Shown here piece after piece: positions 1 through 64,000 of a stretch of 64,000 bases of DNA. The notes below the pieces were generated by a model. The model did not search any database and was not told where the DNA came from. It was given only the letters and a program-made list of their open reading frames with translations. The number at the start of each line of letters is the position of its first letter. The stretch's first letter is position 1. Origin of the DNA: Paenibacillus hemerocallicola (GTDB lineage Bacteria; Bacillota; Bacilli; Paenibacillales; NBRC-103111); NCBI RefSeq assembly GCF_006265175.1, contig NZ_VDCQ01000029.1:1-64000 (forward strand), read 5' to 3'. The translations under genes and the position numbers were made by a program.

Positions 1-3000
1 CGATTGCTGCTTCAAATCCCGTTTCTGCGACAGGTCGCCGACCGTGTTATAGGTCAGCAAGTCCGCTTGACCGGCTGCGTCCACGTTTTGCTTCACGCGC
101 CCGAGCTCGTCGTACGCTTTGGCGGTCGTATACGTTTGCCCCGCATCGTACTGCTTCGTATCCTTTAGCTGACCGAGCGCCGTATATGTATAGTCTGTCG
201 CCTGCGACAACGGGTCAATCAGCTTGACGAGTCGGTTCAGCTTGTCGTACTGGTAGCTCGTCACTTGGTTTTTCGGGTCGGTGGTCATCACGGTATTGCC
301 GACGTAGTCATACGTATAGGACGCTTGCACCTTGTTGTTGCGGTCCGGCCAGCTCGGGTAGACGGTGCTGGACGTAACACGTCCCAGTGGGTCATACTGC
401 TTCTCCAGCACGTTCCATTTGACGTTGTCGTCGGCACTCCCTATTTGGTCCGGCGTCACCATATAAGATGTCTCTTTGCGCGCCAGCAAGTCGCGCACGG
501 CTTTATACACATTGCCATAAGGGTCCGTCACTTGCCCGATCTGCCCCCATGCGTCATAGCCGATCGTTTGCACATTTTGCTGCGCGTCCGCGACGTAGAT
601 CGGCCGGCTCATCGCGTCATAATGATATTGCGCTTCTGCGATCCATTGTCCGCGCTGGTCGTCGTAGCGCTGCTGGTAAAGCGGATTGCCAAACCCGTCG
701 TAGAACGCTTCCCTCACGTCATAGACCGTTACTCCGTTGGTCGAAAGATTTAGAACGGAAGTATAGGTTTTTACTTTCATCGTTTGAACGTTGGCGTTCG
801 TTGCATCGAATCCGGACGATATTTGGTTTGGAGCGTATTCCGTTTTTGCTTCCATTTCATAGGTCGCGCCGTTTAGTCCGGTGACAGGCGGCTGCTTGAC
901 CGAGACCGGGCGCCCCAAAGCGTCGTACCGGTACGTTGTCACCCGTCCTCCCGGTGCCGTCTCGGATTGCAGCAGCCCGGTAAGCATACTGTACGTTCGG
1001 CTCGTTTGCATCGTTTGCGGCTGGTTATTGTCATCGGTATAAAATTGCGTGATGTGGGTCGGGAAAGCGTAACTGCCTGCCGGGCCGTAAACGGTTTCGG
1101 TTCGGGCCGTTTTGCCGTTTTCCAAGGTTCGGGTTGCGATCGTTTTAGAGACTTTGCCGTCTGTCAACTCATACGAATAATCGACGGATTCGCCGTTCGC
1201 GTTGGTTGATTTTTTGAGACGGCCCAGTAGCACAGGATTTGTATAATCAAAATAGTATTCGAAAGATTCCGTCAGCGTAGTATTCGCATTTTGCTTCCAC
1301 TGCGATTGAAGCAGATCATGATAACTTGGATGGTATTGATACGTCGTGGTGTAGTCCGCTTTAACAGCCGTATTGTTGATATCATAATAGCCGAGAGGTT
1401 GTGTATTGCTCTCCAATCCACCCCAATTCGTATAAGTACGATCGACATACTGATCGTTAGCAACATGCCCAACCATATCCCTGTATTCCGATCGAGTCGG
1501 TTTGTACTTGAATATGGGATGAAACGTTTGATGAAGCATCGTTTTTCTTTCAAAATTCGAAGCGATTGTCTCGACTTTGTTAATTTGTCTATCCGCGTTG
1601 AAGGATGTCGCGGTTTGGAGGTTACTTTGGTTAATCGCCGCGGATTTATATGCACCTAAATTGCTATTCGGGTAATAGGTGTAGTCACCCGAATAATAGT
1701 ACCCCACTTGATTTTTGCCGCCGAAATTATTAATTTCGAGTTCTGTCATTTCATGCTGAATGGATTGGAACAGGATGCGTACATATCTGGCCGTCGCGTT
1801 TAGACTATTGCTATAGTCGGCAATGCCGTTGCTTTTTTGAATTGCAACCAGGTCGGTCCAATTATTCGCATCGTTCGAAATCTGTATCGTGTATTGGGTA
1901 GTAGCGAATTCTGTTCCCATTCGCCAACGGATCAAAATTTGATTAAACGATTGAATCGATCCCAAGTCCACATGAAGCCATTCGTTCTGGGCGCTGCTCG
2001 GCCTCCAAAACGTGCCGGTATCCCCGTCCACGACATTAAGTCCGTTATAGTAAGTGTAAGTATCATTATCCGAGTCATAATCTGCTGCAAAAGAAGATAC
2101 TTGAACCGATTTCTGTAATGCCAAATTTGATTTTGAAATGGACGGTAATCCGCTGCCCGTACGGTTTAAATCGTAACGCTCCTTGATGCGGAACGCATCC
2201 ATCCAACCGCTTCCCATTAGGCGATGGGAGCTTTCGTACTCATAACGCGAGACGCTATGCGGATAGACGATCCCGGTCAGCAGTTGGGTATAGACCGAAG
2301 CGGAATTGCCGTAAAAACTGAAAGGCTGCTCTTTCGTGTCATATTGGTAATAAGTTATTGTTTCCTCCGAAGTACCCGGGCTCATGCTTGCCGAATATAA
2401 ATAAGGCTCATATCGTCCGTCCACCATATGCCGCATTTTGGTGTATTTGACCGTAAGCTGTTTTCCGAGCTCATCCGGGTGAGTTACGGAAACTGTTACA
2501 TTGTCGCCTGCGAAGGTAGGATTATCGATTGCGTTATCGTAAACAAACTGGATGATCCGACCGATACTATCCGTAATTTGACTAAGATACGGATACGAGC
2601 TTCCATTGACCGAACGGTTAATATGTGTAAATTTGATCTCGTTTCCGAATCGGTCCACAATTCCCAATACTCGGCCGTCATCGGCGAAATAAGTTTTTCG
2701 TTTATCGTTTGTGATGAATACATATACCGACGTCTTCTCCCCGTTCGAGTATGTGCCGGAATCAAGATCGAACTTGACGTCTTCCCTGGGGTATCCTTCC
2801 AGGTTGCTGTCGTCTAAAAAAGCTGTAAAGTACACCCGGTAGGCAGCGCCGGTTCCGTCATGGAAGTGGATCTCGTTTCCATTGTCCGGCTCTGCTTTCT
2901 TGATCTGCACGGAAGGAATGCCAAGCGACCATCCTGCGCCCAAGTCAAATCTTTCCCGTTGGTAACTCGTCTTCTCAGCAATACTCGCTACATTGAAGTT

Positions 3001-3594
3001 TTTACGGTAAGTGACATATCTTGCTTGTGTATAAGTATGGGTCACCGGATCAATATAATTAGCCCCATTCGTTTCCAGCAGACGGCAGCTATAGTCTGCG
3101 TAGTTCGAAGCATTTGCAAGACAAGCCGCCTGCGCTTCTTCGATAGTCCTGTAGTTGCTGCCAAACTCCTGATTCGGGCCGCTTCCCGTGCTGGAATACC
3201 AGACTAAAATATAATACCAGTAGTATACGTCCTTGTAATAATTCCCGTTCGTTCCCGCATCGGTAAACGACGCTTTCATCTCTCCCATTTGAGCTTGGTT
3301 GGAGTTGTAGTGACGGGTCAGCGCGAAATCCAATCCGTCCCGACCCGGCAGCACCAGATCCGATACGTTAATCGATAACGATCCGCTTTGCGGATCTATC
3401 GCTTCTTGACTCCGGTAGCGGTCCAAGTAAGGAGCTTTGTTGCTTTCGTTAATGGTTTGGGGCATCTCTACTCCATTCATCCTCAAGCTCCAGCCGCTAA
3501 TGTCGACTGCTCCGAAGGCTGTGGAAGAAAAGCCCGTCAATAGAACGAAGCACAGAAGAAACGACTGAATTGTGCGAAGAAGGGTATACCTCAT
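1..3594 (-). CDS. RHS/YD-repeat secreted protein with F5/8 type C domain (3' end off window)
   Basis: The frame is open from ATG 3594 to the left edge (1198 codons, no stop seen), so the C-terminus is missing. It starts with a signal peptide (RYTLLRTIQSFLLCFVLLTG, ending near FSSTAFG). An RHS N-terminal region follows (QSGSLSINVSDLVLPGRDGL, about residues 55-75). Residues about 485-625 read as a discoidin/F5-8 type C domain (VVDGDTGTFWRPSS, EWLHVDLGS, ARYVRILFQ). After that come YD repeats such as YDPLGRVTSS and YQYDKLNRLVKLIDP. The start codon overlaps the stop of the preceding gene as ATGA, with GGGAGG 12 nt upstream, so translation is probably coupled. RHS proteins form large shells, often ending in a variable toxin; the end is not in view, so toxin function cannot be judged. 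It is the last visible gene of a three-gene cassette. Confidence 0.93.
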   Translation of the reverse strand, partial: MRYTLLRTIQSFLLCFVLLTGFSSTAFGAVDISGWSLRMNGVEMPQTINESNKAPYLDRYRSQEAIDPQSGSLSINVSDLVLPGRDGLDFALTRHYNSNQAQMGEMKASFTDAGTNGNYYKDVYYWYYILVWYSSTGSGPNQEFGSNYRTIEEAQAACLANASNYADYSCRLLETNGANYIDPVTHTYTQARYVTYRKNFNVASIAEKTSYQRERFDLGAGWSLGIPSVQIKKAEPDNGNEIHFHDGTGAAYRVYFTAFLDDSNLEGYPREDVKFDLDSGTYSNGEKTSVYVFITNDKRKTYFADDGRVLGIVDRFGNEIKFTHINRSVNGSSYPYLSQITDSIGRIIQFVYDNAIDNPTFAGDNVTVSVTHPDELGKQLTVKYTKMRHMVDGRYEPYLYSASMSPGTSEETITYYQYDTKEQPFSFYGNSASVYTQLLTGIVYPHSVSRYEYESSHRLMGSGWMDAFRIKERYDLNRTGSGLPSISKSNLALQKSVQVSSFAADYDSDNDTYTYYNGLNVVDGDTGTFWRPSSAQNEWLHVDLGSIQSFNQILIRWRMGTEFATTQYTIQISNDANNWTDLVAIQKSNGIADYSNSLNATARYVRILFQSIQHEMTELEINNFGGKNQVGYYYSGDYTYYPNSNLGAYKSAAINQSNLQTATSFNADRQINKVETIASNFERKTMLHQTFHPIFKYKPTRSEYRDMVGHVANDQYVDRTYTNWGGLESNTQPLGYYDINNTAVKADYTTTYQYHPSYHDLLQSQWKQNANTTLTESFEYYFDYTNPVLLGRLKKSTNANGESVDYSYELTDGKVSKTIATRTLENGKTARTETVYGPAGSYAFPTHITQFYTDDNNQPQTMQTSRTYSMLTGLLQSETAPGGRVTTYRYDALGRPVSVKQPPVTGLNGATYEMEAKTEYAPNQISSGFDATNANVQTMKVKTYTSVLNLSTNGVTVYDVREAFYDGFGNPLYQQRYDDQRGQWIAEAQYHYDAMSRPIYVADAQQNVQTIGYDAWGQIGQVTDPYGNVYKAVRDLLARKETSYMVTPDQIGSADDNVKWNVLEKQYDPLGRVTSSTVYPSWPDRNNKVQASYTYDYVGNTVMTTDPKNQVTSYQYDKLNRLVKLIDPLSQATDYTYTALGQLKDTKQYDAGQTYTTAKAYDELGRVKQNVDAAGQADLLTYNTVGDLSQKRDLKQQS

Positions 3595-4454
3595 GGCTTT
3601 TCGCTTCCTCCCGCAACATCAAATTGTTCCTGTATTTGATGCGATAATGAATCTTTCCTCTTTTTCAATAAATCAGCCACAGCGCTTCCAGACGCTTGCT
3701 CCATACGGCTCAGCTTCTCGTCGGTCAAACGCAGCCCGATTACCTCTTTGTCCGTTAATCCGTACTTTTCCATATTCGTCTTCGAAACTTTACCGTAAAA
3801 CCGATTCTCCCGATGAATTTCGGCTATTCCCACTCTTCCCTTTGCTTGATAACGATCGAGCGCATCTTTCATATCCGGCACCAGAGACTGATCCACTAAT
3901 GCCAACAATGAAAATTGCTCTCCCAAAGTGAGAGTTTCTTTGTCCAATAGTTTGCCGGCATCCGAATGTTTCCGTTTCAACTCATCTACCAGCGGGCCGT
4001 ATTTGGCCAATTGGAGTCGATTTTCGATACTCGTCCATTCGGATTGCTTCTTTTCCTCCAGGAGCTGGAAGGGATCGACATCCCATATGTTGGCCAACTC
4101 ATCGGCTTTTAAGATATCGTCTATCGAAAAACCTTGATCAAATAATTCATCCGCTTGTTCCCGAGAAATATTATATTGATCTACAGGCGTATTCGGATCT
4201 ATCCCTTGCTGCATTGTTCCAGATTCCAAGGCCTTTATCGGTTTGCTTGGCACCGACTCGCTGCGGGTTTGCAGCAGCAGTTCATCGGACGGCTGAGGGG
4301 GTGTAACTTGGATTTGCATACTATTTTCGGGTATCGATCTGTTAAGGATAGGTTCCAATAATTCATTGGCAAAGCCGGAAGAAATATTCCCGATGCCGGT
4401 TAGAACGATAACGGCTGCCAGGCAGACAGAGCTCCATTTTCGATTGTGTTTCAA
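3591..4454 (-). CDS. Small exported protein of the RHS cassette, unknown function
   Basis: 287 residues if translation starts at TTG 4454. That codon lies 8 nt after a perfect GGAGG (4463-4467), whereas the longer ATG frame at 4484 has no ribosome site. The N-terminus is a clear signal peptide: KHNRKW, then a hydrophobic run to about residue 28 (GIGNISSGFAN). The remainder is charged and helical, with phrases such as EQADELFDQGFSIDDILKAD and KYGLTDKEVIGLRLTDEKL, and no catalytic motif I recognise. It sits 44 bp after the upstream gene and overlaps the RHS start by 4 bp. That placement suggests an accessory role, for example in secretion or folding of the RHS protein, but this is inference. 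Confidence 0.85.
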   Translation of the reverse strand: MKHNRKWSSVCLAAVIVLTGIGNISSGFANELLEPILNRSIPENSMQIQVTPPQPSDELLLQTRSESVPSKPIKALESGTMQQGIDPNTPVDQYNISREQADELFDQGFSIDDILKADELANIWDVDPFQLLEEKKQSEWTSIENRLQLAKYGPLVDELKRKHSDAGKLLDKETLTLGEQFSLLALVDQSLVPDMKDALDRYQAKGRVGIAEIHRENRFYGKVSKTNMEKYGLTDKEVIGLRLTDEKLSRMEQASGSAVADLLKKRKDSLSHQIQEQFDVAGGSEKP

Positions 4455-4498
4455 GATTATAACCTCCATATATGTAAGATTCATGGAAAGAGCGCTGA

Positions 4499-7300
4499 TT
4501 AGTTTAATGCTACTCCGGTTTGGTTCCCGTTGGCATCATAATGGTAGTCCAGAGTCTGACCATTCGGAAGAATGATATAATCAAGCTTGCCGGATGCGTC
4601 ATAGTAATAACCTTGGGCTCCGATTGCCGCTTTGACGGTTCGACTCGGGGAAGATTCGTTGCCGACGACATCTTTCGCTTTCACGGTAAACGCGTGCAGC
4701 CCTTGCGACAACCCTGATGCTGTAAACGTCGTAGATGGGCTTGTGCCTATCAAAGTCGCCCCATTGTAAATCAGGTACTCGGACACGCCGATATCGTCCG
4801 TCGAAGCTGTCCATGCCAACGTAAAACTGCTGCTCGTCTTTCCTATTACTCTGAAATGCTCCGGGATAGTAGGAGGCCCTGCGTCCAGATTAGGAATGGA
4901 TATGTTGCTGCGATACGCCCAATCGCCCCATTCCATATCGTCCTTCAAGCGAATTGCGAAACTCCATGTTCCGAGGGCCAGAGGCGCCGTAACATGATTG
5001 GATGCCGGTCCGTTAATTTCGCCGGAGTTATACGCCCAACTTGCCCAATTATCCCGCGTACCTACAACTTGATAAGCGGATTGGGCTTGTCCGTTCGGAT
5101 CATTGTAATTCCATGTGAAATTTAAAACATTGGTATATAGCGTCTGGTTATCGTTGTAAGATGTAATCGACAACGACGGCAGAGAGTTCGGCAACATGTA
5201 ACGGCTTTCGGAAAGCGGGGATTCAAGACCATAATTGTCCCAAGTCTTCACTCGCCAAAAGTAGAAGTTCCCACGTGACAAGACTCCTGCCGGAACGGTA
5301 TAAGATGAACCTCCGGAGCCTACCCATCCTGTATCGTGTATGGGATTTCCACTAGAATTGTAAACGACGATTTGATAGGCGGATTGTACATTCCCTGGAT
5401 CAGGGTCCGAGAATGTCCATTGCACGGTCGGGGTCGTCCCGGCAATGAGAACAGGAGACGCTGATGCAGGGTTTCCCGGCACCGGATTGGCCGGAGCATT
5501 GGGTGGCCGATTACCCAGAACGGTAAAAGTACCGGATTCGGCCCAATTCCCGTATAAAGACCCATTATAGGTACGTATTCGAACTTTGTTGGAAGTCGTG
5601 CTGGACGCTCCGGAAAAATTATAAGCATATGAAGTCGCCCCCGGATTCGTTAAGGCAACCAGATCGAACCATGCCCCGCCGTTTACGGACATTTGGACTT
5701 GATAACGCAGATTCCATTGAGGCGTATCCAAATCGTATGCCGGCTGCCAGACGATGTTGTAAAGTGTGTTTACTACTTCCGCGGCGATCGGAGACACGAT
5801 AACGGGTGTACTTGGCGGTGATTTATAGACCACTTCAAGACTGGCGTGGGGTCCGATGGCAATATATGACCCGTCTCCGCCATACTTCCCATAAACCAAT
5901 TGCCCACGGACGATAAATCCGTGATTCACTCCGGAAGTAACGCTGTCTTGAACTGCTCGCGACACGTCAAGATCAAAGGAATAAAATCCCTTTCCGTATA
6001 CATAATTCTGCCTTATAGGAGGTACCTCATTTGTAGGATAAACCGAATAACTAGGTGCAAGAGCACCGTTTTGAGGATTCCAGTCTGCTGTCACTCTTGC
6101 GCTTGTAATATCAATACTATAGTCATGGTAGACACCCTCATCATCATAATCCTCGGGCAAAAAAAGTTTCGTCTTCAAAGCAGCTTGAAATGTTGTATAA
6201 TTCGTGGAAATGGAAGATAAATCATACTTATATATAGCCGTGGCGCCATAGTCTAAGTTACATCCATTAATGTTGTAATAGCTGAAATAGGTTGAATTAA
6301 CAAACCTGTTGTTGTAGCCATCCGTACAACCCGCTTTTATCGCGGAGGTCAAAATCACCGTAGGATCAATTACGATCGGGAATATCAGGCCTTGAACATC
6401 TGCGGTCAGATCCAAGTAAGTCTTGTTCTTCTCCACCCGAAGGGTTTGCGCCACATCGCGGTAAGTTCCGTCAGCGTCCACCAGCCATGCCGGTTGCAGC
6501 GTAAATTCGTTGGATCTCAGAGATTCCGACAACGGGCCCGTCACTTGGAAACTGAACCGGTGAGGAGCTGATGCATCCTTAAGCAAGATGGTCTCTTTAA
6601 TCCCGCTTTCCAGCACCTGCAGCGTGACATCGGTTTGATTCCAGGCATTGGGATATAGCAATCCGGATTTCCCATACACAACACCCGCTACGTTGGAGCC
6701 CCCTACCGGCACAAACGTAAGACTATCGTTATTTTTGTTAATGGAGTACCCTTTCCCGAATCGTACTGGGAGAGTCGCATCAAAGGGGACTTGAGGCGCT
6801 TTAAAGCTCTCCTCTTGCAGCGCCTTGCCGGCTAGACGGCTGGATTTATTGAGAGCGGAAAGTTCCTTTATCGCTTTCGCGCCCGCTTTGGACAAAGGAA
6901 GATATACCATGTCCAGTACCGAATCCTTGTAAAGGGTAGTATCGATGTCATACAGTTTGTCGTCCTCTGCTTCATAGTGCTGATCTTGCATCGTTATAAC
7001 CGCTCTATAAGACCCGTCCTTGCGCAAGTAATGCTTGCTGTTTGGCGTTCGCCTATCCATCGCTTCGCCGATGATTTCCGGATCTTCCTCTAGCAGTTTC
7101 CTCTCTTTCTCACCTGCTGTCTGATACACTTGCCGGGACACATCATTGAATTGGTTGTGGGAGTATACAGTATCCCCCACACTTGACAGCGCTTTCACTT
7201 CTTGTGCACCCATTTCCCCTGATGCGTAAGCAGCGTACGCCTGTCCGAGCATCGATATGGCTAGCAATGCAGATACGAGCCTCTTTCTTAGACCATTCAA
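4499..7300 (-). CDS. Secreted DNRLRE / fibronectin-type protein ending in a single YD-like unit
   Basis: 933 residues. The start is TTG 7300, 6 nt after AGGAGGGG. A signal peptide (LVSALLAISMLGQAYAAYA) is followed by an N-terminal region typical of cell-surface proteins that precede RHS genes. Residues about 317-490 look like a DNRLRE domain (DPTVILTSAIKAGCTDGYNN; DITSARVTADWNPQNG). Three Ig/FN3-like modules follow (VIVSPIAAEVVNTLYNIVWQ; FWRVKTWDNYGLESPLSES), then a canonical FN3 domain at about 807-890. The last 40 residues contain YYYDASGKLDYI and YHYDANGNQTG, which resemble a lone YD repeat. The gene heads the cassette with the exported 287-residue protein and the RHS protein. It is probably extracellular or wall-associated. 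Its end resembles the point where an RHS repeat region would begin. Confidence 0.92.
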   Translation of the reverse strand: MNGLRKRLVSALLAISMLGQAYAAYASGEMGAQEVKALSSVGDTVYSHNQFNDVSRQVYQTAGEKERKLLEEDPEIIGEAMDRRTPNSKHYLRKDGSYRAVITMQDQHYEAEDDKLYDIDTTLYKDSVLDMVYLPLSKAGAKAIKELSALNKSSRLAGKALQEESFKAPQVPFDATLPVRFGKGYSINKNNDSLTFVPVGGSNVAGVVYGKSGLLYPNAWNQTDVTLQVLESGIKETILLKDASAPHRFSFQVTGPLSESLRSNEFTLQPAWLVDADGTYRDVAQTLRVEKNKTYLDLTADVQGLIFPIVIDPTVILTSAIKAGCTDGYNNRFVNSTYFSYYNINGCNLDYGATAIYKYDLSSISTNYTTFQAALKTKLFLPEDYDDEGVYHDYSIDITSARVTADWNPQNGALAPSYSVYPTNEVPPIRQNYVYGKGFYSFDLDVSRAVQDSVTSGVNHGFIVRGQLVYGKYGGDGSYIAIGPHASLEVVYKSPPSTPVIVSPIAAEVVNTLYNIVWQPAYDLDTPQWNLRYQVQMSVNGGAWFDLVALTNPGATSYAYNFSGASSTTSNKVRIRTYNGSLYGNWAESGTFTVLGNRPPNAPANPVPGNPASASPVLIAGTTPTVQWTFSDPDPGNVQSAYQIVVYNSSGNPIHDTGWVGSGGSSYTVPAGVLSRGNFYFWRVKTWDNYGLESPLSESRYMLPNSLPSLSITSYNDNQTLYTNVLNFTWNYNDPNGQAQSAYQVVGTRDNWASWAYNSGEINGPASNHVTAPLALGTWSFAIRLKDDMEWGDWAYRSNISIPNLDAGPPTIPEHFRVIGKTSSSFTLAWTASTDDIGVSEYLIYNGATLIGTSPSTTFTASGLSQGLHAFTVKAKDVVGNESSPSRTVKAAIGAQGYYYDASGKLDYIILPNGQTLDYHYDANGNQTGVALN

Positions 7301-7620
7301 ACATTTCCCCTCCTAGTATAAAATGTATATCAATGAATAATTTTACTATAGAAGAGATCTTTTTGAATAGGTATTTTTAATCAATTGCGCAATATTCAAC
7401 ACCATTCGACTCACACACCCTCTGCCAATGGTCCTGTGAAATCAATGCGATATATAGTCCGATCTGCATAGTTCATATTGAGTTATACTTTGTTGGAACA
7501 ACTTATGACACATGTAAACCATGTCCACAGCAAGTTCGAATTAAAGCATGACAAAAGGCCGTCGAACTCATCGGCAGCCTTGAGCGGTTTGATACCATTC
7601 CGTGTCCCGTTACTTTAGTA
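7301..7620. other. Intergenic region upstream of the RHS cassette
   Basis: About 320 bp without a supportable gene. It contains the ribosome site of the cassette's first gene (near 7307-7314) and presumably its promoter. AT-rich stretches lie around 7320-7400, but I cannot pick a convincing -35/-10 pair. I see no strong terminator for the phosphatase pseudogene to the right. Confidence 0.5.
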
Positions 7621-8199
7621 TTACCGGGTAATATTCCACATTCTTTTAACCTCTACCAATACCTGATCATTGAATTCCATTCTGTATACGTCCGGCTTCG
7701 ATGTTTGCAATAAAAAATTCAAATCGTACCGTTTGTCATAATACCCCATCATTAAAGTCATTACAGCCCCATGAGTGCCCAATACTAGCTTCCGTCCTCG
7801 GTAGATCTTTAATAGTTTTTTCAAGACCGCTATAGCTCGGTTCTGACAAACTGCGTTAGACTCCCCTCCCGTTAAGGAAAAGTTTGGATCAGAGAACGAC
7901 TTCTCCAATAAAGGGAATAGCTCCTTATCGGGCATTCGATTGTCTTCATTAGAAAAAATTCTTTCTTTAAGATCTTCAAATACTAAAATTTCTTGTCCTG
8001 AGCAGCGAGCCAGCTCCTCAATGGTTAGGACAGCCCGTTGGTATGGACTAGAAACGAAAACCTCGATCCCCTCTCCTTTCAATAATTAAGTGATTCGATT
8101 AGCATCCGATTTCCCTATATCCGTTAACCCTCTTGTTCTTTCATTTCCTTCCATCTTCGGTGATTCGCCGTGTCTTACCATGTAAATAAAAGTTCTCAT
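7621..8199 (-). pseudogene. Histidine phosphatase interrupted by one in-frame stop
   Basis: The ATG at 8199 follows GGAGG by 5 nt and opens with RTFIYMVRHGESPK, the RHG catalytic motif of the phosphoglycerate-mutase-like superfamily. After DANRIT the frame meets TAA (8088-8086) and then continues unbroken in the same frame with LLKGEGIEVFVSSPYQRA. It carries the second family motif LVLGTHGAVMTLMMGYYD and ends at 7621 (about 192 residues if read through). A single GAA to TAA change would explain the break, because E is the natural residue at this spot. The downstream half has a possible TTG start (8082) but no ribosome site. It lies 65 bp after an intact phosphotransferase-like gene. It is probably inactive unless the stop is a sequencing error. 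Confidence 0.85.
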
Positions 8200-8264
8200 A
8201 ATAGCCTCCATGAAGAGAAACTTATGATTCACAACTAACCCGTGCTGCTTTATATCGGAAACGA

Positions 8265-9149
8265 TCATTGATAATTGGATATGCCATTCTTAAACGCTTG
8301 TTCATCATTGTTCTCAATACCAAACAGGGCTTCTTGCAGCGCAAATGTGCCTATATAAAAATTTGTCCGCGATTGAGCGCTTCCTAGTCCAGGGTAGGAT
8401 TCATACATCAGTCGTAAGAAGCTCTCTCCGTAACCGCTCATTATGGCGGCAGCATCAATGGCCGGATCTCCGATATGTGCTCCGCCAAAATCAATTACTC
8501 CTGCAACTTTCGGTAGTGTATGTTCAATCAATATATTGCTCGTGCCAAAGTCTCCATGCACGAATGTCGGTTCATATTGAAAATTCAATGCGTTGTTTAG
8601 AAAATGTTCATTTAGAAAATGTTCAAAGTGTTTTCTAACGCGTAGTTGACCTTCATTACTCATATGGCGAAATAATTTGTTTTGAATACGCTTGTACATA
8701 TCCTCCCAATACTTGTATGGATTGTTTTGATGAAGACGATCGATGAACTCACCTTGAAGAGGAATACGATGCAGTTCAATAAGAAAAGTTGATAACTGTC
8801 GGGCAATAACACGCAGATCAATACGCTTTATAGCGTGAAAGGTTTTCATGTCGAAGCATCTTCCCGGTATCATACGGTAGCCTACAAATACATCTCCCAC
8901 GACCTGCGATTCGAGGTTCAGATAGATAGGTTTGGGAATATCAAGGGTGATATGCTTGTCTACGAATTGTAATAGCCGCGTTTCCGCTTGTAGATCGGCA
9001 ATACCTTGTTGGTATTTGGGGAAACGGAAAATGAGTGTATTATTGACCTCAATGACAGTATTGTTTTGACCGTTTTCATTGAGTGTGACCGAATGGATGA
9101 ATAGATCCGGATAAGCTTCGAGAATTTTTTGTACATATTTTTGCAGCAT
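8265..9149 (-). CDS. Aminoglycoside phosphotransferase-family kinase
   Basis: 294 residues. ATG 9149 has GAGG 6 nt upstream; a GTG four codons earlier overlaps that ribosome site and is less likely. N-lobe features include NTLIFRFPKYQ with an invariant-type lysine region and ETRLLQFVDKH. The catalytic loop is FVHGDFGTSNIL (HGDxxxxN) and the metal-binding motif is VIDFGGAHIGDPAID, so both ATP/Mg2+ motifs are present. Length matches the APH family. Family members phosphorylate aminoglycosides, macrolides or small metabolites; the substrate cannot be told from sequence. It follows another, internally deleted, member by 13 bp and precedes a broken histidine phosphatase, as if one small operon. 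Confidence 0.9.
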   Translation of the reverse strand: MLQKYVQKILEAYPDLFIHSVTLNENGQNNTVIEVNNTLIFRFPKYQQGIADLQAETRLLQFVDKHITLDIPKPIYLNLESQVVGDVFVGYRMIPGRCFDMKTFHAIKRIDLRVIARQLSTFLIELHRIPLQGEFIDRLHQNNPYKYWEDMYKRIQNKLFRHMSNEGQLRVRKHFEHFLNEHFLNNALNFQYEPTFVHGDFGTSNILIEHTLPKVAGVIDFGGAHIGDPAIDAAAIMSGYGESFLRLMYESYPGLGSAQSRTNFYIGTFALQEALFGIENNDEQAFKNGISNYQ

Positions 9150-9162
9150 GAACAACCTCACT

Positions 9163-9711
9163 TTAAAAAGCTCTTGTGATCAAGGGCCTCATCGATAGTG
9201 CCCGTGATATTCGGGCAAGTACGGGATTCGTATCCAAGTAGTATGCATAGGCGATCAGCCCGAAGGACAGTGCCCAGCCGCGGCCTTGAGCCCAGGTGGC
9301 GTCGTCTACCGGCAGCGCTGCGCGGAATATATCACGGCTTTCGGCGGAGAGGAAAGTCCACGCGACCATCAAGTCGCATGCCGGATCGCCTACGCCCAGA
9401 GTGCCGAAGTCTATGACGGCGTGTAGTCGGCCTTGGGCGACCAGCAGGTTCCCCGGATGGAGGTCTCCATGGGAAAGCGGTAGCAGCGGGGCAAGCTTCG
9501 GCAGCCACCGTTGCTCCTTCTCAACTTGCCCGATGGCCCATTCGACGCCGGGTAATTGCACGGCCATATCCTCGCCGAGACGATAGATCGCATTGTCCGT
9601 CCCGGCCGATTCGACCGGCCTGATCGGATGGTCCGCCCATTGCGGAAATTGTTCGGCGATCAACCGCTTCACGAGAGTTGCGTCGATCTTCATCTTGTTC
9701 GCTTGGCTCAT
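9163..9711 (-). pseudogene. APH-family kinase with a ~110-residue in-frame internal deletion
   Basis: 182 residues from ATG 9711 (GGAGG 10 nt upstream). The N-terminus (ATLVKRLIAEQFPQWADHPI, then AGTDNAIYRLGEDMAVQLP) and the C-terminus (SHGDLHPGNLLVAQGRLHAV, IDFGTLGVGDPACDLM) are both well preserved. They are joined directly at KLAPLLPL/SHGDLHPG. Full-length relatives of this kinase type are about 290-300 residues. They have about 110 residues between these points, covering the hinge and the substrate-side helices. The reading frame is kept and both ends look unmutated, so the deletion may be recent. The product is unlikely to be an active kinase, but a small folded remnant cannot be excluded. 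Confidence 0.8.
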
Positions 9712-9938
9712 TTGAATAGACCCTCCTCCCTCAAATTCGGAACGCGGTCAAATGCTCCTTCATGGAACATGATACCAAACAGAATTAGGACTCAACCGGT
9801 AAAGAATGATTATACTGATTTCGGGCCGCCGCTCCATTCTCCAATACTACAAAAATAGACTATATGAACGGTATAATAGTAGTGCTTCTATATTCGAACC
9901 TCCATATACTATAGGATCAGGAACCTGGAGGTGATAGC

Positions 9939-10094
9939 ATGCTTGAGCGCATCATGGGACTTTTGAACGGTAAGCAATCCAAGAAATTCGGTCTGGACAA
10001 CCTGGGTCTTTTCAACGGCAAGCGCAGCAAGAAATTCGGTCCGGAAAAATTAATCGGTAAAGTAATCGGCAATTTTACAAGAAAGCGCCGCTAG
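9939..10094 (+). CDS. 51-residue cationic peptide with an internal repeat
   Basis: This short frame has a near-perfect ribosome site (GGAGGTGAT, 7 nt before ATG 9939) and a TATAAT-like box at 9872-9877. A GC-rich hairpin lies 24 bp after the stop. The peptide contains two copies of a short unit, LLNGKQSKKFG and LFNGKRSKKFG, then a short hydrophobic stretch LIGKVIGNF and a basic tail TRKRR. It is strongly positively charged with no cysteine and no signal peptide. I do not recognise a family. It could be an antimicrobial or leaderless bacteriocin-like peptide, a sporulation peptide, or a nucleic-acid-binding peptide. It is on the opposite strand to its neighbours. Confidence 0.72.
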   Translation: MLERIMGLLNGKQSKKFGLDNLGLFNGKRSKKFGPEKLIGKVIGNFTRKRR

Positions 10095-10117
10095 TCCAGC
10101 CTATAGGTACAAATAGA

Positions 10118-10154
10118 ACAATCCCCGCTCGGCTATACGCTGGCGGGGAATTGT
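10118..10154 (+). terminator. Hairpin downstream of the 51-residue peptide gene
   Basis: The inverted repeat TCCCCGC / GCGGGGA is extended by ACAA / TTGT around a 14-nt loop. The T-run after it is weak (GTCTCTTTGTT), so it may end transcription only partly. It is the only terminator-like structure after the peptide gene. Confidence 0.5.
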
Positions 10155-10185
10155 CATGTTCAATTGTCTCTTTGTTCCGCTGTAC

Positions 10186-10263
10186 TATTAAGTTTGATGT
10201 CCTTAATAAAAAATCCCAGTCGTACCTACGGTCAAAGTATCCTATCATTAATGTCATAACAGC
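10186..10263 (-). pseudogene. C-terminal scrap of a second histidine phosphatase
   Basis: The minus-strand reading AVMTLMIGYFDRRYDWDFLL aligns closely with AVMTLMMGYYDKRYDLNFLL of the interrupted phosphatase at 7621-8199, including the RTS/QTS that follows. Similarity stops after about 26 residues. A TGA lies directly before it and no start is available. It is a degenerate paralogue fragment lying in the spacer after the cationic peptide gene. Confidence 0.75.
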
Positions 10264-10316
10264 TCACGCTTAAATCCTTTTTCATTTCATTTCGTCTTAG
10301 TAGGTGAGGTGGTCAA

Positions 10317-10586
10317 ATGCCTGAAGATCAGGAGCTCGCCGAGGAGATCATGGGCGGCAGTCAAGCGGCGATGGAAGTGTTAACGAGAAATATTATAAGC
10401 CCATCTACGCCTTTGTCTATCAAAATATTGGTTCTGAAAGAAGGACGATTGCTTCATAAGGAAACACCGGAAAAGCTGTTGGCAGGCATTGGGGATAAAG
10501 TGTGGTCGGTTCTGGCGGACGAGATGGACATCGAACATCGGAAATGTTCTCAGAATGCTATTCCCGTTTACGTCCAATGTACATGA
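10317..10586 (+). pseudogene. Chimeric remnant: sigma-factor N-terminus joined to ABC ATPase C-terminus
   Basis: The frame starts MPEDQELAEEIMGGSQAAME, typical of an ECF/sigma-70-like region 1-2 beginning. Its natural continuation (EKYYKPIYAFVYQNIG) is found in another frame at about 10384-10430, so there is a frameshift. The end of the open frame (VLKEGRLLHKETPEKLLAG, GDKVWSVLADE) resembles the C-terminal part of an ABC transporter ATP-binding subunit. Sigma motifs after region 2 and ABC Walker motifs are both absent. The best reading is a deletion fusing two unrelated genes, followed by decay. It overlaps the end of the convergent methyltransferase gene. Confidence 0.65.
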
Positions 10587-11361
10587 AATGTTCCGCCATA
10601 CTCAGCAAATCCTCACGCTCGCATACTTGCTCGGCCAAGTCCAGCCAAGCGGATACCACTTCCTGCGATTGACCAAGCAGTTCCGGTTCGCGCAAATATA
10701 AGAAGCTCTCGCAATTGAGCAGATGCAGCTTTTCCAGTTGAAAAGGTTCGAAAAAGGGAAGCACATCTTTTGGGCGGATGAAAAAATTTTCCGAAAACCC
10801 CTGTCCGGCAAAGTTCGCATCGTCCACTATAGCATTGAGCTGAGCTCGCCTCTCCTCGTTCAGAATCAAGCTTGGATGTTGGATCAGATAATCCCACACG
10901 AAGGAGTACGAAGAAACAAAGGCCACGAAAAGCGTCCCTTTCGGCTTTAGTTTCCTCAAGCATTCATGAATCGTGGCAACTCTGTCGCGCTCGTCCTTCA
11001 GATGATACATCGGGCCCATGCAGAGCACATGATCATATTGTCCATCTTCAATAGCCGATAAATCGCGACAATCCGCACGCAAGCCGTTCAGCGGCAGTCC
11101 GAGCTCCTGTGCTTTATTCAGCGCAAAGTCTATGTTGTTCTGAGAAAGATCCGCCAAGGTCACTTGGCAACCAAGCTGCGAAAGGTAAAGCGAATACTTT
11201 CCCGGCCCCCCGCCGAGGTCCAGCACCTTGTCATTCGGTCTGACATAGCGGGTTATATAGCGTTTGCTAAGCTCATATTCGACCTGGTGGCGATCTAGTC
11301 GTTTCCACTCGTAGTTTACAGTCTCGTCATAAAACCTTCTTACGCTTTCAACGCTGTCCAT
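10558..11361 (-). CDS. Class I SAM-dependent methyltransferase
   Basis: 267 residues from ATG 11361, which follows GGGAGGGG closely; an upstream frame extension has no ribosome site. Motif I is VLDLGGGPGKYSLYL, followed by VTLADLSQNNIDFAL (acidic end of beta-2), GLRADCRDLSAI and a motif-IV-like HVLCMGPMYHL. These fit a UbiE/Methyltransf_11-type small-molecule methyltransferase acting in the cytoplasm. The substrate is unknown. The gene lies directly behind a T-box leader, which is unusual for a methyltransferase and suggests either control by uncharged tRNA or a leader stranded by rearrangement. Confidence 0.88.
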   Translation of the reverse strand: MDSVESVRRFYDETVNYEWKRLDRHQVEYELSKRYITRYVRPNDKVLDLGGGPGKYSLYLSQLGCQVTLADLSQNNIDFALNKAQELGLPLNGLRADCRDLSAIEDGQYDHVLCMGPMYHLKDERDRVATIHECLRKLKPKGTLFVAFVSSYSFVWDYLIQHPSLILNEERRAQLNAIVDDANFAGQGFSENFFIRPKDVLPFFEPFQLEKLHLLNCESFLYLREPELLGQSQEVVSAWLDLAEQVCEREDLLSMAEHFMYIGRKRE

Positions 11362-11398
11362 GTAACCCCTCCCGAGCATACGATCGTTAACTCGAAAT

Positions 11399-11545
11399 AA
11401 AAAAATCTCACCCCCAGGACCATAGTCTCAGGGACGAGATCTGAACTCCTCGCGGTACCACCCAGGTTCGCCGATAGGCCGCCAATATTGGAAATATGTT
11501 ACCAAGTAATCGGGGTACTGTAAAAGATTCAATTTCACCTTAACA
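11399..11545 (-). promoter_or_regulatory. T-box leader with terminator, apparently shortened
   Basis: The minus strand carries the highly conserved T-box GGGTGGTACCGCG at about 11448-11465. A terminator hairpin follows (ATCTC...GAGAT arms with CCC/GGGG inside, about 11406-11440), then a T7 run (11399-11405). In T-boxes the TGGT bulge pairs with the acceptor end of an uncharged tRNA; here it fits a discriminator A. Only about 83 bp separate the motif from the upstream Nudix stop, so a complete Stem I with specifier loop may be missing or may lie inside the Nudix gene. The amino-acid specificity cannot be read. Downstream is the methyltransferase. Confidence 0.88.
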
Positions 11546-11550
11546 ACTAT

Positions 11551-12051
11551 TCAATTAATAACCCGGCCATTTACGCGGTGTTTTAAATAGAACAGGATGG
11601 CGGCACAGTCGATGTTAATAAACTGCAACGGATCGCTGTGGATCCGTTCGGCCAGTTCGTCTACGGTGATCCAGCGGGGGTTTTGCGTGCGGTCGCCTTC
11701 TTCGAGCAATTCGCCTTCCGCCTTGCAAACAAAGTAGTAACCGACCGAATCGATTCCGCCCTTAATCGTCTGGTATGCGGCAAATGGCCGAACACATTCG
11801 ACAACAAAATTCGGATTGATCCCTTCCGTATCGATACGCGTATCTTCTCCTTCAATCCAAGTGACCTCGAGACCGGTTTCTTCCTTCACTTCGCGGCGCA
11901 GCGCCTCTGTCAACGACTCGAACTGCTCCACTCCGCCTCCCGGCAACTCCAGCTGTTTCGGTTGGTTCGGCTTGTTGCGCGTCTGAACTATAATTTCGGT
12001 TTTCCCATCGCGTTCGCGCTCTACGATGGCACGGGCATTGACATAAAACAA
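11551..12051 (-). CDS. Nudix hydrolase
   Basis: 166 residues from TTG 12051, with AAGGAG 9-10 nt upstream. The full Nudix box is present: GVEQFESLTEALRREVKEET followed by GL, matching Gx5Ex7REUxEExGU, preceded by ELPGG. Nudix enzymes hydrolyse nucleoside diphosphates linked to another group; the substrate here is unknown. The protein is complete and about the usual length. It stands alone upstream of the T-box region. Confidence 0.9.
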   Translation of the reverse strand: MFYVNARAIVERERDGKTEIIVQTRNKPNQPKQLELPGGGVEQFESLTEALRREVKEETGLEVTWIEGEDTRIDTEGINPNFVVECVRPFAAYQTIKGGIDSVGYYFVCKAEGELLEEGDRTQNPRWITVDELAERIHSDPLQFINIDCAAILFYLKHRVNGRVIN

Positions 12052-12504
12052 TTGGACTCACTCCTTCTTCGGCAAAAGATATGTAATCTATTATATAATG
12101 GAAAATAATTGCTTGCATTGAAATTCTCTTCTCGCTAACTGTTTTTCTCACTTGTTGCATGAAACGATAGCAAAGATTCAGGCAAGGTCACTGAAGCTGA
12201 AGAAATACAAGTAGTCGAACAACCGGATTCGATCGAACCCGGCTTGCTCTTCATGTTCTTCATGTCGTTTGCTTCAAAGCTTCATCAAACGCGCGTTCCA
12301 TTCGGTCGGCGTCCTTCAAAACCGCGAAGAATACGAACGGGCCATTTGATTTCAGCACATGCTTTTCGATCAGATAATACTCTTCGGGGCGATAGTCTTT
12401 GAATTTGACCGTTTGCGAGGAGAAAAAGAAGCCCAATGGAATCTACCGGGTCTTAGGGGCGCAGCGCGGCCTATAGACCCGGTGATTCGCTTGGGCTTCC
12501 CGAC

Positions 12505-12550
12505 TGAATATGTTCCTGCAGAATGAATATGTTCCTGCAGAATGAATATG
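12505..12550 (+). repeat. 19-bp tandem repeat, 2.4 copies
   Basis: TGAATATGTTCCTGCAGAA occurs twice head-to-tail (12505-12523, 12524-12542), followed by a partial third copy TGAATATG. The copies are identical, suggesting recent slippage in non-coding DNA. Confidence 0.9.
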
Positions 12551-12818
12551 CGAAATGAATCCGAAGTCACCGCTCAGTCGGCGGCGGCACCCTTGTTGCG
12601 ATGCACAAAGGCGCAAGCTGGACTGCGGCATGCATCGGCGTGAGGCGACCTTACGGGAAACTGAGAGGAGTGATGTTCCAAACCATCAAACAGCGTTCAG
12701 GATGCTCGAAATTCAACCAGTGAGTTGATCCGGGCGAATGGAGGAAGTTCAGATACGAATACGAATCTAACTATTACAAAAGGATTTATATTCCTTTTTC
12801 TCTCCTCATGACTAAATG

Positions 12819-12872
12819 AGGTCGAGTCCGGGCTTAATCTTGCCCCTGAACTCGACCTTTTTGGTTTTTTTC
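12819..12872 (+). terminator. Strong hairpin with T-run
   Basis: AGGTCGAGT pairs perfectly with ACTCGACCT across a 22-nt loop, followed by TTTTTGGTTTTTTT on the plus strand. There is no intact plus-strand gene upstream, so it is probably a relic of a lost gene. It may also reduce antisense read-through into the convergent membrane-protein gene. Confidence 0.7.
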
Positions 12873-12939
12873 CCACATGGGCAATTGTGGGCAAGTAAAA
12901 GCCACACGACCTCCACTCTTTCGTACTGACATTCTCGTT

Positions 12940-13428
12940 TTAGCTTAATGATCCCACAATTCTTTTATCTTTAAAGAATTTATTAAATAAATACCGAACA
13001 AGCGGTCCCACAATTAGGAGCTGTAGAGGGAGAGCAAAAATAAAATTTTTAAAAACGAAAGAAAAATAACTTTCGAGTAAAGACTCTCCAGTTAGGTGGT
13101 TAGAAAAGTAAGCGGTTCCCAATCCATAAAGAGACATAAGGAGAACCATTCCAATCACCATAAAAAATGAAATGGATACAATCACAAATACATTGTTAGA
13201 TTTGTCATACGGTAATGAAAAAGCAATTTTTCTTGCCACTGGACCGACAATAAATAATTCCAATAAGAAAGCGGTAAGAAAGCCCAAAATCAATTGAATA
13301 AGTATTCCTTTCAAGGATACCGTGCCAATCAAGTCATGTGTAAATAAATTATAAAATGTCATGACTACGACCATCCCACAGCACATCATCAACCCAAAAT
13401 AAAAACTTTCTTTCTTAGTTGTTGGCAA
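12940..13428 (-). CDS. DUF2798-type small membrane protein
   Basis: 162 residues from TTG 13428 (AGAGGA 9 nt upstream). There are four predicted membrane segments: about residues 11-28 (GLMMCCGMVVVMTFYNLF), 40-62 (IQLILGFLTAFLLELFIVG), 80-105 (VFVIVSISFFMVIGMVLLM) and 128-150. The sequence has two similar halves, each with a GP(V/L)xR motif after a helix (IVGPVARKI and IVGPLVRYL). This fits the two-repeat DUF2798 family of unknown function. It is monocistronic as far as can be seen. Confidence 0.8.
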   Translation of the reverse strand: MPTTKKESFYFGLMMCCGMVVVMTFYNLFTHDLIGTVSLKGILIQLILGFLTAFLLELFIVGPVARKIAFSLPYDKSNNVFVIVSISFFMVIGMVLLMSLYGLGTAYFSNHLTGESLLESYFSFVFKNFIFALPLQLLIVGPLVRYLFNKFFKDKRIVGSLS

Positions 13429-13602
13429 TTTCCATCATCCTCTCTTTTACCCTTGTTATTATAGAGATAATGGAAACTCCTCATAAGTGAAAAGTCTGTG
13501 AACATTTTGACGATGAATCGGCTTCCGCAATACATGATTTTCTGATTGCATTACACCTAATAAATCTAGGTTTGCATCATTTGGAAGGCTATAATCGATT
13601 AT

Positions 13603-13851
13603 TCAAGGGTTGACAACCGTATATATCCGGTACCGTTCGGAATAGGGCACTGTCGAGCGATTGGAGAAGGCGACGATCCGGTTGATTCGAGTCAGTTGTC
13701 TAGACAATCGGGTATCCTCCCTTTCGCTGCGTTGCTCCAGAACGCCGGTTCGAATCGATTCCGACTCCTCCTCTGTCAGTGACACGCTTTGTAGCCACTC
13801 TGCCAGTGGCCCGCGCAAATCATGGAACTCATTCCAGCCCGAATCCTTCAA
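13603..13851 (-). CDS. Small protein coupled to ECF sigma factor, possible truncated anti-sigma
   Basis: 82 residues from TTG 13851 (GGAGG 9 nt upstream), overlapping the sigma gene's end by 23 bp. The N-terminal part (EFHDLRGPLAEWLQSVSLTE, then EESESIRTGVLEQRSE) looks like a soluble helical N-terminus. The C-terminal part (VPYSERYRIYTVVNP) looks unrelated. No membrane segment is present, although genes in this position usually encode anti-sigma factors with one. It may be a truncated anti-sigma factor; this is inference from position. Confidence 0.65.
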   Translation of the reverse strand: MKDSGWNEFHDLRGPLAEWLQSVSLTEEESESIRTGVLEQRSEREDTRLSRQLTRINRIVAFSNRSTVPYSERYRIYTVVNP

Positions 13852-14398
13852 TGGTCCGCCCCTCCTTACTGGTTTCGTTATTTGTCAGCTCGAGCATAAC
13901 ACGTTTACGGGCCAAACTAATTCGGTAGCGGACCGTACCGGCCGGTATCTCAAGCAATTCGCCGATCTCCGCACTGTTCATCTGGCCGACCAGATGAAGA
14001 ATGAGTACGCTGCGCAACTCATCAGGCAGTCGACTGACCGCATCCTCGATGTGCTGCACATTACTTTTGATTTCGTAAGCCTCCTCCGGGGAACGACCGA
14101 ATGCTCCCCGAACGATGGCATCTTGTCTCATCCGGCCCTCCGCTTGGTCGCGAGTCGTGCGCCGACGATAGTAATCGGTTATCAGATTTTTCGTTATCCG
14201 GAAAATCCAGAAGCGGCAGTTGACCCGCCCCATCTCATAACCGACATGGATTTGATTCCATGCCCGGAGAAACGCCTCCTGCATCAGATCTTTTGCCATT
14301 TCCCGCTGTCCTACGCGTGCCAGAATATAGGCAAATACCGCCCGGTGGTACGAATCGTACGCTTCATGGAAGAAGGCATCGTATGCCGGATCATCCAT
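13829..14398 (-). CDS. ECF-type RNA polymerase sigma factor
   Basis: 189 residues from ATG 14398 (GAGG 9 nt upstream; the TTG at 14413 would contain that site). Region 2: AVFAYILARVGQREMAKDLM, QEAFLRAWNQI, then FWIFRITKNLITDYYRRR. Region 4: AVSRLPDELRSVLILHLVGQ, followed by AEIGELLEIPAGTVRYRISL. This is a complete ECF sigma factor, directing RNA polymerase to a dedicated promoter set. It overlaps the upstream 241-residue gene as ATGGATGA and the downstream 82-residue gene by 23 bp, so the three are one translational unit. Confidence 0.93.
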   Translation of the reverse strand: MDDPAYDAFFHEAYDSYHRAVFAYILARVGQREMAKDLMQEAFLRAWNQIHVGYEMGRVNCRFWIFRITKNLITDYYRRRTTRDQAEGRMRQDAIVRGAFGRSPEEAYEIKSNVQHIEDAVSRLPDELRSVLILHLVGQMNSAEIGELLEIPAGTVRYRISLARKRVMLELTNNETSKEGRTIEGFGLE

Positions 14399-15116
14399 GA
14401 AACTCGCCCTCAAGCTTGTCGGAAACTTGGATCATGCTCATCTGTTCGACCGCGAGCGCCGTCAGGATCGGTACAAGCTTCTTGTCCGCAGCTTTCAATA
14501 CCCCCATTTGAATAATTTCCGTAACCTTCTCCCGAATGAGCTCGGCGCTGACGTCGGATTCGATCACAAATTCCCCCATCAGAATCATCGTTATCGGTTC
14601 TTTCAAATAATCGAAAAACTCTCGGCCGAACCGTCCTTGGCCCATAAACCATCTCGGATTGCGGTGGTCATAAGCGATGATTTCCCCGCTCGTTTGCGTA
14701 ATGAAAGGGGTCAACACGCCCTCGCTTCCCCGCGGGATGAACAGCTGTCCCACTACGATAAGCTGCTTGTAACCGAATTGGGTCGGGGGAGACGTGATGA
14801 GCAGCTCGCCCGTTACCAGAAGAATATCCGAGCCGTCGGCACTCGGGTTCTCGAGGAACTCGCCTCCGAGCTTCAATTTACCGCCGATCTGGTTCACTTT
14901 ACTGCCTGCGGCCAGCGTAATGACCGAGCCGACGCTGCTCATTGGAATGCCGGCCAGCGTGCCTTGGAACGTATCGGATAAGAGAATCGTGGCGACCGAC
15001 GAGATTCCCTTGATGTTGCGCAGTTCGTCGACCGACTTCATGTGTCTCAGGTCCAATACGGCGACTGAGGAGATACGGCCTTTTCCTTCCTGATTGCCGG
15101 GCTGATGGGCATCCAT
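14391..15116 (-). CDS. Unknown 241-residue beta-rich protein encoded with the ECF sigma factor
   Basis: Starts at ATG 15116 with GGAGG 10 nt upstream. There is no signal peptide or membrane segment. The middle is rich in short hydrophobic strands separated by glycine and polar turns: VAVLDLRHMKSV, IPMSSVGSVITLAAGSKV, GGKLKLGGEF, LLVTGELLIT, LIVVGQLFIP. This suggests a beta-helix or bactofilin-like stacked fold. The C-terminal ~70 residues are more helical (ELIREKVTEIIQMGVLKAAD). I do not recognise a family. Overlap with the sigma gene suggests co-expression; it could be a structural protein or a sensor/regulator of the sigma factor. Confidence 0.85.
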   Translation of the reverse strand: MDAHQPGNQEGKGRISSVAVLDLRHMKSVDELRNIKGISSVATILLSDTFQGTLAGIPMSSVGSVITLAAGSKVNQIGGKLKLGGEFLENPSADGSDILLVTGELLITSPPTQFGYKQLIVVGQLFIPRGSEGVLTPFITQTSGEIIAYDHRNPRWFMGQGRFGREFFDYLKEPITMILMGEFVIESDVSAELIREKVTEIIQMGVLKAADKKLVPILTALAVEQMSMIQVSDKLEGEFHG

Positions 15117-15297
15117 TAGGGTTCAACCTCCGCTTGTATAGTTTTTATAACATTCTATACCTATAAGACGAACGAAGGTGAAAACTGTTGGCTGTCGGGC
15201 CTTACCCGAGCATTTGTTGTATTTTTATCCGACATATCGATTTCATCGGGGGATAGCGCTTTCCCCGGACCGTTTCCCGACTTTGCACACGGACATC

Positions 15298-16584
15298 TTA
15301 CTTGCCGACTTCCGCGGCAACCGCCTTATTGATTTCCTCATCCGCCTGGGCAAGAGCAGTGTTGACATCGATGGCGCCATTGACAAATTCATTGAATTTC
15401 GTCCGTACGATTCCTTCGGCTTTGCCCCGGTACGGGGACGCAATCGGATATTTGACCGGCTTGCTTTTGAATATGCTCTGCACGCTTTTCCCCCGAAACA
15501 CTTCTTTATCCTTGCCGAACGCTTGCTTGATCTCGGCCTTTTGGAGCGGCGAAACTCTCCCCGACTTCGAGTTCTCGAGCTGCACCTCGTCCGATACGGC
15601 CGCCTCCACGACCTGCATCGCCCGGTCCTTGTGCTTGCTCGCCTTCGTAATCATAATTACACTTACGCTGGCGTTGCCATATACGTTCGGCTTTTCCGGA
15701 TAGCTCGGGTATTGAACGACATCCCAATCGAGTCCGGACTTGGAGGCGATTTCCAATTCGCTCGCAATACTGAGATCGGCGTACATCGCTAAAGTCTTAT
15801 CCTTTAGAAAATCGTCCTTCGCTTTACCGGTCGTCATATTTCCCGGAATCGTGTAGAACGCTTTCATAAGTTCGAAGACCCGCTTCCATTCATCCGTACG
15901 CATCGTCGCTTTATCCGTTTTGTAATCGATCGCCGCGATGCCGAGCGGCTGCGAAGCCCAAACCATGTTGCCGATATCGAAGCCGCGGAATTGCGTGCCC
16001 CCCTCATTGCGGGTTAATTTTCGGGCCGGCTCCAACATTTGCTCCCATGTCATGCCGTCCTTCGGATAGGGAACTCCGAATTTGTCGAACAAGCTTTTGT
16101 TGTAATAGAGCGCATGGTAGGCCAGACTGACCGGCAGTCCGAATAGTTCGTTCTTCGCGGAAGCGATTTTCACATCGTCTATGTAACCCGGCTCGAACCT
16201 GCCTAAATCCATATGGCGCGACCCGATAAGCGAAGTCATGTCGTACAGCAAATCTTTGTCCCGATAGGAAGCCAGCTTGCCGTTGTAGGAAACGATCAGA
16301 TCGGGTGTCTCGCCTGCCAGGATAAGTTCGTCCAGAGTCGAGCCTTTCTCGCTCTTGTATATTTTCAACTCGATGCTCGGATGCTTCTTCTTGACTTCGG
16401 CCGCCACTTGATCGATATATTCCTGCTCGGTGCCGGAATCGTTTAGCAGAACTAGGCTTACGGGCTCCTCGCTAACCGGGGAAGCATCCGCTTCCTTCGT
16501 GCCGCCGGACGTTTTCCCGCACCCGGATGCGATGACGGAGATGAGAAGCATTAGAATAACCGATTTTTTATTGATCAGGTTCAT
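15298..16584 (-). CDS. Family 1 sugar-binding lipoprotein (orphan ABC component)
   Basis: 428 residues; GAGGG lies 7 nt before ATG 16584. A lipoprotein signal ends at VIASGC. The fold markers of family-1 binding proteins are present: TPDLIVSYNG, LFGLPVSLAYHALYYNKSLF, DKFGVPYPKDGMTWEQM and a C-terminal NTALAQADEEINK. It is exported and membrane-anchored, and would deliver a sugar or oligosaccharide to an ABC permease. No permease gene is nearby. Just upstream lies the LacI regulator, and an operator-like site sits between them (16614-16632), so repression by that LacI protein is likely. Confidence 0.93.
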   Translation of the reverse strand: MNLINKKSVILMLLISVIASGCGKTSGGTKEADASPVSEEPVSLVLLNDSGTEQEYIDQVAAEVKKKHPSIELKIYKSEKGSTLDELILAGETPDLIVSYNGKLASYRDKDLLYDMTSLIGSRHMDLGRFEPGYIDDVKIASAKNELFGLPVSLAYHALYYNKSLFDKFGVPYPKDGMTWEQMLEPARKLTRNEGGTQFRGFDIGNMVWASQPLGIAAIDYKTDKATMRTDEWKRVFELMKAFYTIPGNMTTGKAKDDFLKDKTLAMYADLSIASELEIASKSGLDWDVVQYPSYPEKPNVYGNASVSVIMITKASKHKDRAMQVVEAAVSDEVQLENSKSGRVSPLQKAEIKQAFGKDKEVFRGKSVQSIFKSKPVKYPIASPYRGKAEGIVRTKFNEFVNGAIDVNTALAQADEEINKAVAAEVGK

Positions 16585-16613
16585 GTCGAGTCCCTCGCTT
16601 GTCTGAATATTGT

Positions 16614-16632
16614 ATATTTACACGTATAGATA
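16614..16632 (-). promoter_or_regulatory. LacI-type operator candidate upstream of the binding-protein gene
   Basis: Contains TTTACACGTATAGATA, an imperfect palindrome centred on CG. It is almost identical to a site at 17853-17873 before the lacI-type gene. It lies 30 bp before the start of the binding-protein gene, where a repressor would block transcription. Confidence 0.65.
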
Positions 16633-16662
16633 TCGACCGTGAGCCACCCGTCTCCGGATGAT

Positions 16663-17643
16663 TCACAAGGACTTGCGTTCCACGAGCGTAGCCTGCAAAA
16701 TACGGTCGGTTACGGGGCGCTTCTGCATTTTGGCCAGCATCACTTCCATCGCAATCTCCCCGACCTTTTCCCGCGGATAATGAATGACCGTCATGGGCGG
16801 AGCCGTCTGGGATGACATCAATATATCTTCCGAGCCCGCTACGGCAAGCCCGTTCGGAATATGGACGCCCTCATCGCGGCATGCCGCAACGATGCCTGCG
16901 GCCATCAGATCGTTCGCGCTGACAATGGCCGTATACCGGTCGGGCGCGGAAAGCGAGAGCTTGATCGTATCATAAGCCGATTGCAGCCCTCCTTCCGCAT
17001 AAAAAACGTCGTGCTCCTCAATCGGCAGCCGTTCGATTTCCATAGCTCGCCGGAACGCCTCCAGCCGGTGCTGAAGCGGGTGCTCGGGGTCGCGGATCGC
17101 CATGAAAGCAATTCTTCCGTGCCCTTTCGCCTTGAACAGACGAATAAGACGCGTGTATTCGAATGTCCAGTCCAAGTCGATGCAGGTTACGTCCTCGGTA
17201 CGGCGAGACACCGGCGTCGTAACCGAGACGAACGGTATGTTCTGTTTACGGAAATGCTGCAGCGTATCCTCCTGCAGAGACTGGCCGAGCAGGAATATTC
17301 CGTCCACCCTGCCGTTCAGCAAAGACTTCAGCTTGCTTTCCTTCTCCTTCTGGAACGTTTGGAAAAACAGCACGTAGTTATGCTTCGCCGCATCCTCCTC
17401 GAGGCGCAGCAGCAAGCCGGCCTCATGCGGATTTCCCAAATGATTGATCAGGACGGTAAGCTGCTCCGTCTTGCGCATCTTCAGCGCGCGTGCCGCCATA
17501 TTCGTCTCGTACCCCAGCTCCTCTATAGCCTGAAGTACTTTCCGGCGAGTCTCTTCCTTCACGTAATTGCTGTCATTGAGAACGTACGATACGACTGCTA
17601 TCGATACGCCCGCTCTATCCGCGACTTCTTTCCGCGTTGTCAT
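16663..17643 (-). CDS. LacI-family transcriptional regulator
   Basis: 326 residues, ATG 17643 after GGAGGAATTT. The N-terminal helix-turn-helix is VADRAGVSIAVVSYVLND, followed by the hinge GYETNMAARALKMRKT. The periplasmic-binding-protein-like sensor domain covers about residues 60-326 (GRVDGIFLLGQ; ARIVSANDLMAAG-type core as IVSANDLMAAGIV; AVAGSEDILMSS). It is complete. It is followed by the orphan binding protein and has two operator-like sites upstream, suggesting autoregulation and control of the binding-protein gene. The ligand is presumably a sugar, but its identity is unknown. Confidence 0.93.
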   Translation of the reverse strand: MTTRKEVADRAGVSIAVVSYVLNDSNYVKEETRRKVLQAIEELGYETNMAARALKMRKTEQLTVLINHLGNPHEAGLLLRLEEDAAKHNYVLFFQTFQKEKESKLKSLLNGRVDGIFLLGQSLQEDTLQHFRKQNIPFVSVTTPVSRRTEDVTCIDLDWTFEYTRLIRLFKAKGHGRIAFMAIRDPEHPLQHRLEAFRRAMEIERLPIEEHDVFYAEGGLQSAYDTIKLSLSAPDRYTAIVSANDLMAAGIVAACRDEGVHIPNGLAVAGSEDILMSSQTAPPMTVIHYPREKVGEIAMEVMLAKMQKRPVTDRILQATLVERKSL

Positions 17644-17852
17644 AAATTCCTCCGCCGTTGCAGTTCAATTGTACTCGAATATCTTCTCGACAAACCCCTG
17701 TCCTGCTGTTGATTCAATCAAGTCCAAATCCCTTGCCTTGCCCAAGATAGTGATAGCGCTTTCTCGCGATGAAGCACTCCTCTCGATACAGCCAAGGAAA
17801 CCGCTTACCCTTATAAGCTTGGGTAAAATGAATGCGACACCTCCCGAAAGCC

Positions 17853-17906
17853 ATATTTACACGTATAGATAATGGAGGCAATGAAAAACGATCTATACAC
17901 GTATCC
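17853..17906 (-). promoter_or_regulatory. Paired LacI-type operator candidates upstream of the lacI-type gene
   Basis: One site (17853-17873) has TTTACACGTATAGATA, matching 16614-16632. A second (17890-17906) has ATCTATACACGTATCC, a variant of the same motif in the opposite orientation (GTGTATAGAT read on the other strand). Both centre on CG, as LacI-family operators do. Two sites about 35 bp apart suggest cooperative binding or a tight autoregulatory switch. Confidence 0.6.
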
Positions 17907-17946
17907 ATATTGTATGTCCTGCTTTTCCCGCAGTCAATATCTAAAT

Positions 17947-17991
17947 AAAAAGCGGTAACGAAAGAGACTGCCGATTCGTGCCGGCAGCCTC
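17947..17991 (-). terminator. Terminator after metE
   Basis: On the minus strand GAGGCTGCCG pairs with CGGCAGTCTC, followed after a short spacer by CTTTTTATTT. It lies directly after the metE stop. The T-run begins about 12 nt from the stem, so efficiency is uncertain. Confidence 0.6.
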
Positions 17992-17999
17992 GTCCCCGT

Positions 18000-20285
18000 T
18001 TATGGTTTGACTGCATATTTCTCGCGTGCCTGTTCGGTTGCCAAAACCATATTGCGCAATGATGCGACCGTCTCCTCGTACTTGCGTGTCTTCAGACCGC
18101 AGTCCGGGTTGATCCAGAATTGTTCCGGAGAGAGCACGCGCAACGCGCGGTCGATCATGGAACCGATCTCCTCGACCGTAGACACCCGCGGGCTGTGGAT
18201 GTCGTATACACCCAACCCGATGCCTTTGTCATACGTATGCTCTTCGAAGCTTCCAATGAGCTCTCCATGGCTTCTTGATGTTTCAATAGAAATGACGTCG
18301 GCGTCCATGGCACGGATCGAATCTATAATATCGTGAAATTCGCAGTAGCACATGTGGGTATGAATTTGCGTCTCGTCCTTCACCGTGGAAGTGGATAGGC
18401 GGAATGCCCGGACGGCCCAATCCAGATAATGCGACCACTGCTCCCGCTTTAGCGGAAGTCCTTCACGCATCGCGGGTTCATCCACCTGGATCATGCCAAT
18501 GCCCGCCGCTTCGAGCGCCTCCACTTCATCCCTGAGCGACAGCGCGATCTGATAAGCGACCTCTTCCCGCGGTTTATCGTCACGCACGAAAGACCAATTC
18601 AGAATGGTGATCGGCCCCGTCAGCATTCCTTTGACGGGTGCTTCCGTCAGGGATTGGGCGTAGACCGTCTCCGCAACAGTCATTGGCGACGTGAATTCGA
18701 CATCGCCATAAATAATCGGGGGTTTCACGCAGCGCGATCCGTAGGACTGCACCCAGCCGTTAGCTGTAAAAGCGAAGCCGTCCAGCTTCTCGCCGAAAAA
18801 CTCCACCATATCGTTCCGTTCGAATTCGCCGTGAACAAACACATCAAGTCCCAGCTCGCTCTGGACATCAATCCAAAGTTTTATCTGCTCTTTGATAAAG
18901 GCTTCATACTGCGAGTCGCTCCACTCGCCCTTACGCCACTTCAGTCGGGCGCTCCGAATTTCCGGCGTCTGCGGAAAGCTGCCAATGGTCGTTGTTGGCA
19001 AAAGGGGCAAATTCCAACGCTGTTGTTGCGCTTCTCGCCGAACATCTGCATGGCCTGAGCGGGACGACGGCTGGGACGCCAGATCGGCGATCCGTTGCCC
19101 CACGTGCTTGCGGGCGCGGGACGGCGATTGTTGCAGCGCTTCGCGGCTTCGTTTCGATACCGCCAACTCGGAGGCAATCGCTCCGGCACCGGATTGGCCG
19201 GCCTTTGTCAGCAGCACGAGCTCCTCCAGCTTCTCCTCTGCAAAAGCGAGCGCTTCGCGCAGCGTCGGCTCCAATCCGCTTTCCTGCGCGGCACTCACCG
19301 GAACATGCAAGAGACTGTTGGATGGCTGTACGAGGATGCGGTCTGCAGAGACGGCTTCGCCGATTGTTTGCAATAGGTCCAATTTGCTTTGAAGCTCTGC
19401 CTTCCAGATCCCCCTGCCGTCGATCAGTCCCACGCCGAGCACTTTGTCTTCGGGGAAACCGTGCTTGCTTACGGCCTGCAAATTCCGCCCTCCATCATGC
19501 ACGAAATCCAATCCAATACCATGCACCGGCAACGAAACAACAGCCTCATAATGATCAACGGCTTCGAAATACGTCTGCAGCTGCAGCTTGATGCCAGGCG
19601 CTTCCTTCGTAAGGCGTTCGTATATGCGGGCGACATGAGTCAGGTCCTCAGCAGCGAGCGTCGTCGCCAAAATCGGCTCGTCGATCTGAACCCATGGCAC
19701 ACCTTCCGCTTCCAATTCGCGCAGCACTTGCCCGTATAGAGGGAGAAGCCGGTCAATCCATGGCGCCAGCTGCTCCGGCGTATAGCCCTTGGATAATTTC
19801 AAGAAGGTGTAAAGCCCGACAAGCACCGGTCTGCCTTCGATACCCAGCTCCGACTTCGCCTCGCGAAAAGCATCCAGCGGACGATTCCGTGTCAATTTCG
19901 GCTCGATTTCCCCCAACTCAGGAACAATGTAATGATAGTTCGTATTAAACCATTTCGTCATCTCGCAGGCGGTCGCTTCCCGGCTGCCGCGGGCCATGGC
20001 ATAATAAACGGTAAGGTTCGGATAACCGCCCTCATAATGAAACCGTTCCGGAACGAGCCCGAACATGGCCGCCGTATCCAGCACATGGTCGTAGTACGTA
20101 AAGTCGCCGACCGGAATGACATCGATCCCCCGCTCTTGCTGAGCCTTCAGATTTCGCAGACGGATCGCTTTCAACTCCGTATGGAAGTCTTGCTCGCCCA
20201 GCTTGCCGGCCCAGTAAGACTCCAGCGCCTTTTTCCATTCCCTGTCTTTGCCAATACGGGGGTAACCCAGATTACCGCTTCTCAT
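18000..20285 (-). CDS. metE: Cobalamin-independent methionine synthase
   Basis: 761 residues, the normal full length, ATG 20285 with AAGGAG 10 nt upstream. The N-terminal domain begins GNLGYPRIGKDREWKKALES. The catalytic domain holds the zinc ligands in THMCYCEF and NPDCGLKTR, together with MTWQVDEPA-type signature MIQVDEPAMREGLPL. The enzyme transfers a methyl group from 5-methyltetrahydropteroyltriglutamate to homocysteine, the last step of methionine synthesis, in the cytoplasm. No S-box is evident in the 100-bp leader. A LysR gene in the same direction directly upstream is a likely regulator. Confidence 0.97.
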   Translation of the reverse strand: MRSGNLGYPRIGKDREWKKALESYWAGKLGEQDFHTELKAIRLRNLKAQQERGIDVIPVGDFTYYDHVLDTAAMFGLVPERFHYEGGYPNLTVYYAMARGSREATACEMTKWFNTNYHYIVPELGEIEPKLTRNRPLDAFREAKSELGIEGRPVLVGLYTFLKLSKGYTPEQLAPWIDRLLPLYGQVLRELEAEGVPWVQIDEPILATTLAAEDLTHVARIYERLTKEAPGIKLQLQTYFEAVDHYEAVVSLPVHGIGLDFVHDGGRNLQAVSKHGFPEDKVLGVGLIDGRGIWKAELQSKLDLLQTIGEAVSADRILVQPSNSLLHVPVSAAQESGLEPTLREALAFAEEKLEELVLLTKAGQSGAGAIASELAVSKRSREALQQSPSRARKHVGQRIADLASQPSSRSGHADVRREAQQQRWNLPLLPTTTIGSFPQTPEIRSARLKWRKGEWSDSQYEAFIKEQIKLWIDVQSELGLDVFVHGEFERNDMVEFFGEKLDGFAFTANGWVQSYGSRCVKPPIIYGDVEFTSPMTVAETVYAQSLTEAPVKGMLTGPITILNWSFVRDDKPREEVAYQIALSLRDEVEALEAAGIGMIQVDEPAMREGLPLKREQWSHYLDWAVRAFRLSTSTVKDETQIHTHMCYCEFHDIIDSIRAMDADVISIETSRSHGELIGSFEEHTYDKGIGLGVYDIHSPRVSTVEEIGSMIDRALRVLSPEQFWINPDCGLKTRKYEETVASLRNMVLATEQAREKYAVKP

Positions 20286-20299
20286 ATGCTCATCTCTCC

Positions 20300-20385
20300 T
20301 TAAGAAGAAGATAGCATACTCACATAGCTATAACGTAACATCCATTATCTATTACCGGCTATAACCGGAAGCTATAGCAAGCCCA
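20300..20385 (-). promoter_or_regulatory. metE leader with repeated TATAGC boxes (LysR-type operator candidate)
   Basis: The 100-bp gap between the LysR gene and metE has three related elements on the minus strand: GCTATAGC, GTTATAGCC and GTTATAGCTATG. LysR-type regulators bind T-N11-A repeats, and these spaced copies would suit such a protein. There is no obvious riboswitch or T-box. Confidence 0.45.
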
Positions 20386-21288
20386 TTAATCGGCTATACT
20401 CTGATGCAAGGCTTCAATATAAGCGGCTGCAAGCTTGGAAAGCGTTGCATTTCGATGACCGATCCACCCGACGTGGATCGTCTCGTCACTGGCCAGCGGG
20501 ACCGGAATGATCTCGTTGCCGTTCAGATCGGCGCTCAGCACACCCGTGGAAATCGTATATCCGTTTAGTCCGATCAACAAATTAAAGAGTGTCGCCCGAT
20601 CGTTGACGCGTATGCTTTTACGATGCGACAATGTGCTCAAAATTTCTTCGGAGAAATGAAACGAATTATACTCTCCCTGCTCAAAATATAAATATGGGTA
20701 CTCCTGCAGCTGATCGAGGGTAACCACGGAATGAGTGGCGAGAGGGTTGTTGACGCTAATAAAAATATGCGCCTTTGCCGTAAACAGGCTTGTAAACGTC
20801 AGGTTTGCCCGCTTGAGCAGCCGATTGATCACTTTGGCATTAAATTCGTTCACATACAAAATCCCGATCTCGCTGCGCTGACTTCGCACGTCCTCGATGA
20901 TTTCATGTGTCTTGGTCTCGCGCAAAGCGAGCTCGTATTCGTCCTGTCCATGCTCGCGAACCAGCTTCACGAACGCATTAACCGCAAAAGCATAATGTTG
21001 CGTCGACACGGAGAAATGCTGAGGCGAAGGCTTGGCGTTCAAATACCGACCCTCCAGCAGCTCCGCCTGCTCCATGACCTGCCGGGCATAACCGAGGAAT
21101 TCGGCCCCCTCCTTGGATAACGAGATGCCTTTATTCGTACGTTCGAAAATGGTCACGTGAATTTCCTCTTCCAGCTCCCTGATCGCGTTAGAGAGACTGG
21201 GTTGGGATATAAAAAGACGCTTGGCCGCCTCGTTCATCGAGCCGCGCGCCGCCACCTCGATGACATATTTCAGTTGCTGCAGTGTCAT
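20386..21288 (-). CDS. LysR-family transcriptional regulator
   Basis: 300 residues, taking ATG 21288 (GAGG 6 nt upstream; family members begin MTLQQLKYV). The HTH is GSMNEAAKRLFISQPSLSNA, IRELEEEI. The effector domain has two subdomains (FSVSTQHYAFAVNAFVKLV; AHIFISVNNPLA; YLYFEQGEYNSFHFSEEIL). It is complete. It lies 100 bp upstream of metE in the same orientation and probably controls metE, with sulfur or methionine metabolites as candidate effectors; this is inferred from position. Confidence 0.92.
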   Translation of the reverse strand: MTLQQLKYVIEVAARGSMNEAAKRLFISQPSLSNAIRELEEEIHVTIFERTNKGISLSKEGAEFLGYARQVMEQAELLEGRYLNAKPSPQHFSVSTQHYAFAVNAFVKLVREHGQDEYELALRETKTHEIIEDVRSQRSEIGILYVNEFNAKVINRLLKRANLTFTSLFTAKAHIFISVNNPLATHSVVTLDQLQEYPYLYFEQGEYNSFHFSEEILSTLSHRKSIRVNDRATLFNLLIGLNGYTISTGVLSADLNGNEIIPVPLASDETIHVGWIGHRNATLSKLAAAYIEALHQSIAD

Positions 21289-21856
21289 ATCGTGCCTCAC
21301 TCCCTCATTTTCCTATACCAACAGTAACATACGCGGCTGCAATGCAGACGGTTTTGCGCCGTGTCTTGCATAAATAAGGAAAGCTTCTAAACGAAGCCTT
21401 CTCCACGAAGCATGACCCTGCGTATGAGGTTGCTTTTCTTCGTAAAGAAACTCGCCCTTCTCTTTAACGCTTTAGCGAAGTTAAACTTTCTTTAACGATA
21501 AAAAAAGCTTGATTGTTCAAGCTTTTCAGATTTGTTTAGAAAGTATACAAAAAGAGGAAGCGAGGAAGGCAAGGGGGAGGGGAATGCACTCCACTTCCGT
21601 TAAAATCGAGTTATTCGGATGAAAATTAGAGGTTATAACCCGATTTTAAAGTCAGACGCTCCGCTTTACGTACATTTCCCCAACCCCTTCCAGACGATAC
21701 TGTTCTCTTTTGACTTTCTCAACAACCAAAAAAAGCTTGATTGCTCAAGCTTTTTTGGAAACTTCGCACACTCAGCCGCCCCTTGTACACGGCAACTGCT
21801 CTAACCCGATACGGAGTGTTATCCTGCCGGAAACCCCTTCAATAACCTTCAACCGG
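21289..21856. other. Intergenic region with repeats and two near-identical hairpins
   Basis: About 570 bp with no gene. It holds a copy of a TTAACG-rich repeat (21459-21498) and the hairpin AAAAGCTTGATTG/TTCAAGCTTTT (21499-21527). A longer-range inverted repeat TTAAAATCG...CGATTTTAA lies near 21599-21648. A second hairpin with the same AAGCTTGA / TCAAGC arms follows (21728-21756). The two hairpins share sequence beyond what terminators require, suggesting duplication. Confidence 0.6.
21728..21756 (-). terminator. Bidirectional-type terminator after the aldo/keto reductase
   Basis: AAAAAAGCTTGA pairs with TCAAGCTTTTTT around TTGC. It has A-runs on one side and T-runs on the other, so it can act on either strand. 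It lies 100 bp after the stop of the minus-strand reductase gene. Confidence 0.75.
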
Positions 21857-22828
21857 TCACCGGCGTCCGCCGCTTCCGAACGGTCTTGCGAATATAAACG
21901 GTTCGCTTGCGTCGTTCAGCTCTTGCAGAACATCGTGTGACAGTTCGAGCTGGACGGCCTTCAAGTTATCGTCGATCTGCGATTCGCGGGTCGCACCGGC
22001 AATGACCGTGCATACGGCCGGCTTATGCATCAGCCATGCGAGCGAAAGCGCCGTAGCCGTCGTTCCGATCTCGGCCGCAATCCGGACGACCCGGTCGCCA
22101 AGCTCCATCCGGTCGGCATCCATTCGCCCCGCAAAGTTCGGATTCTTCTCCAACAACGAGCCGCTGGGTACAGCGCCGCCGGAATATTTACCGGTCAGAA
22201 TGCCTCCTGCAAGCGGAAAATAAGGGATTATACCGATTCCCTGGTCGATGCAAAGAGGCACCAACTCCCTTTCTACTCCGCGATCGACAAGCGAATAGCC
22301 CGGCTGAACCGTTACGTACGAGTTCAACCCTTGGCTTCTGCTGATAGCCAATGCTTTCATCATTTGCCATGCCGAGTAGTTGGATGCGCCGATATACCTT
22401 ACCTTGCCGGAAGTGATCAGATCGTCCAATGCCCGGAGCGTCTCTTCGAGAGGCGTTTTCGGATCGAAAGCATGGATTTGATACAAATCGACGTAATCCG
22501 TGCGCAGACGACGCAGGCTTCCTTCCAGCTCCCGGATCATATGATAACGCGAAGAACCGCCGTCGTTCGGTCCTTGTCCCCGTTTCATCCCGACCTTGGT
22601 CGCCAGAATCACCTCTTGGCGACGGCCTTCGAATGCTTCGCCGATAATTTCTTCGGATTTCGTGCCGGTGTAAATATTCGCGGTATCGATAAAGTTAATG
22701 CCATTGTCTGCGGCATGATGGAGAACGCGGATGGACGTCTCTTTGTCTGCGCGTCCGCCGAACGCATTCGTACCTAATCCCAGCATCGAAACCTGCAAGC
22801 CGCTCGTACCCAAACTCCGATATCGCAT
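21857..22828 (-). CDS. Aldo/keto reductase
   Basis: 323 residues, ATG 22828 after AGGAGG (8 nt). The catalytic tetrad of the family is visible: D and Y in INFIDTANIYTG, K in EVILATKVGM and H in DLYQIHAFDPK. The NADPH-binding end is LAWLMHKPAVCTVIAGATRE. It is a cytoplasmic TIM-barrel oxidoreductase reducing aldehydes or ketones with NADPH. The C-terminus ends in an unusual basic tail FGSGGRR. No operon partner is evident. Confidence 0.93.
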   Translation of the reverse strand: MRYRSLGTSGLQVSMLGLGTNAFGGRADKETSIRVLHHAADNGINFIDTANIYTGTKSEEIIGEAFEGRRQEVILATKVGMKRGQGPNDGGSSRYHMIRELEGSLRRLRTDYVDLYQIHAFDPKTPLEETLRALDDLITSGKVRYIGASNYSAWQMMKALAISRSQGLNSYVTVQPGYSLVDRGVERELVPLCIDQGIGIIPYFPLAGGILTGKYSGGAVPSGSLLEKNPNFAGRMDADRMELGDRVVRIAAEIGTTATALSLAWLMHKPAVCTVIAGATRESQIDDNLKAVQLELSHDVLQELNDASEPFIFARPFGSGGRR

Positions 22829-22870
22829 TCCGGCTTCCTCCTATTCCCGCTATACTTTATGACCGTTATC

Positions 22871-23911
22871 CTACTCTTTCATTAATATGGCGGTTATGCC
22901 AGGTTCAATCAAATCGATAAATTTCACTGCATCATCCCGAGTGCCGACAACATCGGCATAATGATACGGAATGACAATACGCGGGTGAATAAGATTGGTC
23001 GCTTTGGCCGCTTCCTCGTATGCCATCGTATAGGTGCCGCCCATCGGAAGGAAAGCAACGTCTGCGTCGATATTTTCCATCTCCGGAATCAGATCCGTAT
23101 CCCCGGCCAGATAATAGGACGCGCCGTTAACCGTAATGATGTATCCGACCCATTCCCGATCTTTCGGATGATTGCTCTTTTCCGTATTGTACGCCGGTAC
23201 CGCCTTGTACGAAATATTTTTCACAGTCCCTTCTTCACCGGGAGCCGCGCCGACCACGTTCTCGAATCCGGCATTCGTCACTTTGTCCAGCTCTTTGGCC
23301 GGGAATACGATGGTCGCATCGCTTTTGGCTACCTTGCGGATTTCATCGAGATTGAAATGATCGCCATGCGTATGCGTAATAAAAATAAGGTCTCCATCCT
23401 TCGGCTCGCCGTCCACCTTGTAAGGATCGATGTATATGACTTGCTCCCCGGTAAGCTTGACCATCGATTGCTTGAATAGCTGTACGCCCTTCAGCACGTT
23501 CGACTTGGTCGTAATGGAAACGGTCATCTTCTCTTTGTTCCATACCGCTTCGGCCCCGAGCTTGTCTTTGATGAATGCCAGATCGACATAGACTCGGCCA
23601 TCCTTCAGAAACGGCTTATTGCCGTTCGCGGAATTTTCCGGTTTAAACGTTACAGCCCCATTTCCTTCCCCGATCCGTACCGACGAGGCGCTCGCATCCC
23701 AATAGACGGAAATCCCCATATTCTCGGCAGCAATCCGGACGGGGACGTAGACGCCTGCCGTTACCGAATAAGGCTTGGCGTCCGGAAATACGATTTCACG
23801 CCCGTCCACCTGGACTGTTACCTGGGCGGTTGCTTGGTCGGCTGCGAACAATGCCCCAGTACCTGTCAAAGACAGGAGCAAAACTAGCAAAACGGCTACT
23901 CTTACCTTCAT
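22871..23911 (-). CDS. Exported metallo-beta-lactamase-fold hydrolase with copper-amine-oxidase-like N-terminal domain
   Basis: 346 residues from ATG 23911 (GGAGG 9 nt upstream), starting with a signal peptide (KVRVAVLLVLLLSLTGTGAL, cleavage near LFAAD). Residues about 30-130 form a stalk domain of the Cu_amine_oxidN1 type (VQVDGREIVFPDAKPY; VYVPVRIAAENMGISVYWD). The C-terminal part is an UlaG/YtkL-like metallo-hydrolase: FITHTHGDHFNLDEI, YYLAGDTDLIPE and VIPYHYADVVG. Metal ligands appear complete. It would act outside the cell or at the wall. The substrate is unknown. The fusion with a stalk domain is common in Paenibacillaceae. Confidence 0.92.
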   Translation of the reverse strand: MKVRVAVLLVLLLSLTGTGALFAADQATAQVTVQVDGREIVFPDAKPYSVTAGVYVPVRIAAENMGISVYWDASASSVRIGEGNGAVTFKPENSANGNKPFLKDGRVYVDLAFIKDKLGAEAVWNKEKMTVSITTKSNVLKGVQLFKQSMVKLTGEQVIYIDPYKVDGEPKDGDLIFITHTHGDHFNLDEIRKVAKSDATIVFPAKELDKVTNAGFENVVGAAPGEEGTVKNISYKAVPAYNTEKSNHPKDREWVGYIITVNGASYYLAGDTDLIPEMENIDADVAFLPMGGTYTMAYEEAAKATNLIHPRIVIPYHYADVVGTRDDAVKFIDLIEPGITAILMKE

Positions 23912-24073
23912 TTTGGATACCCTCCACAATATAATTTGTTGTTCCCATCTGGAAATGGCAGCGGGCCGAAGCCTGTATTTACCAGATAACAAATCCTTGC
24001 CGCAGATTGGATTCCCATTGACGATAACATTCTACAAGAGCCGTATAATTCCTGTAATGGAGTAGACAAAATG

Positions 24074-24208
24074 TTATAAATCTTTGTTCATAATCTCTAT
24101 TTTCCTGGCCCGGGCTTGCGCGGGAAATGACTCGTCAACCCCGCCTTCGACCCAATAACGGACTTTCTGTCCAATCACTGCTGCTAGGAAAATCTGCAGC
24201 TGCCTCAT
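24074..24208 (-). CDS. Possible 44-residue small protein
   Basis: ATG 24208 follows GGAGGTGAATCCATA, a good ribosome site at 10 nt. The peptide starts MRQLQIFLAAVIGQKVRYWV and ends with the basic RARKIEIMNKDL. It has one short hydrophobic stretch (QIFLAAVIG). I do not recognise a family. It is too short to judge by coding statistics; support is the ribosome site and position after the exported hydrolase's promoter region. Confidence 0.45.
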   Translation of the reverse strand: MRQLQIFLAAVIGQKVRYWVEGGVDESFPAQARARKIEIMNKDL

Positions 24209-24317
24209 TATGGATTCACCTCCATAAATTAAAACGAATCCGATAGCGTCATTCGCATACGGAAGCACATGCCTCGTCTTGCTCGGTGAAGGCTTGTCTG
24301 TCGCCTTTGCCGGCGTT

Positions 24318-24556
24318 CGCGCGACCACGTACCCGTCAAATAGCGGAACTGGCAAACGTTATTTACCCGTATATAATTATCGATAGACAAATAACGGAAA
24401 TCCATTCCTCTATTCCGCTGCTCGCTACTCATATCACCTCGAAAGATCGAAATAACGGAAACCTGTGCCGTTATATTCAGCAGTGCAGCGAAAATCGAGA
24501 CGATAACGGAACCCATTGCCGCTATATACAGGCAACGTGTTGTCACGCCTACCAAA
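24318..24556 (+). repeat. Dispersed ~240-bp element with four short palindromes (copy 1)
   Basis: Four units of the form ATAACGGAA-N-TTCCGTTAT (variants ATAGCGGAA, TTCCTCTATT) lie at about 24338-24364, 24389-24414, 24451-24476 and 24501-24528. The spacers also match those of the copy at 33852-34096 (for example CGAAAGATCG before unit 3 and GGCAA...GTTG...CGCCT at the right end). The match of spacers shows this is one repeated element, not chance palindromes. There is no coding potential. Confidence 0.75.
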
Positions 24557-24679
24557 CCGCCTCCGGCTTGTATGCGGTCGTAGTTTTTTAAGGCCACCTA
24601 CAAGCTTGACATAATGCTGTCAGGAACACCCCTATATAATAAAAACATAAGCAAACCAAATACGAGGAGGAAATTAATC

Positions 24680-24964
24680 ATGACAAATCAAACGACGGTA
24701 AGCAACCATAATCTGAATACGGAGGCCGATATCCGGCCTTATCGTATCAACATCCCGCAGGCAGCGCTGGATCCGTCAACAACACCTGTTGGCGTAGCGG
24801 TATTCCAACAGTCCGATGTCGCAATCCGGTATGCTGCACAGCAAAATAACAACATTGTGCACTGGAGCGAGTATGACCGCGGCACCCATTTCCCGGGAAT
24901 CGACGCACCGGATCTGCTTATTTCGGATGTGAGACAATTTTTCCGCAGTCTGCGTTCGAGGTAA
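24680..24964 (+). pseudogene. Epoxide hydrolase reduced to its two ends by internal deletion
   Basis: 94 residues from ATG 24680 (GGAGG 9 nt upstream). The first ~35 residues (DIRPYRINIPQAALD) are the N-terminal start of an epoxide-hydrolase N-domain protein. The last ~60 (TTPVGVAVFQQSDVAIRYAA, NNIVHWSEYDRGTHFPGIDA, PDLLISDVRQFFRSLR) are its C-terminus with the catalytic-type histidine in GTHF. Intact relatives are about 380-390 residues, so about 290 residues including the nucleophile and oxyanion regions are missing, and the frame is preserved. The promoter and ribosome site look intact. It cannot be catalytic. Confidence 0.8.
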
Positions 24965-25135
24965 ACGATCGCATCCCTTAATTCGACCGGGGAGAAGGCC
25001 CGAAACCGTGGATCATGCGAAGCTGACAATGGTTGAGATTCACACTATTTTCGGGCAAAACGGTGCCGGAGTGCGATTTGATACAAGTGGTATGGTAATA
25101 TTAAGCAAGGAATGGAAATGGGACGGTGAGGCAGC

Positions 25136-25858
25136 ATGCACGGAAAAATATTGGTCGTAGACGACGAGAAGCCGATCGCGGAAATATTGAAATTCAACCT
25201 GGAAAAAGAAGGACATCAAGTCGTATGCGCATTTGACGGCGGCGCGGCGGTAGAGCTTGCCTTCATGGAAAATCCGGATTTGATACTGCTCGACGTCATG
25301 CTGCCGGTCAAAGACGGAATGGATGTATGCCGCGAAGTGCGCGCGAAGAAAGATACGCCGATCATTATGCTGACAGCCAAAGATTCGGAAGTGGACAAAG
25401 TGCTCGGCCTAGAGCTGGGTGCCGACGATTATGTAACGAAGCCGTTCGGATCGCGAGAATTGCTCGCTCGGGTAAAGGCCCATTTGCGCAGACAGAACAA
25501 ATCGGCCCCAAACCAGCAGGAAGTGTCGGAGGCGGTCGGCTTGCACCTTCACCGGCTGATGATCGATACCGATACGTATTTAGTGTACAAGGATGGACAA
25601 ATGCTCGATTTGACTCACCGTGAATACGAGTTGGTACATTATATGGCTAAAAATTGCGGCAGAGTGATGACGCGCGAGCATTTGCTGCAGGCGGTTTGGG
25701 GGTATGAATATTTAGGTGACGTTCGGACGGTAGACGTCACGATCTGGCGTTTGCGGGAGAAGATCGAGGACAACCCTAGCAGACCGGAATATATTATCAC
25801 TCGACGAGGTCTAGGGTATACGATGCGCAATCCGAAGCCGGGAGGCGCCTTAAATTGA
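25136..25858 (+). CDS. WalR-like OmpR/PhoB-family response regulator
   Basis: 240 residues, ATG 25136 after GAGGCAGC. Receiver: [20 protein letters not shown] with phospho-acceptor D in [20 protein letters not shown] and DYVTKPF. The C-terminal winged helix is [37 protein letters not shown] and RGLGYTMR. It resembles the essential regulator WalR closely. It is not accompanied by the usual WalK, WalH or WalI genes. The following frame in the kinase position is only 36 codons. It is probably a paralogue rather than the main WalR. Confidence 0.92.
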
Positions 25859-25965
25859 ATGGCAAAGATGAACTCGTTACACGCAAGCAGCGGCAGCCTT
25901 GGATGAGAAAATACAGTCCTGGACTTCCGCTGTTTACCGTTCTCCTTTTAGTTGAAAGCTTTTGA
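25855..25965 (+). pseudogene. Truncated frame in the histidine-kinase position
   Basis: A TTG start overlaps the regulator's stop (TTGA) and runs 36 codons to TGA, ending SPGLPLFTVLLLVESF. The basic start and hydrophobic end resemble the first membrane segment of a sensor kinase. No HAMP, His-box or ATPase sequence follows; the next gene begins on the other strand. It is best read as a kinase cut off after its first helix. The identity is inferred from position only. Confidence 0.5.
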
Positions 25966-25996
25966 AGATAATCGGATTTCAAATCATTCTTGGCGT

Positions 25997-26290
25997 TCAG
26001 CTTTTGAACGATAACCCGCTTTCCATCAAGGCAGTCCTAAGTTTAGGCAAAGATGCCGGTCCCATACCGTGAAGTTGCAAAATCTCTTTTTCACTATAGC
26101 TTGAGAGCTGTTGCAAAGTAGTTATTCCATTGTGCTCCAATGCTCGTCTTGCCGGTGCCGAGAGCAGGGAAAGCAATCCGTCGGCAGGCTTGCTTTTTTG
26201 CTCACAGATCGGGCACGAAGGACAATCGCTGCTTTTATAATAGTGGTGTCCTTCGTTGCAAGTTCTTAAATTTTTGTTTGAAGTTTCCAT
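25997..26290 (-). CDS. Small RNA polymerase alpha-CTD-like protein with Cys-rich head
   Basis: 97 residues from ATG 26290 (AAGGAG 10 nt upstream). The N-terminal part has a zinc-knuckle-like set C...H in CNEGHHYYKSSDCPSCPICE. The C-terminal part is a helix-hairpin-helix as in the alpha C-terminal domain: LSAPARRALEHNGITTLQQL, followed by EILQLHGMGPASLPKLRTAL. It is a family of small Firmicute proteins annotated as alpha-CTD-containing. It probably binds nucleic acid, though its role is unknown. It is single-gene. Confidence 0.85.
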   Translation of the reverse strand: METSNKNLRTCNEGHHYYKSSDCPSCPICEQKSKPADGLLSLLSAPARRALEHNGITTLQQLSSYSEKEILQLHGMGPASLPKLRTALMESGLSFKS

Positions 26291-26385
26291 TTCTACATAT
26301 CTCCTTTTCGCGGAATTAAGCTATCGGATAGTATACGATGCAATCCTACCGATCCACCCTGCGTAAGTCGGAAATATTTCTTGCA

Positions 26386-26700
26386 TTAGCGGGTTTTATG
26401 CAAGCCTTTATATAGCGAACAAAATACAGATAGTCTTTTCTCAAGCGAACTCTCCTCCCTTATAGGAAGCCCCGGCCGCACACACTCTTCGAGCAGGACG
26501 CCGTTTTCAATATCGGCGTCGAAGACTCTGCAAAATCGTCTGCCGTTATATGGATACAAAGTATTTAATTCCGTATATATTTCTCCCCATTTATCCGCGT
26601 ATGTTTCAATATCCCTCAAAACCTTTTCATAAAAAGCTTTACCAAAACGATTCCTTATCTTTTCAATTTCATTTTGACTGTAACAATAACGCTTGTCCAT
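26386..26700 (-). pseudogene. N-terminal fragment of an aminoglycoside phosphotransferase-like kinase
   Basis: 104 residues from ATG 26700. The segment TLYPYNGRRFCRVFDADIEN GVLLEECVRPG corresponds to the hinge of streptomycin-kinase-type proteins (LYNGxGxVRLLDADxxxGALLLERLxPG). The preceding N-lobe is shorter than expected, lacking about 30 residues with the ATP-binding lysine. The frame ends soon after, before any HGDxxxxN loop or metal motif. It is therefore both internally deleted and C-terminally truncated. It overlaps nothing and follows the larger gene at 26735-27754 by about 34 bp. Confidence 0.65.
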
Positions 26701-26734
26701 CCTTGATATCTGCCTCCGCTCCTCAACAAATCGT

Positions 26735-27754
26735 CTATTCGTGCTTAGCGAACTCGTAAAGTCGATCATCCAAAGTTTTGCTTAGAAGCTTGCAGCAGCC
26801 ATTAGGAATAAGCTCGGAATCGATATACATACAAACCGGTGCATACAAATGCGGTTTGCCGGAAGAATACCGCCGCTGATCGGCGGCGCCTTCTCGGATG
26901 AGTATTTCGGCAATCACGCGAGCGCTTTGGACGCCGGATCGGAGCAATTGTTCGACCTTGGGCATTAAGCCGGTCTCCAATAACACTTCGCTGCCCGTGT
27001 AATTCATCCTCGCATTCCGATCGATCGTTTCCGGAACAGACAACCCCTCTACCGGATCCTCGCCGGGAAACAGCATCGTTACTTGTTCCGGCTTAACATA
27101 GATATCCGGAGCAGCATATGCAGAGACAGGGGATCCCACCCTTTTCAGTACCGCCTCTCTCCTTAATGCAGCTTGGTCCATAAAATCGATAATCTTCTTG
27201 CGGAACCGCACAATCTGTCGGTCCAGAAGAGGAAGCCGTGCCTCCATGTGAGCCTGAATGTCTTGCGGAATCGGAAAGCCTTCGGGTATAGAAATGGATA
27301 AAGCCGCTTGCATCGTCCATTTATCCCGAACCTTCACCAGAATCTCGTCCATTTCTTGATCCAAGACATCGAAGCCCTTCTTAATAAGCGATACGGTTTT
27401 CGCATCGAGCTCCAAATGCTCGCCTAGGTGAACGATTCCAAAATGCATGACATTTCCCGTAACTTTATGCTGTACCTGATGTTGGTAGCGTAATGGCCGC
27501 CCGCAATCGCACGGATAGTCCGAAGACACCATGCCGGCATCCCTGTATCCGGTATAGATCCAACCGTCCAAGAATCGTTCTACGTCTTCATGGGAAGCTC
27601 CTTCCGGAATGTCCGCCCCCTTCGCTTTGGCCATCATTTGCGCGAAGACCGTTCGACGGCTGCGAAGCATCTCATGGTTGAGAAAATGTCTTTGGTCGTC
27701 CGAAAGCGATTGAAACACAACGTCTCTTTCCTCTACAGACAGTTCAACTTTCAC
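26735..27754 (-). CDS. DUF3895-like protein of unknown function
   Basis: 339 residues from GTG 27754 (AGAGGG 8 nt upstream). There is no signal peptide or membrane segment. About residues 70-140 contain GYRDAGMVSSDYPCDCGRPL with a small zinc-ribbon-like CDCG, then HFGIVHLGEHLELDAKTVSL. I associate this with the DUF3895 family. The rest is helical and charged, with repeated RREAVLKRVG-type stretches. The function is unknown; related proteins are found in mobile or accessory regions of Bacillales genomes. The family call is from memory of the motif and should be checked. Confidence 0.75.
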   Translation of the reverse strand: MKVELSVEERDVVFQSLSDDQRHFLNHEMLRSRRTVFAQMMAKAKGADIPEGASHEDVERFLDGWIYTGYRDAGMVSSDYPCDCGRPLRYQHQVQHKVTGNVMHFGIVHLGEHLELDAKTVSLIKKGFDVLDQEMDEILVKVRDKWTMQAALSISIPEGFPIPQDIQAHMEARLPLLDRQIVRFRKKIIDFMDQAALRREAVLKRVGSPVSAYAAPDIYVKPEQVTMLFPGEDPVEGLSVPETIDRNARMNYTGSEVLLETGLMPKVEQLLRSGVQSARVIAEILIREGAADQRRYSSGKPHLYAPVCMYIDSELIPNGCCKLLSKTLDDRLYEFAKHE

Positions 27755-27963
27755 CTCGCAAGCCCTCTCTTCTCTTTAAAATGCCGGCTGAGCGATCGTT
27801 TTCGGCAACGATGTACAAGCCTATTATCTGTTGGCAGACGCCACTATTTTAACCGATTGAAGAGCGGCATGCCTGTCTCTCGTCAAATCTTCCCTCTTCA
27901 TGTAACTATAACACAAGGATTACATCAGAAAATCGCTCCCTGCTCCCTACCATGATTAAATAG

Positions 27964-27996
27964 AAAAAAGGATCCAAGATTTTGTCCTTGGATCCT
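27964..27996 (-). terminator. Terminator at the end of the endonuclease/phosphatase operon
   Basis: GGATCCAAG and CTTGGATCC form a perfect 9-bp stem with an 8-nt loop, followed on the minus strand by CTTTTTTC. It lies 14 bp after the stop of the broken histidine phosphatase. Confidence 0.9.
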
Positions 27997-28009
27997 GCTT
28001 TCCGACAGG

Positions 28010-28344
28010 TTATTGGGGCGGGTGTTCTTCACTATCCAGTGCCCGCAAATGCCGGGTACAAGCATAGAGCACATATTCCCATCGATCTCCGTCATGCGCA
28101 ACGGTCGTTACGGATGTATTGTGCAGATTGTCGCCTGTCGTTTCATCCCGGAGCAGCGCCTTTAACGTCTGACCGAGAAAAATACCGTGGCTGATCACGA
28201 GCACCTTCTTGCCGGGGTATTGGGCCGTTATATCCCGAATAAAGCTCATTCCCCGCTCGCGAAGCGATGCTTGGCTCTCCTCGCCCAGGTCGAGGTCGCG
28301 CCAATTCGCTCCCCATTTCGCCGGACGAAAGTGACCGTCGTCAT
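28010..28344 (-). pseudogene. Histidine phosphatase with frame-breaking internal deletion
   Basis: ATG 28344 (GGAGG 9 nt upstream) begins TTVTFVR, the family's start before the HGE motif. The sequence then jumps, in a different frame, to KWGANWRDLDLGEESQASLR, then SFIRDITAQYPGKKVLVISH and HNTSVTTVAHDG. The frames differ by two, so the join is a frame-breaking deletion of about 80-100 residues. The gene overlaps the upstream stop as ATGA, so it was once translationally coupled to the secreted endonuclease/phosphatase gene. A terminator follows. Confidence 0.75.
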
Positions 28345-29258
28345 TCCGCGCTGCCTCCTTTGCGGACTTTTGCGGGAACCGTCACTTCCGTCACAATCGG
28401 TCGGTGATCGGATGCAAGCGTCTGGACAATGTCCGCCGATTTCGTCCGGATTCCTCTGGATACGAGAATATGGTCGATTTTACGATTCGGTTTCTGTGCC
28501 GGGAAAGTGAACCCGGGGTCGCTGCGGACATGTGCCCATGTATCGTAAAACGTCGAAAAGAGCGGAGCCAGCTCGGGATTCGTCGTCTTCGCATTAAAAT
28601 CGCCGAGCACGATTTTCTCATATTCGTTTTCCGACATCGCCTTCAGCATCTCTTTGACCTGTATGCTTCGGATTGCCGCTTCCGGACGGAAATCCAAATG
28701 TGTCGAATATACCTTCACATGAACGCCATGAACATCCAATAAAACCTCTGCCAGTCCCGGCCCAGACTCCGGAGCCGGGTTGGGGACTTGAGTGGATAGC
28801 CGGGTCATCTCTCGATTTTTCGCGTCGAGAATCGGATATTTGCTCAAGATCGCCACGCCGAATTGCCGGTTCGGCTCCCCTTCCCGCTTCGGGGGAAGAT
28901 CGTAGATCGGAGCGAAGAACGAATTCATCTCCAGCTTCTGCGCCAGCTGCCGGACTTCATCCTCCAGACGACTTCGGCTTGCCCAATGCACATCCACTTC
29001 CTGCAGGCCGATTACTTCCGCCTTGGACTCGCGAATGACGTTGGCGATTCGGTCTAAATCATAAGCGTTATCCTCGCCAATGCCGGAGTGAATGTTATAG
29101 CTCATCACTTTCATATCGACATCGGTCGCGCGTGCTTCTTCCTGCGGGGAACATGAGCTTAGAAATAGACTTGTACTCAAAAGTGTGATCATAGCGGCTA
29201 CCTCCCCGAATTTCCCCTTCTTACCGGCTCTTCCTCTTCCCAGAGCTTGCACCTCCAA
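28341..29258 (-). CDS. Endonuclease/exonuclease/phosphatase-family lipoprotein
   Basis: Up to 305 residues. All superfamily motifs are present: MSYNIHSGIG, VIGLQEVD, VYSTHLDFRPEA, IVLGDFNAKT, KIDHILVSRG and ASDHRPIV. A lipobox-like FLSSC at residue 36 implies export and lipid anchoring. The start is ambiguous: ATG 29192 has a good GGGGAGG site but gives a signal without basic residues. The frame from TTG 29258 or GTG 29252 adds a basic n-region. Members hydrolyse phosphodiesters or phosphomonoesters (DNA, lipids, inositol phosphates); the substrate is unknown. Confidence 0.9.
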   Translation of the reverse strand: MEVQALGRGRAGKKGKFGEVAAMITLLSTSLFLSSCSPQEEARATDVDMKVMSYNIHSGIGEDNAYDLDRIANVIRESKAEVIGLQEVDVHWASRSRLEDEVRQLAQKLEMNSFFAPIYDLPPKREGEPNRQFGVAILSKYPILDAKNREMTRLSTQVPNPAPESGPGLAEVLLDVHGVHVKVYSTHLDFRPEAAIRSIQVKEMLKAMSENEYEKIVLGDFNAKTTNPELAPLFSTFYDTWAHVRSDPGFTFPAQKPNRKIDHILVSRGIRTKSADIVQTLASDHRPIVTEVTVPAKVRKGGSAE

Positions 29259-29269
29259 GTCTTATTGCG

Positions 29270-29620
29270 TTACAGGACAATCCCTACCTTGCCCTCGTCG
29301 ACCTGCACTTTGTAGGAGCGCGTCCGCACTTTGTCGCTGAAAATCGATTTGCCGGTCTTGATATCGAACTCCCAACCGTGCCACGGGCAGCGGACGAGCT
29401 CTCCCTTGCGGCCATACTCGTATTCGTACACCGGGGAAGGCATTGTCGTTCCGCATATTTGCCCTTTGCACAATTGCGCTCCTTCGTGCGGGCACCTGTT
29501 GTGCAGGGCGTACAGTTCCCCGTTTACACGATACACCCCGATCGATCTTCCCTCTATTTCCACGATAACCCGCTCGCCTTCCGCGATGTCGCCGGCTTCG
29601 CCCACATAATGAACTGCCAT
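29270..29620 (-). CDS. Rieske [2Fe-2S] ferredoxin-type protein
   Basis: 116 residues from ATG 29620 (GGGGGAG 5 nt upstream). The two cluster-binding boxes are CPHEGAQLC and CPWHGWEFD, so both Cys-His pairs are present. It is a soluble, single-domain protein of ferredoxin length. It carries electrons to an oxygenase or may itself be part of one. It follows the amidohydrolase by 16 bp, so the two are co-transcribed, which suggests a small catabolic step. No oxygenase large subunit is visible here. Confidence 0.93.
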   Translation of the reverse strand: MAVHYVGEAGDIAEGERVIVEIEGRSIGVYRVNGELYALHNRCPHEGAQLCKGQICGTTMPSPVYEYEYGRKGELVRCPWHGWEFDIKTGKSIFSDKVRTRSYKVQVDEGKVGIVL

Positions 29621-29636
29621 TTTTGCTCCCCCCGCT

Positions 29637-30695
29637 CTACAAATGATATAACGCCTTCGCATTCTCGTAATAGATTTTCCGCTTCGCTTCCGGACTGAGC
29701 CGCTTCAATATTTCCGTCGGCACGTCGTTGTCCCAATGCGGGTAGTCGCTTGAGAACATGAGGATATTCTCCGCGTCGATCATATCGAATATCGAGATCA
29801 GGTGCTTCGGGTCTTCGGGCTCCTCGATCGGCTGCGTGGAGAACAGGCAATGATCGCGTATATATTCGCTCGGCATTCTCTTCAGCCACGGTACGGAGGA
29901 ACGCAGGCCTTTATAGTTTTTATCGAGCCTCCACATCAGATGCGGCAGCCAGGCGATACCGCCCTCGAGCAGAACGAACTTCAATCTCGGAAACTTCTCG
30001 AACACTCCTTCGCACACAAGACTCGTCAAATGCGCCATATAGTTTTGCGACAAGCTGGTGTGCCATTCCAAGTATCGCGTCGGATAACCGGACGCCGTCG
30101 GCGGGTTCGACCCGCCCGCGCCTTCCGTACCGGGGTGAATCGCGACAGAAAGGCCATGACGCTCCGCCGCTTCATAGATCGGGTGAAATTGCCGTTGGCC
30201 GAGCAAGGCGCGCTGACCGCTCCCCATAATCACTCCCACCATTCGCGGATGATCGGCCATCCTGTCTATCTCCCTGGCGGCCAGAAGCGGATCGTACGCC
30301 GAGACGAGAATCGACCCGCGGAACTGCGTATGCTTCTCCAACCAATTCTCTACTAAATGATCGTTATAAGCCGAAGAGATCGCAGCGGCATGATCCGGAT
30401 CGTGCATCGTCGAGACGCCCATCAGGTTTCCGGTCAAAATGCCGTATTCGATATGAAACGGCTCAAGCAGATCCTTCACCAGAAATTCCGGGTCCGAAGC
30501 CGCCGGACCTCCCGAGGGCGGCCTGCAGTCATTGCGAATAACCCCGATCGGGCTCTGGTAGCCGTGTCCGGGCAGACCCAAGCCCGAGCCGGCCACTCTG
30601 GATTTCCAGGGCTCCGGCAAATAGGGGATAAGATCCATGTGGCTTTTCAAACTATTATGGATATCGACGTCAATGACTTTCATTTCCTGATTCAT
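29637..30695 (-). CDS. Amidohydrolase-2 (ACMSD-like) family protein
   Basis: 352 residues from ATG 30695 with AGGGGG upstream; longer in-frame starts lack a site. The N-terminal metal motif is VIDVDIHN (DxH variant). Other family marks are GLSVAIHPGTEG, FVLLEGGIAWLPHLMWRLDK and LMFSSDYPHWDND. Such TIM-barrel enzymes decarboxylate or hydrolyse aromatic or cyclic acids. Together with the Rieske protein it suggests processing of an aromatic or sugar-acid compound. It diverges from the AraC gene, with a conserved element (30799-30841) between them. Confidence 0.9.
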   Translation of the reverse strand: MNQEMKVIDVDIHNSLKSHMDLIPYLPEPWKSRVAGSGLGLPGHGYQSPIGVIRNDCRPPSGGPAASDPEFLVKDLLEPFHIEYGILTGNLMGVSTMHDPDHAAAISSAYNDHLVENWLEKHTQFRGSILVSAYDPLLAAREIDRMADHPRMVGVIMGSGQRALLGQRQFHPIYEAAERHGLSVAIHPGTEGAGGSNPPTASGYPTRYLEWHTSLSQNYMAHLTSLVCEGVFEKFPRLKFVLLEGGIAWLPHLMWRLDKNYKGLRSSVPWLKRMPSEYIRDHCLFSTQPIEEPEDPKHLISIFDMIDAENILMFSSDYPHWDNDVPTEILKRLSPEAKRKIYYENAKALYHL

Positions 30696-30798
30696 GCTAA
30701 GTTTAGCCCCCTTCATCGTCGGTACAGCTTTGCGCATCCATGCCTCGCAATCGTTATTTCACTTTGTTTCCTGCTAATATTGTAATCCGGTCGCCTAT

Positions 30799-30841
30799 CG
30801 ATTACGATTGGTAATCATATCGTTTTTTTAGTGATTCTTCG
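30799..30841 (-). promoter_or_regulatory. Conserved upstream element A (AraC regulon candidate)
   Basis: This ~41-bp element matches 33156-33198 at most positions, including the exact block GTTTTTTTAGTGATT and a similar GTTACGATTxGTxATCATA-type block. It lies about 105 bp upstream of the amidohydrolase start and just before the AraC gene. It is probably the AraC protein's binding site plus promoter. Confidence 0.7.
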
Positions 30842-30874
30842 TTTTTGATTTCTATAAGGGAGGTTCCGATCCAA

Positions 30875-31651
30875 ATGAAGATCGACAATATCGCTTTTCA
30901 GCATGCTGTTAACGGGAACTGGCGAGTGCCGCGGACAACCGTCAAGCACGATATCTTCCTTCTTGTCCTGAAAGGGGCGGCCACTTACCGGATCGGCCAA
31001 CAAACCGTCAAAGTCCATAAAGGGGAGGGACTGTTTTTCCCGCAGGGCACGCTGCGCTCCGCAGAGTCCGACATCACGGCCGAACCGATTCAGTTGTATT
31101 CCGCACATTTTAGGGATTTATCGCTCGCGGACCTCCCCATGCGAGGCGAGCCGTTCATCCATATTCGGCCGCTGGGCTATGATTATCTGAAGCAGCGATT
31201 TTCCATGCTGAACGAATGCTGGATCGGGAAGATGCCGAGCTATGAGATGATATCCAGCGGCATTTTATTGGAAATATTGGGCACCGTTCAACGCGAGCTG
31301 TCCGGCGGCAACCATTCATCGGCCCGTCGGAACTTGGCACTCCGCATCCAGCAATACATCGTGAAGCGTTATCGGGAACCGCTCCGCCTCAGCGAGTTGG
31401 CTCAAATCGTCGATCGGTCGCCGACTTACATCGCTACCGTATTCAAGGAAGTTACGGGGCGCACTCCGATCGAATACATGCATGAAGTCCGCATCTCCGC
31501 CGCCCGCGAGCTGCTGCTGACCGACAACATGACGATCGGGGAAATCGCCGAATCGCTCGGTTACTGCGACCAGACATATTTCAACTATATGTACAAGAAA
31601 ATAGTCGGCCATCCCCCTTCCCATACCTTAAAAATGCAAAGACCGATGTGA
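30875..31651 (+). CDS. AraC-family transcriptional regulator
   Basis: 258 residues from ATG 30875 (GGGAGG 11 nt upstream). The N-terminal cupin-like ligand domain covers about residues 1-120 (TYRIGQQTVKVHKGEGLFFP). The C-terminal double HTH is LRLSELAQIVDRSPTYIATV FKEVTGRTPIEYMHE and TIGEIAESLGYCDQTYFNYM. It is complete. It stands between the amidohydrolase-Rieske operon and an orphan binding-protein gene, both of which carry the same upstream element, so it is the likely local activator. Confidence 0.92.
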   Translation: MKIDNIAFQHAVNGNWRVPRTTVKHDIFLLVLKGAATYRIGQQTVKVHKGEGLFFPQGTLRSAESDITAEPIQLYSAHFRDLSLADLPMRGEPFIHIRPLGYDYLKQRFSMLNECWIGKMPSYEMISSGILLEILGTVQRELSGGNHSSARRNLALRIQQYIVKRYREPLRLSELAQIVDRSPTYIATVFKEVTGRTPIEYMHEVRISAARELLLTDNMTIGEIAESLGYCDQTYFNYMYKKIVGHPPSHTLKMQRPM

Positions 31652-31771
31652 TGCGGCGATTGTACCATTGCGCCCACCCTGGGCAAGCAAGCCGAAGCAT
31701 GAAGAAACCATTGCCTGGCGCGGCGCATCATGCGTCTGCAAAGCAACGGTCTCTCATTTCCGTATTATCCT

Positions 31772-33091
31772 TTATTTCTCCGACCTGATCTGATCTTCAA
31801 TCTTTTTGTTCGCCTCTTCCTCGTACTCCCGAAGTGCCGTATTGACATCTTTCTTGCCGGTTACCACATCGCTGAACGCATTGAGCAGAACGGCGTCGGC
31901 TTGCGTATAATAGGACGAGTAAGGCGACGCTGCGGCGACTTTCTCGGGGAAGAACGCTTTGATGTTTTTACCCGTATAGTTTTTGTTGTTTTTGCCGAAC
32001 GCGTCCTGGACCGCTTTATCTCGAATAACCGTTGTAAATCCTTCCTTCGCCAGCTCGATCTGATTCTCGACCGAAGTCAGGAAAGCGCTTACCTCTACAG
32101 CCTGTCTTTTGTGCTTGGTTGTGGAAGTCACATAGAGATAATACGGATCGTATGCAGCCGCCACGCCTTTGGCTTCCGCATACTGAGGCAGCGATGCGAC
32201 GTCCCAGTTTAACATTTCCGTATCGGGCATTCTGCGGGCCACGTTGGAGTAATGCGCCCACATCGCCAAGTTCTGATCCTTGAAGAACATATTTTCTTGC
32301 GCCGTTCCTTTGGCCATCGCGGCAGTCCCTACGTACCCCGGAATCATGAAAAATCTCGAGAAATTGTCGAATACTTGCTTGATTTTCCCGTCGGAACGCG
32401 CCTTATTCGTAGAGGGGTCCACCACTGTCACCGGTAATTGGCTTGTTTTAAGATGCCATTGCACGTTCGTGCCCAGTCCGTAGTACATGATCCCACCGTC
32501 CGTACGGCTCATCTTGACCGCAAGATCATAGGCTTCATCCCAAGTCATCCCGTCTTTCGGATAAGACACGCCGAATTTATCGAACAGGCTCCGATTGTAG
32601 AACAATAGCGGAAACTGCGTGAACACAGGCAGTCCGTATATCCCTCCCTTGGCGATATCGCGCTGCAGAGCAATAAGGCTCGAATCAAATCGGTTCAAGT
32701 CAAACTTGAGCTCATTCAGTACGTCGGATATGTCATTTTGAAGCTTGTAATTGAACATGTAGGCCGGAGTACCCGTACTCGTAACGAGCATAAGATCGAT
32801 CTGTTCGCCTGCGGTTATTAATTCCTTCAGCTTGACGTTCTGGTTGGAAAGAAATTTAGGTGTAATATGCGGAAACTTTTTCTTGATCGCATTGCCGTAG
32901 AGCGACCAGAACATCTCGTCCGTCCAGTTGCTCTGTCCTCCGTAAAAGACAAGCTCGATCGGCTGCTCCGCTTTCTCCTTATCGGCCGGATTAGCCGGGC
33001 TGTTGCTTTCCCCGCTCTTGCCGCAACCGGCTAGAGTCGTTCCTGCAATGGCAAGTAGCGCAATCTGTGCAATCGTTTTATAAGGTTTCAT
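31772..33091 (-). CDS. Family 1 solute-binding lipoprotein (orphan)
   Basis: 439 residues from ATG 33091 (AGGGGG close upstream). The signal ends at the lipobox TTLAGC. Family features: QIDLMLVTSTGT, IYGLPVFTQFPLLFYNRSLF, DKFGVSYPKDGMTWDEAYDL and the C-terminal TALREYEEEANKK. It resembles the other three binding lipoproteins in the window. No permease or ATPase gene adjoins it. The element at 33156-33198 suggests control by the AraC protein encoded next door. Confidence 0.93.
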   Translation of the reverse strand: MKPYKTIAQIALLAIAGTTLAGCGKSGESNSPANPADKEKAEQPIELVFYGGQSNWTDEMFWSLYGNAIKKKFPHITPKFLSNQNVKLKELITAGEQIDLMLVTSTGTPAYMFNYKLQNDISDVLNELKFDLNRFDSSLIALQRDIAKGGIYGLPVFTQFPLLFYNRSLFDKFGVSYPKDGMTWDEAYDLAVKMSRTDGGIMYYGLGTNVQWHLKTSQLPVTVVDPSTNKARSDGKIKQVFDNFSRFFMIPGYVGTAAMAKGTAQENMFFKDQNLAMWAHYSNVARRMPDTEMLNWDVASLPQYAEAKGVAAAYDPYYLYVTSTTKHKRQAVEVSAFLTSVENQIELAKEGFTTVIRDKAVQDAFGKNNKNYTGKNIKAFFPEKVAAASPYSSYYTQADAVLLNAFSDVVTGKKDVNTALREYEEEANKKIEDQIRSEK

Positions 33092-33155
33092 AGTTCCCCC
33101 TGTTTCTGAGTTATGTGATATTGATCACACCTTAATTGTAATAGGAGGAAAGAAC

Positions 33156-33198
33156 GGTTACGATTAGTGATCATACTGTTTTTTTAGTGATTTTTAGA
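33156..33198 (-). promoter_or_regulatory. Conserved upstream element B (AraC regulon candidate)
   Basis: Partner of 30799-30841 in the same orientation relative to the downstream gene, 65 bp before the binding-protein start. On the minus strand it contains TATGATCAC, which could include a -10 box. Conservation over ~41 bp with flanks that differ points to a functional site. Confidence 0.7.
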
Positions 33199-33395
33199 TT
33201 TACACAATCTTAATATGCATGGAATTACCTGCTTGATTGCAAACAACTATTTCTCGCGCTTCCCAGGTACGACGAACAAACGGATCATCCTTGAAATTGG
33301 GCATTCCGGGTCATACCTGTGATGAATGTCACAGCTACGGCAACCCCCGTCTCTTATGATAAAATTAGCGAATATGTACGAAAGGGGCGAAAGCG

Positions 33396-33701
33396 ATGGG
33401 ACGCCAGAAGGAGCATCTCGTCTACTTCAAGGTCATTCGTCAGCATGAAACCGAGCTGCTGCGGGGACTTATTTTTCTGGAGGAAAACCGGCAGCCGACG
33501 GTCGAGGACTTCGCGCAATGTTTGCGGGATTGCGGCCACAATGTGCGGATCGAGAACGAGAAGCAGTTTATATACCGGGCAACCGACGAGTCGGGAAACG
33601 AATATTTGATCGATGTGCTGGAGAACTACCGGAAGGCGGACTGGGACGGCCATGCCGACAATTTGTTCAAAAACTTCATAAAGCAGGAGCCGCAGCTGTA
33701 A
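33396..33701 (+). CDS. Conserved-looking 101-residue protein of unknown function
   Basis: ATG 33396 follows AAAGGGGCGAAAGCG. The protein is compact, without signal or membrane segment (HLVYFKVIRQHETELLRGLI; NVRIENEKQFIYRATDESGN; LIDVLENYRKADWDGHADNL). A good terminator lies 15 bp after the stop, which supports it as a real single gene. The opposite-strand frame (33354-33803) is judged a shadow. I do not recognise a family. Confidence 0.75.
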   Translation: MGRQKEHLVYFKVIRQHETELLRGLIFLEENRQPTVEDFAQCLRDCGHNVRIENEKQFIYRATDESGNEYLIDVLENYRKADWDGHADNLFKNFIKQEPQL

Positions 33702-33715
33702 TCCGGGAAAAGCAT

Positions 33716-33769
33716 AAAGCCAAGAATTCGATCGCCGATTGGCGAAGCGGTTCTTGGCTTTGCTTTGTT
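33716..33769 (+). terminator. Terminator after the 101-residue gene
   Basis: AAAGCCAAGAA pairs with TTCTTGGCTTT across a 24-nt loop that itself contains GCCGATTGGC, followed by GCTTTGTTT. It is the only terminator for the upstream plus-strand gene. Confidence 0.75.
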
Positions 33770-33851
33770 TGGCATATGAGGGCCGGAGCGAAGCGTAGTC
33801 CAAGCTTTACTCCGCTATTCTTACCATGTACTTCCCCGTGCCTCTGCCGGT

Positions 33852-34096
33852 GTTAGCGGGACCGAACCCATCAAATAGCGGAATTGAAGTACGCTATCAA
33901 CCTGAGTCCCTCCTGTTCATTGCAAAATAAGGGAAAACCGTTCCGCTATTTCGCTGTTCCACGATCATTTTCACCACGAAAGATCGGATAACGGCAGCCT
34001 GTTCCGTTATCTTCAAATGTAGAACGAAATCCGGGACAATAACGGAATCCAGTTCCTCTATTTAAGGAGGCAATAAGTTGGCATACGCCTCATCAG
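33852..34096 (+). repeat. Dispersed ~240-bp element with four short palindromes (copy 2)
   Basis: Units at about 33873-33898, 33924-33950, 33987-34010 and 34038-34062 follow the pattern ATAxCGGAA...TTCCGTTAT. Spacers align with those at 24318-24556, including ACGAAAGATCGGATAACGG. The remainder of 33770-34227 has no gene. Confidence 0.75.
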
Positions 34097-34227
34097 GTGG
34101 CCCCCAGGTTGGATGCGAATGAGTGGAACATAACAACCGCATAGACTCCCGACTCGCGGGAATCGGGTGACGTATCGCTAACCTTTTCGGAAGCCTCTTT
34201 ACAAGGCAGGTCTTATACGAAACGTAC

Positions 34228-35241
34228 TCACCGCATCATGCCAAGAAGCTTGGCATGATGCGTGGAGACGGCCGCCATCGTGTTGGCGGCGGGGTCCATA
34301 TACAGCTTGGCGCTGTTCAACGCCGTGGGACCTTCCATAAAGCCTCCGGCGATCAGCTTCAGCTTGCCGTCGTAATGGACGGCGTCGCCCGCCGCGAATA
34401 TGCCGGGAATAGACGTGACCATGCCCGCCCCTACCTGGATCCGGTCTTCCTCCAGCTCGATGCCCCACGTCGCCAAAGGGCCCGGATCGCCCCGGAAGCC
34501 GTGGTTGACGAGCAGCTCGTCCGCTTCGAGACGCACCGCGCTTCCGTTCTCCGCATGAACGACCGTCGCTCCTTCGACGATTCCGCCGTCTCCATGAATC
34601 GCCTTCAGCTCGTAGGGCGTCATGATCCGGGCCGGTCCGCCGTACATTCGCGCCACATTCGCTTCCAAGCCGATGAATAAATCGCGGCGATGGACGACCG
34701 TCACCTGCGCGGCGATCGAACCAAGCGCATTCGCCCAATCGACTGCCGAATTGCCGCCGCCGGATATGATTACGCGCTTCCCGCGAAACCGCTCCAGATC
34801 GCGGACGATATAGTGCACATGCATACCCTCGTAACACTCCGCATCGGCCAGTTCCAGCTTCTTGGGCACCGGCTCCCCTTTGCCTGTCGCTAAAATGATC
34901 GTACGGGAATAGTGTTGCTCCCCGCCCGAGGCGGTCAGCCGGAACGTACCGTCCTCCCGCTTGTCCACGGAGACAATGCGCTGCTCCATCACGATAGTCG
35001 GATGAAACGTGCTGGCTTGCACGATCAACTGTTCTACCAGGGCTCGCCCGGAAATGATCGGGATACCGCCTATATCCCAGATCATCTTGTCCGGATACAG
35101 CAGCACCCTGCCCCCGAGCCGGGACGATCCTTCGATAATTTTCGTGCGAAGCTCCCTCATCCCGCTGTACAAAGCCGTGAATAGCCCGGCCGGTCCGCCG
35201 CCTATTATCGTTACGTCATACAATGCTTCTTCTTCGCGCAT
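34228..35241 (-). CDS. Ferredoxin/flavodoxin-NADP reductase (thioredoxin-reductase-like type)
   Basis: 337 residues from ATG 35241 (GGAGG 6 nt upstream). FAD-binding motif VTIIGGGPAGLFTALYSGM near the N-terminus; NADPH motif VIISGGGNSAVDWANALG in the middle; C-terminal FAD contact GIFAAGDAVHYDGKLKLIAG. There is no CxxC, so it is not a thioredoxin reductase but of the YumC-type ferredoxin-NADP reductase group. It lies downstream of the Fur-controlled siderophore regulator, so it may supply electrons for iron release from siderophores; this is inference. Confidence 0.9.
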   Translation of the reverse strand: MREEEALYDVTIIGGGPAGLFTALYSGMRELRTKIIEGSSRLGGRVLLYPDKMIWDIGGIPIISGRALVEQLIVQASTFHPTIVMEQRIVSVDKREDGTFRLTASGGEQHYSRTIILATGKGEPVPKKLELADAECYEGMHVHYIVRDLERFRGKRVIISGGGNSAVDWANALGSIAAQVTVVHRRDLFIGLEANVARMYGGPARIMTPYELKAIHGDGGIVEGATVVHAENGSAVRLEADELLVNHGFRGDPGPLATWGIELEEDRIQVGAGMVTSIPGIFAAGDAVHYDGKLKLIAGGFMEGPTALNSAKLYMDPAANTMAAVSTHHAKLLGMMR

Positions 35242-35490
35242 GTTCGTCCTCCGCTCGGCCGATAATGTCGGTCGACTTCGATCATAAGCCGGAGGATGCC
35301 GTCATTCCATAGAGCGCGTGGCGGATTTCCATGCACTCGGCGACGCCGCGGTCAACCGCCTTCATGAGAACGCCTTCCCTCCCCGGATAGCCGCGTCCAA
35401 GCGAAAGACCGCTCCGCGAAGATCCGTACACCGCTCCCGACCGGCGATACGGCACTGCATAAAGGACGATCGTTTGCGAGCGGCCGGACA
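35242..35490. other. Spacer between the reductase and the AraC-siderophore regulator
   Basis: About 250 bp. A 27-codon frame at 35282-35365 has a possible ribosome site (GGGAGGGAAGG), but its product, which starts MKAVDRGVAECMEIRHAL, is not recognisable. I see no terminator or operator. Confidence 0.4.
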
Positions 35491-37137
35491 TCAGGTCGCG
35501 TTGCGTTCCAGCAGCAGGTTCGCCTGAATGTCCAATTGCATGTCGAGAGAGATCGGGTCGCCGGCCAAAAACTGCTCCAGATCGAGCTCGTATACCCGAT
35601 TCCCCCGTACGGCGGGCAATGCGCGCCATATCTCGCCGCGCCGGATCGCCTCGGCTCGCTCCCCGCCTCCGTTCGCTTCATAGACCAGCAGGAACAAATG
35701 ATCCCCCGCATACTGCGGCAGGTCCTCGACCGCTACCGATTTGTACTTGTGCTTGTCGATAATTTCCCGCCCTACCCGCGCAGGCGGCGACAGCCGCAGA
35801 GCGTTGTACAGATTGTAGCCGCCCCTCCCCCATTGATTGCCGAAGACGAATATATGATGGGCCCAAATTTCCACCACCGCCACCGTCTCATGCCTGCCGA
35901 TCACGCCGGACAACCGTTTGCGCCAAAGCTCGGCCTTCTCTTCGAACCGGCTGATCCACGACTCCGCCTCGCGCTGCCGGCCGACGAGTCCGCCCAACGC
36001 GCGCAACTGGTCGAATGCGGTACGCGTGCCATATGGATGCATGGCGGTAGGCGCGATCGGCGAGAAGCGCTCGTATTCGCGCTCGTTGCCGGCTATGATC
36101 AGATCCGGCGCCAGCTCCAGCACCTGGTTCTGACTGATCGGATGTGCGACATCCGTTATGCCGGGTACCAGGTCCCGCAGGAAATATTGCTGCAGCAAAT
36201 GCGTCTTGGCGCCGACCGGCTTGATGCCGAGAGCGAGCAGATGGCCGAGACACTCCGAGGCGAATATGCGCAGGTTGCTTCGCCGCTCCCGGGCGTATTC
36301 GCTGGGAGAAAGTCCGACCAACTGCTTGAACCGCCGGCTGAAATAAAATTCGTCCTTGTAGCCGATCGCCAGCGCCACATCTTGCAGACGGCAGTCTGTC
36401 AGCAGCAACTGCTTGGCGCGGTTGATCCGCAGATCGCTCAAATAGTCGGTCGCATTGCGCCCGGTAATTTTTTTGAACCAGTATGTGAATTGACGTTTGC
36501 TGACATTGGCCTCCCGCGCGAGCTTCTCCACGTCCAGCTCTTCCTGGTACGAGCGCTGCATACGGGAGATGATCCGCTCGACCGCCCGACGGACGTCCGG
36601 ACCGTCCCCCGCCTCATGCATATGCTCGACCACGAGCAGCATCATCTCCTGGAAGCGCGCCTGATTCCGTATGCGTTGACGCATGTCGCCGCCGTTCCGC
36701 CCGGCATGCAGCGCTTGGGCGCAATCCAGAAGCCGGACGAACGGAACGGACTCCAACTCGCCGGAGAAAGAAGCGATGTCCGCCGTGTCGGGGGTCGCGG
36801 CAATGCTCGCCGAGTCGGCGGATAGCGACTCTGCCGCGCTTGCCGCCCCCGTCTCCCGAATGGAGTAGACGAACAAATAACCACGGAGCGACGCGGAGGC
36901 GGCGCCGATCTCGAGCTCGAGCAGCGACCCGGGCGCCAATCCGTAGCTGCGCCCTTTCGTCAACCGGCTGCGTACTCCGTCGATCCCGATGCGGCCTTCC
37001 CCCTCCGTCACGACGAGCAGCATGTGGGAGTCGATCGCCTGTCTGAACGGTCGTCGATACTCGTCCCCGCCAAGGTCTGCAATGCCGATCAGCTCGAATA
37101 CGACGGAACGAAACGGAACTACCGTCGATTGAAGCAT
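35491..37137 (-). CDS. AraC regulator fused to a siderophore-binding-protein domain (Btr-like)
   Basis: 548 residues, ATG 37137 after AAGGGG. An N-terminal cupin-like part (about 1-130) precedes an AraC double HTH at about 190-290 (LDVEKLAREANVSKRQFTYW; LQDVALAIGYKDEFYFSRRF). The C-terminal ~260 residues are a Fe-siderophore periplasmic-binding fold without signal peptide (ECLGHLLALGIKPVGAKTHL; QWGRGGYNLYNALRLSPP). This is the architecture of B. subtilis Btr, which senses siderophore in the cytoplasm and activates uptake genes. The sensor domain is clearly similar to the neighbouring lipoprotein (37568-38572). A Fur box lies upstream. Confidence 0.94.
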   Translation of the reverse strand: MLQSTVVPFRSVVFELIGIADLGGDEYRRPFRQAIDSHMLLVVTEGEGRIGIDGVRSRLTKGRSYGLAPGSLLELEIGAASASLRGYLFVYSIRETGAASAAESLSADSASIAATPDTADIASFSGELESVPFVRLLDCAQALHAGRNGGDMRQRIRNQARFQEMMLLVVEHMHEAGDGPDVRRAVERIISRMQRSYQEELDVEKLAREANVSKRQFTYWFKKITGRNATDYLSDLRINRAKQLLLTDCRLQDVALAIGYKDEFYFSRRFKQLVGLSPSEYARERRSNLRIFASECLGHLLALGIKPVGAKTHLLQQYFLRDLVPGITDVAHPISQNQVLELAPDLIIAGNEREYERFSPIAPTAMHPYGTRTAFDQLRALGGLVGRQREAESWISRFEEKAELWRKRLSGVIGRHETVAVVEIWAHHIFVFGNQWGRGGYNLYNALRLSPPARVGREIIDKHKYKSVAVEDLPQYAGDHLFLLVYEANGGGERAEAIRRGEIWRALPAVRGNRVYELDLEQFLAGDPISLDMQLDIQANLLLERNAT

Positions 37138-37166
37138 CCTATCCCCTTCTCCCGAACGCGCGTTAA

Positions 37167-37187
37167 TTGATAACCATTCTCAATATA
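37167..37187 (-). promoter_or_regulatory. Fur box upstream of the Btr-like gene
   Basis: TTGATAACCATTCTCAATATA resembles the GATAAT-type Fur inverted repeat and matches the 38597 box at most positions (GATAAC.ATTCTCA). It is 30 bp upstream of the gene, so iron-replete Fur would repress it. Confidence 0.75.
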
Positions 37188-37451
37188 TTATAAAACGACG
37201 CGTCCGATTCGGCAACAAGCAGACTGGACGGGACACAGCATGAAGCGTCGGCAGACTTCCGCTCCGTGTCGCCCTTCCGCCGAGGCCGCGGGATGCAGCT
37301 AATGCTCCATCCGGATCGGAAAGCCTTGCAAATGTTTCTCCTCGCGGTTTGAGTACCGGAGAAGCGCCGGTTGCGCATTTCGCCTTGATCGATCGGTCAA
37401 GGCGAGCTTGTCGCACACGAAAGGACGCACATCGGGCGCTGCCCGACTACG

Positions 37452-37491
37452 CCCTTTCTTAACGCTGCGAAACGTTAACTTCATTAACGCC
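37452..37491 (+). repeat. TTAACG-rich dispersed repeat (copy 2; copy 1 at 21459-21498)
   Basis: The sequence CGCCCTTTCTTAACGCTGCG, followed by GTTAACTT and TTAACG, aligns with CGCCCTTCTCTTTAACGC...GTTAAACTTTCTTTAACG at 21453-21498. Both lie in non-coding gaps. The rest of the 37188-37567 gap shows no gene. Confidence 0.5.
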
Positions 37492-37567
37492 GTTCATTCG
37501 ATTCAGGAAGATCATTGCCTTGCAGCCGCAGACAGGCAGTTCCAACTCAAAACTAAACGCGGGTCGA

Positions 37568-38572
37568 CTATTTGAACGAGAGCAACGACTTCACTTGCAG
37601 GTCCATTTGCTTCTCGATCGAGATCGGGTCGCCGTCGAACATGACGGCTATGTCGAGCGGGATGACACGGTTGTTTTTGACGGCCGGGAGGTTGCGCCAG
37701 ATGGCGCTTTTCTTGATCTCCTCCGCGCGCTCGCTGCCCCCGTTCGCCCCGTATACGGTCAGGAAAATGTAGTCTCCGGCATATTCCGGCAGCAGCTCCA
37801 TGGAAATCTCCGCATACTTCTCCTTGTCTATCACTTCGTTTATTACCCGAAGCGGGGGCTTCAGCTGCAACGAGTTGTACAGACTGTACCCGCCGCGTCC
37901 CCAATTGTTGCCGTATACGTAGATCGTCTTCGCCCACACCTCGACGATGGATACCGTCTCGCCAGGCTTGATAATGCCGTTCAGCTGCTGCCTGTACTGC
38001 TTCGCCTTCTCCTCGTAAGCGGCGATCCATCGGTCCGCCTCCGTCCGCTTGCCCACCGCGTCGCCGAGTATGCGCAGCTGCTCCATCGCGTTCGTCTGGC
38101 CGTACGGGAATACGATCGTAGGGGCAATCTTCGACATATCCTCGTACCCTTTCTCGTTCTGCGACACGATCAGGTCCGGCTTCAGGTCGAGCACCTTCTC
38201 CACATTCATAAACGGAGCCCCCGCATCCGCGATGCCGGCCAAGCGATCCTTCAAATGATACGATTCCAGCAAGGCGGTACGGACGCCGACCGGCTTGATG
38301 CCGAGCGCCATCAGATGGCCCATGTATTGATCGGCGACGACCCGCTGCGGCGAGGCAGGCACGTTTGTTTCGCCCATTTTATGCTTGACCGTTCTGACTG
38401 TCGGTACGCTGCCGGCGGTCGCTTGTTGTTCGGACTCCGCTTGCTTGGCGGAAGCGGCGCTCTGCTTCTCCGGCGATATGCCGTCCCCCGTCCGATTGCC
38501 GCCGCAAGCGACAAGCATGGCGGCCATGATCAGGGCCGCGCAGCCGGACAGCCCTCTTTTTCGATTGAACAT
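37568..38572 (-). CDS. Iron-siderophore-binding lipoprotein
   Basis: 334 residues, ATG 38572 after GGAGGG. Signal with lipobox MLVACGG. Family features of FeuA/FhuD-like binding proteins: RVVADQYMGHLMALGIKPVG, VLDLKPDLIVSQNEKGYEDM, NWGRGGYSLYNSLQLKPP and VKNNRVIPLDIAVMFDGDP. It captures ferric siderophore outside the membrane and hands it to an ABC permease, which is not in this window. A strong Fur box (38597-38617) lies just upstream. It is a partner of the Btr-like regulator downstream. Confidence 0.94.
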   Translation of the reverse strand: MFNRKRGLSGCAALIMAAMLVACGGNRTGDGISPEKQSAASAKQAESEQQATAGSVPTVRTVKHKMGETNVPASPQRVVADQYMGHLMALGIKPVGVRTALLESYHLKDRLAGIADAGAPFMNVEKVLDLKPDLIVSQNEKGYEDMSKIAPTIVFPYGQTNAMEQLRILGDAVGKRTEADRWIAAYEEKAKQYRQQLNGIIKPGETVSIVEVWAKTIYVYGNNWGRGGYSLYNSLQLKPPLRVINEVIDKEKYAEISMELLPEYAGDYIFLTVYGANGGSERAEEIKKSAIWRNLPAVKNNRVIPLDIAVMFDGDPISIEKQMDLQVKSLLSFK

Positions 38573-38596
38573 CCTTTTTCCCTCCGTTTTTTATAA

Positions 38597-38617
38597 TGAT
38601 AACAATTCTCATTATCA
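38597..38617 (-). promoter_or_regulatory. Fur box upstream of the siderophore-binding lipoprotein gene
   Basis: TGATAAC-AATTCT-CATTATCA is close to the consensus inverted repeat TGATAATnATTATCA. It lies 25 bp upstream of the start codon, overlapping the promoter region. Confidence 0.88.
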
Positions 38618-38744
38618 TTATAGTAGAGGATGTCCGACAACCGGCGCCATGGAGAGCAGAGCGGTTTTCTTTGTACTGTGGGACATTGGGCTGCATTGAG
38701 GTCAGCGAAGGCGACGAAGCGGCCGATGGCGTGTTGAATCTGGA

Positions 38745-38849
38745 AGCGATGCCTTTGCGAATAGAACGGAGCTGCATGCCGGTATTCGGATTTTTCTTGA
38801 TCAGAAACGAAAAGCCCGGGTTGGTCGAGCTGACTTGCACAATAGCCAT
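38745..38849 (-). pseudogene. N-terminal fragment, possibly of a Hen1-type protein
   Basis: ATG 38849 lies 8 nt after AAGGAGG and 28 bp after the nucleotidyltransferase stop. The reading MAIVQVSSTNPGFSFLIKKN, then PNTGMQLRSIRKGIA, resembles the start of proteins related to the Hen1 N-terminal region (FLIxKNPxxG). After that the frame runs into low-complexity sequence and across the Fur box of the next gene, so the original protein is cut off. The identity is tentative. Confidence 0.45.
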
Positions 38850-38877
38850 GTTCATCTCCTCCTTGTCTACTTTGCCA

Positions 38878-39687
38878 TCATGTACATGCGGAATGTGACG
38901 GCGGCTGCAGCCACACTTCCCGCAAAGCGTCCCGGAACAGCGCGTCAAGCTCTGCGTCATTGCCGCCCTCGGCGGCCTTTAGGCAGACGGCCGTCCGTTC
39001 GTAATATTCGATTCGCTCCCGAAGGTATTCGTGGATCGGATTCAGTCTCGGCTCTAGATCCAGCTCGTCTCCGGCTTTTTTGCGCTCGAGCAGCTTCTCG
39101 ACGACGTTGCGCAGTTCGCTGTCTTCGGGGACGAGCGCCTCTACCAGACGCGCGAATTCCATCGGCGGCATGCTGTCGTGCTTCTCGATCCAGCCGCAGG
39201 CGAGAATCGGGCGCAGCACGTAGAAATACTTTTTGATGCGGACCTGTTCCCCTTGCAAATATTCGCGGAAATTTCCTTTGGCCATATTCAGGTAATGGTA
39301 CATGCACGATTTCGGGGAAAAAGTTAACGGCGATAAGCTTCGGATTCGCTCGGCCACGGAATAGCGCTCGTAATACGGTATCGGCGAATGAAGCCACTCC
39401 AGCAGCGGCGGGTTCGACTTGCGGAACAAGTTCAGCGCCTTCTTCAAATCCCAGCCGCTTATATCCAGCTTATCGTCGATCGGCCGTTCGATGACATCTC
39501 TTTTCTCGAAAATGGATACATACCAATCGACAGGCCGGACATAGACGAACCGTACGTCGTAGTCGCTATCCCGGGAAGGGAACCCCCAAGCCCGGCTGCC
39601 CGATTCGCACGCGTATACGATGCGTACGCCCTCCTCTTGCTCGATGCGCCGCAGCTCCTGCTTGATGATGCGGGTATACTCGGTCAT
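38878..39687 (-). CDS. Predicted nucleotidyltransferase (YcgL/COG3541-like)
   Basis: 269 residues from ATG 39687, with GGAGGAGGGG just upstream; the longer frame from 39729 lacks a site. Nucleotidyltransferase motif YACESGSRAWGFPSRDSDYD (GSxxxG...DxD), followed by VRFVYVRP; then KLDISGWDLKKALNLFRKSN and MYHYLNMAKGNFREYL. Members of this family are of unknown substrate; some neighbour RNA-repair genes. The fragment that follows might once have been such a partner. Confidence 0.9.
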   Translation of the reverse strand: MTEYTRIIKQELRRIEQEEGVRIVYACESGSRAWGFPSRDSDYDVRFVYVRPVDWYVSIFEKRDVIERPIDDKLDISGWDLKKALNLFRKSNPPLLEWLHSPIPYYERYSVAERIRSLSPLTFSPKSCMYHYLNMAKGNFREYLQGEQVRIKKYFYVLRPILACGWIEKHDSMPPMEFARLVEALVPEDSELRNVVEKLLERKKAGDELDLEPRLNPIHEYLRERIEYYERTAVCLKAAEGGNDAELDALFRDALREVWLQPPSHSACT

Positions 39688-39717
39688 GCCAATCCCCTCC
39701 TCCGTTCGGATGCAAAC

Positions 39718-39748
39718 AAAAAAAGCCATGGACTCAAGCGTCCATGGC
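39718..39748 (-). terminator. Terminator for a minus-strand transcript ending at 39.7 kb
   Basis: GCCATGGAC and GTCCATGGC form a perfect 9-bp stem with a 6-nt loop, followed by a T7 run on the minus strand. It lies 42 bp after the 44-codon frame at 39791-39925 and just before the nucleotidyltransferase ribosome site, so it insulates that gene from upstream transcription. Confidence 0.9.
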
Positions 39749-39790
39749 CGGTTAATCGGGCAAAAGATTCACTGCGCTAACAATACGGAG

Positions 39791-39925
39791 CTAGCGCGAA
39801 GCTTCACCTGAATACAGACCGGCGGGTCCGATGAGATGTGTAGTCGCCATATGCGGTTTAAACGAAAAGAGCTGTATCTCTTGAGCTTGAATAAGATTGA
39901 ATGATGATGGACATGGACGATGCAT
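39791..39925 (-). CDS. Possible 44-residue peptide
   Basis: ATG 39925 follows GGGAGG by 11 nt, and a strong terminator lies 42 bp after the stop. The peptide has segments MHRPCPSSFNLIQAQEIQLF and HLIGPAGLYSGEASR. It has no membrane segment or known motif. The presence of a ribosome site and a terminator suggests an expressed unit, either a peptide or a small RNA. I cannot name it. Confidence 0.45.
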   Translation of the reverse strand: MHRPCPSSFNLIQAQEIQLFSFKPHMATTHLIGPAGLYSGEASR

Positions 39926-40538
39926 GCTCGATCGGACCTCCCTTCGGAAACGAATAGTGAAATCATATGCGGCAACCCAGTTTCTGTCAATAGCAAATTT
40001 TGTTGCCGATGTCTTGATTATGCTCCGGTTCCGCCTTGATGAACAGGGTGAAAATATTACGACTCGACGCGAGCGGACGGTTCTCTTGGAGTATCTCAAG
40101 TCGGATCGACGTTCCGGTGGCAGGCGAATTCGTTTCCCCGGAAGGAGCTTGCGCCTTATCGGTCCCCTCTTGCGTCGTCAGGCATCAGAGGTCCTTTTTG
40201 CGGATGTCCCGCTTCCTCTATTGCCGGATGTAGGGAACAATAAGTTCCGCTATGGTCTCGTGAAGGGGGGGCGCGGAGGGGCAAACGGAAGTTTCAGTTC
40301 CTCTATTCGCGGAAATGCTGCGGTAAAAGGACCTTTTGTCGCCAATAGAGGAACTGATCGTTCCTTAAAGCGGCAGCGGAAGCCCCCACCGAAGAAATAG
40401 CGGAACTGCTCGTTCCGTTCCGTTCCGCTCCGCTCCGCTCTCCGCCAGTGCTCCTGTTCTCTCCGACAAAAGTAAAAACGGCCCGCGGCAAGGAGACTCC
40501 CTTGCAACGAACCGCTTATTACCGTGTATCGCCGTCAT
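39926..40538. other. Non-coding region with AATAGAGGAAC-type palindromes
   Basis: About 610 bp with no gene. Between about 40185 and 40420 several units of the same palindromic family occur (TTCCTCTATT, AACAATAAGTTCCGCTATG, AATAGAGGAACTGATCGTTC, AATAGCGGAACTGCTCGTTC). They are interspersed with GC-rich spacers that do not match copies 1 and 2 well. This is probably a diverged third island of the repeat. A purine/pyrimidine tract of CCGTTCCGCTCCGCTC follows at 40414-40440. Confidence 0.65.
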
Positions 40539-42305
40539 TCAGTAGGGCAGCACGATTTCCTGTCCCGGATAAATCCGGTTCGGGTTCGGGATCGAATTCA
40601 ACCGATGCAGCGTTTGCCAGGTCGTCCCGATCAGCTTGGCGATTCTAGATAACGAATCGCCCGGCTGCACGATATATACTTTACCTTGAGAGACTGCACC
40701 GGGGGAAGTCGTCGGTACGGAAGACTGCGCCGCTGCAGCAGAAGAAGCCGAAGCCTCCGCACTCGCATTCGCAGCCGCCGCTTTCACCCGAATGCGGCCT
40801 TCAACCTTCGGCTGCACATCCCCTATGCTGCGGATGTAGGCAATGAGCGACTCCTCGAGGGAGGAGAAGTCGTTCGCGATCGGATAGTTTTTGAACATCG
40901 TATAGTTGTCGCCTCCGGCCGCCATGAAATCGTTGGTGGCGAGCGCGTACTCTTGCTCCGGATCAAGCGGCTGGCCCTTCACTTGAATCGAAGTGATGCG
41001 GGCGTTCTTCGGCAAGGACGGATCGAATTCGAACGCGACGCCCCCGACCTGCGGGAAGCCGCCGAGCGAATCCGGATAAGCCGACACGCCGAGCTCGAGC
41101 GCGGCGCGGATGTCCGAGCCCTTTACCTTCTTCGTCTGGATGTAATTGCCGAACGGAAGCACCGTGATAACCTGCCCCTTCGTGATCTGTCCCGCTTCTA
41201 TGGAAGCCCGGATGCCCCCGCCGTTCGTAATCGCGACGTCGGCGCCGGTCTCGCTCAGCATCGCGTCCGCGATCAGGTTGCCCAGATTGGACTCGCCCAC
41301 TCGCACGACTTCGCGGTCGCCGACCAGCTTCACTCCGACTGATCCGACTACCTCCTGCAGCACGCTCTCCTGCTCCTTCTTCACCTTGCCGACGATATCC
41401 AGCACCGTCCGGTCCGGGGCGATCTTCTGCTCGTCGAACTGCCGCTTGGAGATGAGGCTCGCCGACTTGCCAGTCAGCTTGCCGTTCTCGAACGCCAGGT
41501 CGACGCGGCCGACGTTTTTCAAATACTCGCCCGTCTGCGCGATCAGCACGCCGCCCTCCAGCGTCCCCTTCTCCATGACCGTGTGGCTGTGGCCGTCCAG
41601 AATAACGTCGATCTCCGGTACGGCTTTCGCCAGCTTGATGCTCGTGTCGACGCTCGAGCCGTCGACGCCGATGTGGGCAATCGCGATGACGGCGTCCACT
41701 TTTCCCTTCAGCTCGGCGACGATCGTTTTCGCCTCCTCGGCCGGGTCGGCGAACGTGATGCCCTCGACATTGTTCGGATGCGTCTTGTAGGCGGTCTCCG
41801 GCGTCGTCAAGCCGAAGATGCCCAGCTTGATGCCGTCCACTTCCTTAATGACATAAGGCTTCAGCAGCCGATTGCCGTCCGCTTGCTTGACATTGGCGCT
41901 CACTACGGGAAATTGGGTCAGCTTGCTCAGCTCGACCAGACGCGCGTACCCGTAGTTGAAGTCGTGATTGCCCGGCACCATCGCGTCGTAGCCGGCGGCA
42001 TTCATAATATCCACGATACTTTTGCCTTTGACCAGATTCGCGATCGTCTGGCCGTGGAACGTATCGCCGATATCCAGCAGCAGCGTATTCGGATGGTCCT
42101 TTTTGTAAGCTTTGACCATAGTGGCCATCTCCGCATAGCCGATATTTTCTTGGCTGGATTCTACCCTGGAGTGAATGTCATTCGTGTGGAAAATCGTAAT
42201 CATCCGCGCCCCGGTCTCGGCCGCGGCGGCCCCCTGGGCTACGGACAGCATGAGCAGCAGCGCGAGTGCAAGCAGCCCCAAGCTCCATTTGCCGGTTCGT
42301 CTCAT
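40539..42305 (-). CDS. Secreted 5'-nucleotidase/metallophosphatase with C-terminal LysM
   Basis: 588 residues from ATG 42305 (GGAGGAG 7 nt upstream). A signal peptide (LLALALLLMLSVAQGAAAAE) precedes the metallophosphatase domain: ITIFHTNDIHSR, LLLDIGDTFHG, VPGNHDFNYG, VIAIAHIGVD and DVILDGHSHT. The C-terminal nucleotidase domain holds DVAITNGGGIRASI and GQVITVLPFGNYIQTKKV. A Ser/Ala linker leads to a LysM repeat (YIVQPGDSLSRIAKLIGTTW, then IYPGQEIVLPY). It would hydrolyse extracellular nucleotides at the cell wall, to which LysM binds. It is complete. Confidence 0.95.
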   Translation of the reverse strand: MRRTGKWSLGLLALALLLMLSVAQGAAAAETGARMITIFHTNDIHSRVESSQENIGYAEMATMVKAYKKDHPNTLLLDIGDTFHGQTIANLVKGKSIVDIMNAAGYDAMVPGNHDFNYGYARLVELSKLTQFPVVSANVKQADGNRLLKPYVIKEVDGIKLGIFGLTTPETAYKTHPNNVEGITFADPAEEAKTIVAELKGKVDAVIAIAHIGVDGSSVDTSIKLAKAVPEIDVILDGHSHTVMEKGTLEGGVLIAQTGEYLKNVGRVDLAFENGKLTGKSASLISKRQFDEQKIAPDRTVLDIVGKVKKEQESVLQEVVGSVGVKLVGDREVVRVGESNLGNLIADAMLSETGADVAITNGGGIRASIEAGQITKGQVITVLPFGNYIQTKKVKGSDIRAALELGVSAYPDSLGGFPQVGGVAFEFDPSLPKNARITSIQVKGQPLDPEQEYALATNDFMAAGGDNYTMFKNYPIANDFSSLEESLIAYIRSIGDVQPKVEGRIRVKAAAANASAEASASSAAAAQSSVPTTSPGAVSQGKVYIVQPGDSLSRIAKLIGTTWQTLHRLNSIPNPNRIYPGQEIVLPY

Positions 42306-42453
42306 ATCGGTTCTCCTCCTCGAATCAGTCGGAACTGAGTATCCCAATCAGTATACGACCCGATTGTTCGGGGAATTTTTTCCCGACGTAAAGATTATGT
42401 AAAGCCCTTTATCACCCCGAGTTGCACACCGCTTCGCTTACCCGCCCGACGCG

Positions 42454-42492
42454 AAAAAAGGCGCCGAGAAGGCTACACCCCCCTCAGCGCCT
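42454..42492 (-). terminator. Terminator after the 80-residue gene
   Basis: On the minus strand AGGCGCTGAG pairs with CTCGGCGCCT, followed by TTTTTTCGC. It lies about 30 bp after the stop of the gene at 42522-42764 and before the nucleotidase promoter. Confidence 0.85.
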
Positions 42493-42521
42493 ATAGGCTT
42501 ATGATTCCGTTCCCGCTCGCA

Positions 42522-42764
42522 TCATTCGTTGCCGAAGTCGATGCTCATCATATCGCTTAACTCGATGATGTCGAAGCCGTCGTCGTGACTTAGCTTAATC
42601 GCTCCCGCTTCCCGGTCGACTCTCGTCACGATCCCTCTGATCTCCCGATCCCGCTGGTCCAAATAACATCTGAACGTAACGAAGGTCCGCTCCCGCATCA
42701 GCTCCTCGAGCCGCATCAGTATCGATTCCTTCTCCCGGTGTAGCTCGTCGTTAATAACAATCAA
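42522..42764 (-). CDS. YolD-like small protein
   Basis: 80 residues from TTG 42764 (GGAGG 5 nt upstream). A short helical start (REKESILMRLEELMRERTFV) is followed by a beta-rich SH3/Sm-like half (RGIVTRVDREAGAIKLSHDD, then IIELSDMMSIDF). This matches the layout of YolD-like domain proteins of Bacillales, which are often linked to DNA polymerase Y genes, although none is next to it here. The assignment is by pattern only. Confidence 0.65.
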   Translation of the reverse strand: MIVINDELHREKESILMRLEELMRERTFVTFRCYLDQRDREIRGIVTRVDREAGAIKLSHDDGFDIIELSDMMSIDFGNE

Positions 42765-42933
42765 TGGCTCCTCCTACTTCCTTCTTATATTCCTTATTTG
42801 CCCACGCAGCTCCTTCCAACCATCATAGCAGACCGCACTGAACAAAATCTGAACAAACTCAGGCAAGTTTCCCACGTTATTCGTTCCGTGTTAAAATAAG
42901 GATAAGCACGGCTATGCGAAGGACGTGATCTGT

Positions 42934-43449
42934 ATGCCCGAACCTGTCGTTCAAGGCGGACTGTCGAGAAGAAACCGGACACCCGTCAAAACAAAGCTCC
43001 CCGAGTCGACGCGCCGCATTCCGGCTCAAGGGGACGTCATCTTGATTTTTATCGCGCTAAGCTATGTCTTATTGGGAATATTGAAGGCTCGGGAGACGGT
43101 TGTCGTCGAGCCGGCCGTCATCGCCAGCTTTTCGCTCGCCGGCATGTTTTTTGCGCTATCCGATCTCGCGAAGATCGGGATTCGGTGGACCGGCCGCTTG
43201 ATCGGATCGATCTGCCTGGCATTGTACTACGCCTTCCTTCTGGCAAGCGCATTATGCCTCATCGTAGTACCGCTATCGTACGGCTCGATCGGCTGGCTGG
43301 GGTCTATCATTATCCCGCTCGGCGATATATCGACCTTTGCCGGAATGGGAGTCATTATAGGCATTATCGTCATTAACAACATATGGAGGCGCTCTAAACC
43401 GACCGATCCGGCGAAGATCGGCACGGCCGGGGAGACGTACGAAGCGTAA
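42934..43449 (+). CDS. Four-helix membrane protein of unknown function
   Basis: 171 residues from ATG 42934 (AAGGAC 9 nt upstream). After a basic, proline-rich cytoplasmic head there are four hydrophobic segments: VILIFIALSYVLLGIL, AVIASFSLAGMFFALSDLA, GSICLALYYAFLLASALCLI and FAGMGVIIGIIVINNIW, with a short polar tail. There is no transporter motif. A bidirectional terminator follows. No family is recognised. Confidence 0.75.
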   Translation: MPEPVVQGGLSRRNRTPVKTKLPESTRRIPAQGDVILIFIALSYVLLGILKARETVVVEPAVIASFSLAGMFFALSDLAKIGIRWTGRLIGSICLALYYAFLLASALCLIVVPLSYGSIGWLGSIIIPLGDISTFAGMGVIIGIIVINNIWRRSKPTDPAKIGTAGETYEA

Positions 43450-43536
43450 CGAACGGTCGCCTTCCGTCTTTCCCGTGCATACTGCGTGTCCGGGAGAATT
43501 ACGAAATAGGGCCGCAAGTAAGCCGCCCGGAACAAG

Positions 43537-43579
43537 AAACCTCCTTCCCCGACTGCCACAGCGGTTAAGGAGGTTTTTT
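43537..43579. terminator. Bidirectional terminator between convergent genes
   Basis: AAACCTCCTT pairs with AAGGAGGTTT, followed by a T6 run on the plus strand, while the minus-strand side shows only GTTTC. It serves the plus-strand membrane-protein gene and lies 17 bp from the end of the MATE gene, which it may also terminate. Confidence 0.8.
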
Positions 43580-43595
43580 CACGTTCATGCCATGT

Positions 43596-44999
43596 CTATG
43601 CGGGCTTCTTCGTCTGGCCGTCCAGCATCTTGGCCTGCTTCCATTTTCCGAACCGGTAATACCCCACATTCAGCAGAGCGGCAATCGCAAAGCTGATCGG
43701 AAAGCTCCACCAGATGGAGTCGAACCCGTAACGACCGCCAAGCCAATACGACAGCGGAATGCGGACGATCAGCAAGGCGATGAAGGTGAACACCAGCGGC
43801 ACGACGACCGCTCCCGACGATCGCACGACCCCGGCCACCACATTGAAAATACCGAACAGGATGAACGACCACAAGGTCACATTGTTAATATGCACGCCGA
43901 TATCGACGGCTTTGCCTTCCGGCGGGAGGAACAGGCTTACCGCTTCCCGATTGAACAAATGAATCAGGATCACGATCGAGCCCGTCAATACGATATTGAA
44001 GCCCACGCCGCTCCACGTTATCCGATGAACCCGATTCCAGTTGCCGGCGCCGATATTTTGAGCCGCCATCGAAGTGACCGCTCCGCCGATCGCCATCGCC
44101 GGCATCTGCACGTAGGCCGATATTTGGTTGGCTACTCCGAATGCCGCCGACGCTTCGGAGCCGTATCGGTTGACGAGATGAATGAGCAGCAAATTGCTGA
44201 GCGAGACGACGACCATATTGATCCCCATCGGCAGCCCTTTGGCGATCAGCGATTTCAAGATGGCCCCGTTCAAGGTCAACAGGTGCAGATCGTTTCTGGT
44301 AATGCGGAGGAAATATTTCTTGGCATACAAATACACGATCAGCAGGCCGAAGCTGACCAGTTGCGCGATAAACGTAGCGATAGCCGAGCCCGATATGCCC
44401 ATCTGCGGAAACGGCCCCATGCCTTGGATGAGCAGCGGGTTGAGCACGACATCGAGACCCGCGGACAGCAGCAAAAAATAAAACGGCGTCTTGGCGTCGC
44501 CGGACCCGCGCAATACGGCCATCACCAGATTATAGCCGAACATGAAAGGAACTCCGGCAAACAAGATGCGCGTATACGCGACCGCAAGCTCCATCGCGTC
44601 GGGCGGGGTATTCATCCAAGAAAGGATGGCCGGAGAAAATATAACTCCGATTCCGCCGACAACGATCGAGAGCGCAGCGAAAAATACGACGCTCGTGCCG
44701 ACGACCCGCTTCGCCTCCTCTACTCGTTTGGCGCCCAGATTTTGCCCGATCAAAATGACCGCGGCCATGGCAATGCCGAAAATCGAGCTGATCAGCAAAA
44801 ACATCAGAATATTGGCGTTGGACGTGGCGGCTAGCGCCTGCTCGCCCAAAAATTTGCCTATCCATACGGCATTGATCGAGCCGTTCAGAGACTGCAGCAC
44901 ATTGCCGAGCAGGATGGGCAGAGAAAATAAAAACAACGTTTTGGCGATCGGTCCTTCGGTTAAGGAAGGGCGATTGCCTTTTAGTTTGGACGGATTCAT
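43596..44999 (-). CDS. MATE-family multidrug/Na+ efflux transporter
   Basis: 467 residues from ATG 44999 (AAGGAG 6 nt upstream). It has the MATE layout of 12 membrane segments in two halves, beginning SLTEGPIAKTLFLFSLPILL GNVLQSLNG. Other marks: YTRILFAGVPFMFGYNLVMA VLRGSGDAKTP and VANQISAYVQMPAMAIGGAV, with a mirror segment after the central loop. It exports cationic drugs or metabolites using an ion gradient. It is complete and probably monocistronic. Confidence 0.94.
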   Translation of the reverse strand: MNPSKLKGNRPSLTEGPIAKTLFLFSLPILLGNVLQSLNGSINAVWIGKFLGEQALAATSNANILMFLLISSIFGIAMAAVILIGQNLGAKRVEEAKRVVGTSVVFFAALSIVVGGIGVIFSPAILSWMNTPPDAMELAVAYTRILFAGVPFMFGYNLVMAVLRGSGDAKTPFYFLLLSAGLDVVLNPLLIQGMGPFPQMGISGSAIATFIAQLVSFGLLIVYLYAKKYFLRITRNDLHLLTLNGAILKSLIAKGLPMGINMVVVSLSNLLLIHLVNRYGSEASAAFGVANQISAYVQMPAMAIGGAVTSMAAQNIGAGNWNRVHRITWSGVGFNIVLTGSIVILIHLFNREAVSLFLPPEGKAVDIGVHINNVTLWSFILFGIFNVVAGVVRSSGAVVVPLVFTFIALLIVRIPLSYWLGGRYGFDSIWWSFPISFAIAALLNVGYYRFGKWKQAKMLDGQTKKPA

Positions 45000-45232
45000 A
45001 CGGTTCTCCTTACTGGGATTGTGGCTTCCATTATACCTCCTGGCGGAGAACATTACGAGTCCGAATCGAACAAATGTTTCTATCTATGATTTGTGAAGAC
45101 TGGATGAGGATTCCTCCGGACCTCGCTGGAACAATTGCGGCTGCACTCGCATTCGACGAAGCAAACGCAGGTACGGTGCGCTTTCCTGACTTAATTTCCT
45201 TCATTCTGCTGCATGCGAGCGTTCAGACAAAA

Positions 45233-45364
45233 CAATGAACCAAATTCCACTATTGGCGAACTTAGGCTCAGCAATAGTATAATTTGGTTCAGTAATTTCG
45301 GAATCCCGCCCAAAACAGGCGAATTAACGCATTTAGGTAATTTGGGAATTTGGTTCACTATTAC
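45233..45364. repeat. Cluster of inverted repeats built on TGAACCAAATTCC
   Basis: AATGAACCAAATTCCACTAT at 45234 is inversely repeated as AATAGTATAATTTGGTTCA (45273-45291). It is repeated again as GGGAATTTGGTTCACTATTA (45344-45363). A weaker inner pair with GGCGAACTTAGG and GCGAATTAACGC-type blocks lies between them. The structure is non-coding, and the surrounding gap (45000-45504) has no gene. It may be a small mobile or regulatory palindromic repeat. Confidence 0.7.
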
Positions 45365-45504
45365 CATCGCCCAATACCGATTGGCTCCCAACCTGCCGAC
45401 AGGCACTTACCAATCGCTTGACTCGGCTATCCCCGGGCACACCGACACTTACCATTACTCCCGGGCGCTCACCGCTTGCTTACTCGACTGCCGACTGTCA
45501 CCGA

Positions 45505-46920
45505 TCACACGCCGCTTACCTGCGCGTTCCGTCTGGACAGCAGCTGCTCCAGCCGCTGCGTGGCGGCTTCCTCCGTCTCCAGTCCGGACCAGTACAGCTT
45601 CGCCTCGCGGTAGAACATGTCCAGCTCTTTAATGGACATGTTCAGGGCGCCGAACGTCCGGAATGTCGGGATAATGTCCCGATACATATGGAAGCGCGAA
45701 GGACGGTAGATGCTTTCCTTGCCGGTCCATTCCGCGGCCGGCTTCAAGCCCGGTATGCTGAGCGTTTTCTGGCGGATCATGAGCTGCGTCCGGTACGAGA
45801 CCAGAAAATCGACGAAAATCCGGGCGCTGTCCTTTACCTTCGAATTGGCGTTGATGGCCAGTCCGATGAGCAGCAGCAGCGTCTTCGAATCGTTCAAGTA
45901 CGGCAGCGGCGCGATATCGTATTCGAACTCCTTGCGGCGCTCATGATGGTTCAAGCCCAAATACGTCGTCATAATCATCGATACTTTCTCGCTGAAGAAC
46001 AGCTCTTCCGCATCGCCATCCTTCTCGGACAAAAAGAGCGGAAACCGATTCTGCAAATAAATCAGCTCGCGGCACGCCTTCAAGCTCTCCGTCAGCTGCT
46101 CGCCGTTAATGGAAAAGCTCCCCTTCTCGTCCCGTTCGAAAGGGATACCGCTCTGCAGGAGAAATACGGGCCAACGGTTGCTGGACGGAAAATGGAAATA
46201 GAAGCCGAGCCGTTCGTTCTCCACCGTCAGCTTCGACGCCTGCTCGAACAGAACGTTCCATCGCCAGCCGCTGTCCGGCTCCAGCACCTCTTTCTCCCGG
46301 AAGTGATCCTTGTTGTAGCATAAAATGAGAGGAGAGAATACAAAGGGCTGCGCCTTCAGCCGTCCTTTATTCGTCAGAGCCTCGGTCAGGAACGGGTATA
46401 TATGCGGATTCGGCTCGAAGGTCTCCAGTTCATCCAACCCGTCGTTCAATCTGAAGTCGTCATAACCGTTGTAATTCATCGTAAAGACATCTAGCGCATC
46501 GTCGTCCATCATCGCCTTGACTCTGCCGTACGTGTTCAATGTGGAGGTAGTCGGAGTCAACTCGATGCGAATGCCGGGATACGCCTTGTGAAACTCCGCG
46601 ATCAGCGTCTTCATGATCGCCTCTTGGTACAGCGACGAGTGGCAGCCGAACTTCAGGACAACCGTGTCGTCCCGGGAAAATCGGGCTACTTTGTTGCCCA
46701 CTCTCGGTATTTTCTCGATCAATCGTTCGGCTACGAGCACTTCCAATCCTTGACGGACCGACTTGTTGCTGACCCGGTACTGTTTGGCGTAAGCTTTCTC
46801 CGAAGGGAGGAAATCCCCCTCACGGAACACCCCGGTCATGATCTCGTTCCGAATGGCATCGACCATGCCTTCCAATCTCGCCTGAAAAGTCCTGCGGCTC
46901 GGTTTCTCCGAATCTTCCAT
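45505..46920 (-). CDS. GntR-type regulator fused to a family-1 binding-protein-like sensor domain
   Basis: 471 residues from ATG 46920 (GGTGG upstream; the earlier ATG 46935 has no site). An N-terminal GntR winged helix (about 10-80): VDAIRNEIMTGVFREGDFLP, SEKAYAKQYRVSNKSVRQGL, RVGNKVAR. From about residue 90 it reads as a family-1 solute-binding fold without signal peptide (LKFGCHSSLYQEAIMKTLIA; DVFTMNYNGYDDF; FSPLILCYNKDHF; IAPLPYLNDSKTLLLLIGLA). It is probably a cytosolic sensor of an imported sugar that switches DNA binding. It lies just downstream of the giant lyase gene. Confidence 0.92.
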   Translation of the reverse strand: MEDSEKPSRRTFQARLEGMVDAIRNEIMTGVFREGDFLPSEKAYAKQYRVSNKSVRQGLEVLVAERLIEKIPRVGNKVARFSRDDTVVLKFGCHSSLYQEAIMKTLIAEFHKAYPGIRIELTPTTSTLNTYGRVKAMMDDDALDVFTMNYNGYDDFRLNDGLDELETFEPNPHIYPFLTEALTNKGRLKAQPFVFSPLILCYNKDHFREKEVLEPDSGWRWNVLFEQASKLTVENERLGFYFHFPSSNRWPVFLLQSGIPFERDEKGSFSINGEQLTESLKACRELIYLQNRFPLFLSEKDGDAEELFFSEKVSMIMTTYLGLNHHERRKEFEYDIAPLPYLNDSKTLLLLIGLAINANSKVKDSARIFVDFLVSYRTQLMIRQKTLSIPGLKPAAEWTGKESIYRPSRFHMYRDIIPTFRTFGALNMSIKELDMFYREAKLYWSGLETEEAATQRLEQLLSRRNAQVSGV

Positions 46921-47079
46921 GTTTCCCGCCACCATCTGTTCGATATATTATGTACTTTAGCATACAGGAAGTTGCAGGCCGCTTCAAGAAAAGGCTCGAC
47001 TCGCCCTTCATGCCGGAGAAGCCTCCACAGAGCTTCTCCGTTCCGGACGAATCGAGCCGCACATTCATTCCGCTATCCC

Positions 47080-50000
47080 TTAACGGCGATAACGATACAC
47101 TTCGCCATTGTCCAGCACGATCCATGGCTTCGATTGTGCCTCTCCGGCCTTCAGCGCCGCGATCGGATGCCGGAAGCGGACCGTTTGCTCAATCGCGCCT
47201 TGGTCGGACAGCCGGACCAGCAAGCCGTTATCGGCCGCGGCCCAATATTTGGCCGTACCGTTTTGGTTCGAGCCGTCGACCTGCAGTACGCGGTCCGCAA
47301 TGGCGGTGCGGAAGCGAACCGTGCCGTCCGGGTTCAGCGCATAGAACTGGAAGCCGTCGGAGCCGGCCAACAGCTCCGGTATGCCGTCACCGTTATAATC
47401 GCCTTGGCGGATATCATTCACCTCGCCGCCGACGTTCCGCTTCCATCTCTCCTGCAGCTTGCCGTTATAGCCGACGAACCGGACCTCGCTCTGCTTCGTG
47501 CCGAAGGCGATGACCGGCGCGGCGCCGGCGCTCGGGTGCCGGAACAGAGTCGCGACTTTCCAGCCCGGTCCTCCACCTGTTCCCCCACGGGTAACCTGCT
47601 TTTCGTTCCAGTAAGCATAGTAGGCGTACTCCAGCGCGTACATCCCTTCATCCTTGCCGTCGCCGTCAAAATCGGCGAATTCCATATCCTCGATGCCGTA
47701 ATAATACAGCAAATCCTCGTACTGCAATTTGCCGGCGGCGTCCAGTCCGTAAATGTATCGGAACTGCGAGCCGACCATGACCCACGGGGCCTGATCCGCT
47801 CCGTTCACATAAGCGACCCTTACGTTCGTGATGCCCAGCAGATTGCCCTTGCGCTCGCGATGCGCGGTGTCGCTCGGGAACTTGTAATTCCACAGCTCCT
47901 GGCCCTGGGCATTCAGCGCATGCACGTACCAATTCTCGGTTGCGACGAATACGACCGGCTGGCCGTTCAACTGCTGGACGGTCACCTCGTTCACGCGTCC
48001 CGCCGCCGGGAACGTCCATAGAACGGTTCCCACTTCGTCTATCGCCTGCACTTTTCCGCCGATGCCGCCAAGTACGGCTTCCTCTTTGCCGTCGCCATTC
48101 AAATCGCCCCAAGCGCTGTCCGTCGCCCGCTCGGAAAATGCGTATACCCGCTGCCAATCGCGCGTACCTTCCGGACGGCCGGGACGATCGCCCGCACGGT
48201 CGCGACCGTAATCGTTGTTGTCGTATACAAGGTCATATCCGTTATCGTCATTCGCGACATAACCATCTTGATCGCGGTCCTGACCGCCTCGCGGCTTCCC
48301 TTGTCCCGGACGCTCTCTCTCCTTCAGCGCCCGCTCGAGCCGCTGATCCATCTGCCGATTCCACGCGGCGGTACCGCTCTCCAACGCTCCGCCCCGGATC
48401 GGGTCGCCTTCGGCATCGTATTGAACCCGGTCTCTTCGCAGAGCATACGTCGCCCATTCGCCATTCGACGTATCCATCGCGAACATGACGGGCTCGGCGA
48501 ATTGCAGCGTTTGCGAGCCGATGCGCACCCGGGTCGCTTCGGCGGCAAGCAGACGGCCCTCGCCGATCAGATGGAACTTCCCGTCGGAGCCGAAATCGGC
48601 CGTATCGAGAGCGGACTGCACCGCATACCATTGCTTGTTGCGCTGCTTGATCTCGAGCGTGCTGTCATTCAACCGCCGCGTATTGACTTTCGGTCCGTCC
48701 TCCTTGCTGCTGGACAGCACATTGATGAAGCCGGCCTGTTCCCCGGCCGCATAGCCGCGCTCCTCCAGCACCTCGCTCAGCACCGTCTCCTTGTCGGCAT
48801 ATGGATACGGATATTCCGATTTCCAATATTTCATAAAATGGCCGTACCGGTCGATCGTCCGCAATTCCGAATCGTCCAAGCTTTCGATCGTCATCGAGAC
48901 GCCCTGCTGCTCCGCCTCGAATCGGTCGTCGCGGAGTTTCGGCGTACCCATCGTCTGCCAATTGTTTTTCAGCACATAGCTGCCGGCTTCATTCAGCTTT
49001 ATCTGGTCGTAGATCAAGTAGAACGAGCCGTTCGGGCTAATGATCGAACGCTCCCAGTCGGTACCGTTATAGTTCGGCACCGTGCTGCGGCTTACGCCGA
49101 TCCCCTCGATGTCAGCCGCCCATTGCAGCTTGGCGAGAGGCGGCTTCTTCTGCTGCTCGCCATCCTTCACGATCACGAGCCCGGAATGATGCTCCGGCGT
49201 ATTCTCGATATAATCGCGGTCGGTGAGGAACAACCGGCCGTTCGCGCTGTAATTGAGAATGGCGTTGCCGTCCTGATGCCCGTGCGCGCCGGCCGAGAAG
49301 CCGTCGACGATCAAATAGCTGTCGTCCGGGCCGAAGCCTTCGCGGAACGTCATCTTGTGGAACGAATCCGGGAGGGCGACGTCGAGCTGAGTCTGCTCCG
49401 TGCTAAGCAGATCGTCGTAGATGCCTTGCTCGACGGGGTAAGCCTGCAGCTTCGGATGAGCTCCCTCGGGCGGCTCGGCCGCTTCGCTCAGTTTAACCGG
49501 CGTATACCGGTGAATCGGGTAGTCCAGATCGCTCATTCGCTGCCCCGGGAACGGCCCCGTCCTCGTCCTCTCGAGCAGGAAGCGGTACAGCGGATCGCCG
49601 TAGAACAGCGTCGCCGCATTCATCACCTGCGAATGTCCCCACGAGTAGGCGTTGCTGTAGCCGAACGGATACGTATCGCCGCCGCCCGACATCGTGCCCA
49701 GATTATCGATCATGAGCGCGTTCAGATCGGCGCTCGGACGCAAGCTGCGGGCGATGAAATCGAGATTGCCCGTCGCCATGCCGTAATCGATATTCGTCAT
49801 CGGCACGTGCATCAAATAATCCGATCCTTCGTCCAAGCTGATATAGGACGTATTGCCGGTAAAAATCCGTTCACCCAGCTGCCTCCACGCCGCCGTCTCC
49901 GGCAAATCGTAGTAGCCGCCGAAGTAAGTGCTCCCCGCAATCAGGGACAGCGCCGGGAATATTTGGTGATTCCAGCGCGGACCGCTGGCCTCGGCTTTCG

Positions 50001-51894
50001 TCAAATAGCCGTCCTTGGAGTTCGCTTCGTACGTAATATAGAAGGCCGAGACGATCTGCTTGCGCTCGAGCGCGCTGAATATCGGCGAAGCCTCCAGCAC
50101 CGACCAGTTCTGGATGATCGTATCGCCGTCGGTCCACATATTTTGCCTTTCGTTCAACTGCGTCCTCGCTTCGGCGGGATACCGGTTCACATAATTGGCA
50201 TAGCCGACAAGCAGCTTCTTGTAAATTTCTCCGAAGCCGGCATGACCGGTCAGCAAATAATTTTCGCCGAATATTTTGATCCGGGACAGCACGTAGTGAA
50301 GGGATGCGGCATCCGTCTCGCTGCTCGCATTCGGCTTCAGCCGGGACAGCCACGTATTGACCGAGTTCAGCGCGGTTTGGACGTTGGCCGGCGTCGGATT
50401 GCCGTCATATTGCAGGTAAGAGGCCGCCTGAGCGGACAGCTTCGCTTCGAACAGCCACGGGATGACCGCCTCGCTCTGCGCTCCGACGATTTGCAGCAGC
50501 CGGTCCGTGCCGAGTCCGGCCCCCTCCAGATCGCTCGAGCCGATGACGACGGTGTTCCCGCCGAGCCCGAACGGATCGATTACCGTCTGCAGCTGGTAGC
50601 CTCCGTCGCCCGGATATACCGCATCCGCATAAGACATGCGCAGTCCGTACAGCCGGGCCAGCTGCTCGTTGTTGCCGAGCGTCCCGAGTACGATCGCGGA
50701 GCCCGCCCAGCCGTCGCGGAACTTGTCGCGATTCGGTCCGACTACGCTGGCCTGTACGTTCCAGCGGCTTTGCAGCGCATCCGCGATCCTTGTGCCGAGC
50801 GCCTGCCAGGCCGCATCCTCGGGAACTACGATCTGCAGACCGTGAACATCGGTGGCGCCGTGCAGAGGCCGCATCGGCAAGTTATGATAAGGCGGTATAT
50901 CGTTCGGACTGAACACATTGACGTCGAGAGAAGCTTGAGCGCTTCCGTAAGTAGCCTTTACGACCGTCGCACCGGGCGATACTCCGCTGACGCTTCCGCC
51001 GACGGCCGTCGCCACATCCGGTCGTTCGGACGCGTAGACTACCGTATTGTCATTCATAAGCCGCACATCTCCATTCGTGTAATGGCCGAACAAATAAACC
51101 GGCTCCGTACGTCCGACATTCACGTTCAGCGATTCCGGATAGAAGCTTAAGCTTTGCAAGCTTCCCGCCGGGGCGATCGCCGCGTCGCGGATACGGACAT
51201 TGTCCAAGTAAAACGTGCCGAGACCGGTCGATATCGTGGCGAAACGCAGCAAATTGACCGATGTCGCGGCCGTATCGCGGAAAGCCGTATCCTTGCGGAT
51301 CAGAAGCGGCTTATCCCCGTCGAAAACGGTTATCGTTTTCTTCCCGGCCGCAGCGTCGAAGTCGACCCTGAACCGGTACCATTTGCCCGGCTCGTACGTT
51401 TCCCCGGTCGTTACGCGCGCGGCGCCGTTATAATATTCGATCGTCCCGTTGGCCAGCAGGCCGATCCACTCCACCGGCTTCGTACCCGATGGACCGGTGC
51501 TTTCGAGCAGCATGACCAGCCGGTCGGCCGTATCCGCCTTGACCCACCATTCCACGCTGCCCCGTTCGACCGGCGCGAACGCCACGCGGCCGCCCATCGC
51601 CTTCGTCTTGTCGTTGTCCATAATTTTTACAGTCTTGGTGCCGCTGACCGCATACGTTTGATCCGTTACGGTCACTTCCGCGCTTGCGTTCGTCCAGCCC
51701 TGCTGTCCGTTCAGCGGGCCAAGGCTGAAATTCTCGAAATCATAAGCGATTTCCCCCGTGGCGGCATCAATCCGGTTGCCCGGCAGCCCGGCGAGCAAAC
51801 CGCCGAAAGCGACGACGACGGCCAACAGCAAACTGAGCGCCCCTCTGCCCGCCGCCGGATTAAGCCATTTCCGAAACTTGTGGAACCTCATCAT
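47080..51894 (-). CDS. Giant secreted heparinase II/III-like polysaccharide lyase with FG-GAP propeller
   Basis: 1604 residues, ATG 51894 after GGGAGG (8 nt). Signal peptide (LSLLLAVVVAFGGLLAGLPG). A laminin-G-like N-domain follows (about 45-240: YDFENFSLGPLNGQQGWTN; WYRFRVDFDA). Next is a BIG2-like domain (about 245-325), an alpha/alpha-toroid region (about 480-830: TGNTSYISLDEGSDYLMHVP) and a heparinase-like sheet domain (SAGAHGHQDGNAILNYSANG). The C-terminal third has FG-GAP blades with calcium loops: DLNGDGKEE, DFDGDGKDE, DYNGDGIPE. It should cleave uronate-type polysaccharide outside the cell. An Asp/Arg/Gly-rich insert (about residues 1195-1240) separates the catalytic part and the propeller. 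It is a paralogue of the protein at 60748-64000. Confidence 0.92.
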   Translation of the reverse strand: MMRFHKFRKWLNPAAGRGALSLLLAVVVAFGGLLAGLPGNRIDAATGEIAYDFENFSLGPLNGQQGWTNASAEVTVTDQTYAVSGTKTVKIMDNDKTKAMGGRVAFAPVERGSVEWWVKADTADRLVMLLESTGPSGTKPVEWIGLLANGTIEYYNGAARVTTGETYEPGKWYRFRVDFDAAAGKKTITVFDGDKPLLIRKDTAFRDTAATSVNLLRFATISTGLGTFYLDNVRIRDAAIAPAGSLQSLSFYPESLNVNVGRTEPVYLFGHYTNGDVRLMNDNTVVYASERPDVATAVGGSVSGVSPGATVVKATYGSAQASLDVNVFSPNDIPPYHNLPMRPLHGATDVHGLQIVVPEDAAWQALGTRIADALQSRWNVQASVVGPNRDKFRDGWAGSAIVLGTLGNNEQLARLYGLRMSYADAVYPGDGGYQLQTVIDPFGLGGNTVVIGSSDLEGAGLGTDRLLQIVGAQSEAVIPWLFEAKLSAQAASYLQYDGNPTPANVQTALNSVNTWLSRLKPNASSETDAASLHYVLSRIKIFGENYLLTGHAGFGEIYKKLLVGYANYVNRYPAEARTQLNERQNMWTDGDTIIQNWSVLEASPIFSALERKQIVSAFYITYEANSKDGYLTKAEASGPRWNHQIFPALSLIAGSTYFGGYYDLPETAAWRQLGERIFTGNTSYISLDEGSDYLMHVPMTNIDYGMATGNLDFIARSLRPSADLNALMIDNLGTMSGGGDTYPFGYSNAYSWGHSQVMNAATLFYGDPLYRFLLERTRTGPFPGQRMSDLDYPIHRYTPVKLSEAAEPPEGAHPKLQAYPVEQGIYDDLLSTEQTQLDVALPDSFHKMTFREGFGPDDSYLIVDGFSAGAHGHQDGNAILNYSANGRLFLTDRDYIENTPEHHSGLVIVKDGEQQKKPPLAKLQWAADIEGIGVSRSTVPNYNGTDWERSIISPNGSFYLIYDQIKLNEAGSYVLKNNWQTMGTPKLRDDRFEAEQQGVSMTIESLDDSELRTIDRYGHFMKYWKSEYPYPYADKETVLSEVLEERGYAAGEQAGFINVLSSSKEDGPKVNTRRLNDSTLEIKQRNKQWYAVQSALDTADFGSDGKFHLIGEGRLLAAEATRVRIGSQTLQFAEPVMFAMDTSNGEWATYALRRDRVQYDAEGDPIRGGALESGTAAWNRQMDQRLERALKERERPGQGKPRGGQDRDQDGYVANDDNGYDLVYDNNDYGRDRAGDRPGRPEGTRDWQRVYAFSERATDSAWGDLNGDGKEEAVLGGIGGKVQAIDEVGTVLWTFPAAGRVNEVTVQQLNGQPVVFVATENWYVHALNAQGQELWNYKFPSDTAHRERKGNLLGITNVRVAYVNGADQAPWVMVGSQFRYIYGLDAAGKLQYEDLLYYYGIEDMEFADFDGDGKDEGMYALEYAYYAYWNEKQVTRGGTGGGPGWKVATLFRHPSAGAAPVIAFGTKQSEVRFVGYNGKLQERWKRNVGGEVNDIRQGDYNGDGIPELLAGSDGFQFYALNPDGTVRFRTAIADRVLQVDGSNQNGTAKYWAAADNGLLVRLSDQGAIEQTVRFRHPIAALKAGEAQSKPWIVLDNGEVYRYRR

Positions 51895-52009
51895 TCATAC
51901 TCCCTCCCGAACCGAAACTTGTGTTCCCTTCGCGATAAGCCGATGTTCAATCATTCATCACGCGATCATTAGCGGCGCATCCTATCACCTCCTCCGAAAA
52001 TAAACAACT

Positions 52010-52050
52010 AAAAAAGACTGCCGCAATGATGTCTACTCATGCGGCAGCCT
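52010..52050 (-). terminator. Terminator after the hydroxyacid dehydrogenase
   Basis: On the minus strand GGCTGCCGCA pairs with TGCGGCAGTC, followed by a T6 run (52015-52010). It lies 7 bp after the dehydrogenase stop and insulates the giant lyase gene downstream, which must therefore have its own promoter at about 51.9-52.0 kb. Confidence 0.9.
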
Positions 52051-52057
52051 TTCCCTG

Positions 52058-53053
52058 TTATGCCAAAACGCTCATTTGCTCCTCTTTCACTTCGCCCTGC
52101 AGCTTCTCGCCCGCCAGCACGCGCTTTACCTCGTCAATCGCAAATTGCCCGATGCGCTTGATTCCGTTATTGACCGCTCCGGCAATGTGCGGCGTCAAAA
52201 TGCAGTTCGGCAGGCTGCGAAAAGGATGATCGGGCGCCGGCGGCTCCGGATCGGTCACATCGAGGCAAGCGAACAGTCTGCCCTTCCGCAGCTCCTCGAC
52301 AAGCGCATCCTCATCGACGATCGATCCGCGCGCCGTATTGATCAGAATCGCGTCATCCTTCATTAAAGCAAGCCGATCGCGATCGAACATCTTATACGTC
52401 TCGGGAATCGACGGGGCGTGAATGGAGACGACGTCGCTCGTCGCGAGCACCTGCGCCAGCTCCGCCTTGATCACTCCGAGCTCGGTCGCCTGCGCGTCCG
52501 TCATGATCGGATCGTAGACCATAATGGTTACCTCGAAGTTGCGGAGCAAACGGATATAATGCTTGCCGGCCTGACCTGCGCCGATGACTCCGACGGTTAC
52601 CTGATACAGCTCGCGGATCCGCTCCTTGCCTGCGTTCCAGCCTCCGCCGCGGGTCGTCTGCGAGAGCTGCCACATATTTTTCAACGAAGTAATGGTCAGT
52701 CCTAGCGCAGTCTCGGCGACGCCCCTGCCAAGCGGGCCATTGCCGCTCGAAACGCGGATGCCCCGCTCCCACAGCTCGGGAGTTACGATTCCTTTGACGG
52801 TTCCGGCGGCATGCATAACCGCCTTGAGCCCCGGAGTCCGATCCAGAATGTCCTGCGTCAATTTGGAGCATCCCCATGAGGTGATGGCGAAGTCGGCCCC
52901 TGCGATCACTTCCTTCAGCGTTTCCGGCTGAGGCGAACCTTCCTTGACGTTTCGCACGACGGTACCAATGGCCTCAAGCTGCTTCCAATGCGAATCGTCA
53001 AAGATTCGTTCCTGTATTCTCGGTTCCGGCAGTATGGCTATTTTGACTCCCAT
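52058..53053 (-). CDS. D-2-hydroxyacid dehydrogenase (phosphoglycerate-dehydrogenase-like)
   Basis: 331 residues from ATG 53053 (GGAG 7 nt upstream). NAD-binding motif VGVIGAGQAGKHYIRLL; catalytic arginine in LINTARGSIVDEDAL; glutamate in LDVTDPEPPAPDHP; histidine in ILTPHIAGAVNNG. All three catalytic residues are present. It oxidises or reduces 2-hydroxy/2-keto acids in the cytoplasm. It follows the orphan binding-protein gene by 39 bp, so it is co-transcribed. A terminator follows. The role is inferred to be processing of a sugar-acid product of the lyases. Confidence 0.93.
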   Translation of the reverse strand: MGVKIAILPEPRIQERIFDDSHWKQLEAIGTVVRNVKEGSPQPETLKEVIAGADFAITSWGCSKLTQDILDRTPGLKAVMHAAGTVKGIVTPELWERGIRVSSGNGPLGRGVAETALGLTITSLKNMWQLSQTTRGGGWNAGKERIRELYQVTVGVIGAGQAGKHYIRLLRNFEVTIMVYDPIMTDAQATELGVIKAELAQVLATSDVVSIHAPSIPETYKMFDRDRLALMKDDAILINTARGSIVDEDALVEELRKGRLFACLDVTDPEPPAPDHPFRSLPNCILTPHIAGAVNNGIKRIGQFAIDEVKRVLAGEKLQGEVKEEQMSVLA

Positions 53054-53092
53054 GTTCCTTCTCCATCTCCTATTCGTCGATCAAGCTATCTG

Positions 53093-54418
53093 TTATTTTT
53101 TTGCCTTTTCCTTCTCGAGCTCCGCCTTCAGCTTCTCGTCGATCTCGCGCAGCGCCGTGTTAATATCCTTCTTGCCTTGCGCCACCTCGATGAAAGCATT
53201 GCCTACGAGGTTTTGCTGCGTTCCTCCCGGAACGGTGACTTCCCCCATTTTGCGTTTCGGCGTATAGTTGGCGGGTTTATAGAAGTTGATCGCATTCATG
53301 TTTTTCTTGCTGTAGACCGGATCGGACTGACCGAGCACCTTCGCGATCTCCGGATTGTTCAGTGTCGTCGGTATGCCCAGCTTCGAGTCGGATATCTGAG
53401 ATTCGTCGGACAGCATCGCCATGATCATCTCGAACGCCTCGTCCTTATGCTTGCTCGTATTCGTAATCGCCCAGTAGGCGGGTCCGCGCTGCGGCATCAA
53501 ATTTGGTCCGTCGTTGAACTTTGGATAGGATACGATATCCCAGTTCACTTCCGGAGGAATGACGAGATAAATGTTATGCTGGTTCGTCATCAATGCGACG
53601 TTGCCTTTGTTGAACGCTTTGTCTTCCAGACTGGACGTACTCTCGATCGTATTGCTCGGGATTTGGTAAAACCGGAGCAGGTTTTGGAACAGCGTGCTCC
53701 ATTTTGCAGAATCGTGCAATCCATCGGCAGTCGGACTGAGAATCGGCAGCGACAGCACGTTGTCGCGCAGCGTGTTGACCGGATTGGCGCTGAAGCCGCG
53801 GTATACCGTCCCGCCGTCCACGCGCGTCATCTTCTTGGCCAGCTCGTGCAATTCATCCCACGTCATGCCGTCCTTCGGATAAGCGACGCCGAACTTATCG
53901 AACAAGTCCTTGTTGTAATAAAGCGCTTGCGGGAAATAAGGCGGTACGGGCAAGCCGTAAAGGGCGCCGGTGCCGCCGGCATCGACGATTTCGTCAATAA
54001 ACACTTTGTTGAAACGATTAACATCGTACTTGTACTTTTTAACCATTTCGGTCAAATCGTATCCGATTTTATAATCCAGATACCCGGTCTGCAGCGTCGG
54101 GACGTCGGTCCGGATAATGTCCGGTATTTTATTGGCGGCGACCAGATCGGATATCGTCTGTCCTTTGCCGCTCATAATATATTCGATCGTAACGTGCGGG
54201 AACTTCTGCTTCAGCGTGGCGCTGAAACGTTTGTCGAACTCCTCTTGCGAAACCCCGGCCGTGAAGATCGTCATCGTATACGGCTCTTTCGGCTTCTCCT
54301 CCGCTTTCTTGTCCGTCGAGCCGGCCGCCCCCGTACCTCCGCTTCCTTGACCGCCGCAGGCCGAAACCAGTACGGAAGTCATCAAGGTAAGAGCTACCAA
54401 TTTGCTTTTTGTTTTCAT
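53093..54418 (-). CDS. Family 1 solute-binding lipoprotein (orphan, lyase block)
   Basis: 441 residues, ATG 54418 after GGGGG. Lipobox VLVSACGG. Family features: PDIIRTDVPTLQTGYLDYK, ALYGLPVPPYFPQALYYNKD, DKFGVAYPKDGMTWDELHEL, TNTSKHKDEAFEMIMAMLSD and a C-terminal INTALREIDEKLKAELEKEK. It is very similar to the protein at 59334-60638, so the pair likely bind related oligosaccharides. It heads an operon with the hydroxyacid dehydrogenase. No permease is adjacent. The upstream gap holds a cre-like site. Confidence 0.94.
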   Translation of the reverse strand: MKTKSKLVALTLMTSVLVSACGGQGSGGTGAAGSTDKKAEEKPKEPYTMTIFTAGVSQEEFDKRFSATLKQKFPHVTIEYIMSGKGQTISDLVAANKIPDIIRTDVPTLQTGYLDYKIGYDLTEMVKKYKYDVNRFNKVFIDEIVDAGGTGALYGLPVPPYFPQALYYNKDLFDKFGVAYPKDGMTWDELHELAKKMTRVDGGTVYRGFSANPVNTLRDNVLSLPILSPTADGLHDSAKWSTLFQNLLRFYQIPSNTIESTSSLEDKAFNKGNVALMTNQHNIYLVIPPEVNWDIVSYPKFNDGPNLMPQRGPAYWAITNTSKHKDEAFEMIMAMLSDESQISDSKLGIPTTLNNPEIAKVLGQSDPVYSKKNMNAINFYKPANYTPKRKMGEVTVPGGTQQNLVGNAFIEVAQGKKDINTALREIDEKLKAELEKEKAKK

Positions 54419-55042
54419 CGCAGCTTTCCCCCAACTAATTTGTTTGATTGCATGTTCACATATTCATACATCTTCTATATCCGTACGCGAATCCCGGACT
54501 GCCGTTCGCGCTGGTCGCGCTGGTGCCCGTTCACCTCCCCCTTTATCGCTCCCACGATGCCGCTCTAGTTGATTGGTTTATACGTGGTTCCCAATAAGCT
54601 ACAACTTCATTTTAGAAAGCGCTTCATTTTTTGTCAACTGGTTTATTTCCAACGTTCAACAAAGTTCGCATGATCGTTTCAAATGAAAACGGATACATCT
54701 TTGCTATATAAGGATTATATGCTTTTAAAATAATTTCAAAAACCGATTTACGAATAAAAGATCCGCCAATCGTGGTTCCCAACTATAAATACTAAGAAAC
54801 CAGATTTCGTTTGGTTTACGACGCAATTCTCTGGTTTCCCAAAACTGCAACGGCACAATGCACGAACAAAAGGAGACTGGTCTTCCTAAGCGGGGAGAGG
54901 TTTGTAAAAAAAAAGGGGGGGGCCGAGGTTCGATGCTTATTCAAAGTATAGATTCCCGATGAATCATTCGTCCCGCATTGTGTATAATGAAAGTATTTCC
55001 TGCTTATCAGAGGCGCGGCGAAAGGGGATTTATTGGAAGCCA
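54419..55042. other. Divergent control region between the binding protein and the GntR fusion
   Basis: About 620 bp without a gene. GTGGTTCCCAA occurs at 54585-54595 and 54772-54782, and a related TGGTTTCCCAAA occurs at 54832-54843. The repeated motif may be the operator of the GntR fusion encoded to the right. A cre-like palindrome is listed separately. A homopolymer tract A9-G8 lies near 54907-54923. Confidence 0.55.
54611..54630. promoter_or_regulatory. cre-like (CcpA) palindrome
   Basis: TTTAGAAAGCGCTTCATTTT contains GAAAGCGCTTC, one base short of the palindromic cre core TGAAAGCGCTTTCA. It is about 200 bp upstream of the binding-protein start, a possible site for carbon catabolite control. 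The site is plausible but imperfect. Confidence 0.4.
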
Positions 55043-56392
55043 ATGAAACGAAACGGCGATTTTATATATTTGAAGCTATATAGATTATTAAGAGAACAAA
55101 TTATGAACGGCCTGATAAAACCCGGGGAATTCATTATGCCGGAAAGCGCGCTGTGCAAACAATACGGCATGAGCCGGAAATCGGTCAGACGGGCGCTGGA
55201 CGAGCTGCTGAAGGAAGGAATGATCGCCAAGAGGGTCGGACTGGGCACGTTCGTCCCGCCGGATTTCTCCATTCCCGCGGCGGACCGCAAAGTATTGCGC
55301 ATTCTCGCTCCTTATCCGGCCTTCTTCGTCGATTCCGGGCTGCCGTACATTTGCGATGCGTTCCGCCGCAAGCACCCGGGCGTAGATATAAATGTGCTGA
55401 GCTTGCCTGCGGCGAGATATTGGGATTCGATCTTACAATCGGAACGAATGGGCTACAACCCGCACGTCGTGTTCTGTTCCGACAGGATATACCGGGAGCT
55501 TGAAGCCGAATCGACTTTCGTCGATCTCGAGCCGCTGCTCGGGGATGCTTTATCCGGGGTGTACCCGAAAATCCGCAACGCTTTCCGTCGCGAAGAGGGA
55601 ATCGCTGCGGCGCCGATTACATTTACGCCCGTTTGTCTGGCCTATAATCCCGAATTGTTCGCAGCCGGCGATATCCCGCCGCCCAAGCCGCATTGGAACG
55701 TGAACGACTTTATGAATGCGGCCGAGAGCCTGACCTCCGCGCATGACGGCAAAATCAACCGGTACGGCTTCAGCTTCTTCTCGTCATATAACCGCTGGCT
55801 CGTCTTTGCCCTGCAAAACGGAATGCGCCCTTCCGGCAAAAACAACAAGCAAATCATTTCCGGATCGCTCTCCGTCCTGCAAGACTGGCTGAATCGACGA
55901 CGGATCTCTACCGTCTACCACGACAACATGAATCTGGCCAATCCGTTTATTCACGGAAAATCGGCGATGACGCTGACAACGCTGTTCGAAATGTCGAGCT
56001 GGGGAGACCGGGAGCTCGGCTTTGCGCCGGAAATCGCCCCGCTGCCGTTCGGAGATACGAAATCCACGCTCATGCAAGCCAATTTTCTGATGGTGCCGAA
56101 AGCCAATGAGGAGGTTGAACTGTCGATGGACTTCGTGAAGACGGCGCTAGAAGCCGAAGTTCAGAAAACGATCTGCGACCGCACCCCTTTTCTATCCGTC
56201 TTGGAGGCTGTGAACCTGGCCGTCAGATCGCAAGCTTATTTGAGAACGATCAATGTCGGCAACGGCTTGATCGACCGCAATTATTTTATGCATGAATTGA
56301 TCGAGTCCGCCGATCAAGCCGAATTACGGGCGGAGATGAGTTTGTTCTGGCTCGGGCTGGAGGACGCGGAGACGATAGCCGAACGATTTTGA
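55043..56392 (+). CDS. GntR-type regulator fused to a binding-protein-like sensor domain (second copy)
   Basis: 449 residues taking ATG 55043; a 28-codon extension to 54959 is open but unlike the family start. GntR helix at the N-terminus: KLYRLLREQIMNGLIKPGEF, then PESALCKQYGMSRKSVRRAL and RVGLGTFVPP. The remainder is a family-1 binding fold with no signal peptide (ILAPYPAFFVDSGLPYICDA; LAYNPELFAAGDIPPPKPHW; GFSFFSSYNRWLVFALQNGM; EIAPLPFGDTKSTLM). It is divergent from the binding-protein operon and convergent with the amidohydrolase operon, so it is well placed to regulate both. Confidence 0.92.
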   Translation: MKRNGDFIYLKLYRLLREQIMNGLIKPGEFIMPESALCKQYGMSRKSVRRALDELLKEGMIAKRVGLGTFVPPDFSIPAADRKVLRILAPYPAFFVDSGLPYICDAFRRKHPGVDINVLSLPAARYWDSILQSERMGYNPHVVFCSDRIYRELEAESTFVDLEPLLGDALSGVYPKIRNAFRREEGIAAAPITFTPVCLAYNPELFAAGDIPPPKPHWNVNDFMNAAESLTSAHDGKINRYGFSFFSSYNRWLVFALQNGMRPSGKNNKQIISGSLSVLQDWLNRRRISTVYHDNMNLANPFIHGKSAMTLTTLFEMSSWGDRELGFAPEIAPLPFGDTKSTLMQANFLMVPKANEEVELSMDFVKTALEAEVQKTICDRTPFLSVLEAVNLAVRSQAYLRTINVGNGLIDRNYFMHELIESADQAELRAEMSLFWLGLEDAETIAERF

Positions 56393-56414
56393 ACGAGAAG
56401 CCACGCAACGCTCG

Positions 56415-56468
56415 AAGGAGCATACCGACTCTGCGACGATAACGCAGGCCGATATGCTCCTTTCTTTG
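56415..56468. terminator. Bidirectional terminator between convergent genes
   Basis: AAGGAGCATA pairs with TATGCTCCTT, with an inner CTGCG/CGCAG stem, followed by TTCTTTG. It lies 22 bp after the GntR fusion and 30 bp from the end of the amidohydrolase operon. Confidence 0.88.
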
Positions 56469-56494
56469 TACGACAGCTTAATGGGATATACCGC

Positions 56495-57298
56495 TTAACC
56501 GAGCAGCCGTCGCGCGTTGCCACGACATAACGCAGCTCTATCCGAATCGCTTATATTCGCCGACGCCAATTGCAGCGCGGTCGCCTCCATGACCTGGATC
56601 GGCGTGCAGGAGCCGTACGCCGCCAGCTTCATTTGCCCGCTCCTGCACAATGCGGCTATAGCGGCCAAAGGCCCGTTCGTAAACCACAAGTCGAGCAGCA
56701 CGCGCTCCGTATGATGGCCGTCGTTCAACAGCTCCTTCACCCGATCCCATTCATTCACCTTCAAGCCGCTGATCACGACCGGCAAGTCGCCGCACAGCCG
56801 GAGCAGCTCGGCCAGCTCGTGAAACGGAGCGGCCTTCGCTCTGAACCGCGGATGCTGCAGCCTGTCGTCCTCCAGCCTCGCGCTTACGTGCAGAGGCAAT
56901 CCGAGCTCGTTCAGCCGGCCGGCCAGCTCGCCTACCTGCGGAATGAGCAGACTGTAATCATGGTAGCCCGGCACGAGCCGGATACCGCGGACGCCCGATT
57001 GTACGGCCCACTCCAACTCCAGGTCCCAGGCGGCTTCCGCCGGATTGAGAATGGCGACCGGCCACAGCCGTCCGTCCGCCGCCGTCTCGGCGAACAGCGC
57101 CTCGTTGCCCGAACGCGTATCGAAGCCGAAGACAGAGGCGATGTGGCTGACGCATATCCCTTCCAAACCGTACTTGTCGGCCATCGCGGACAAGTCGTCC
57201 GCACCTGCCCGTATTTCCAGCCGTGTCGGCCATTGGCCTATAAATGCCGTCAAATCGACAGCCTGCTGCCGTACGAACGGCTCCAACAAGTGCATCAT
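56495..57298 (-). CDS. Amidohydrolase-like protein lacking the HxH metal motif
   Basis: 267 residues from ATG 57298 (GGAGG 7 nt upstream), overlapping the upstream gene's stop. The fold resembles amidohydrolase-2 proteins: CVSHIASVFGFDTRSGNEAL, AVQSGVRGIRLVPGYHDYSL, GLPLHVSARLEDDR and a C-terminal SDSDRAALCRGNARRLLG. At the position of the usual DxHxH the sequence reads QQAVDLTAFIGQW, with no histidine pair. Distal His/Asp metal ligands are also not apparent. It may be a non-catalytic partner of the upstream enzyme, or an enzyme with a different mechanism. Confidence 0.82.
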   Translation of the reverse strand: MMHLLEPFVRQQAVDLTAFIGQWPTRLEIRAGADDLSAMADKYGLEGICVSHIASVFGFDTRSGNEALFAETAADGRLWPVAILNPAEAAWDLELEWAVQSGVRGIRLVPGYHDYSLLIPQVGELAGRLNELGLPLHVSARLEDDRLQHPRFRAKAAPFHELAELLRLCGDLPVVISGLKVNEWDRVKELLNDGHHTERVLLDLWFTNGPLAAIAALCRSGQMKLAAYGSCTPIQVMEATALQLASANISDSDRAALCRGNARRLLG

Positions 57299-58038
57299 TT
57301 CGCCACCTCCGCCAATAGACGCTCCATATTTTTGCCCATGACCGATTCGTTCTGCTCCGGCGTCAGCCCGGCGCCGATCACTTTGCCGATATTGCTCGCG
57401 AGGTCGGCTCCGTGCAGATCGGAACCGAAGATGACCCGCTCCGCGCCAAGCCGCTTGACCGCGATGCTTACTTCGCCGCCCCCGATCGGCGAGCCGGACG
57501 TATCGGTGTACACGTTGTGGTGCGGCGCCACGATATTCATCGACGACTCCACCTGACCGGACATGTGGGCCATAATGATTCTCGCCTCCGGATAGCGGCT
57601 TGCCAGATTGGCCACGTTCAGGGCCGTCGTCTCGTACGGCATCTGACCGACCGTCTTGCGCCACGCATGGACGAGAATCGGAGCCCGATAAGCGATCGCT
57701 CGCTCGATAAACGGATAAACGAGAGGGTCGTCGCACAGCGTAGCCACCCACAGCTTTAGCCCGATCATGCCTTGATCCTCGAACCGCCTGCGGAAGTCGT
57801 CGAGCGCTTTCTTTCCGTGACGCGGATTCACGTAGTAATACCCGGCGATCCGTTCGGGATGTCGGCCCATGACGGCGACCAAATCGTCGTTTGCCCTGCT
57901 GATCCGCTCGAAGGTTGGATAATATCCGATCGTGACGACCGAGCTGCAGACGAACAGCTTGACTCCGAGTCGGTCCCCTTCCTCCAATACGCCGGGATAA
58001 AGGTCGGAACCGCTCAAGTGAATGTGCGCATCGATCAT
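57295..58038 (-). CDS. Amidohydrolase-family (TIM-barrel) metal-dependent hydrolase
   Basis: 247 residues from ATG 58038, overlapping the aminotransferase stop as ATGA. Metal motif MIDAHIHLSG at the N-terminus; lysine region MIGLKLWVATLCD; APILVHAWRKT; IIMAHMSGQVES; and aspartate in VIFGSDLHGADLA. The ligand set is complete. The substrate is unknown. Its C-terminus overlaps the start of the metal-lacking homologue, so the two are coupled and may form a heteromer. Confidence 0.92.
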   Translation of the reverse strand: MIDAHIHLSGSDLYPGVLEEGDRLGVKLFVCSSVVTIGYYPTFERISRANDDLVAVMGRHPERIAGYYYVNPRHGKKALDDFRRRFEDQGMIGLKLWVATLCDDPLVYPFIERAIAYRAPILVHAWRKTVGQMPYETTALNVANLASRYPEARIIMAHMSGQVESSMNIVAPHHNVYTDTSGSPIGGGEVSIAVKRLGAERVIFGSDLHGADLASNIGKVIGAGLTPEQNESVMGKNMERLLAEVAK

Positions 58039-59291
58039 TTCGCTTCCCCTTCCATCGTCTCCGTATATTCCTTGCACGCCCGATCCAATCGGTTTAACGC
58101 TTCTTCGATATGCTCATCCCGATGGCTGAAATTGACATAGGACGTATTGTACATCGATACCCCGTGCTTGTAGGCAAGCCGGAAAAACCGCTTCAACGCC
58201 GCCGCACCCTCGACCCCTTGGCCCGCTAAGCTCGGACAAGGCCAGAAGCCGCGTAACGCGATCGGCACGCCGTATTGCTCGAACAAGCGCTGCAAGCCGC
58301 CCCACATCGCTTCGCCCTGCTTCCACAGGAAGCCGACGACATCTTGCTGCTTATATACGTTCATGCATGCTTTGGCCGCGGCGAGCGACAATGTCTCGCC
58401 TCCGAACGTGGAAGAAATGCTCACCTTGCCCGGCGCGCAGCAGGACATGATTTCTTGCTTTCCCGCGTAGACCGATAGCGGCATGCCGTTGGCGATGCCT
58501 TTGCTGAATACGGCCAGATCCGGCACAACCCCGAAATATTGCTGCGCGCCGCCAATGGCGATGCGGAACCCGGTGACGATCTCGTCATAGACCAGCAGGG
58601 AGCCATGCTTGGCGGTCAGCTCGCGGAGTGCCGGGTAAAACGCGTGCCCGGCTTCCATGTCGGGATAGTTTGCCGCTACGATGACGGCGGCGATCCGGCC
58701 GTCGTACTCCGCGAACAGCTTCTCCAAGCCGGCGATATCGTTCCAGCGGCAAGCATGGTGCAAGGCGCTCAGCGCATGCGGGACGCCCGGCAGCACGGCC
58801 GTCGTTCTGTCCGGCAGCGTAGCTCCGCCGACGGCAAGCCCGTTCAGCCAGCCGTTATAGCCGATCTGCACGATATGATCCCTGCCGGTGAAAGCACGAG
58901 CCAGACGGATCGTGGCGGCGATCGCTTCCCCGCCGGTTTTCAGAAAGCGGGCCTGCTCCGCGCAAGGGACGAGCTCGCAAAACATCTCGGCAACCTCGCC
59001 CTCCAGCGGATGCGGATGACCGAATACGATCCCGTGCTCGAGTTGCTCGCGAATGGCCTCGTTGACCGCGGGATACCGGTATCCGAGCGTGACGGGACCA
59101 AGCCCGTTGCGAAAGTCGATATAATCCCTACCGTCGGCGTCCCATACCCGGCATCCGTCGCCTCGCACAATGACGCCGGGCTCTTCCGGGGCATACTGGG
59201 GAGCTTTGGACCCCGTGCTCGATCCCCAAGGAATCGAAGCATTCAATCGTTCCGTCCATCGCTGCGAATGTGTCAGCTGTTCATTCGGCAT
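58035..59291 (-). CDS. Class III aminotransferase / glutamate-1-semialdehyde mutase-like
   Basis: 418 residues from ATG 59291 (GGTGG 8 nt upstream). PLP-enzyme marks: VWDADGRDYIDFRNGLGPVT, FLKTGGEAIAATIRLARAFT, LLVYDEIVTGFRIAIGG and the Schiff-base lysine in AVFSKGIANGMPLSVYAGK. It is complete. Family members transfer amino groups or isomerise amino aldehydes; in a polysaccharide block this points to amino-sugar or amino-acid-substituted sugar breakdown. It is co-transcribed with the binding protein upstream (43 bp) and the amidohydrolase pair downstream. Confidence 0.92.
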   Translation of the reverse strand: MPNEQLTHSQRWTERLNASIPWGSSTGSKAPQYAPEEPGVIVRGDGCRVWDADGRDYIDFRNGLGPVTLGYRYPAVNEAIREQLEHGIVFGHPHPLEGEVAEMFCELVPCAEQARFLKTGGEAIAATIRLARAFTGRDHIVQIGYNGWLNGLAVGGATLPDRTTAVLPGVPHALSALHHACRWNDIAGLEKLFAEYDGRIAAVIVAANYPDMEAGHAFYPALRELTAKHGSLLVYDEIVTGFRIAIGGAQQYFGVVPDLAVFSKGIANGMPLSVYAGKQEIMSCCAPGKVSISSTFGGETLSLAAAKACMNVYKQQDVVGFLWKQGEAMWGGLQRLFEQYGVPIALRGFWPCPSLAGQGVEGAAALKRFFRLAYKHGVSMYNTSYVNFSHRDEHIEEALNRLDRACKEYTETMEGEAK

Positions 59292-59333
59292 AGTTTCTTC
59301 CACCCTTCCGTATCCGTATGGCTGCCAGCCTTT

Positions 59334-60638
59334 TTATTTTTTTCGTTCCTTGTCGACTTCCAGCTTCAGCTTCTCGTCCAGCTGTCGCAGCGCCGAATTC
59401 AGATCGGTTTTTCCTTGAGCCGCATCGAAGAACGATTGATAGAGCAAGGCCAGCTGCGTCGCCCCCGCCACATCGGGCAACTCCGCTTTGCGCTTTGGGG
59501 TAAACGGAGCGGGCTGATTCGCGTTGAGCGCGTTCATATTCACTTTGCCGTACACGGCATGCTCCTTGCCCAAAGCGTCCTGGATCGGCTTGCTCGCGAG
59601 CGTCGTAGGAAGGCCTGCTAGCGAATCCTTCATCTGGATCTCGTCTGAGAGCATCTCCAGGACGACCTGAAACGCCTCGTCCTTATGCTTGCTTTGCTTC
59701 GTTATCGAGAAGTAGGCCGGACCGCGCTGGGGCATCAGCTTCGGCGCGCCGCTCATCGACGGAAAGGCGACATAGTCGTATTTCACTTCCGGCGGGATAT
59801 TCTGATACACGCTGTGCTGGTTAACCTGCATCGCGACGGTTCCCTTGCCGAACATGCCCGCTTCGGCCGAATTGTTGGCAGCAATCTCGTTGCCCGGTAT
59901 TTGAAAAAACCGCAAGTAATTTTCGAAGATGAGCTTCCATTTCTCTTGATCGGCCAACTTATCGGCGTTCGGATCCAGAATCGGCAGCGAGTACGGATTG
60001 TCGCGAAGCGTTGCTCCCGGATTAAAGCTGAATCCGCGGTACGCCACGCCGTTATCGATCCTCGTCATCTGCTTGGCAAGCTCGTACACTTCGTCCCAGG
60101 TCATGCCGTCTCTCGGATATCGGACCCCGAATTTGTCGAACAAATCCTTGTTGTAATACAGCACATGCGGGAAGTACGGCGGCACGGGCAGCCCATACAA
60201 GGCGTTGCTGCGGCCAAGCGCGACGAGCTCATCCATAAATACTTTGTTGAAGCGCGCGAGATCGTAATTGTACTTCTTGACGTAAGGAGTCAAATCTTCT
60301 CCCAAGCCCAGGTCCAAATAATTGCTGAGCAGCGTCGAAATATCCGTCCGGATAATATCCGGAATCGTACCGGCCGCCACCATCTCCGGAACCATAGTGC
60401 CTTTGGCATTGATTACGTAATTCACGGTGATATGCGGGAACTTCTTCCCGAGTACTTCCTTGAACCGGCTGTTGAACTCCTCCTCGGTCACCCCTCCGCC
60501 ATGGATCGTCAGCGTTATCGGCTCTTTCGGTTTCTCCAGCGCCGCCGATCCGGGATTGTCGTCCTTGCCGCCGCTGCATGCGGTGAGCGCTGCCATAGAA
60601 CAAATCAATAATGCGTACCACTTGCGTTTGTTGAACAT
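59334..60638 (-). CDS. Family 1 solute-binding lipoprotein (orphan, head of aminotransferase operon)
   Basis: 434 residues from ATG 60638 (AAGGAGGGG 6 nt upstream); the longer open frame runs into the upstream palindrome. Lipobox MAALTACSGG. Close paralogue of the protein at 53093-54418: IPDIIRTDISTLLSNYLDLG, ALYGLPVPPYFPHVLYYNKD, DKFGVRYPRDGMTWDEVYEL and LNSALRQLDEKLKLEVDKER. It likely binds a product of the giant lyase encoded just upstream. No ABC permease is found in the window. Confidence 0.94.
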   Translation of the reverse strand: MFNKRKWYALLICSMAALTACSGGKDDNPGSAALEKPKEPITLTIHGGGVTEEEFNSRFKEVLGKKFPHITVNYVINAKGTMVPEMVAAGTIPDIIRTDISTLLSNYLDLGLGEDLTPYVKKYNYDLARFNKVFMDELVALGRSNALYGLPVPPYFPHVLYYNKDLFDKFGVRYPRDGMTWDEVYELAKQMTRIDNGVAYRGFSFNPGATLRDNPYSLPILDPNADKLADQEKWKLIFENYLRFFQIPGNEIAANNSAEAGMFGKGTVAMQVNQHSVYQNIPPEVKYDYVAFPSMSGAPKLMPQRGPAYFSITKQSKHKDEAFQVVLEMLSDEIQMKDSLAGLPTTLASKPIQDALGKEHAVYGKVNMNALNANQPAPFTPKRKAELPDVAGATQLALLYQSFFDAAQGKTDLNSALRQLDEKLKLEVDKERKK

Positions 60639-60658
60639 TGGACCCCTCCTTGTTTCTG

Positions 60659-60695
60659 TATAATGGGTACATGTTACCCACATGTACCCATTATA
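60659..60695. promoter_or_regulatory. Perfect 16-bp inverted repeat before the binding-protein gene
   Basis: The arms are TATAATGGGTACATGT and ACATGTACCCATTATA, separated by TACCC. The structure ends 21 bp before the start codon, just upstream of the ribosome site. The outer TATAAT could be a -10 box on either strand. It could be an operator for a dimeric regulator such as a GntR fusion, or an RNA hairpin controlling read-through from the lyase gene. No T-run follows, so it is not a standard terminator. Confidence 0.85.
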
Positions 60696-60747
60696 CGACA
60701 ACGATGTTCGATTGGAAAGCTGAAACAATCGACTTTTTCCAATTTCC

Positions 60748-63700
60748 CTACCGAACATATACTTCACCGTTGCGTAAAATGACCCATGCTTGGTCCAGCT
60801 TGTCGTTGACGAGAATGTCGGCAATGTCTGAAGAAAAGCGGGTCGCGCTTTCCATCGAGCCGTCGGAAGTAAGCGTAACGAGCTTGCCGTTATCTGCTCC
60901 GGCCATATAACGGACCCCGCCGTCCGCCCTCAGCGCGTTCACTTTCAGCACGCGGTCGCCGATCGACGCTCTCCAGCTCACCCGACCGTCCTCATCCAGC
61001 GCATACATTTGATGACCGCCCGAGCCGGCTATGATTTCCGTTTTGCCGTCTCCTTTGAAATCGTTCACTTGAATATCGTTCACTTCTCCGCCCACGTTGA
61101 TCATCCAAACGTCTTTCAGCGTGTTGTCCTGGAATCGGGCCAAATGCACCCGATTCTCCTTCGAGCCCAAGACTGCCGCGGCGGGTCCGTTCTTATAAGC
61201 CGGGAACGTCCTCACGGCCTTCCAGCCGGGGCCCGTATCTCGAACGGCTCTCAGAATGGGAGCTTTCTCCTTGAATATCGCGGGATACACGTATTCCATC
61301 CCCAATATGCCCATATGCTTGCCATTCCCGCCAAAATCGGCAAACTGCATATCCTCGATGCCGTAATAGTAAGCCTCTTCGCTATATACTTGCTTGCCGC
61401 TGCGGTCCAATCCGATCAAGTTATTGAACGAGGTGCCGACCATGATCCACGGGTCTTCCTCTTGGCCGTCGACATAAGCGATGCGGATGTTGGTCACTCC
61501 GATCAAATTCCCGTGAGAAGGCGTTTGGGTCGTGGTCACGAGCTTCGTCCATTTGACGCTGCCGTCGGCTTCGAGAATATGGACGTTCCAGTTCTCGCTT
61601 GCCACCGTCACTACCGGCTTCCCGTCTAGCTGCTGCACCGTCACTTCGTTAACCCGGCCACGGCTTTCATAAGTCCATAGCGTCTCCCCGCTATGGCGGA
61701 AAGCTCGAACTTTCCCGTTGACGCCCCCGACGACGAGCTCTTCGATCCCATCCCCGTCCAGATCGCCCAATGCGGAGCCGCTTACCGCTTCGTCAAACGA
61801 GATCCGTTTCTCCCATCCTTCCGGGCTCTTATCGGGCGTAAACGTCCTTTTGTGGATCGGAGCGGATCTCTTCATCTCCAGCTGTTCCTTCAACCGTCGG
61901 ACGGCTTCCCGATCCAGCTCATGCGTCCCTTCCTGGACGATCCCTTCCGTGAGGGGATTCCCTTGCCCGTCGTATTGGACCAGCCCTTTTGCGACCGCAA
62001 ACGCCTTCCACGTCTTGCGTTCGGCATCCAGCTTGAACAGGACGGGCTGAACGAAGCTCAAGGAAAGCGCGCCGAATTCGACGCGGGTCGTACCGGCAAC
62101 CGTCAATTCACGGCCGTTCATCATATAAAGCCCGCCGTCCGAACGGAATTCCCCGGTATCGGCCGACCGGCCCCATAAGGCCAGCCATTCGTCGCCCTCC
62201 TCCCGGATGCGCATCGTATGATCGTCGATTCGCTCCGCTTCCGCCGTGGCCCCGTCCGTTGTGGAGCTGGACAGCACATTGACGAACCGGAACGATTCCC
62301 CTGCCCGGTAAGCCCGCTCTTCCTTCACCTCGCGGAGAACGTTCTCCTCCTTGGCATAAAAGTAAGGCGTCTTGCGGTTATAGTATTGTTGAAAATGGCC
62401 GTATCGGTCGTAAGTCCGCAGCTCGGAATCGTCCATGCTTTGCAGAGTCATCGTCACGCCTTGCTGCTCGACCTCGAAGCGGTCGGCTTTGACCGATGCG
62501 TTCCCGAGCGTTTGCCATACGTTCTCCAGCACATAGCTGCCGTCTTGCTTGAAGTCGATTTGGTCGTAGATGAGATAGAAGCGTCCTCCCGGACTGATGA
62601 CGGCACGCTGCCAGTCGGTGCCGTTATTGTCGGGCAGCGTTGTCAGGCTGACGGCCATACCGTCGGCATCGCCAAGCCAATCCACTCTCGCCAGCTTCGG
62701 CTTCATTTCCTGCACGCCGTCCTTGACGACGACGATGCCGTTCTTATGCTCCGGTCCCCGCTCGATATAATCGCGGGCGTCGATAAAGATGCGGCCTTTA
62801 TCGGTGTAACGGAGAAACGTGTTGGCGTCATGGTGATTGTGCGCGCCCGCCCCCGTACCGTCGATCAGCAAATACGAGTCTTCCGGACCGTATCCTTGGC
62901 GGAACCCCAGTTTGTGGAACGATTCCGACTGCGGCACGTTGATGTCCTCTTTCATTTCTTTCGCCAGATCCCCGTATACGCCCGAATCGACCGGATAGCC
63001 CGACACAAGCGAGGTTCGCGCGGATGCCGCCGTTTCCCCCTGCGCCATGTCCGTCGCGTAGCGATGAAGCGGGCGGATCAAATCTCCCATCGCCTGATTC
63101 GGAAACGGCCCGCTTCGGGTACGCTCCAGCAGCAATCGGTAAGAAGGATCGCCGTAAAACCAAGCGGCCGCATTCAGAATCGCCGAATGCCCCCAATGAT
63201 AAGCGCTGCTTCTGCCGAAGGGAACGACATCGCCGCCCCCGACCATCACGCCGAGATTGTCGATCATGATCGCTTGCAGATCGGCGCTGGCTCGCATACC
63301 CTCACGAAGAAAGCGCCGGTCTCCCGTCATCAGCGCATAGTCCAGCGTCGTAATCGGCACATGCATCATGTAGTCGGAACCGTCATCACGCGAAATGACA
63401 GCCGTATTGTTGGTAAACATTTGCTCCCCGATCGCGTACCAGCTATCGACTTCCGGCAGAAGCCCGGGATAATGGCTGCGGAAATAAAAAGCCCCGGTCA
63501 TGAGCGAAAAGGCGGGATACGTTTCATGATTGTTCCGCGCGAATTTCTGCGAATGCCTCGGAATGTAGCCGTCGTTGCCGTTGGCGTCGAGCACTACATA
63601 CACCGCGGATACGATACGCTTGCGCTCCTCGTCGGTAAATATAGGCGAAGGCTCGTTTACATACCATGCTGCAAAAAACGAATGCCCCGCCGTCCATATA

Positions 63701-64000
63701 TTTTCCCGCTGTTTCAGGTGGGCCTTCGCTTCTTTGGGATACCGGTTGAGGAAATCCGCAAAGCCGAGCATTATTTTTTTGTATTGCGCGCCTGCCGCCT
63801 CGCTGCCCGTCAAAAAATAGTTTTCGCCGATAAGTCCGGCATCGGATAAAACGGTCAACGTTGCGCGAAAGCTTCTTGCAGCCGGGTCGAGCTTCGCCAA
63901 TAGCGTGTCCGTGGCGGACAAGGGCTTCAATACCGCGGATAATTCGCTCGATACGACGGCTTCGTTCAGCCAGCGCAGCCGGGGTTCCGGAGACGACTCT
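60748..64000 (-). CDS. Second giant heparinase II/III-like lyase with FG-GAP propeller (5' end off window)
   Basis: Open from the stop at 60748 to the right edge (over 1080 codons), so the signal and N-terminal domains are outside. It aligns along its whole length with the lyase at 47080-51894: GENYFLTGSEAAGAQYKKIM, VISRDDGSDYMMHVPITTLD, GTGAGAHNHHDANTFLRYTD and a C-terminal propeller with DLDGDGIEELVVGG and DFKGDGKTEIIAGSGGHQMY. It lacks the Asp/Arg/Gly-rich insert of its paralogue. Blade 2 has lost acidic calcium residues (DFGGNGKHM). It is 110 bp upstream of the binding-protein/aminotransferase operon. Confidence 0.92.
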   Translation of the reverse strand, partial: ESSPEPRLRWLNEAVVSSELSAVLKPLSATDTLLAKLDPAARSFRATLTVLSDAGLIGENYFLTGSEAAGAQYKKIMLGFADFLNRYPKEAKAHLKQRENIWTAGHSFFAAWYVNEPSPIFTDEERKRIVSAVYVVLDANGNDGYIPRHSQKFARNNHETYPAFSLMTGAFYFRSHYPGLLPEVDSWYAIGEQMFTNNTAVISRDDGSDYMMHVPITTLDYALMTGDRRFLREGMRASADLQAIMIDNLGVMVGGGDVVPFGRSSAYHWGHSAILNAAAWFYGDPSYRLLLERTRSGPFPNQAMGDLIRPLHRYATDMAQGETAASARTSLVSGYPVDSGVYGDLAKEMKEDINVPQSESFHKLGFRQGYGPEDSYLLIDGTGAGAHNHHDANTFLRYTDKGRIFIDARDYIERGPEHKNGIVVVKDGVQEMKPKLARVDWLGDADGMAVSLTTLPDNNGTDWQRAVISPGGRFYLIYDQIDFKQDGSYVLENVWQTLGNASVKADRFEVEQQGVTMTLQSMDDSELRTYDRYGHFQQYYNRKTPYFYAKEENVLREVKEERAYRAGESFRFVNVLSSSTTDGATAEAERIDDHTMRIREEGDEWLALWGRSADTGEFRSDGGLYMMNGRELTVAGTTRVEFGALSLSFVQPVLFKLDAERKTWKAFAVAKGLVQYDGQGNPLTEGIVQEGTHELDREAVRRLKEQLEMKRSAPIHKRTFTPDKSPEGWEKRISFDEAVSGSALGDLDGDGIEELVVGGVNGKVRAFRHSGETLWTYESRGRVNEVTVQQLDGKPVVTVASENWNVHILEADGSVKWTKLVTTTQTPSHGNLIGVTNIRIAYVDGQEEDPWIMVGTSFNNLIGLDRSGKQVYSEEAYYYGIEDMQFADFGGNGKHMGILGMEYVYPAIFKEKAPILRAVRDTGPGWKAVRTFPAYKNGPAAAVLGSKENRVHLARFQDNTLKDVWMINVGGEVNDIQVNDFKGDGKTEIIAGSGGHQMYALDEDGRVSWRASIGDRVLKVNALRADGGVRYMAGADNGKLVTLTSDGSMESATRFSSDIADILVNDKLDQAWVILRNGEVYVR

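Follow-up and report, generated by a model that had tools for sequence, protein, structure and literature searches.

The host is a soil-type bacterium, Paenibacillus hemerocallicola, in which two gene sets adjoin. What do these genes degrade, and do both sets act on the same substrate? The window we analyzed is the stretch of 64,000 nucleotides that begins contig NZ_VDCQ01000029.1; its ORFs, and those of the Bacteroidota lyase loci and of the cassette loci described below, were called with a simple longest-ORF script. A sequence-only reading had proposed here a polysaccharide utilization block arranged as alternating operons. The genes it named are all present as long ORFs, with Pfam matches to propellers, GntR, SBP_bac_1, Aminotran_3, Amidohydro_2 (twice), and 2-Hacid_dh_C, and the layout is nearly as first described, but the operons do not alternate: there are two minus-strand groups with a lone plus-strand gene, GntR-SBP2, between them. 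With modest confidence, we favor the reading of two adjacent operons for an acidic (uronic-acid-containing) polysaccharide, which would be cut by lyases, captured by solute-binding proteins (SBPs), and processed inside the cell under the control of GntR-SBP regulators.

The putative operon 1 reads, on the minus strand, SBPa (53093-54418; PF01547, 2.3e-21; a lipoprotein with a VSAC lipobox-like site), a D-isomer-specific 2-hydroxyacid dehydrogenase (52058-53053; PF02826, 2-Hacid_dh_C, 1.8e-53), lyase 1 (47080-51894), and, as the last gene, GntR-SBP1 (45505-46935). This order is kept in all five genomes of the genus (5/5), each of which has a lyase 1 orthologue. Among 16 homologous lyase loci, a relative of GntR-SBP1 adjoins the lyase in 7 and a relative of the dehydrogenase (74-90% identity) lies near it in 5; a copy of SBPa, 63-85% identical, is found near the lyase in L009, L011, L021, and L022. 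The core promoter (54609-54637, minus strand) consists of TTGACA, a cre-like AAGCGCTTT within the spacer, and TAAAAT, and the same arrangement is seen in the window and in four orthologous upstream regions. AACCA repeats, a word picked after inspecting those same promoters, flank it on both sides; upstream of the GntR-SBP1 and lyase genes of other genera we find 0 such repeats in seven stretches, and 2 and 1 in two others.

Are the two giant proteins really lyases? Lyase 1 (1604 aa) has a signal-like N terminus (by eye), an extension with a weak Big_2 match, a catalytic core, and a C-terminal FG-GAP/CGLA-type propeller. Lyase 2 (1301 aa; contig 60748-64653, minus strand) is cut by the window edge at 64000. 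Both propellers match PF25292, the lambda-carrageenase propeller (4e-9 and 3e-13), and the two proteins are 45% identical. They are paralogues, as had been claimed, but not recent tandem duplicates, as a fully supported branch separates them. The catalytic core has no curated family above cut-off in Pfam or NCBIfam and no significant match to PDB chains in sequence and profile searches.

What the cores do have is an N-H...Y...H-x-x-x-D set with a spacing that resembles that of the (alpha/alpha)-toroid polysaccharide lyases. In the alignment of homologues, N291-H292, Y344, D391, H521, and D525 are invariant in 18/18 cores. The N-to-Y spacing is 53, and the values computed from residues in the available portions of PMC12088678 and PMC12915356 are 53 (PL39), 54 (PL35), 57 (PL17), and 60 (PL40); the equivalence of Asn, Tyr, and His is one of order and spacing, not of structure. 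Because all 18 homologues keep this set with toroid-like spacing, the lyases probably form an unnamed and divergent branch within the (alpha/alpha)-toroid polysaccharide lyase superfamily, and their core may adopt the toroid fold. Could the propeller instead be the active part, and the giant proteins be carbohydrate-binding or hydrolytic? The window proteins match known families in the propeller only (and weakly in Big_2), and the PL24/PL25 ulvan lyases are themselves propellers, according to the part of PMC12915356 available to us, but the Asn, Tyr, His, and Asp residues invariant in 18 homologues sit in the non-propeller core, and we find this reading improbable.

Homology of the lyases to the Hepar_II_III superfamily is weakly indicated. 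Hepar_II_III_C matches 3 of the 18 lyase members weakly (best 0.0043), and Alginate_lyase matches one (0.0038). When the lyase core is compared with 30 genuine Hepar_II_III proteins, whose ORFs in this genus may be partial, 7 profile scores are above the best of 37 controls (all from one contig and unmatched in length), and 4 of those 7 put the H-x-H-x-D motif in register; the other 23 single-protein comparisons are not above the best control, and grouped Hepar_II_III profiles are nearly all null. In one genus mate (L100), a 1058-aa protein that matches Hepar_II_III_C adjoins SBPa, AH-A, and AH-B, and its direct profile comparison with the lyase core gives no match.

The putative operon 2 is also on the minus strand and runs from lyase 2 through SBPb (59334-60638; a lipoprotein with an SBP family match), a class III aminotransferase (58035-59303; PF00202, Aminotran_3, 1.2e-46), and AH-A (57295-58077) to AH-B (56495-57319), with GntR-SBP2 (54959-56392, plus strand; by eye, a start nearer 55040 is likelier than 54959) adjoining. 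SBPa and SBPb are 55% identical, and the description of two similar binding lipoproteins holds. The aminotransferase resembles the GSA-aminomutase class III enzymes, with HemL enzymes as its best PDB matches (3e-59), yet we reject it as a HemL since it falls below all the NCBIfam HemL cut-offs shown (279 vs. 486; 273 vs. 398; 246 vs. 527; 216 vs. 637; 122 vs. 706). It has one SKG motif, the lysine of which we take to be the PLP lysine.

Both AH proteins match PF04909 (Amidohydro_2; 2e-21 for AH-A and 1.1e-10 for AH-B), but to call them paired amidohydrolases is right only in part. AH-A has the HxH, His, His, Asp set that we assume to be the metal ligands of amidohydrolases; H137, H171, and D220 are found in 17/17 of its homologues, and HxH in 15/17. 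AH-B is without the ligands that AH-A keeps: HxH occurs in 0/14 aligned homologues, and the remaining ligand positions of the window AH-B, when aligned with AH-A, are S, a gap, and C. At the profile level, AH-A matches one uncharacterized hydrolase and several decarboxylases in the PDB; a profile search of the PDB with AH-B gives no useful match. In Bacteroidota, a joint AH-A/AH-B complex is doubtful because twin-arginine-like N termini are seen (by eye) on AH-A only.

Do these genes belong with the lyase? The aminotransferase gene and the two AH genes form a cassette of their own. At the nine further Paenibacillaceae loci where we examined the context (the strongest AH-B matches, E 5e-79 or better), AH-A and AH-B occur with a GntR-SBP2 relative (9/9, 36-60% identity), and none has a propeller lyase. 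Cassette neighbors vary: L098 has a CN_hydrolase, L099 a beta-helix protein, and L104 an ADH-like gene together with genes that look importer-like; unscanned ORFs at L099 and L101 resemble CN_hydrolase. Comparison of gene order, which had been put forward as the way to refute the block, gives a mixed answer: operon 1 is conserved, as is the cassette, and in Sphingobacteriaceae the same lyase family adjoins AH-A/AH-B homologues, but a search of 104 genomes of the family finds a lyase and a close AH-B sharing a contig in this genome alone. Two genus mates have both on different contigs, and lyase 2 was not found in four genus mates. The overlap in Paenibacillaceae is modest, with a close AH-B in 3/11 lyase genomes vs. 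5/93 others (Fisher p 0.037).

In Bacteroidota, 4 of 6 lyase loci have AH-A/AH-B homologues close by, and in the two remaining loci the contig stops 1.1 and 1.8 kb beyond the lyase gene. Co-occurrence of lyase and AH-B in that phylum has a Fisher p of 3e-6 over 251 genomes, with kinship ignored and with AH-B detection favored in lyase-bearing genomes, because four of the five rows of the AH-B profile (A4) come from them; a search at 1e-10 finds no AH-B in the lyase-bearing genome of L012.

One way to see these data is that the aminotransferase, AH-A, and AH-B form a small-molecule pathway of their own, for an amino acid or amide, which merely landed beside the lyase and has no common substrate with lyase 2. 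The nine loci without a propeller lyase, the different neighbors at L098, L099, and L104, and the four genus mates without lyase 2 all fit, but lyase 2 and the cassette share transcriptional direction, the lyase 2 promoter carries the motif of the cassette loci, and related lyases adjoin AH-A/AH-B homologues in another phylum; we regard such independence as rather unlikely. Less likely still is the earlier suggestion that the polymer bears amino or amide groups. It would explain the aminotransferase of operon 2, and the CN_hydrolase gene at L098 with its look-alikes, but it is not supported, because the cassette can occur apart from the lyase (down to the separate contigs of the genus mates) and "amidohydrolase" is a superfamily name that says nothing about substrate.

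Each of the two regulators joins a GntR winged helix to a sensor domain of the SBP_bac_1 type, as the sequence-only reading had recognized: PF00392 at 1.6e-11 (residues 25-83) and PF01547 at 9.6e-15 (residues 106-382) in GntR-SBP1, 2.3e-13 and 7.8e-15 in GntR-SBP2. They are 26% identical to each other. Their NCBIfam MocR/HutC-type matches are confined to the HTH, and no FadR, HutC, MocR, YtrA, AraR, or PlmA effector domain was found in them. The genus has about 25-64 such fusions per genome, and among the 150 listed of 232 matches they are near secreted lyases more often than chance, a count that takes orthologues of five related genomes separately and an expectation of uniform placement.

A 23-bp operator-like motif, GGTATAGGTGCGGTATATGTACC, lies upstream of lyase 2 (64737-64759 of the contig, beyond the window), directly behind the -10 of its promoter. 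It is found at six of the nine other cassette loci: three, from two other genera, carry it exact at the cassette promoter, and three more have a copy with 2 mismatches that lies upstream of AH-A. A palindromic relative stands before SBPb (60659-60695, minus strand); it begins at TATAAT, has GGTACATGT half-sites and perfect arms of at least 15 bp, and only one other site on the 102-kb contig combines perfect 15-bp arms with a spacer no longer than 7. We propose it as a candidate GntR-SBP2 operator. A loosened pattern finds, in 104 genomes, 8 cassette sites, 1 other site, and 1 match for the reversed-pattern control; since the pattern was loosened after the sites were known, the 8 are not independent, and only the rarity elsewhere is informative. 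No copy within 5 mismatches is found at L100 or L103, where the GntR-SBP2 relatives are 36-39% identical, and the best copy at L106 has 5 mismatches. Upstream of GntR-SBP2 in the window, the best match to the 12-bp core has 3 mismatches.

The proposal of a lyase-centered utilization block is upheld by the catalytic signature, the genus-wide gene order, and the common operator-like motif. In our favored reading of two operons for an acidic polysaccharide, the secreted propeller-bearing lyases would cut the polymer by beta-elimination through the Asn(-His)/Tyr/His set, in the manner of the (alpha/alpha)-toroid enzymes. SBPa and SBPb would catch the products and pass them on to a permease whose gene lies elsewhere (no ABC permease gene is found on the contig among 150 scored of 219 candidates). 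Inside, the dehydrogenase of operon 1 and the aminotransferase/AH-A/AH-B cassette of operon 2 would process the acidic product. Each operon would have one sensor-regulator; GntR-SBP2, seated just behind the -10 boxes, probably keeps lyase 2 and SBPb-AT-AH-A-AH-B repressed as long as no imported product is bound by its SBP domain.

It is also possible, if somewhat short of an even chance, that three connected new things meet here: a family of lyases whose catalytic domain has no curated model; an expanded GntR subfamily with an ABC-binding-protein-type sensor, in which every regulator reads one imported glycan and which would mirror the SBP repertoire as one-component regulators; and a two-phylum pair of AH-A and ligand-less AH-B that defines an undescribed step in acidic-glycan use. 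In the titles and abstract openings of the best-ranked literature matches, we recognized no description of this lyase type, of GntR-SBP fusions, or of the AH-A/AH-B pair. If GntR-SBP proteins read imported oligosaccharides directly, substrates could be assigned in bulk to orphan binding proteins and lyases, because each genome has dozens of copies, some of them close to lyases and one or more with an operator that can be located. With the 23-bp motif, the GntR-SBP2 regulon can be tested directly. The lyases would extend the enzymes for acidic polysaccharides by a family, and AH-B allows a test of what a conserved partner that lacks catalytic ligands does.

How does this locus compare with known systems? 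Gram-positive ABC-type polysaccharide utilization loci combine a secreted depolymerase, lipoprotein SBPs, cytosolic catabolic enzymes, and local regulators. The block has all of these, but its regulators are GntR-SBP fusions. The lyases share the order and similar spacing of Asn, Tyr, and His with the toroid plus beta-sheet lyases of PL12, PL15, PL17, PL21, PL35, PL39, and PL40, and, with the genus's Hepar_II_III proteins, the H-x-H-x-D motif, and some have weak Hepar_II_III_C matches; unlike the toroid lyases, they have an extra N-terminal domain and a C-terminal propeller, and their core matches no PDB chain significantly. A toroid ulvan lyase is described in PMC6168547, as far as its available text goes. 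The regulators are like the GntR family in their PF00392 winged helix and in a candidate operator with inverted GT...AC-type halves, and they differ from the FadR, HutC, MocR, YtrA, AraR, and PlmA types, as the available portions of the sources present them, in having SBP_bac_1 as the C-terminal sensor.

The block that the sequence-only reading had proposed is real, lyase-centred and made of two operons. Gene order and spacing place SBPa (a lipoprotein solute-binding protein), a 2-hydroxyacid dehydrogenase, lyase 1 and GntR-SBP1 (a GntR helix-turn-helix fused to an SBP_bac_1 sensor) in operon 1, and lyase 2 (start 64653, beyond the window), SBPb, a class III aminotransferase and the Amidohydro_2 proteins AH-A and AH-B in operon 2, both on the minus strand. 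GntR-SBP2, on the plus strand, occupies the gap between the two and is read away from operon 1 and towards operon 2.

The contig (102,016 bp of a 9.65 Mb genome) has other features worth recording. An RHS-repeat protein with an F5/8 type C domain (1-3594) runs past the contig start. A small cluster at 28341-33091 has an Exo_endo_phos protein, a further Amidohydro_2 protein (29637-30737) and an ORF (31772-33091) with no Pfam match that is related by BLAST to the solute-binding proteins of other loci. Beyond the window are a GH31 glycosidase with a C-terminal AraC DNA-binding domain, an enzyme-regulator fusion (L005:11571-14231, contig 71571-74231), a stand-alone GH31 near it (L005:8729-10996), and a lanthipeptide-type cluster with a lantibiotic dehydratase, a C39-peptidase ABC exporter and a LanC-like protein (L007:1197-8391, contig 85197-92391).

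One scan of the genome collection found 16 further lyase loci, eight in Paenibacillus species, one in a Paenibacillaceae MAG, one in a Clostridia MAG and six in Bacteroidota; the tblastn alignments with lyase 1 span 1266-1600 aa, and thus include the propeller. The family is sparse, being found in 11 of 104 Paenibacillaceae genomes and in 8 of 251 genomes of Sphingobacteriaceae, the family of Daejeonella lutea (6 full-length). In a maximum-likelihood tree, rooted for drawing only, lyase 1 clusters with P. mesophilus (support 99/96) and lyase 2 with the Paenibacillaceae MAG (100/99), and a 100/100 branch splits the two sets. All five genus genomes have a lyase 1 orthologue; P. hemerocallicola is the only one with a second full propeller lyase. 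Directly 3′ of the clade-2 lyase of the MAG is a GlcNAc 2-epimerase family gene (L008:7988-9382), which may hint at what lyase 2-type enzymes produce.

L009, L011, L021 and L022 all preserve the gene order SBPa, dehydrogenase, lyase, GntR-SBP1. Overall, the dehydrogenase is present at 5 of the 16 lyase loci, GntR-SBP1 at 7, SBPa (63-85% identical) at 4, and AH-A with AH-B at 4. L015 has binding-protein matches of 29-32% only, and L010, L012, L013 and L018 have no dehydrogenase, GntR-SBP1, close SBPa or AH-A/AH-B, with L012 and L018 cut by contig ends 1.8 and 1.1 kb past the lyase gene. The five regions upstream of SBPa have in common AACCA, then a TTGACA box, a cre-like AAGCGCTTT within the spacer, and a -10 box; in 4 of the 5, two AACCA copies spaced by 10-11 bp follow downstream. 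AACCA/TGGTT, a word chosen after inspecting these same regions, occurs 5-7 times in each of the five versus 1.2-2.6 expected (Markov resampling p from <0.0005 to 0.043, weakest for L009). It is absent from seven upstream stretches of GntR-SBP1 or lyase genes of other genera, and occurs twice in L010 and once in L015. We infer that AACCA is tied to GntR-SBP1, and the cre-like element to CcpA.

The aminotransferase, AH-A and AH-B form a cassette with a distribution of its own. AH-B has matches at 1e-8 in 17 of 104 family genomes, and in 8 of these the match is close (5e-79 or better). At all nine other strongest AH-B loci, where we examined the context, we find AH-A, AH-B and a GntR-SBP2 relative (36-60% identity), at six also the aminotransferase (L098, L099, L101, L102, L103, L106), and at none a propeller lyase at 1e-6. 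Neighbours vary: a CN_hydrolase (L098), an alpha/beta hydrolase and a pectate-lyase-like beta-helix protein (L099), genes that look importer-like (L104, L105) with an ADH-like gene at L104, or SBPa and a 1058-aa Hepar_II_III_C protein (24.5 bits, cut-off 24) at L100. The cassette is therefore an independent unit, which meets polysaccharide genes at some loci, and the suggestion that the polymer carries amino or amide groups is left without support.

Comparison by hhalign shows AH-A and AH-B to be homologous (P 1.6e-7). H137, H171 and D220 of AH-A are present in 17 of 17 homologues and its HxH in 15, the exceptions being two Bacteroidota paralogues. No AH-B (0/14) has HxH, with D-x-T/N at that place; D22, R114, H120, R148, D151 and R153 are invariant in all 14. 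With the metal-binding residues assigned by analogy with the amidohydrolase superfamily, AH-B could be a pseudoenzyme partner or have an active site of another kind.

Homologues of both amidohydrolases lie downstream at 4 of the 6 Bacteroidota lyase loci; of the other two, the L018 genome has AH-B on a different contig, near the contig start, and that of L012 has no AH-B match at 1e-10. Using a profile built largely from four of the lyase-bearing genomes, AH-B is found at 1e-60 in 16 of the 251 genomes of the D. lutea family, in 5 of 6 with a full-length lyase vs. 11 of 245 others (Fisher p 3e-6, kinship ignored). The association is weak within Paenibacillaceae (p 0.037), where, among the genomes searched, only P. 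hemerocallicola has both genes on a shared contig. Further proteins encoded at the D. lutea locus (L020) are DHDPS, MR_MLE, a 3-keto-disaccharide hydrolase, a Gfo/Idh-type oxidoreductase and SIS proteins, a set that fits acidic-sugar catabolism in general and does not name the polymer.

An exact copy of a candidate operator, GGTATAGGTNNGGTAYATRTACC, immediately follows the TATAAT of the lyase 2 promoter (contig 64737-64759), and further exact copies stand just behind the -10 box at L102, L104 and L105, in the promoters between the divergent GntR-SBP2 and cassette genes. L098, L099 and L101 each have a copy with 2 mismatches ahead of AH-A and a poorer one, with 3-4, ahead of GntR-SBP2; L106 has it at 5 mismatches only, L100 and L103 have nothing like it within 5, and upstream of the GntR-SBP2 of the window the best core match differs at 3 of 12 positions. 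Of 104 genomes scanned with a loosened pattern, one mismatch allowed, 6 have sites, 9 in all (reversed-pattern control, 1 match), and 8 of the 9 are at cassette loci; these 8 were all known before loosening, so the scan measures rarity, not discovery. The ninth site (G016:C54:42031-42053, L148) has ORFs nearby at L148:428-1465 and L148:3-479. A perfect palindrome with GGTACATGT halves (60659-60695) starts from the TATAAT in front of SBPb; only one other place on the contig combines perfect 15-bp arms with a short spacer. The position of the candidate operator behind the -10 box suggests repression.

SBPa and SBPb have lipobox-like sites. None of the best 150 of 219 BPD_transp_1 candidates is on this contig, so both are probably served by permeases whose genes lie elsewhere. 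SBP_bac_1 matches in the genome number at least 150, from 150 scored of 445 candidates, and include GntR-SBP proteins.

GntR-SBP proteins are abundant. A profile built from 12 of them finds, at 1e-15 and in five genomes of the genus, at least 55 in G000, 25 in G008, 42 in G009, 64 in G010 and 46 in G011 (150 of 232 matches listed, nearly all spanning the whole profile). With a single query, 76 of 104 family genomes have a match at 1e-10 (best 15 or fewer candidates per genome), though some of the weaker ones may be plain GntR or SBP proteins. In 26 of 122 cases a Hepar_II_III match has one of the 150 listed regulators within 10 kb (8.8 expected under uniform placement), and in 19 within 6 kb (5.3 expected); most of these lyases, then, have no listed regulator close by. 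At 35491-37137 a different type of regulator also carries a binding-protein sensor: an AraC-type HTH is fused to Peripla_BP_2, both families different from those of GntR-SBP. In the titles and abstract openings searched we recognised no description of the GntR-SBP fusion. As far as the portions consulted of PMC4494728 and PMC5882156 go, six GntR subfamilies are named by their effector domain, and, unlike GntR-SBP, none has an SBP-like one.

What kind of lyases are these? Pfam and NCBIfam find propeller or FG-GAP-type domains, with Big_2 below threshold, and match no catalytic domain in either protein. Across 18 core sequences N291, H292, Y344, D391, H521 and D525 are invariant and H523 is at least 90% conserved (lyase 2 core numbering; add 84 for the protein). 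Individual cores weakly match Hepar_II_III_C (3 of 18, best 0.0043), Alginate_lyase (1 of 18, 0.0038), GH20b (2 of 18, 0.038) and Lyase_8_C (1 of 18, 0.25). Against 30 Hepar_II_III proteins of the genus the lyase profile scores weakly, with 7 above the best of 37 controls; the H-x-H-x-D motifs are paired residue by residue in L131, L114 and L118, the pairing in L112 is shown by alignment coordinates, and in L113, L137 and L130 the motifs are not paired. Grouped Hepar_II_III profiles are nearly null against the core, L131 excepted, and neither the L100 protein (by profile comparison) nor a PDB profile search gives a match. From these sequence comparisons, the propeller lyases are probably a very divergent branch of the toroid lyases. 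Their Y-H distance is 177, for which values computed from residues in the parts consulted of PMC12088678 and PMC12915356 are 155-180 across PL39, PL35, PL17 and PL40; PL12, in the PMC12088678 table, has 54 (N-Y) and 130 (Y-H), so that this second distance varies among toroid lyases. The N-Y distance of 53 agrees with those obtained from the same two sources for PL39 (53), PL35 (54), PL17 (57) and PL40 (60).
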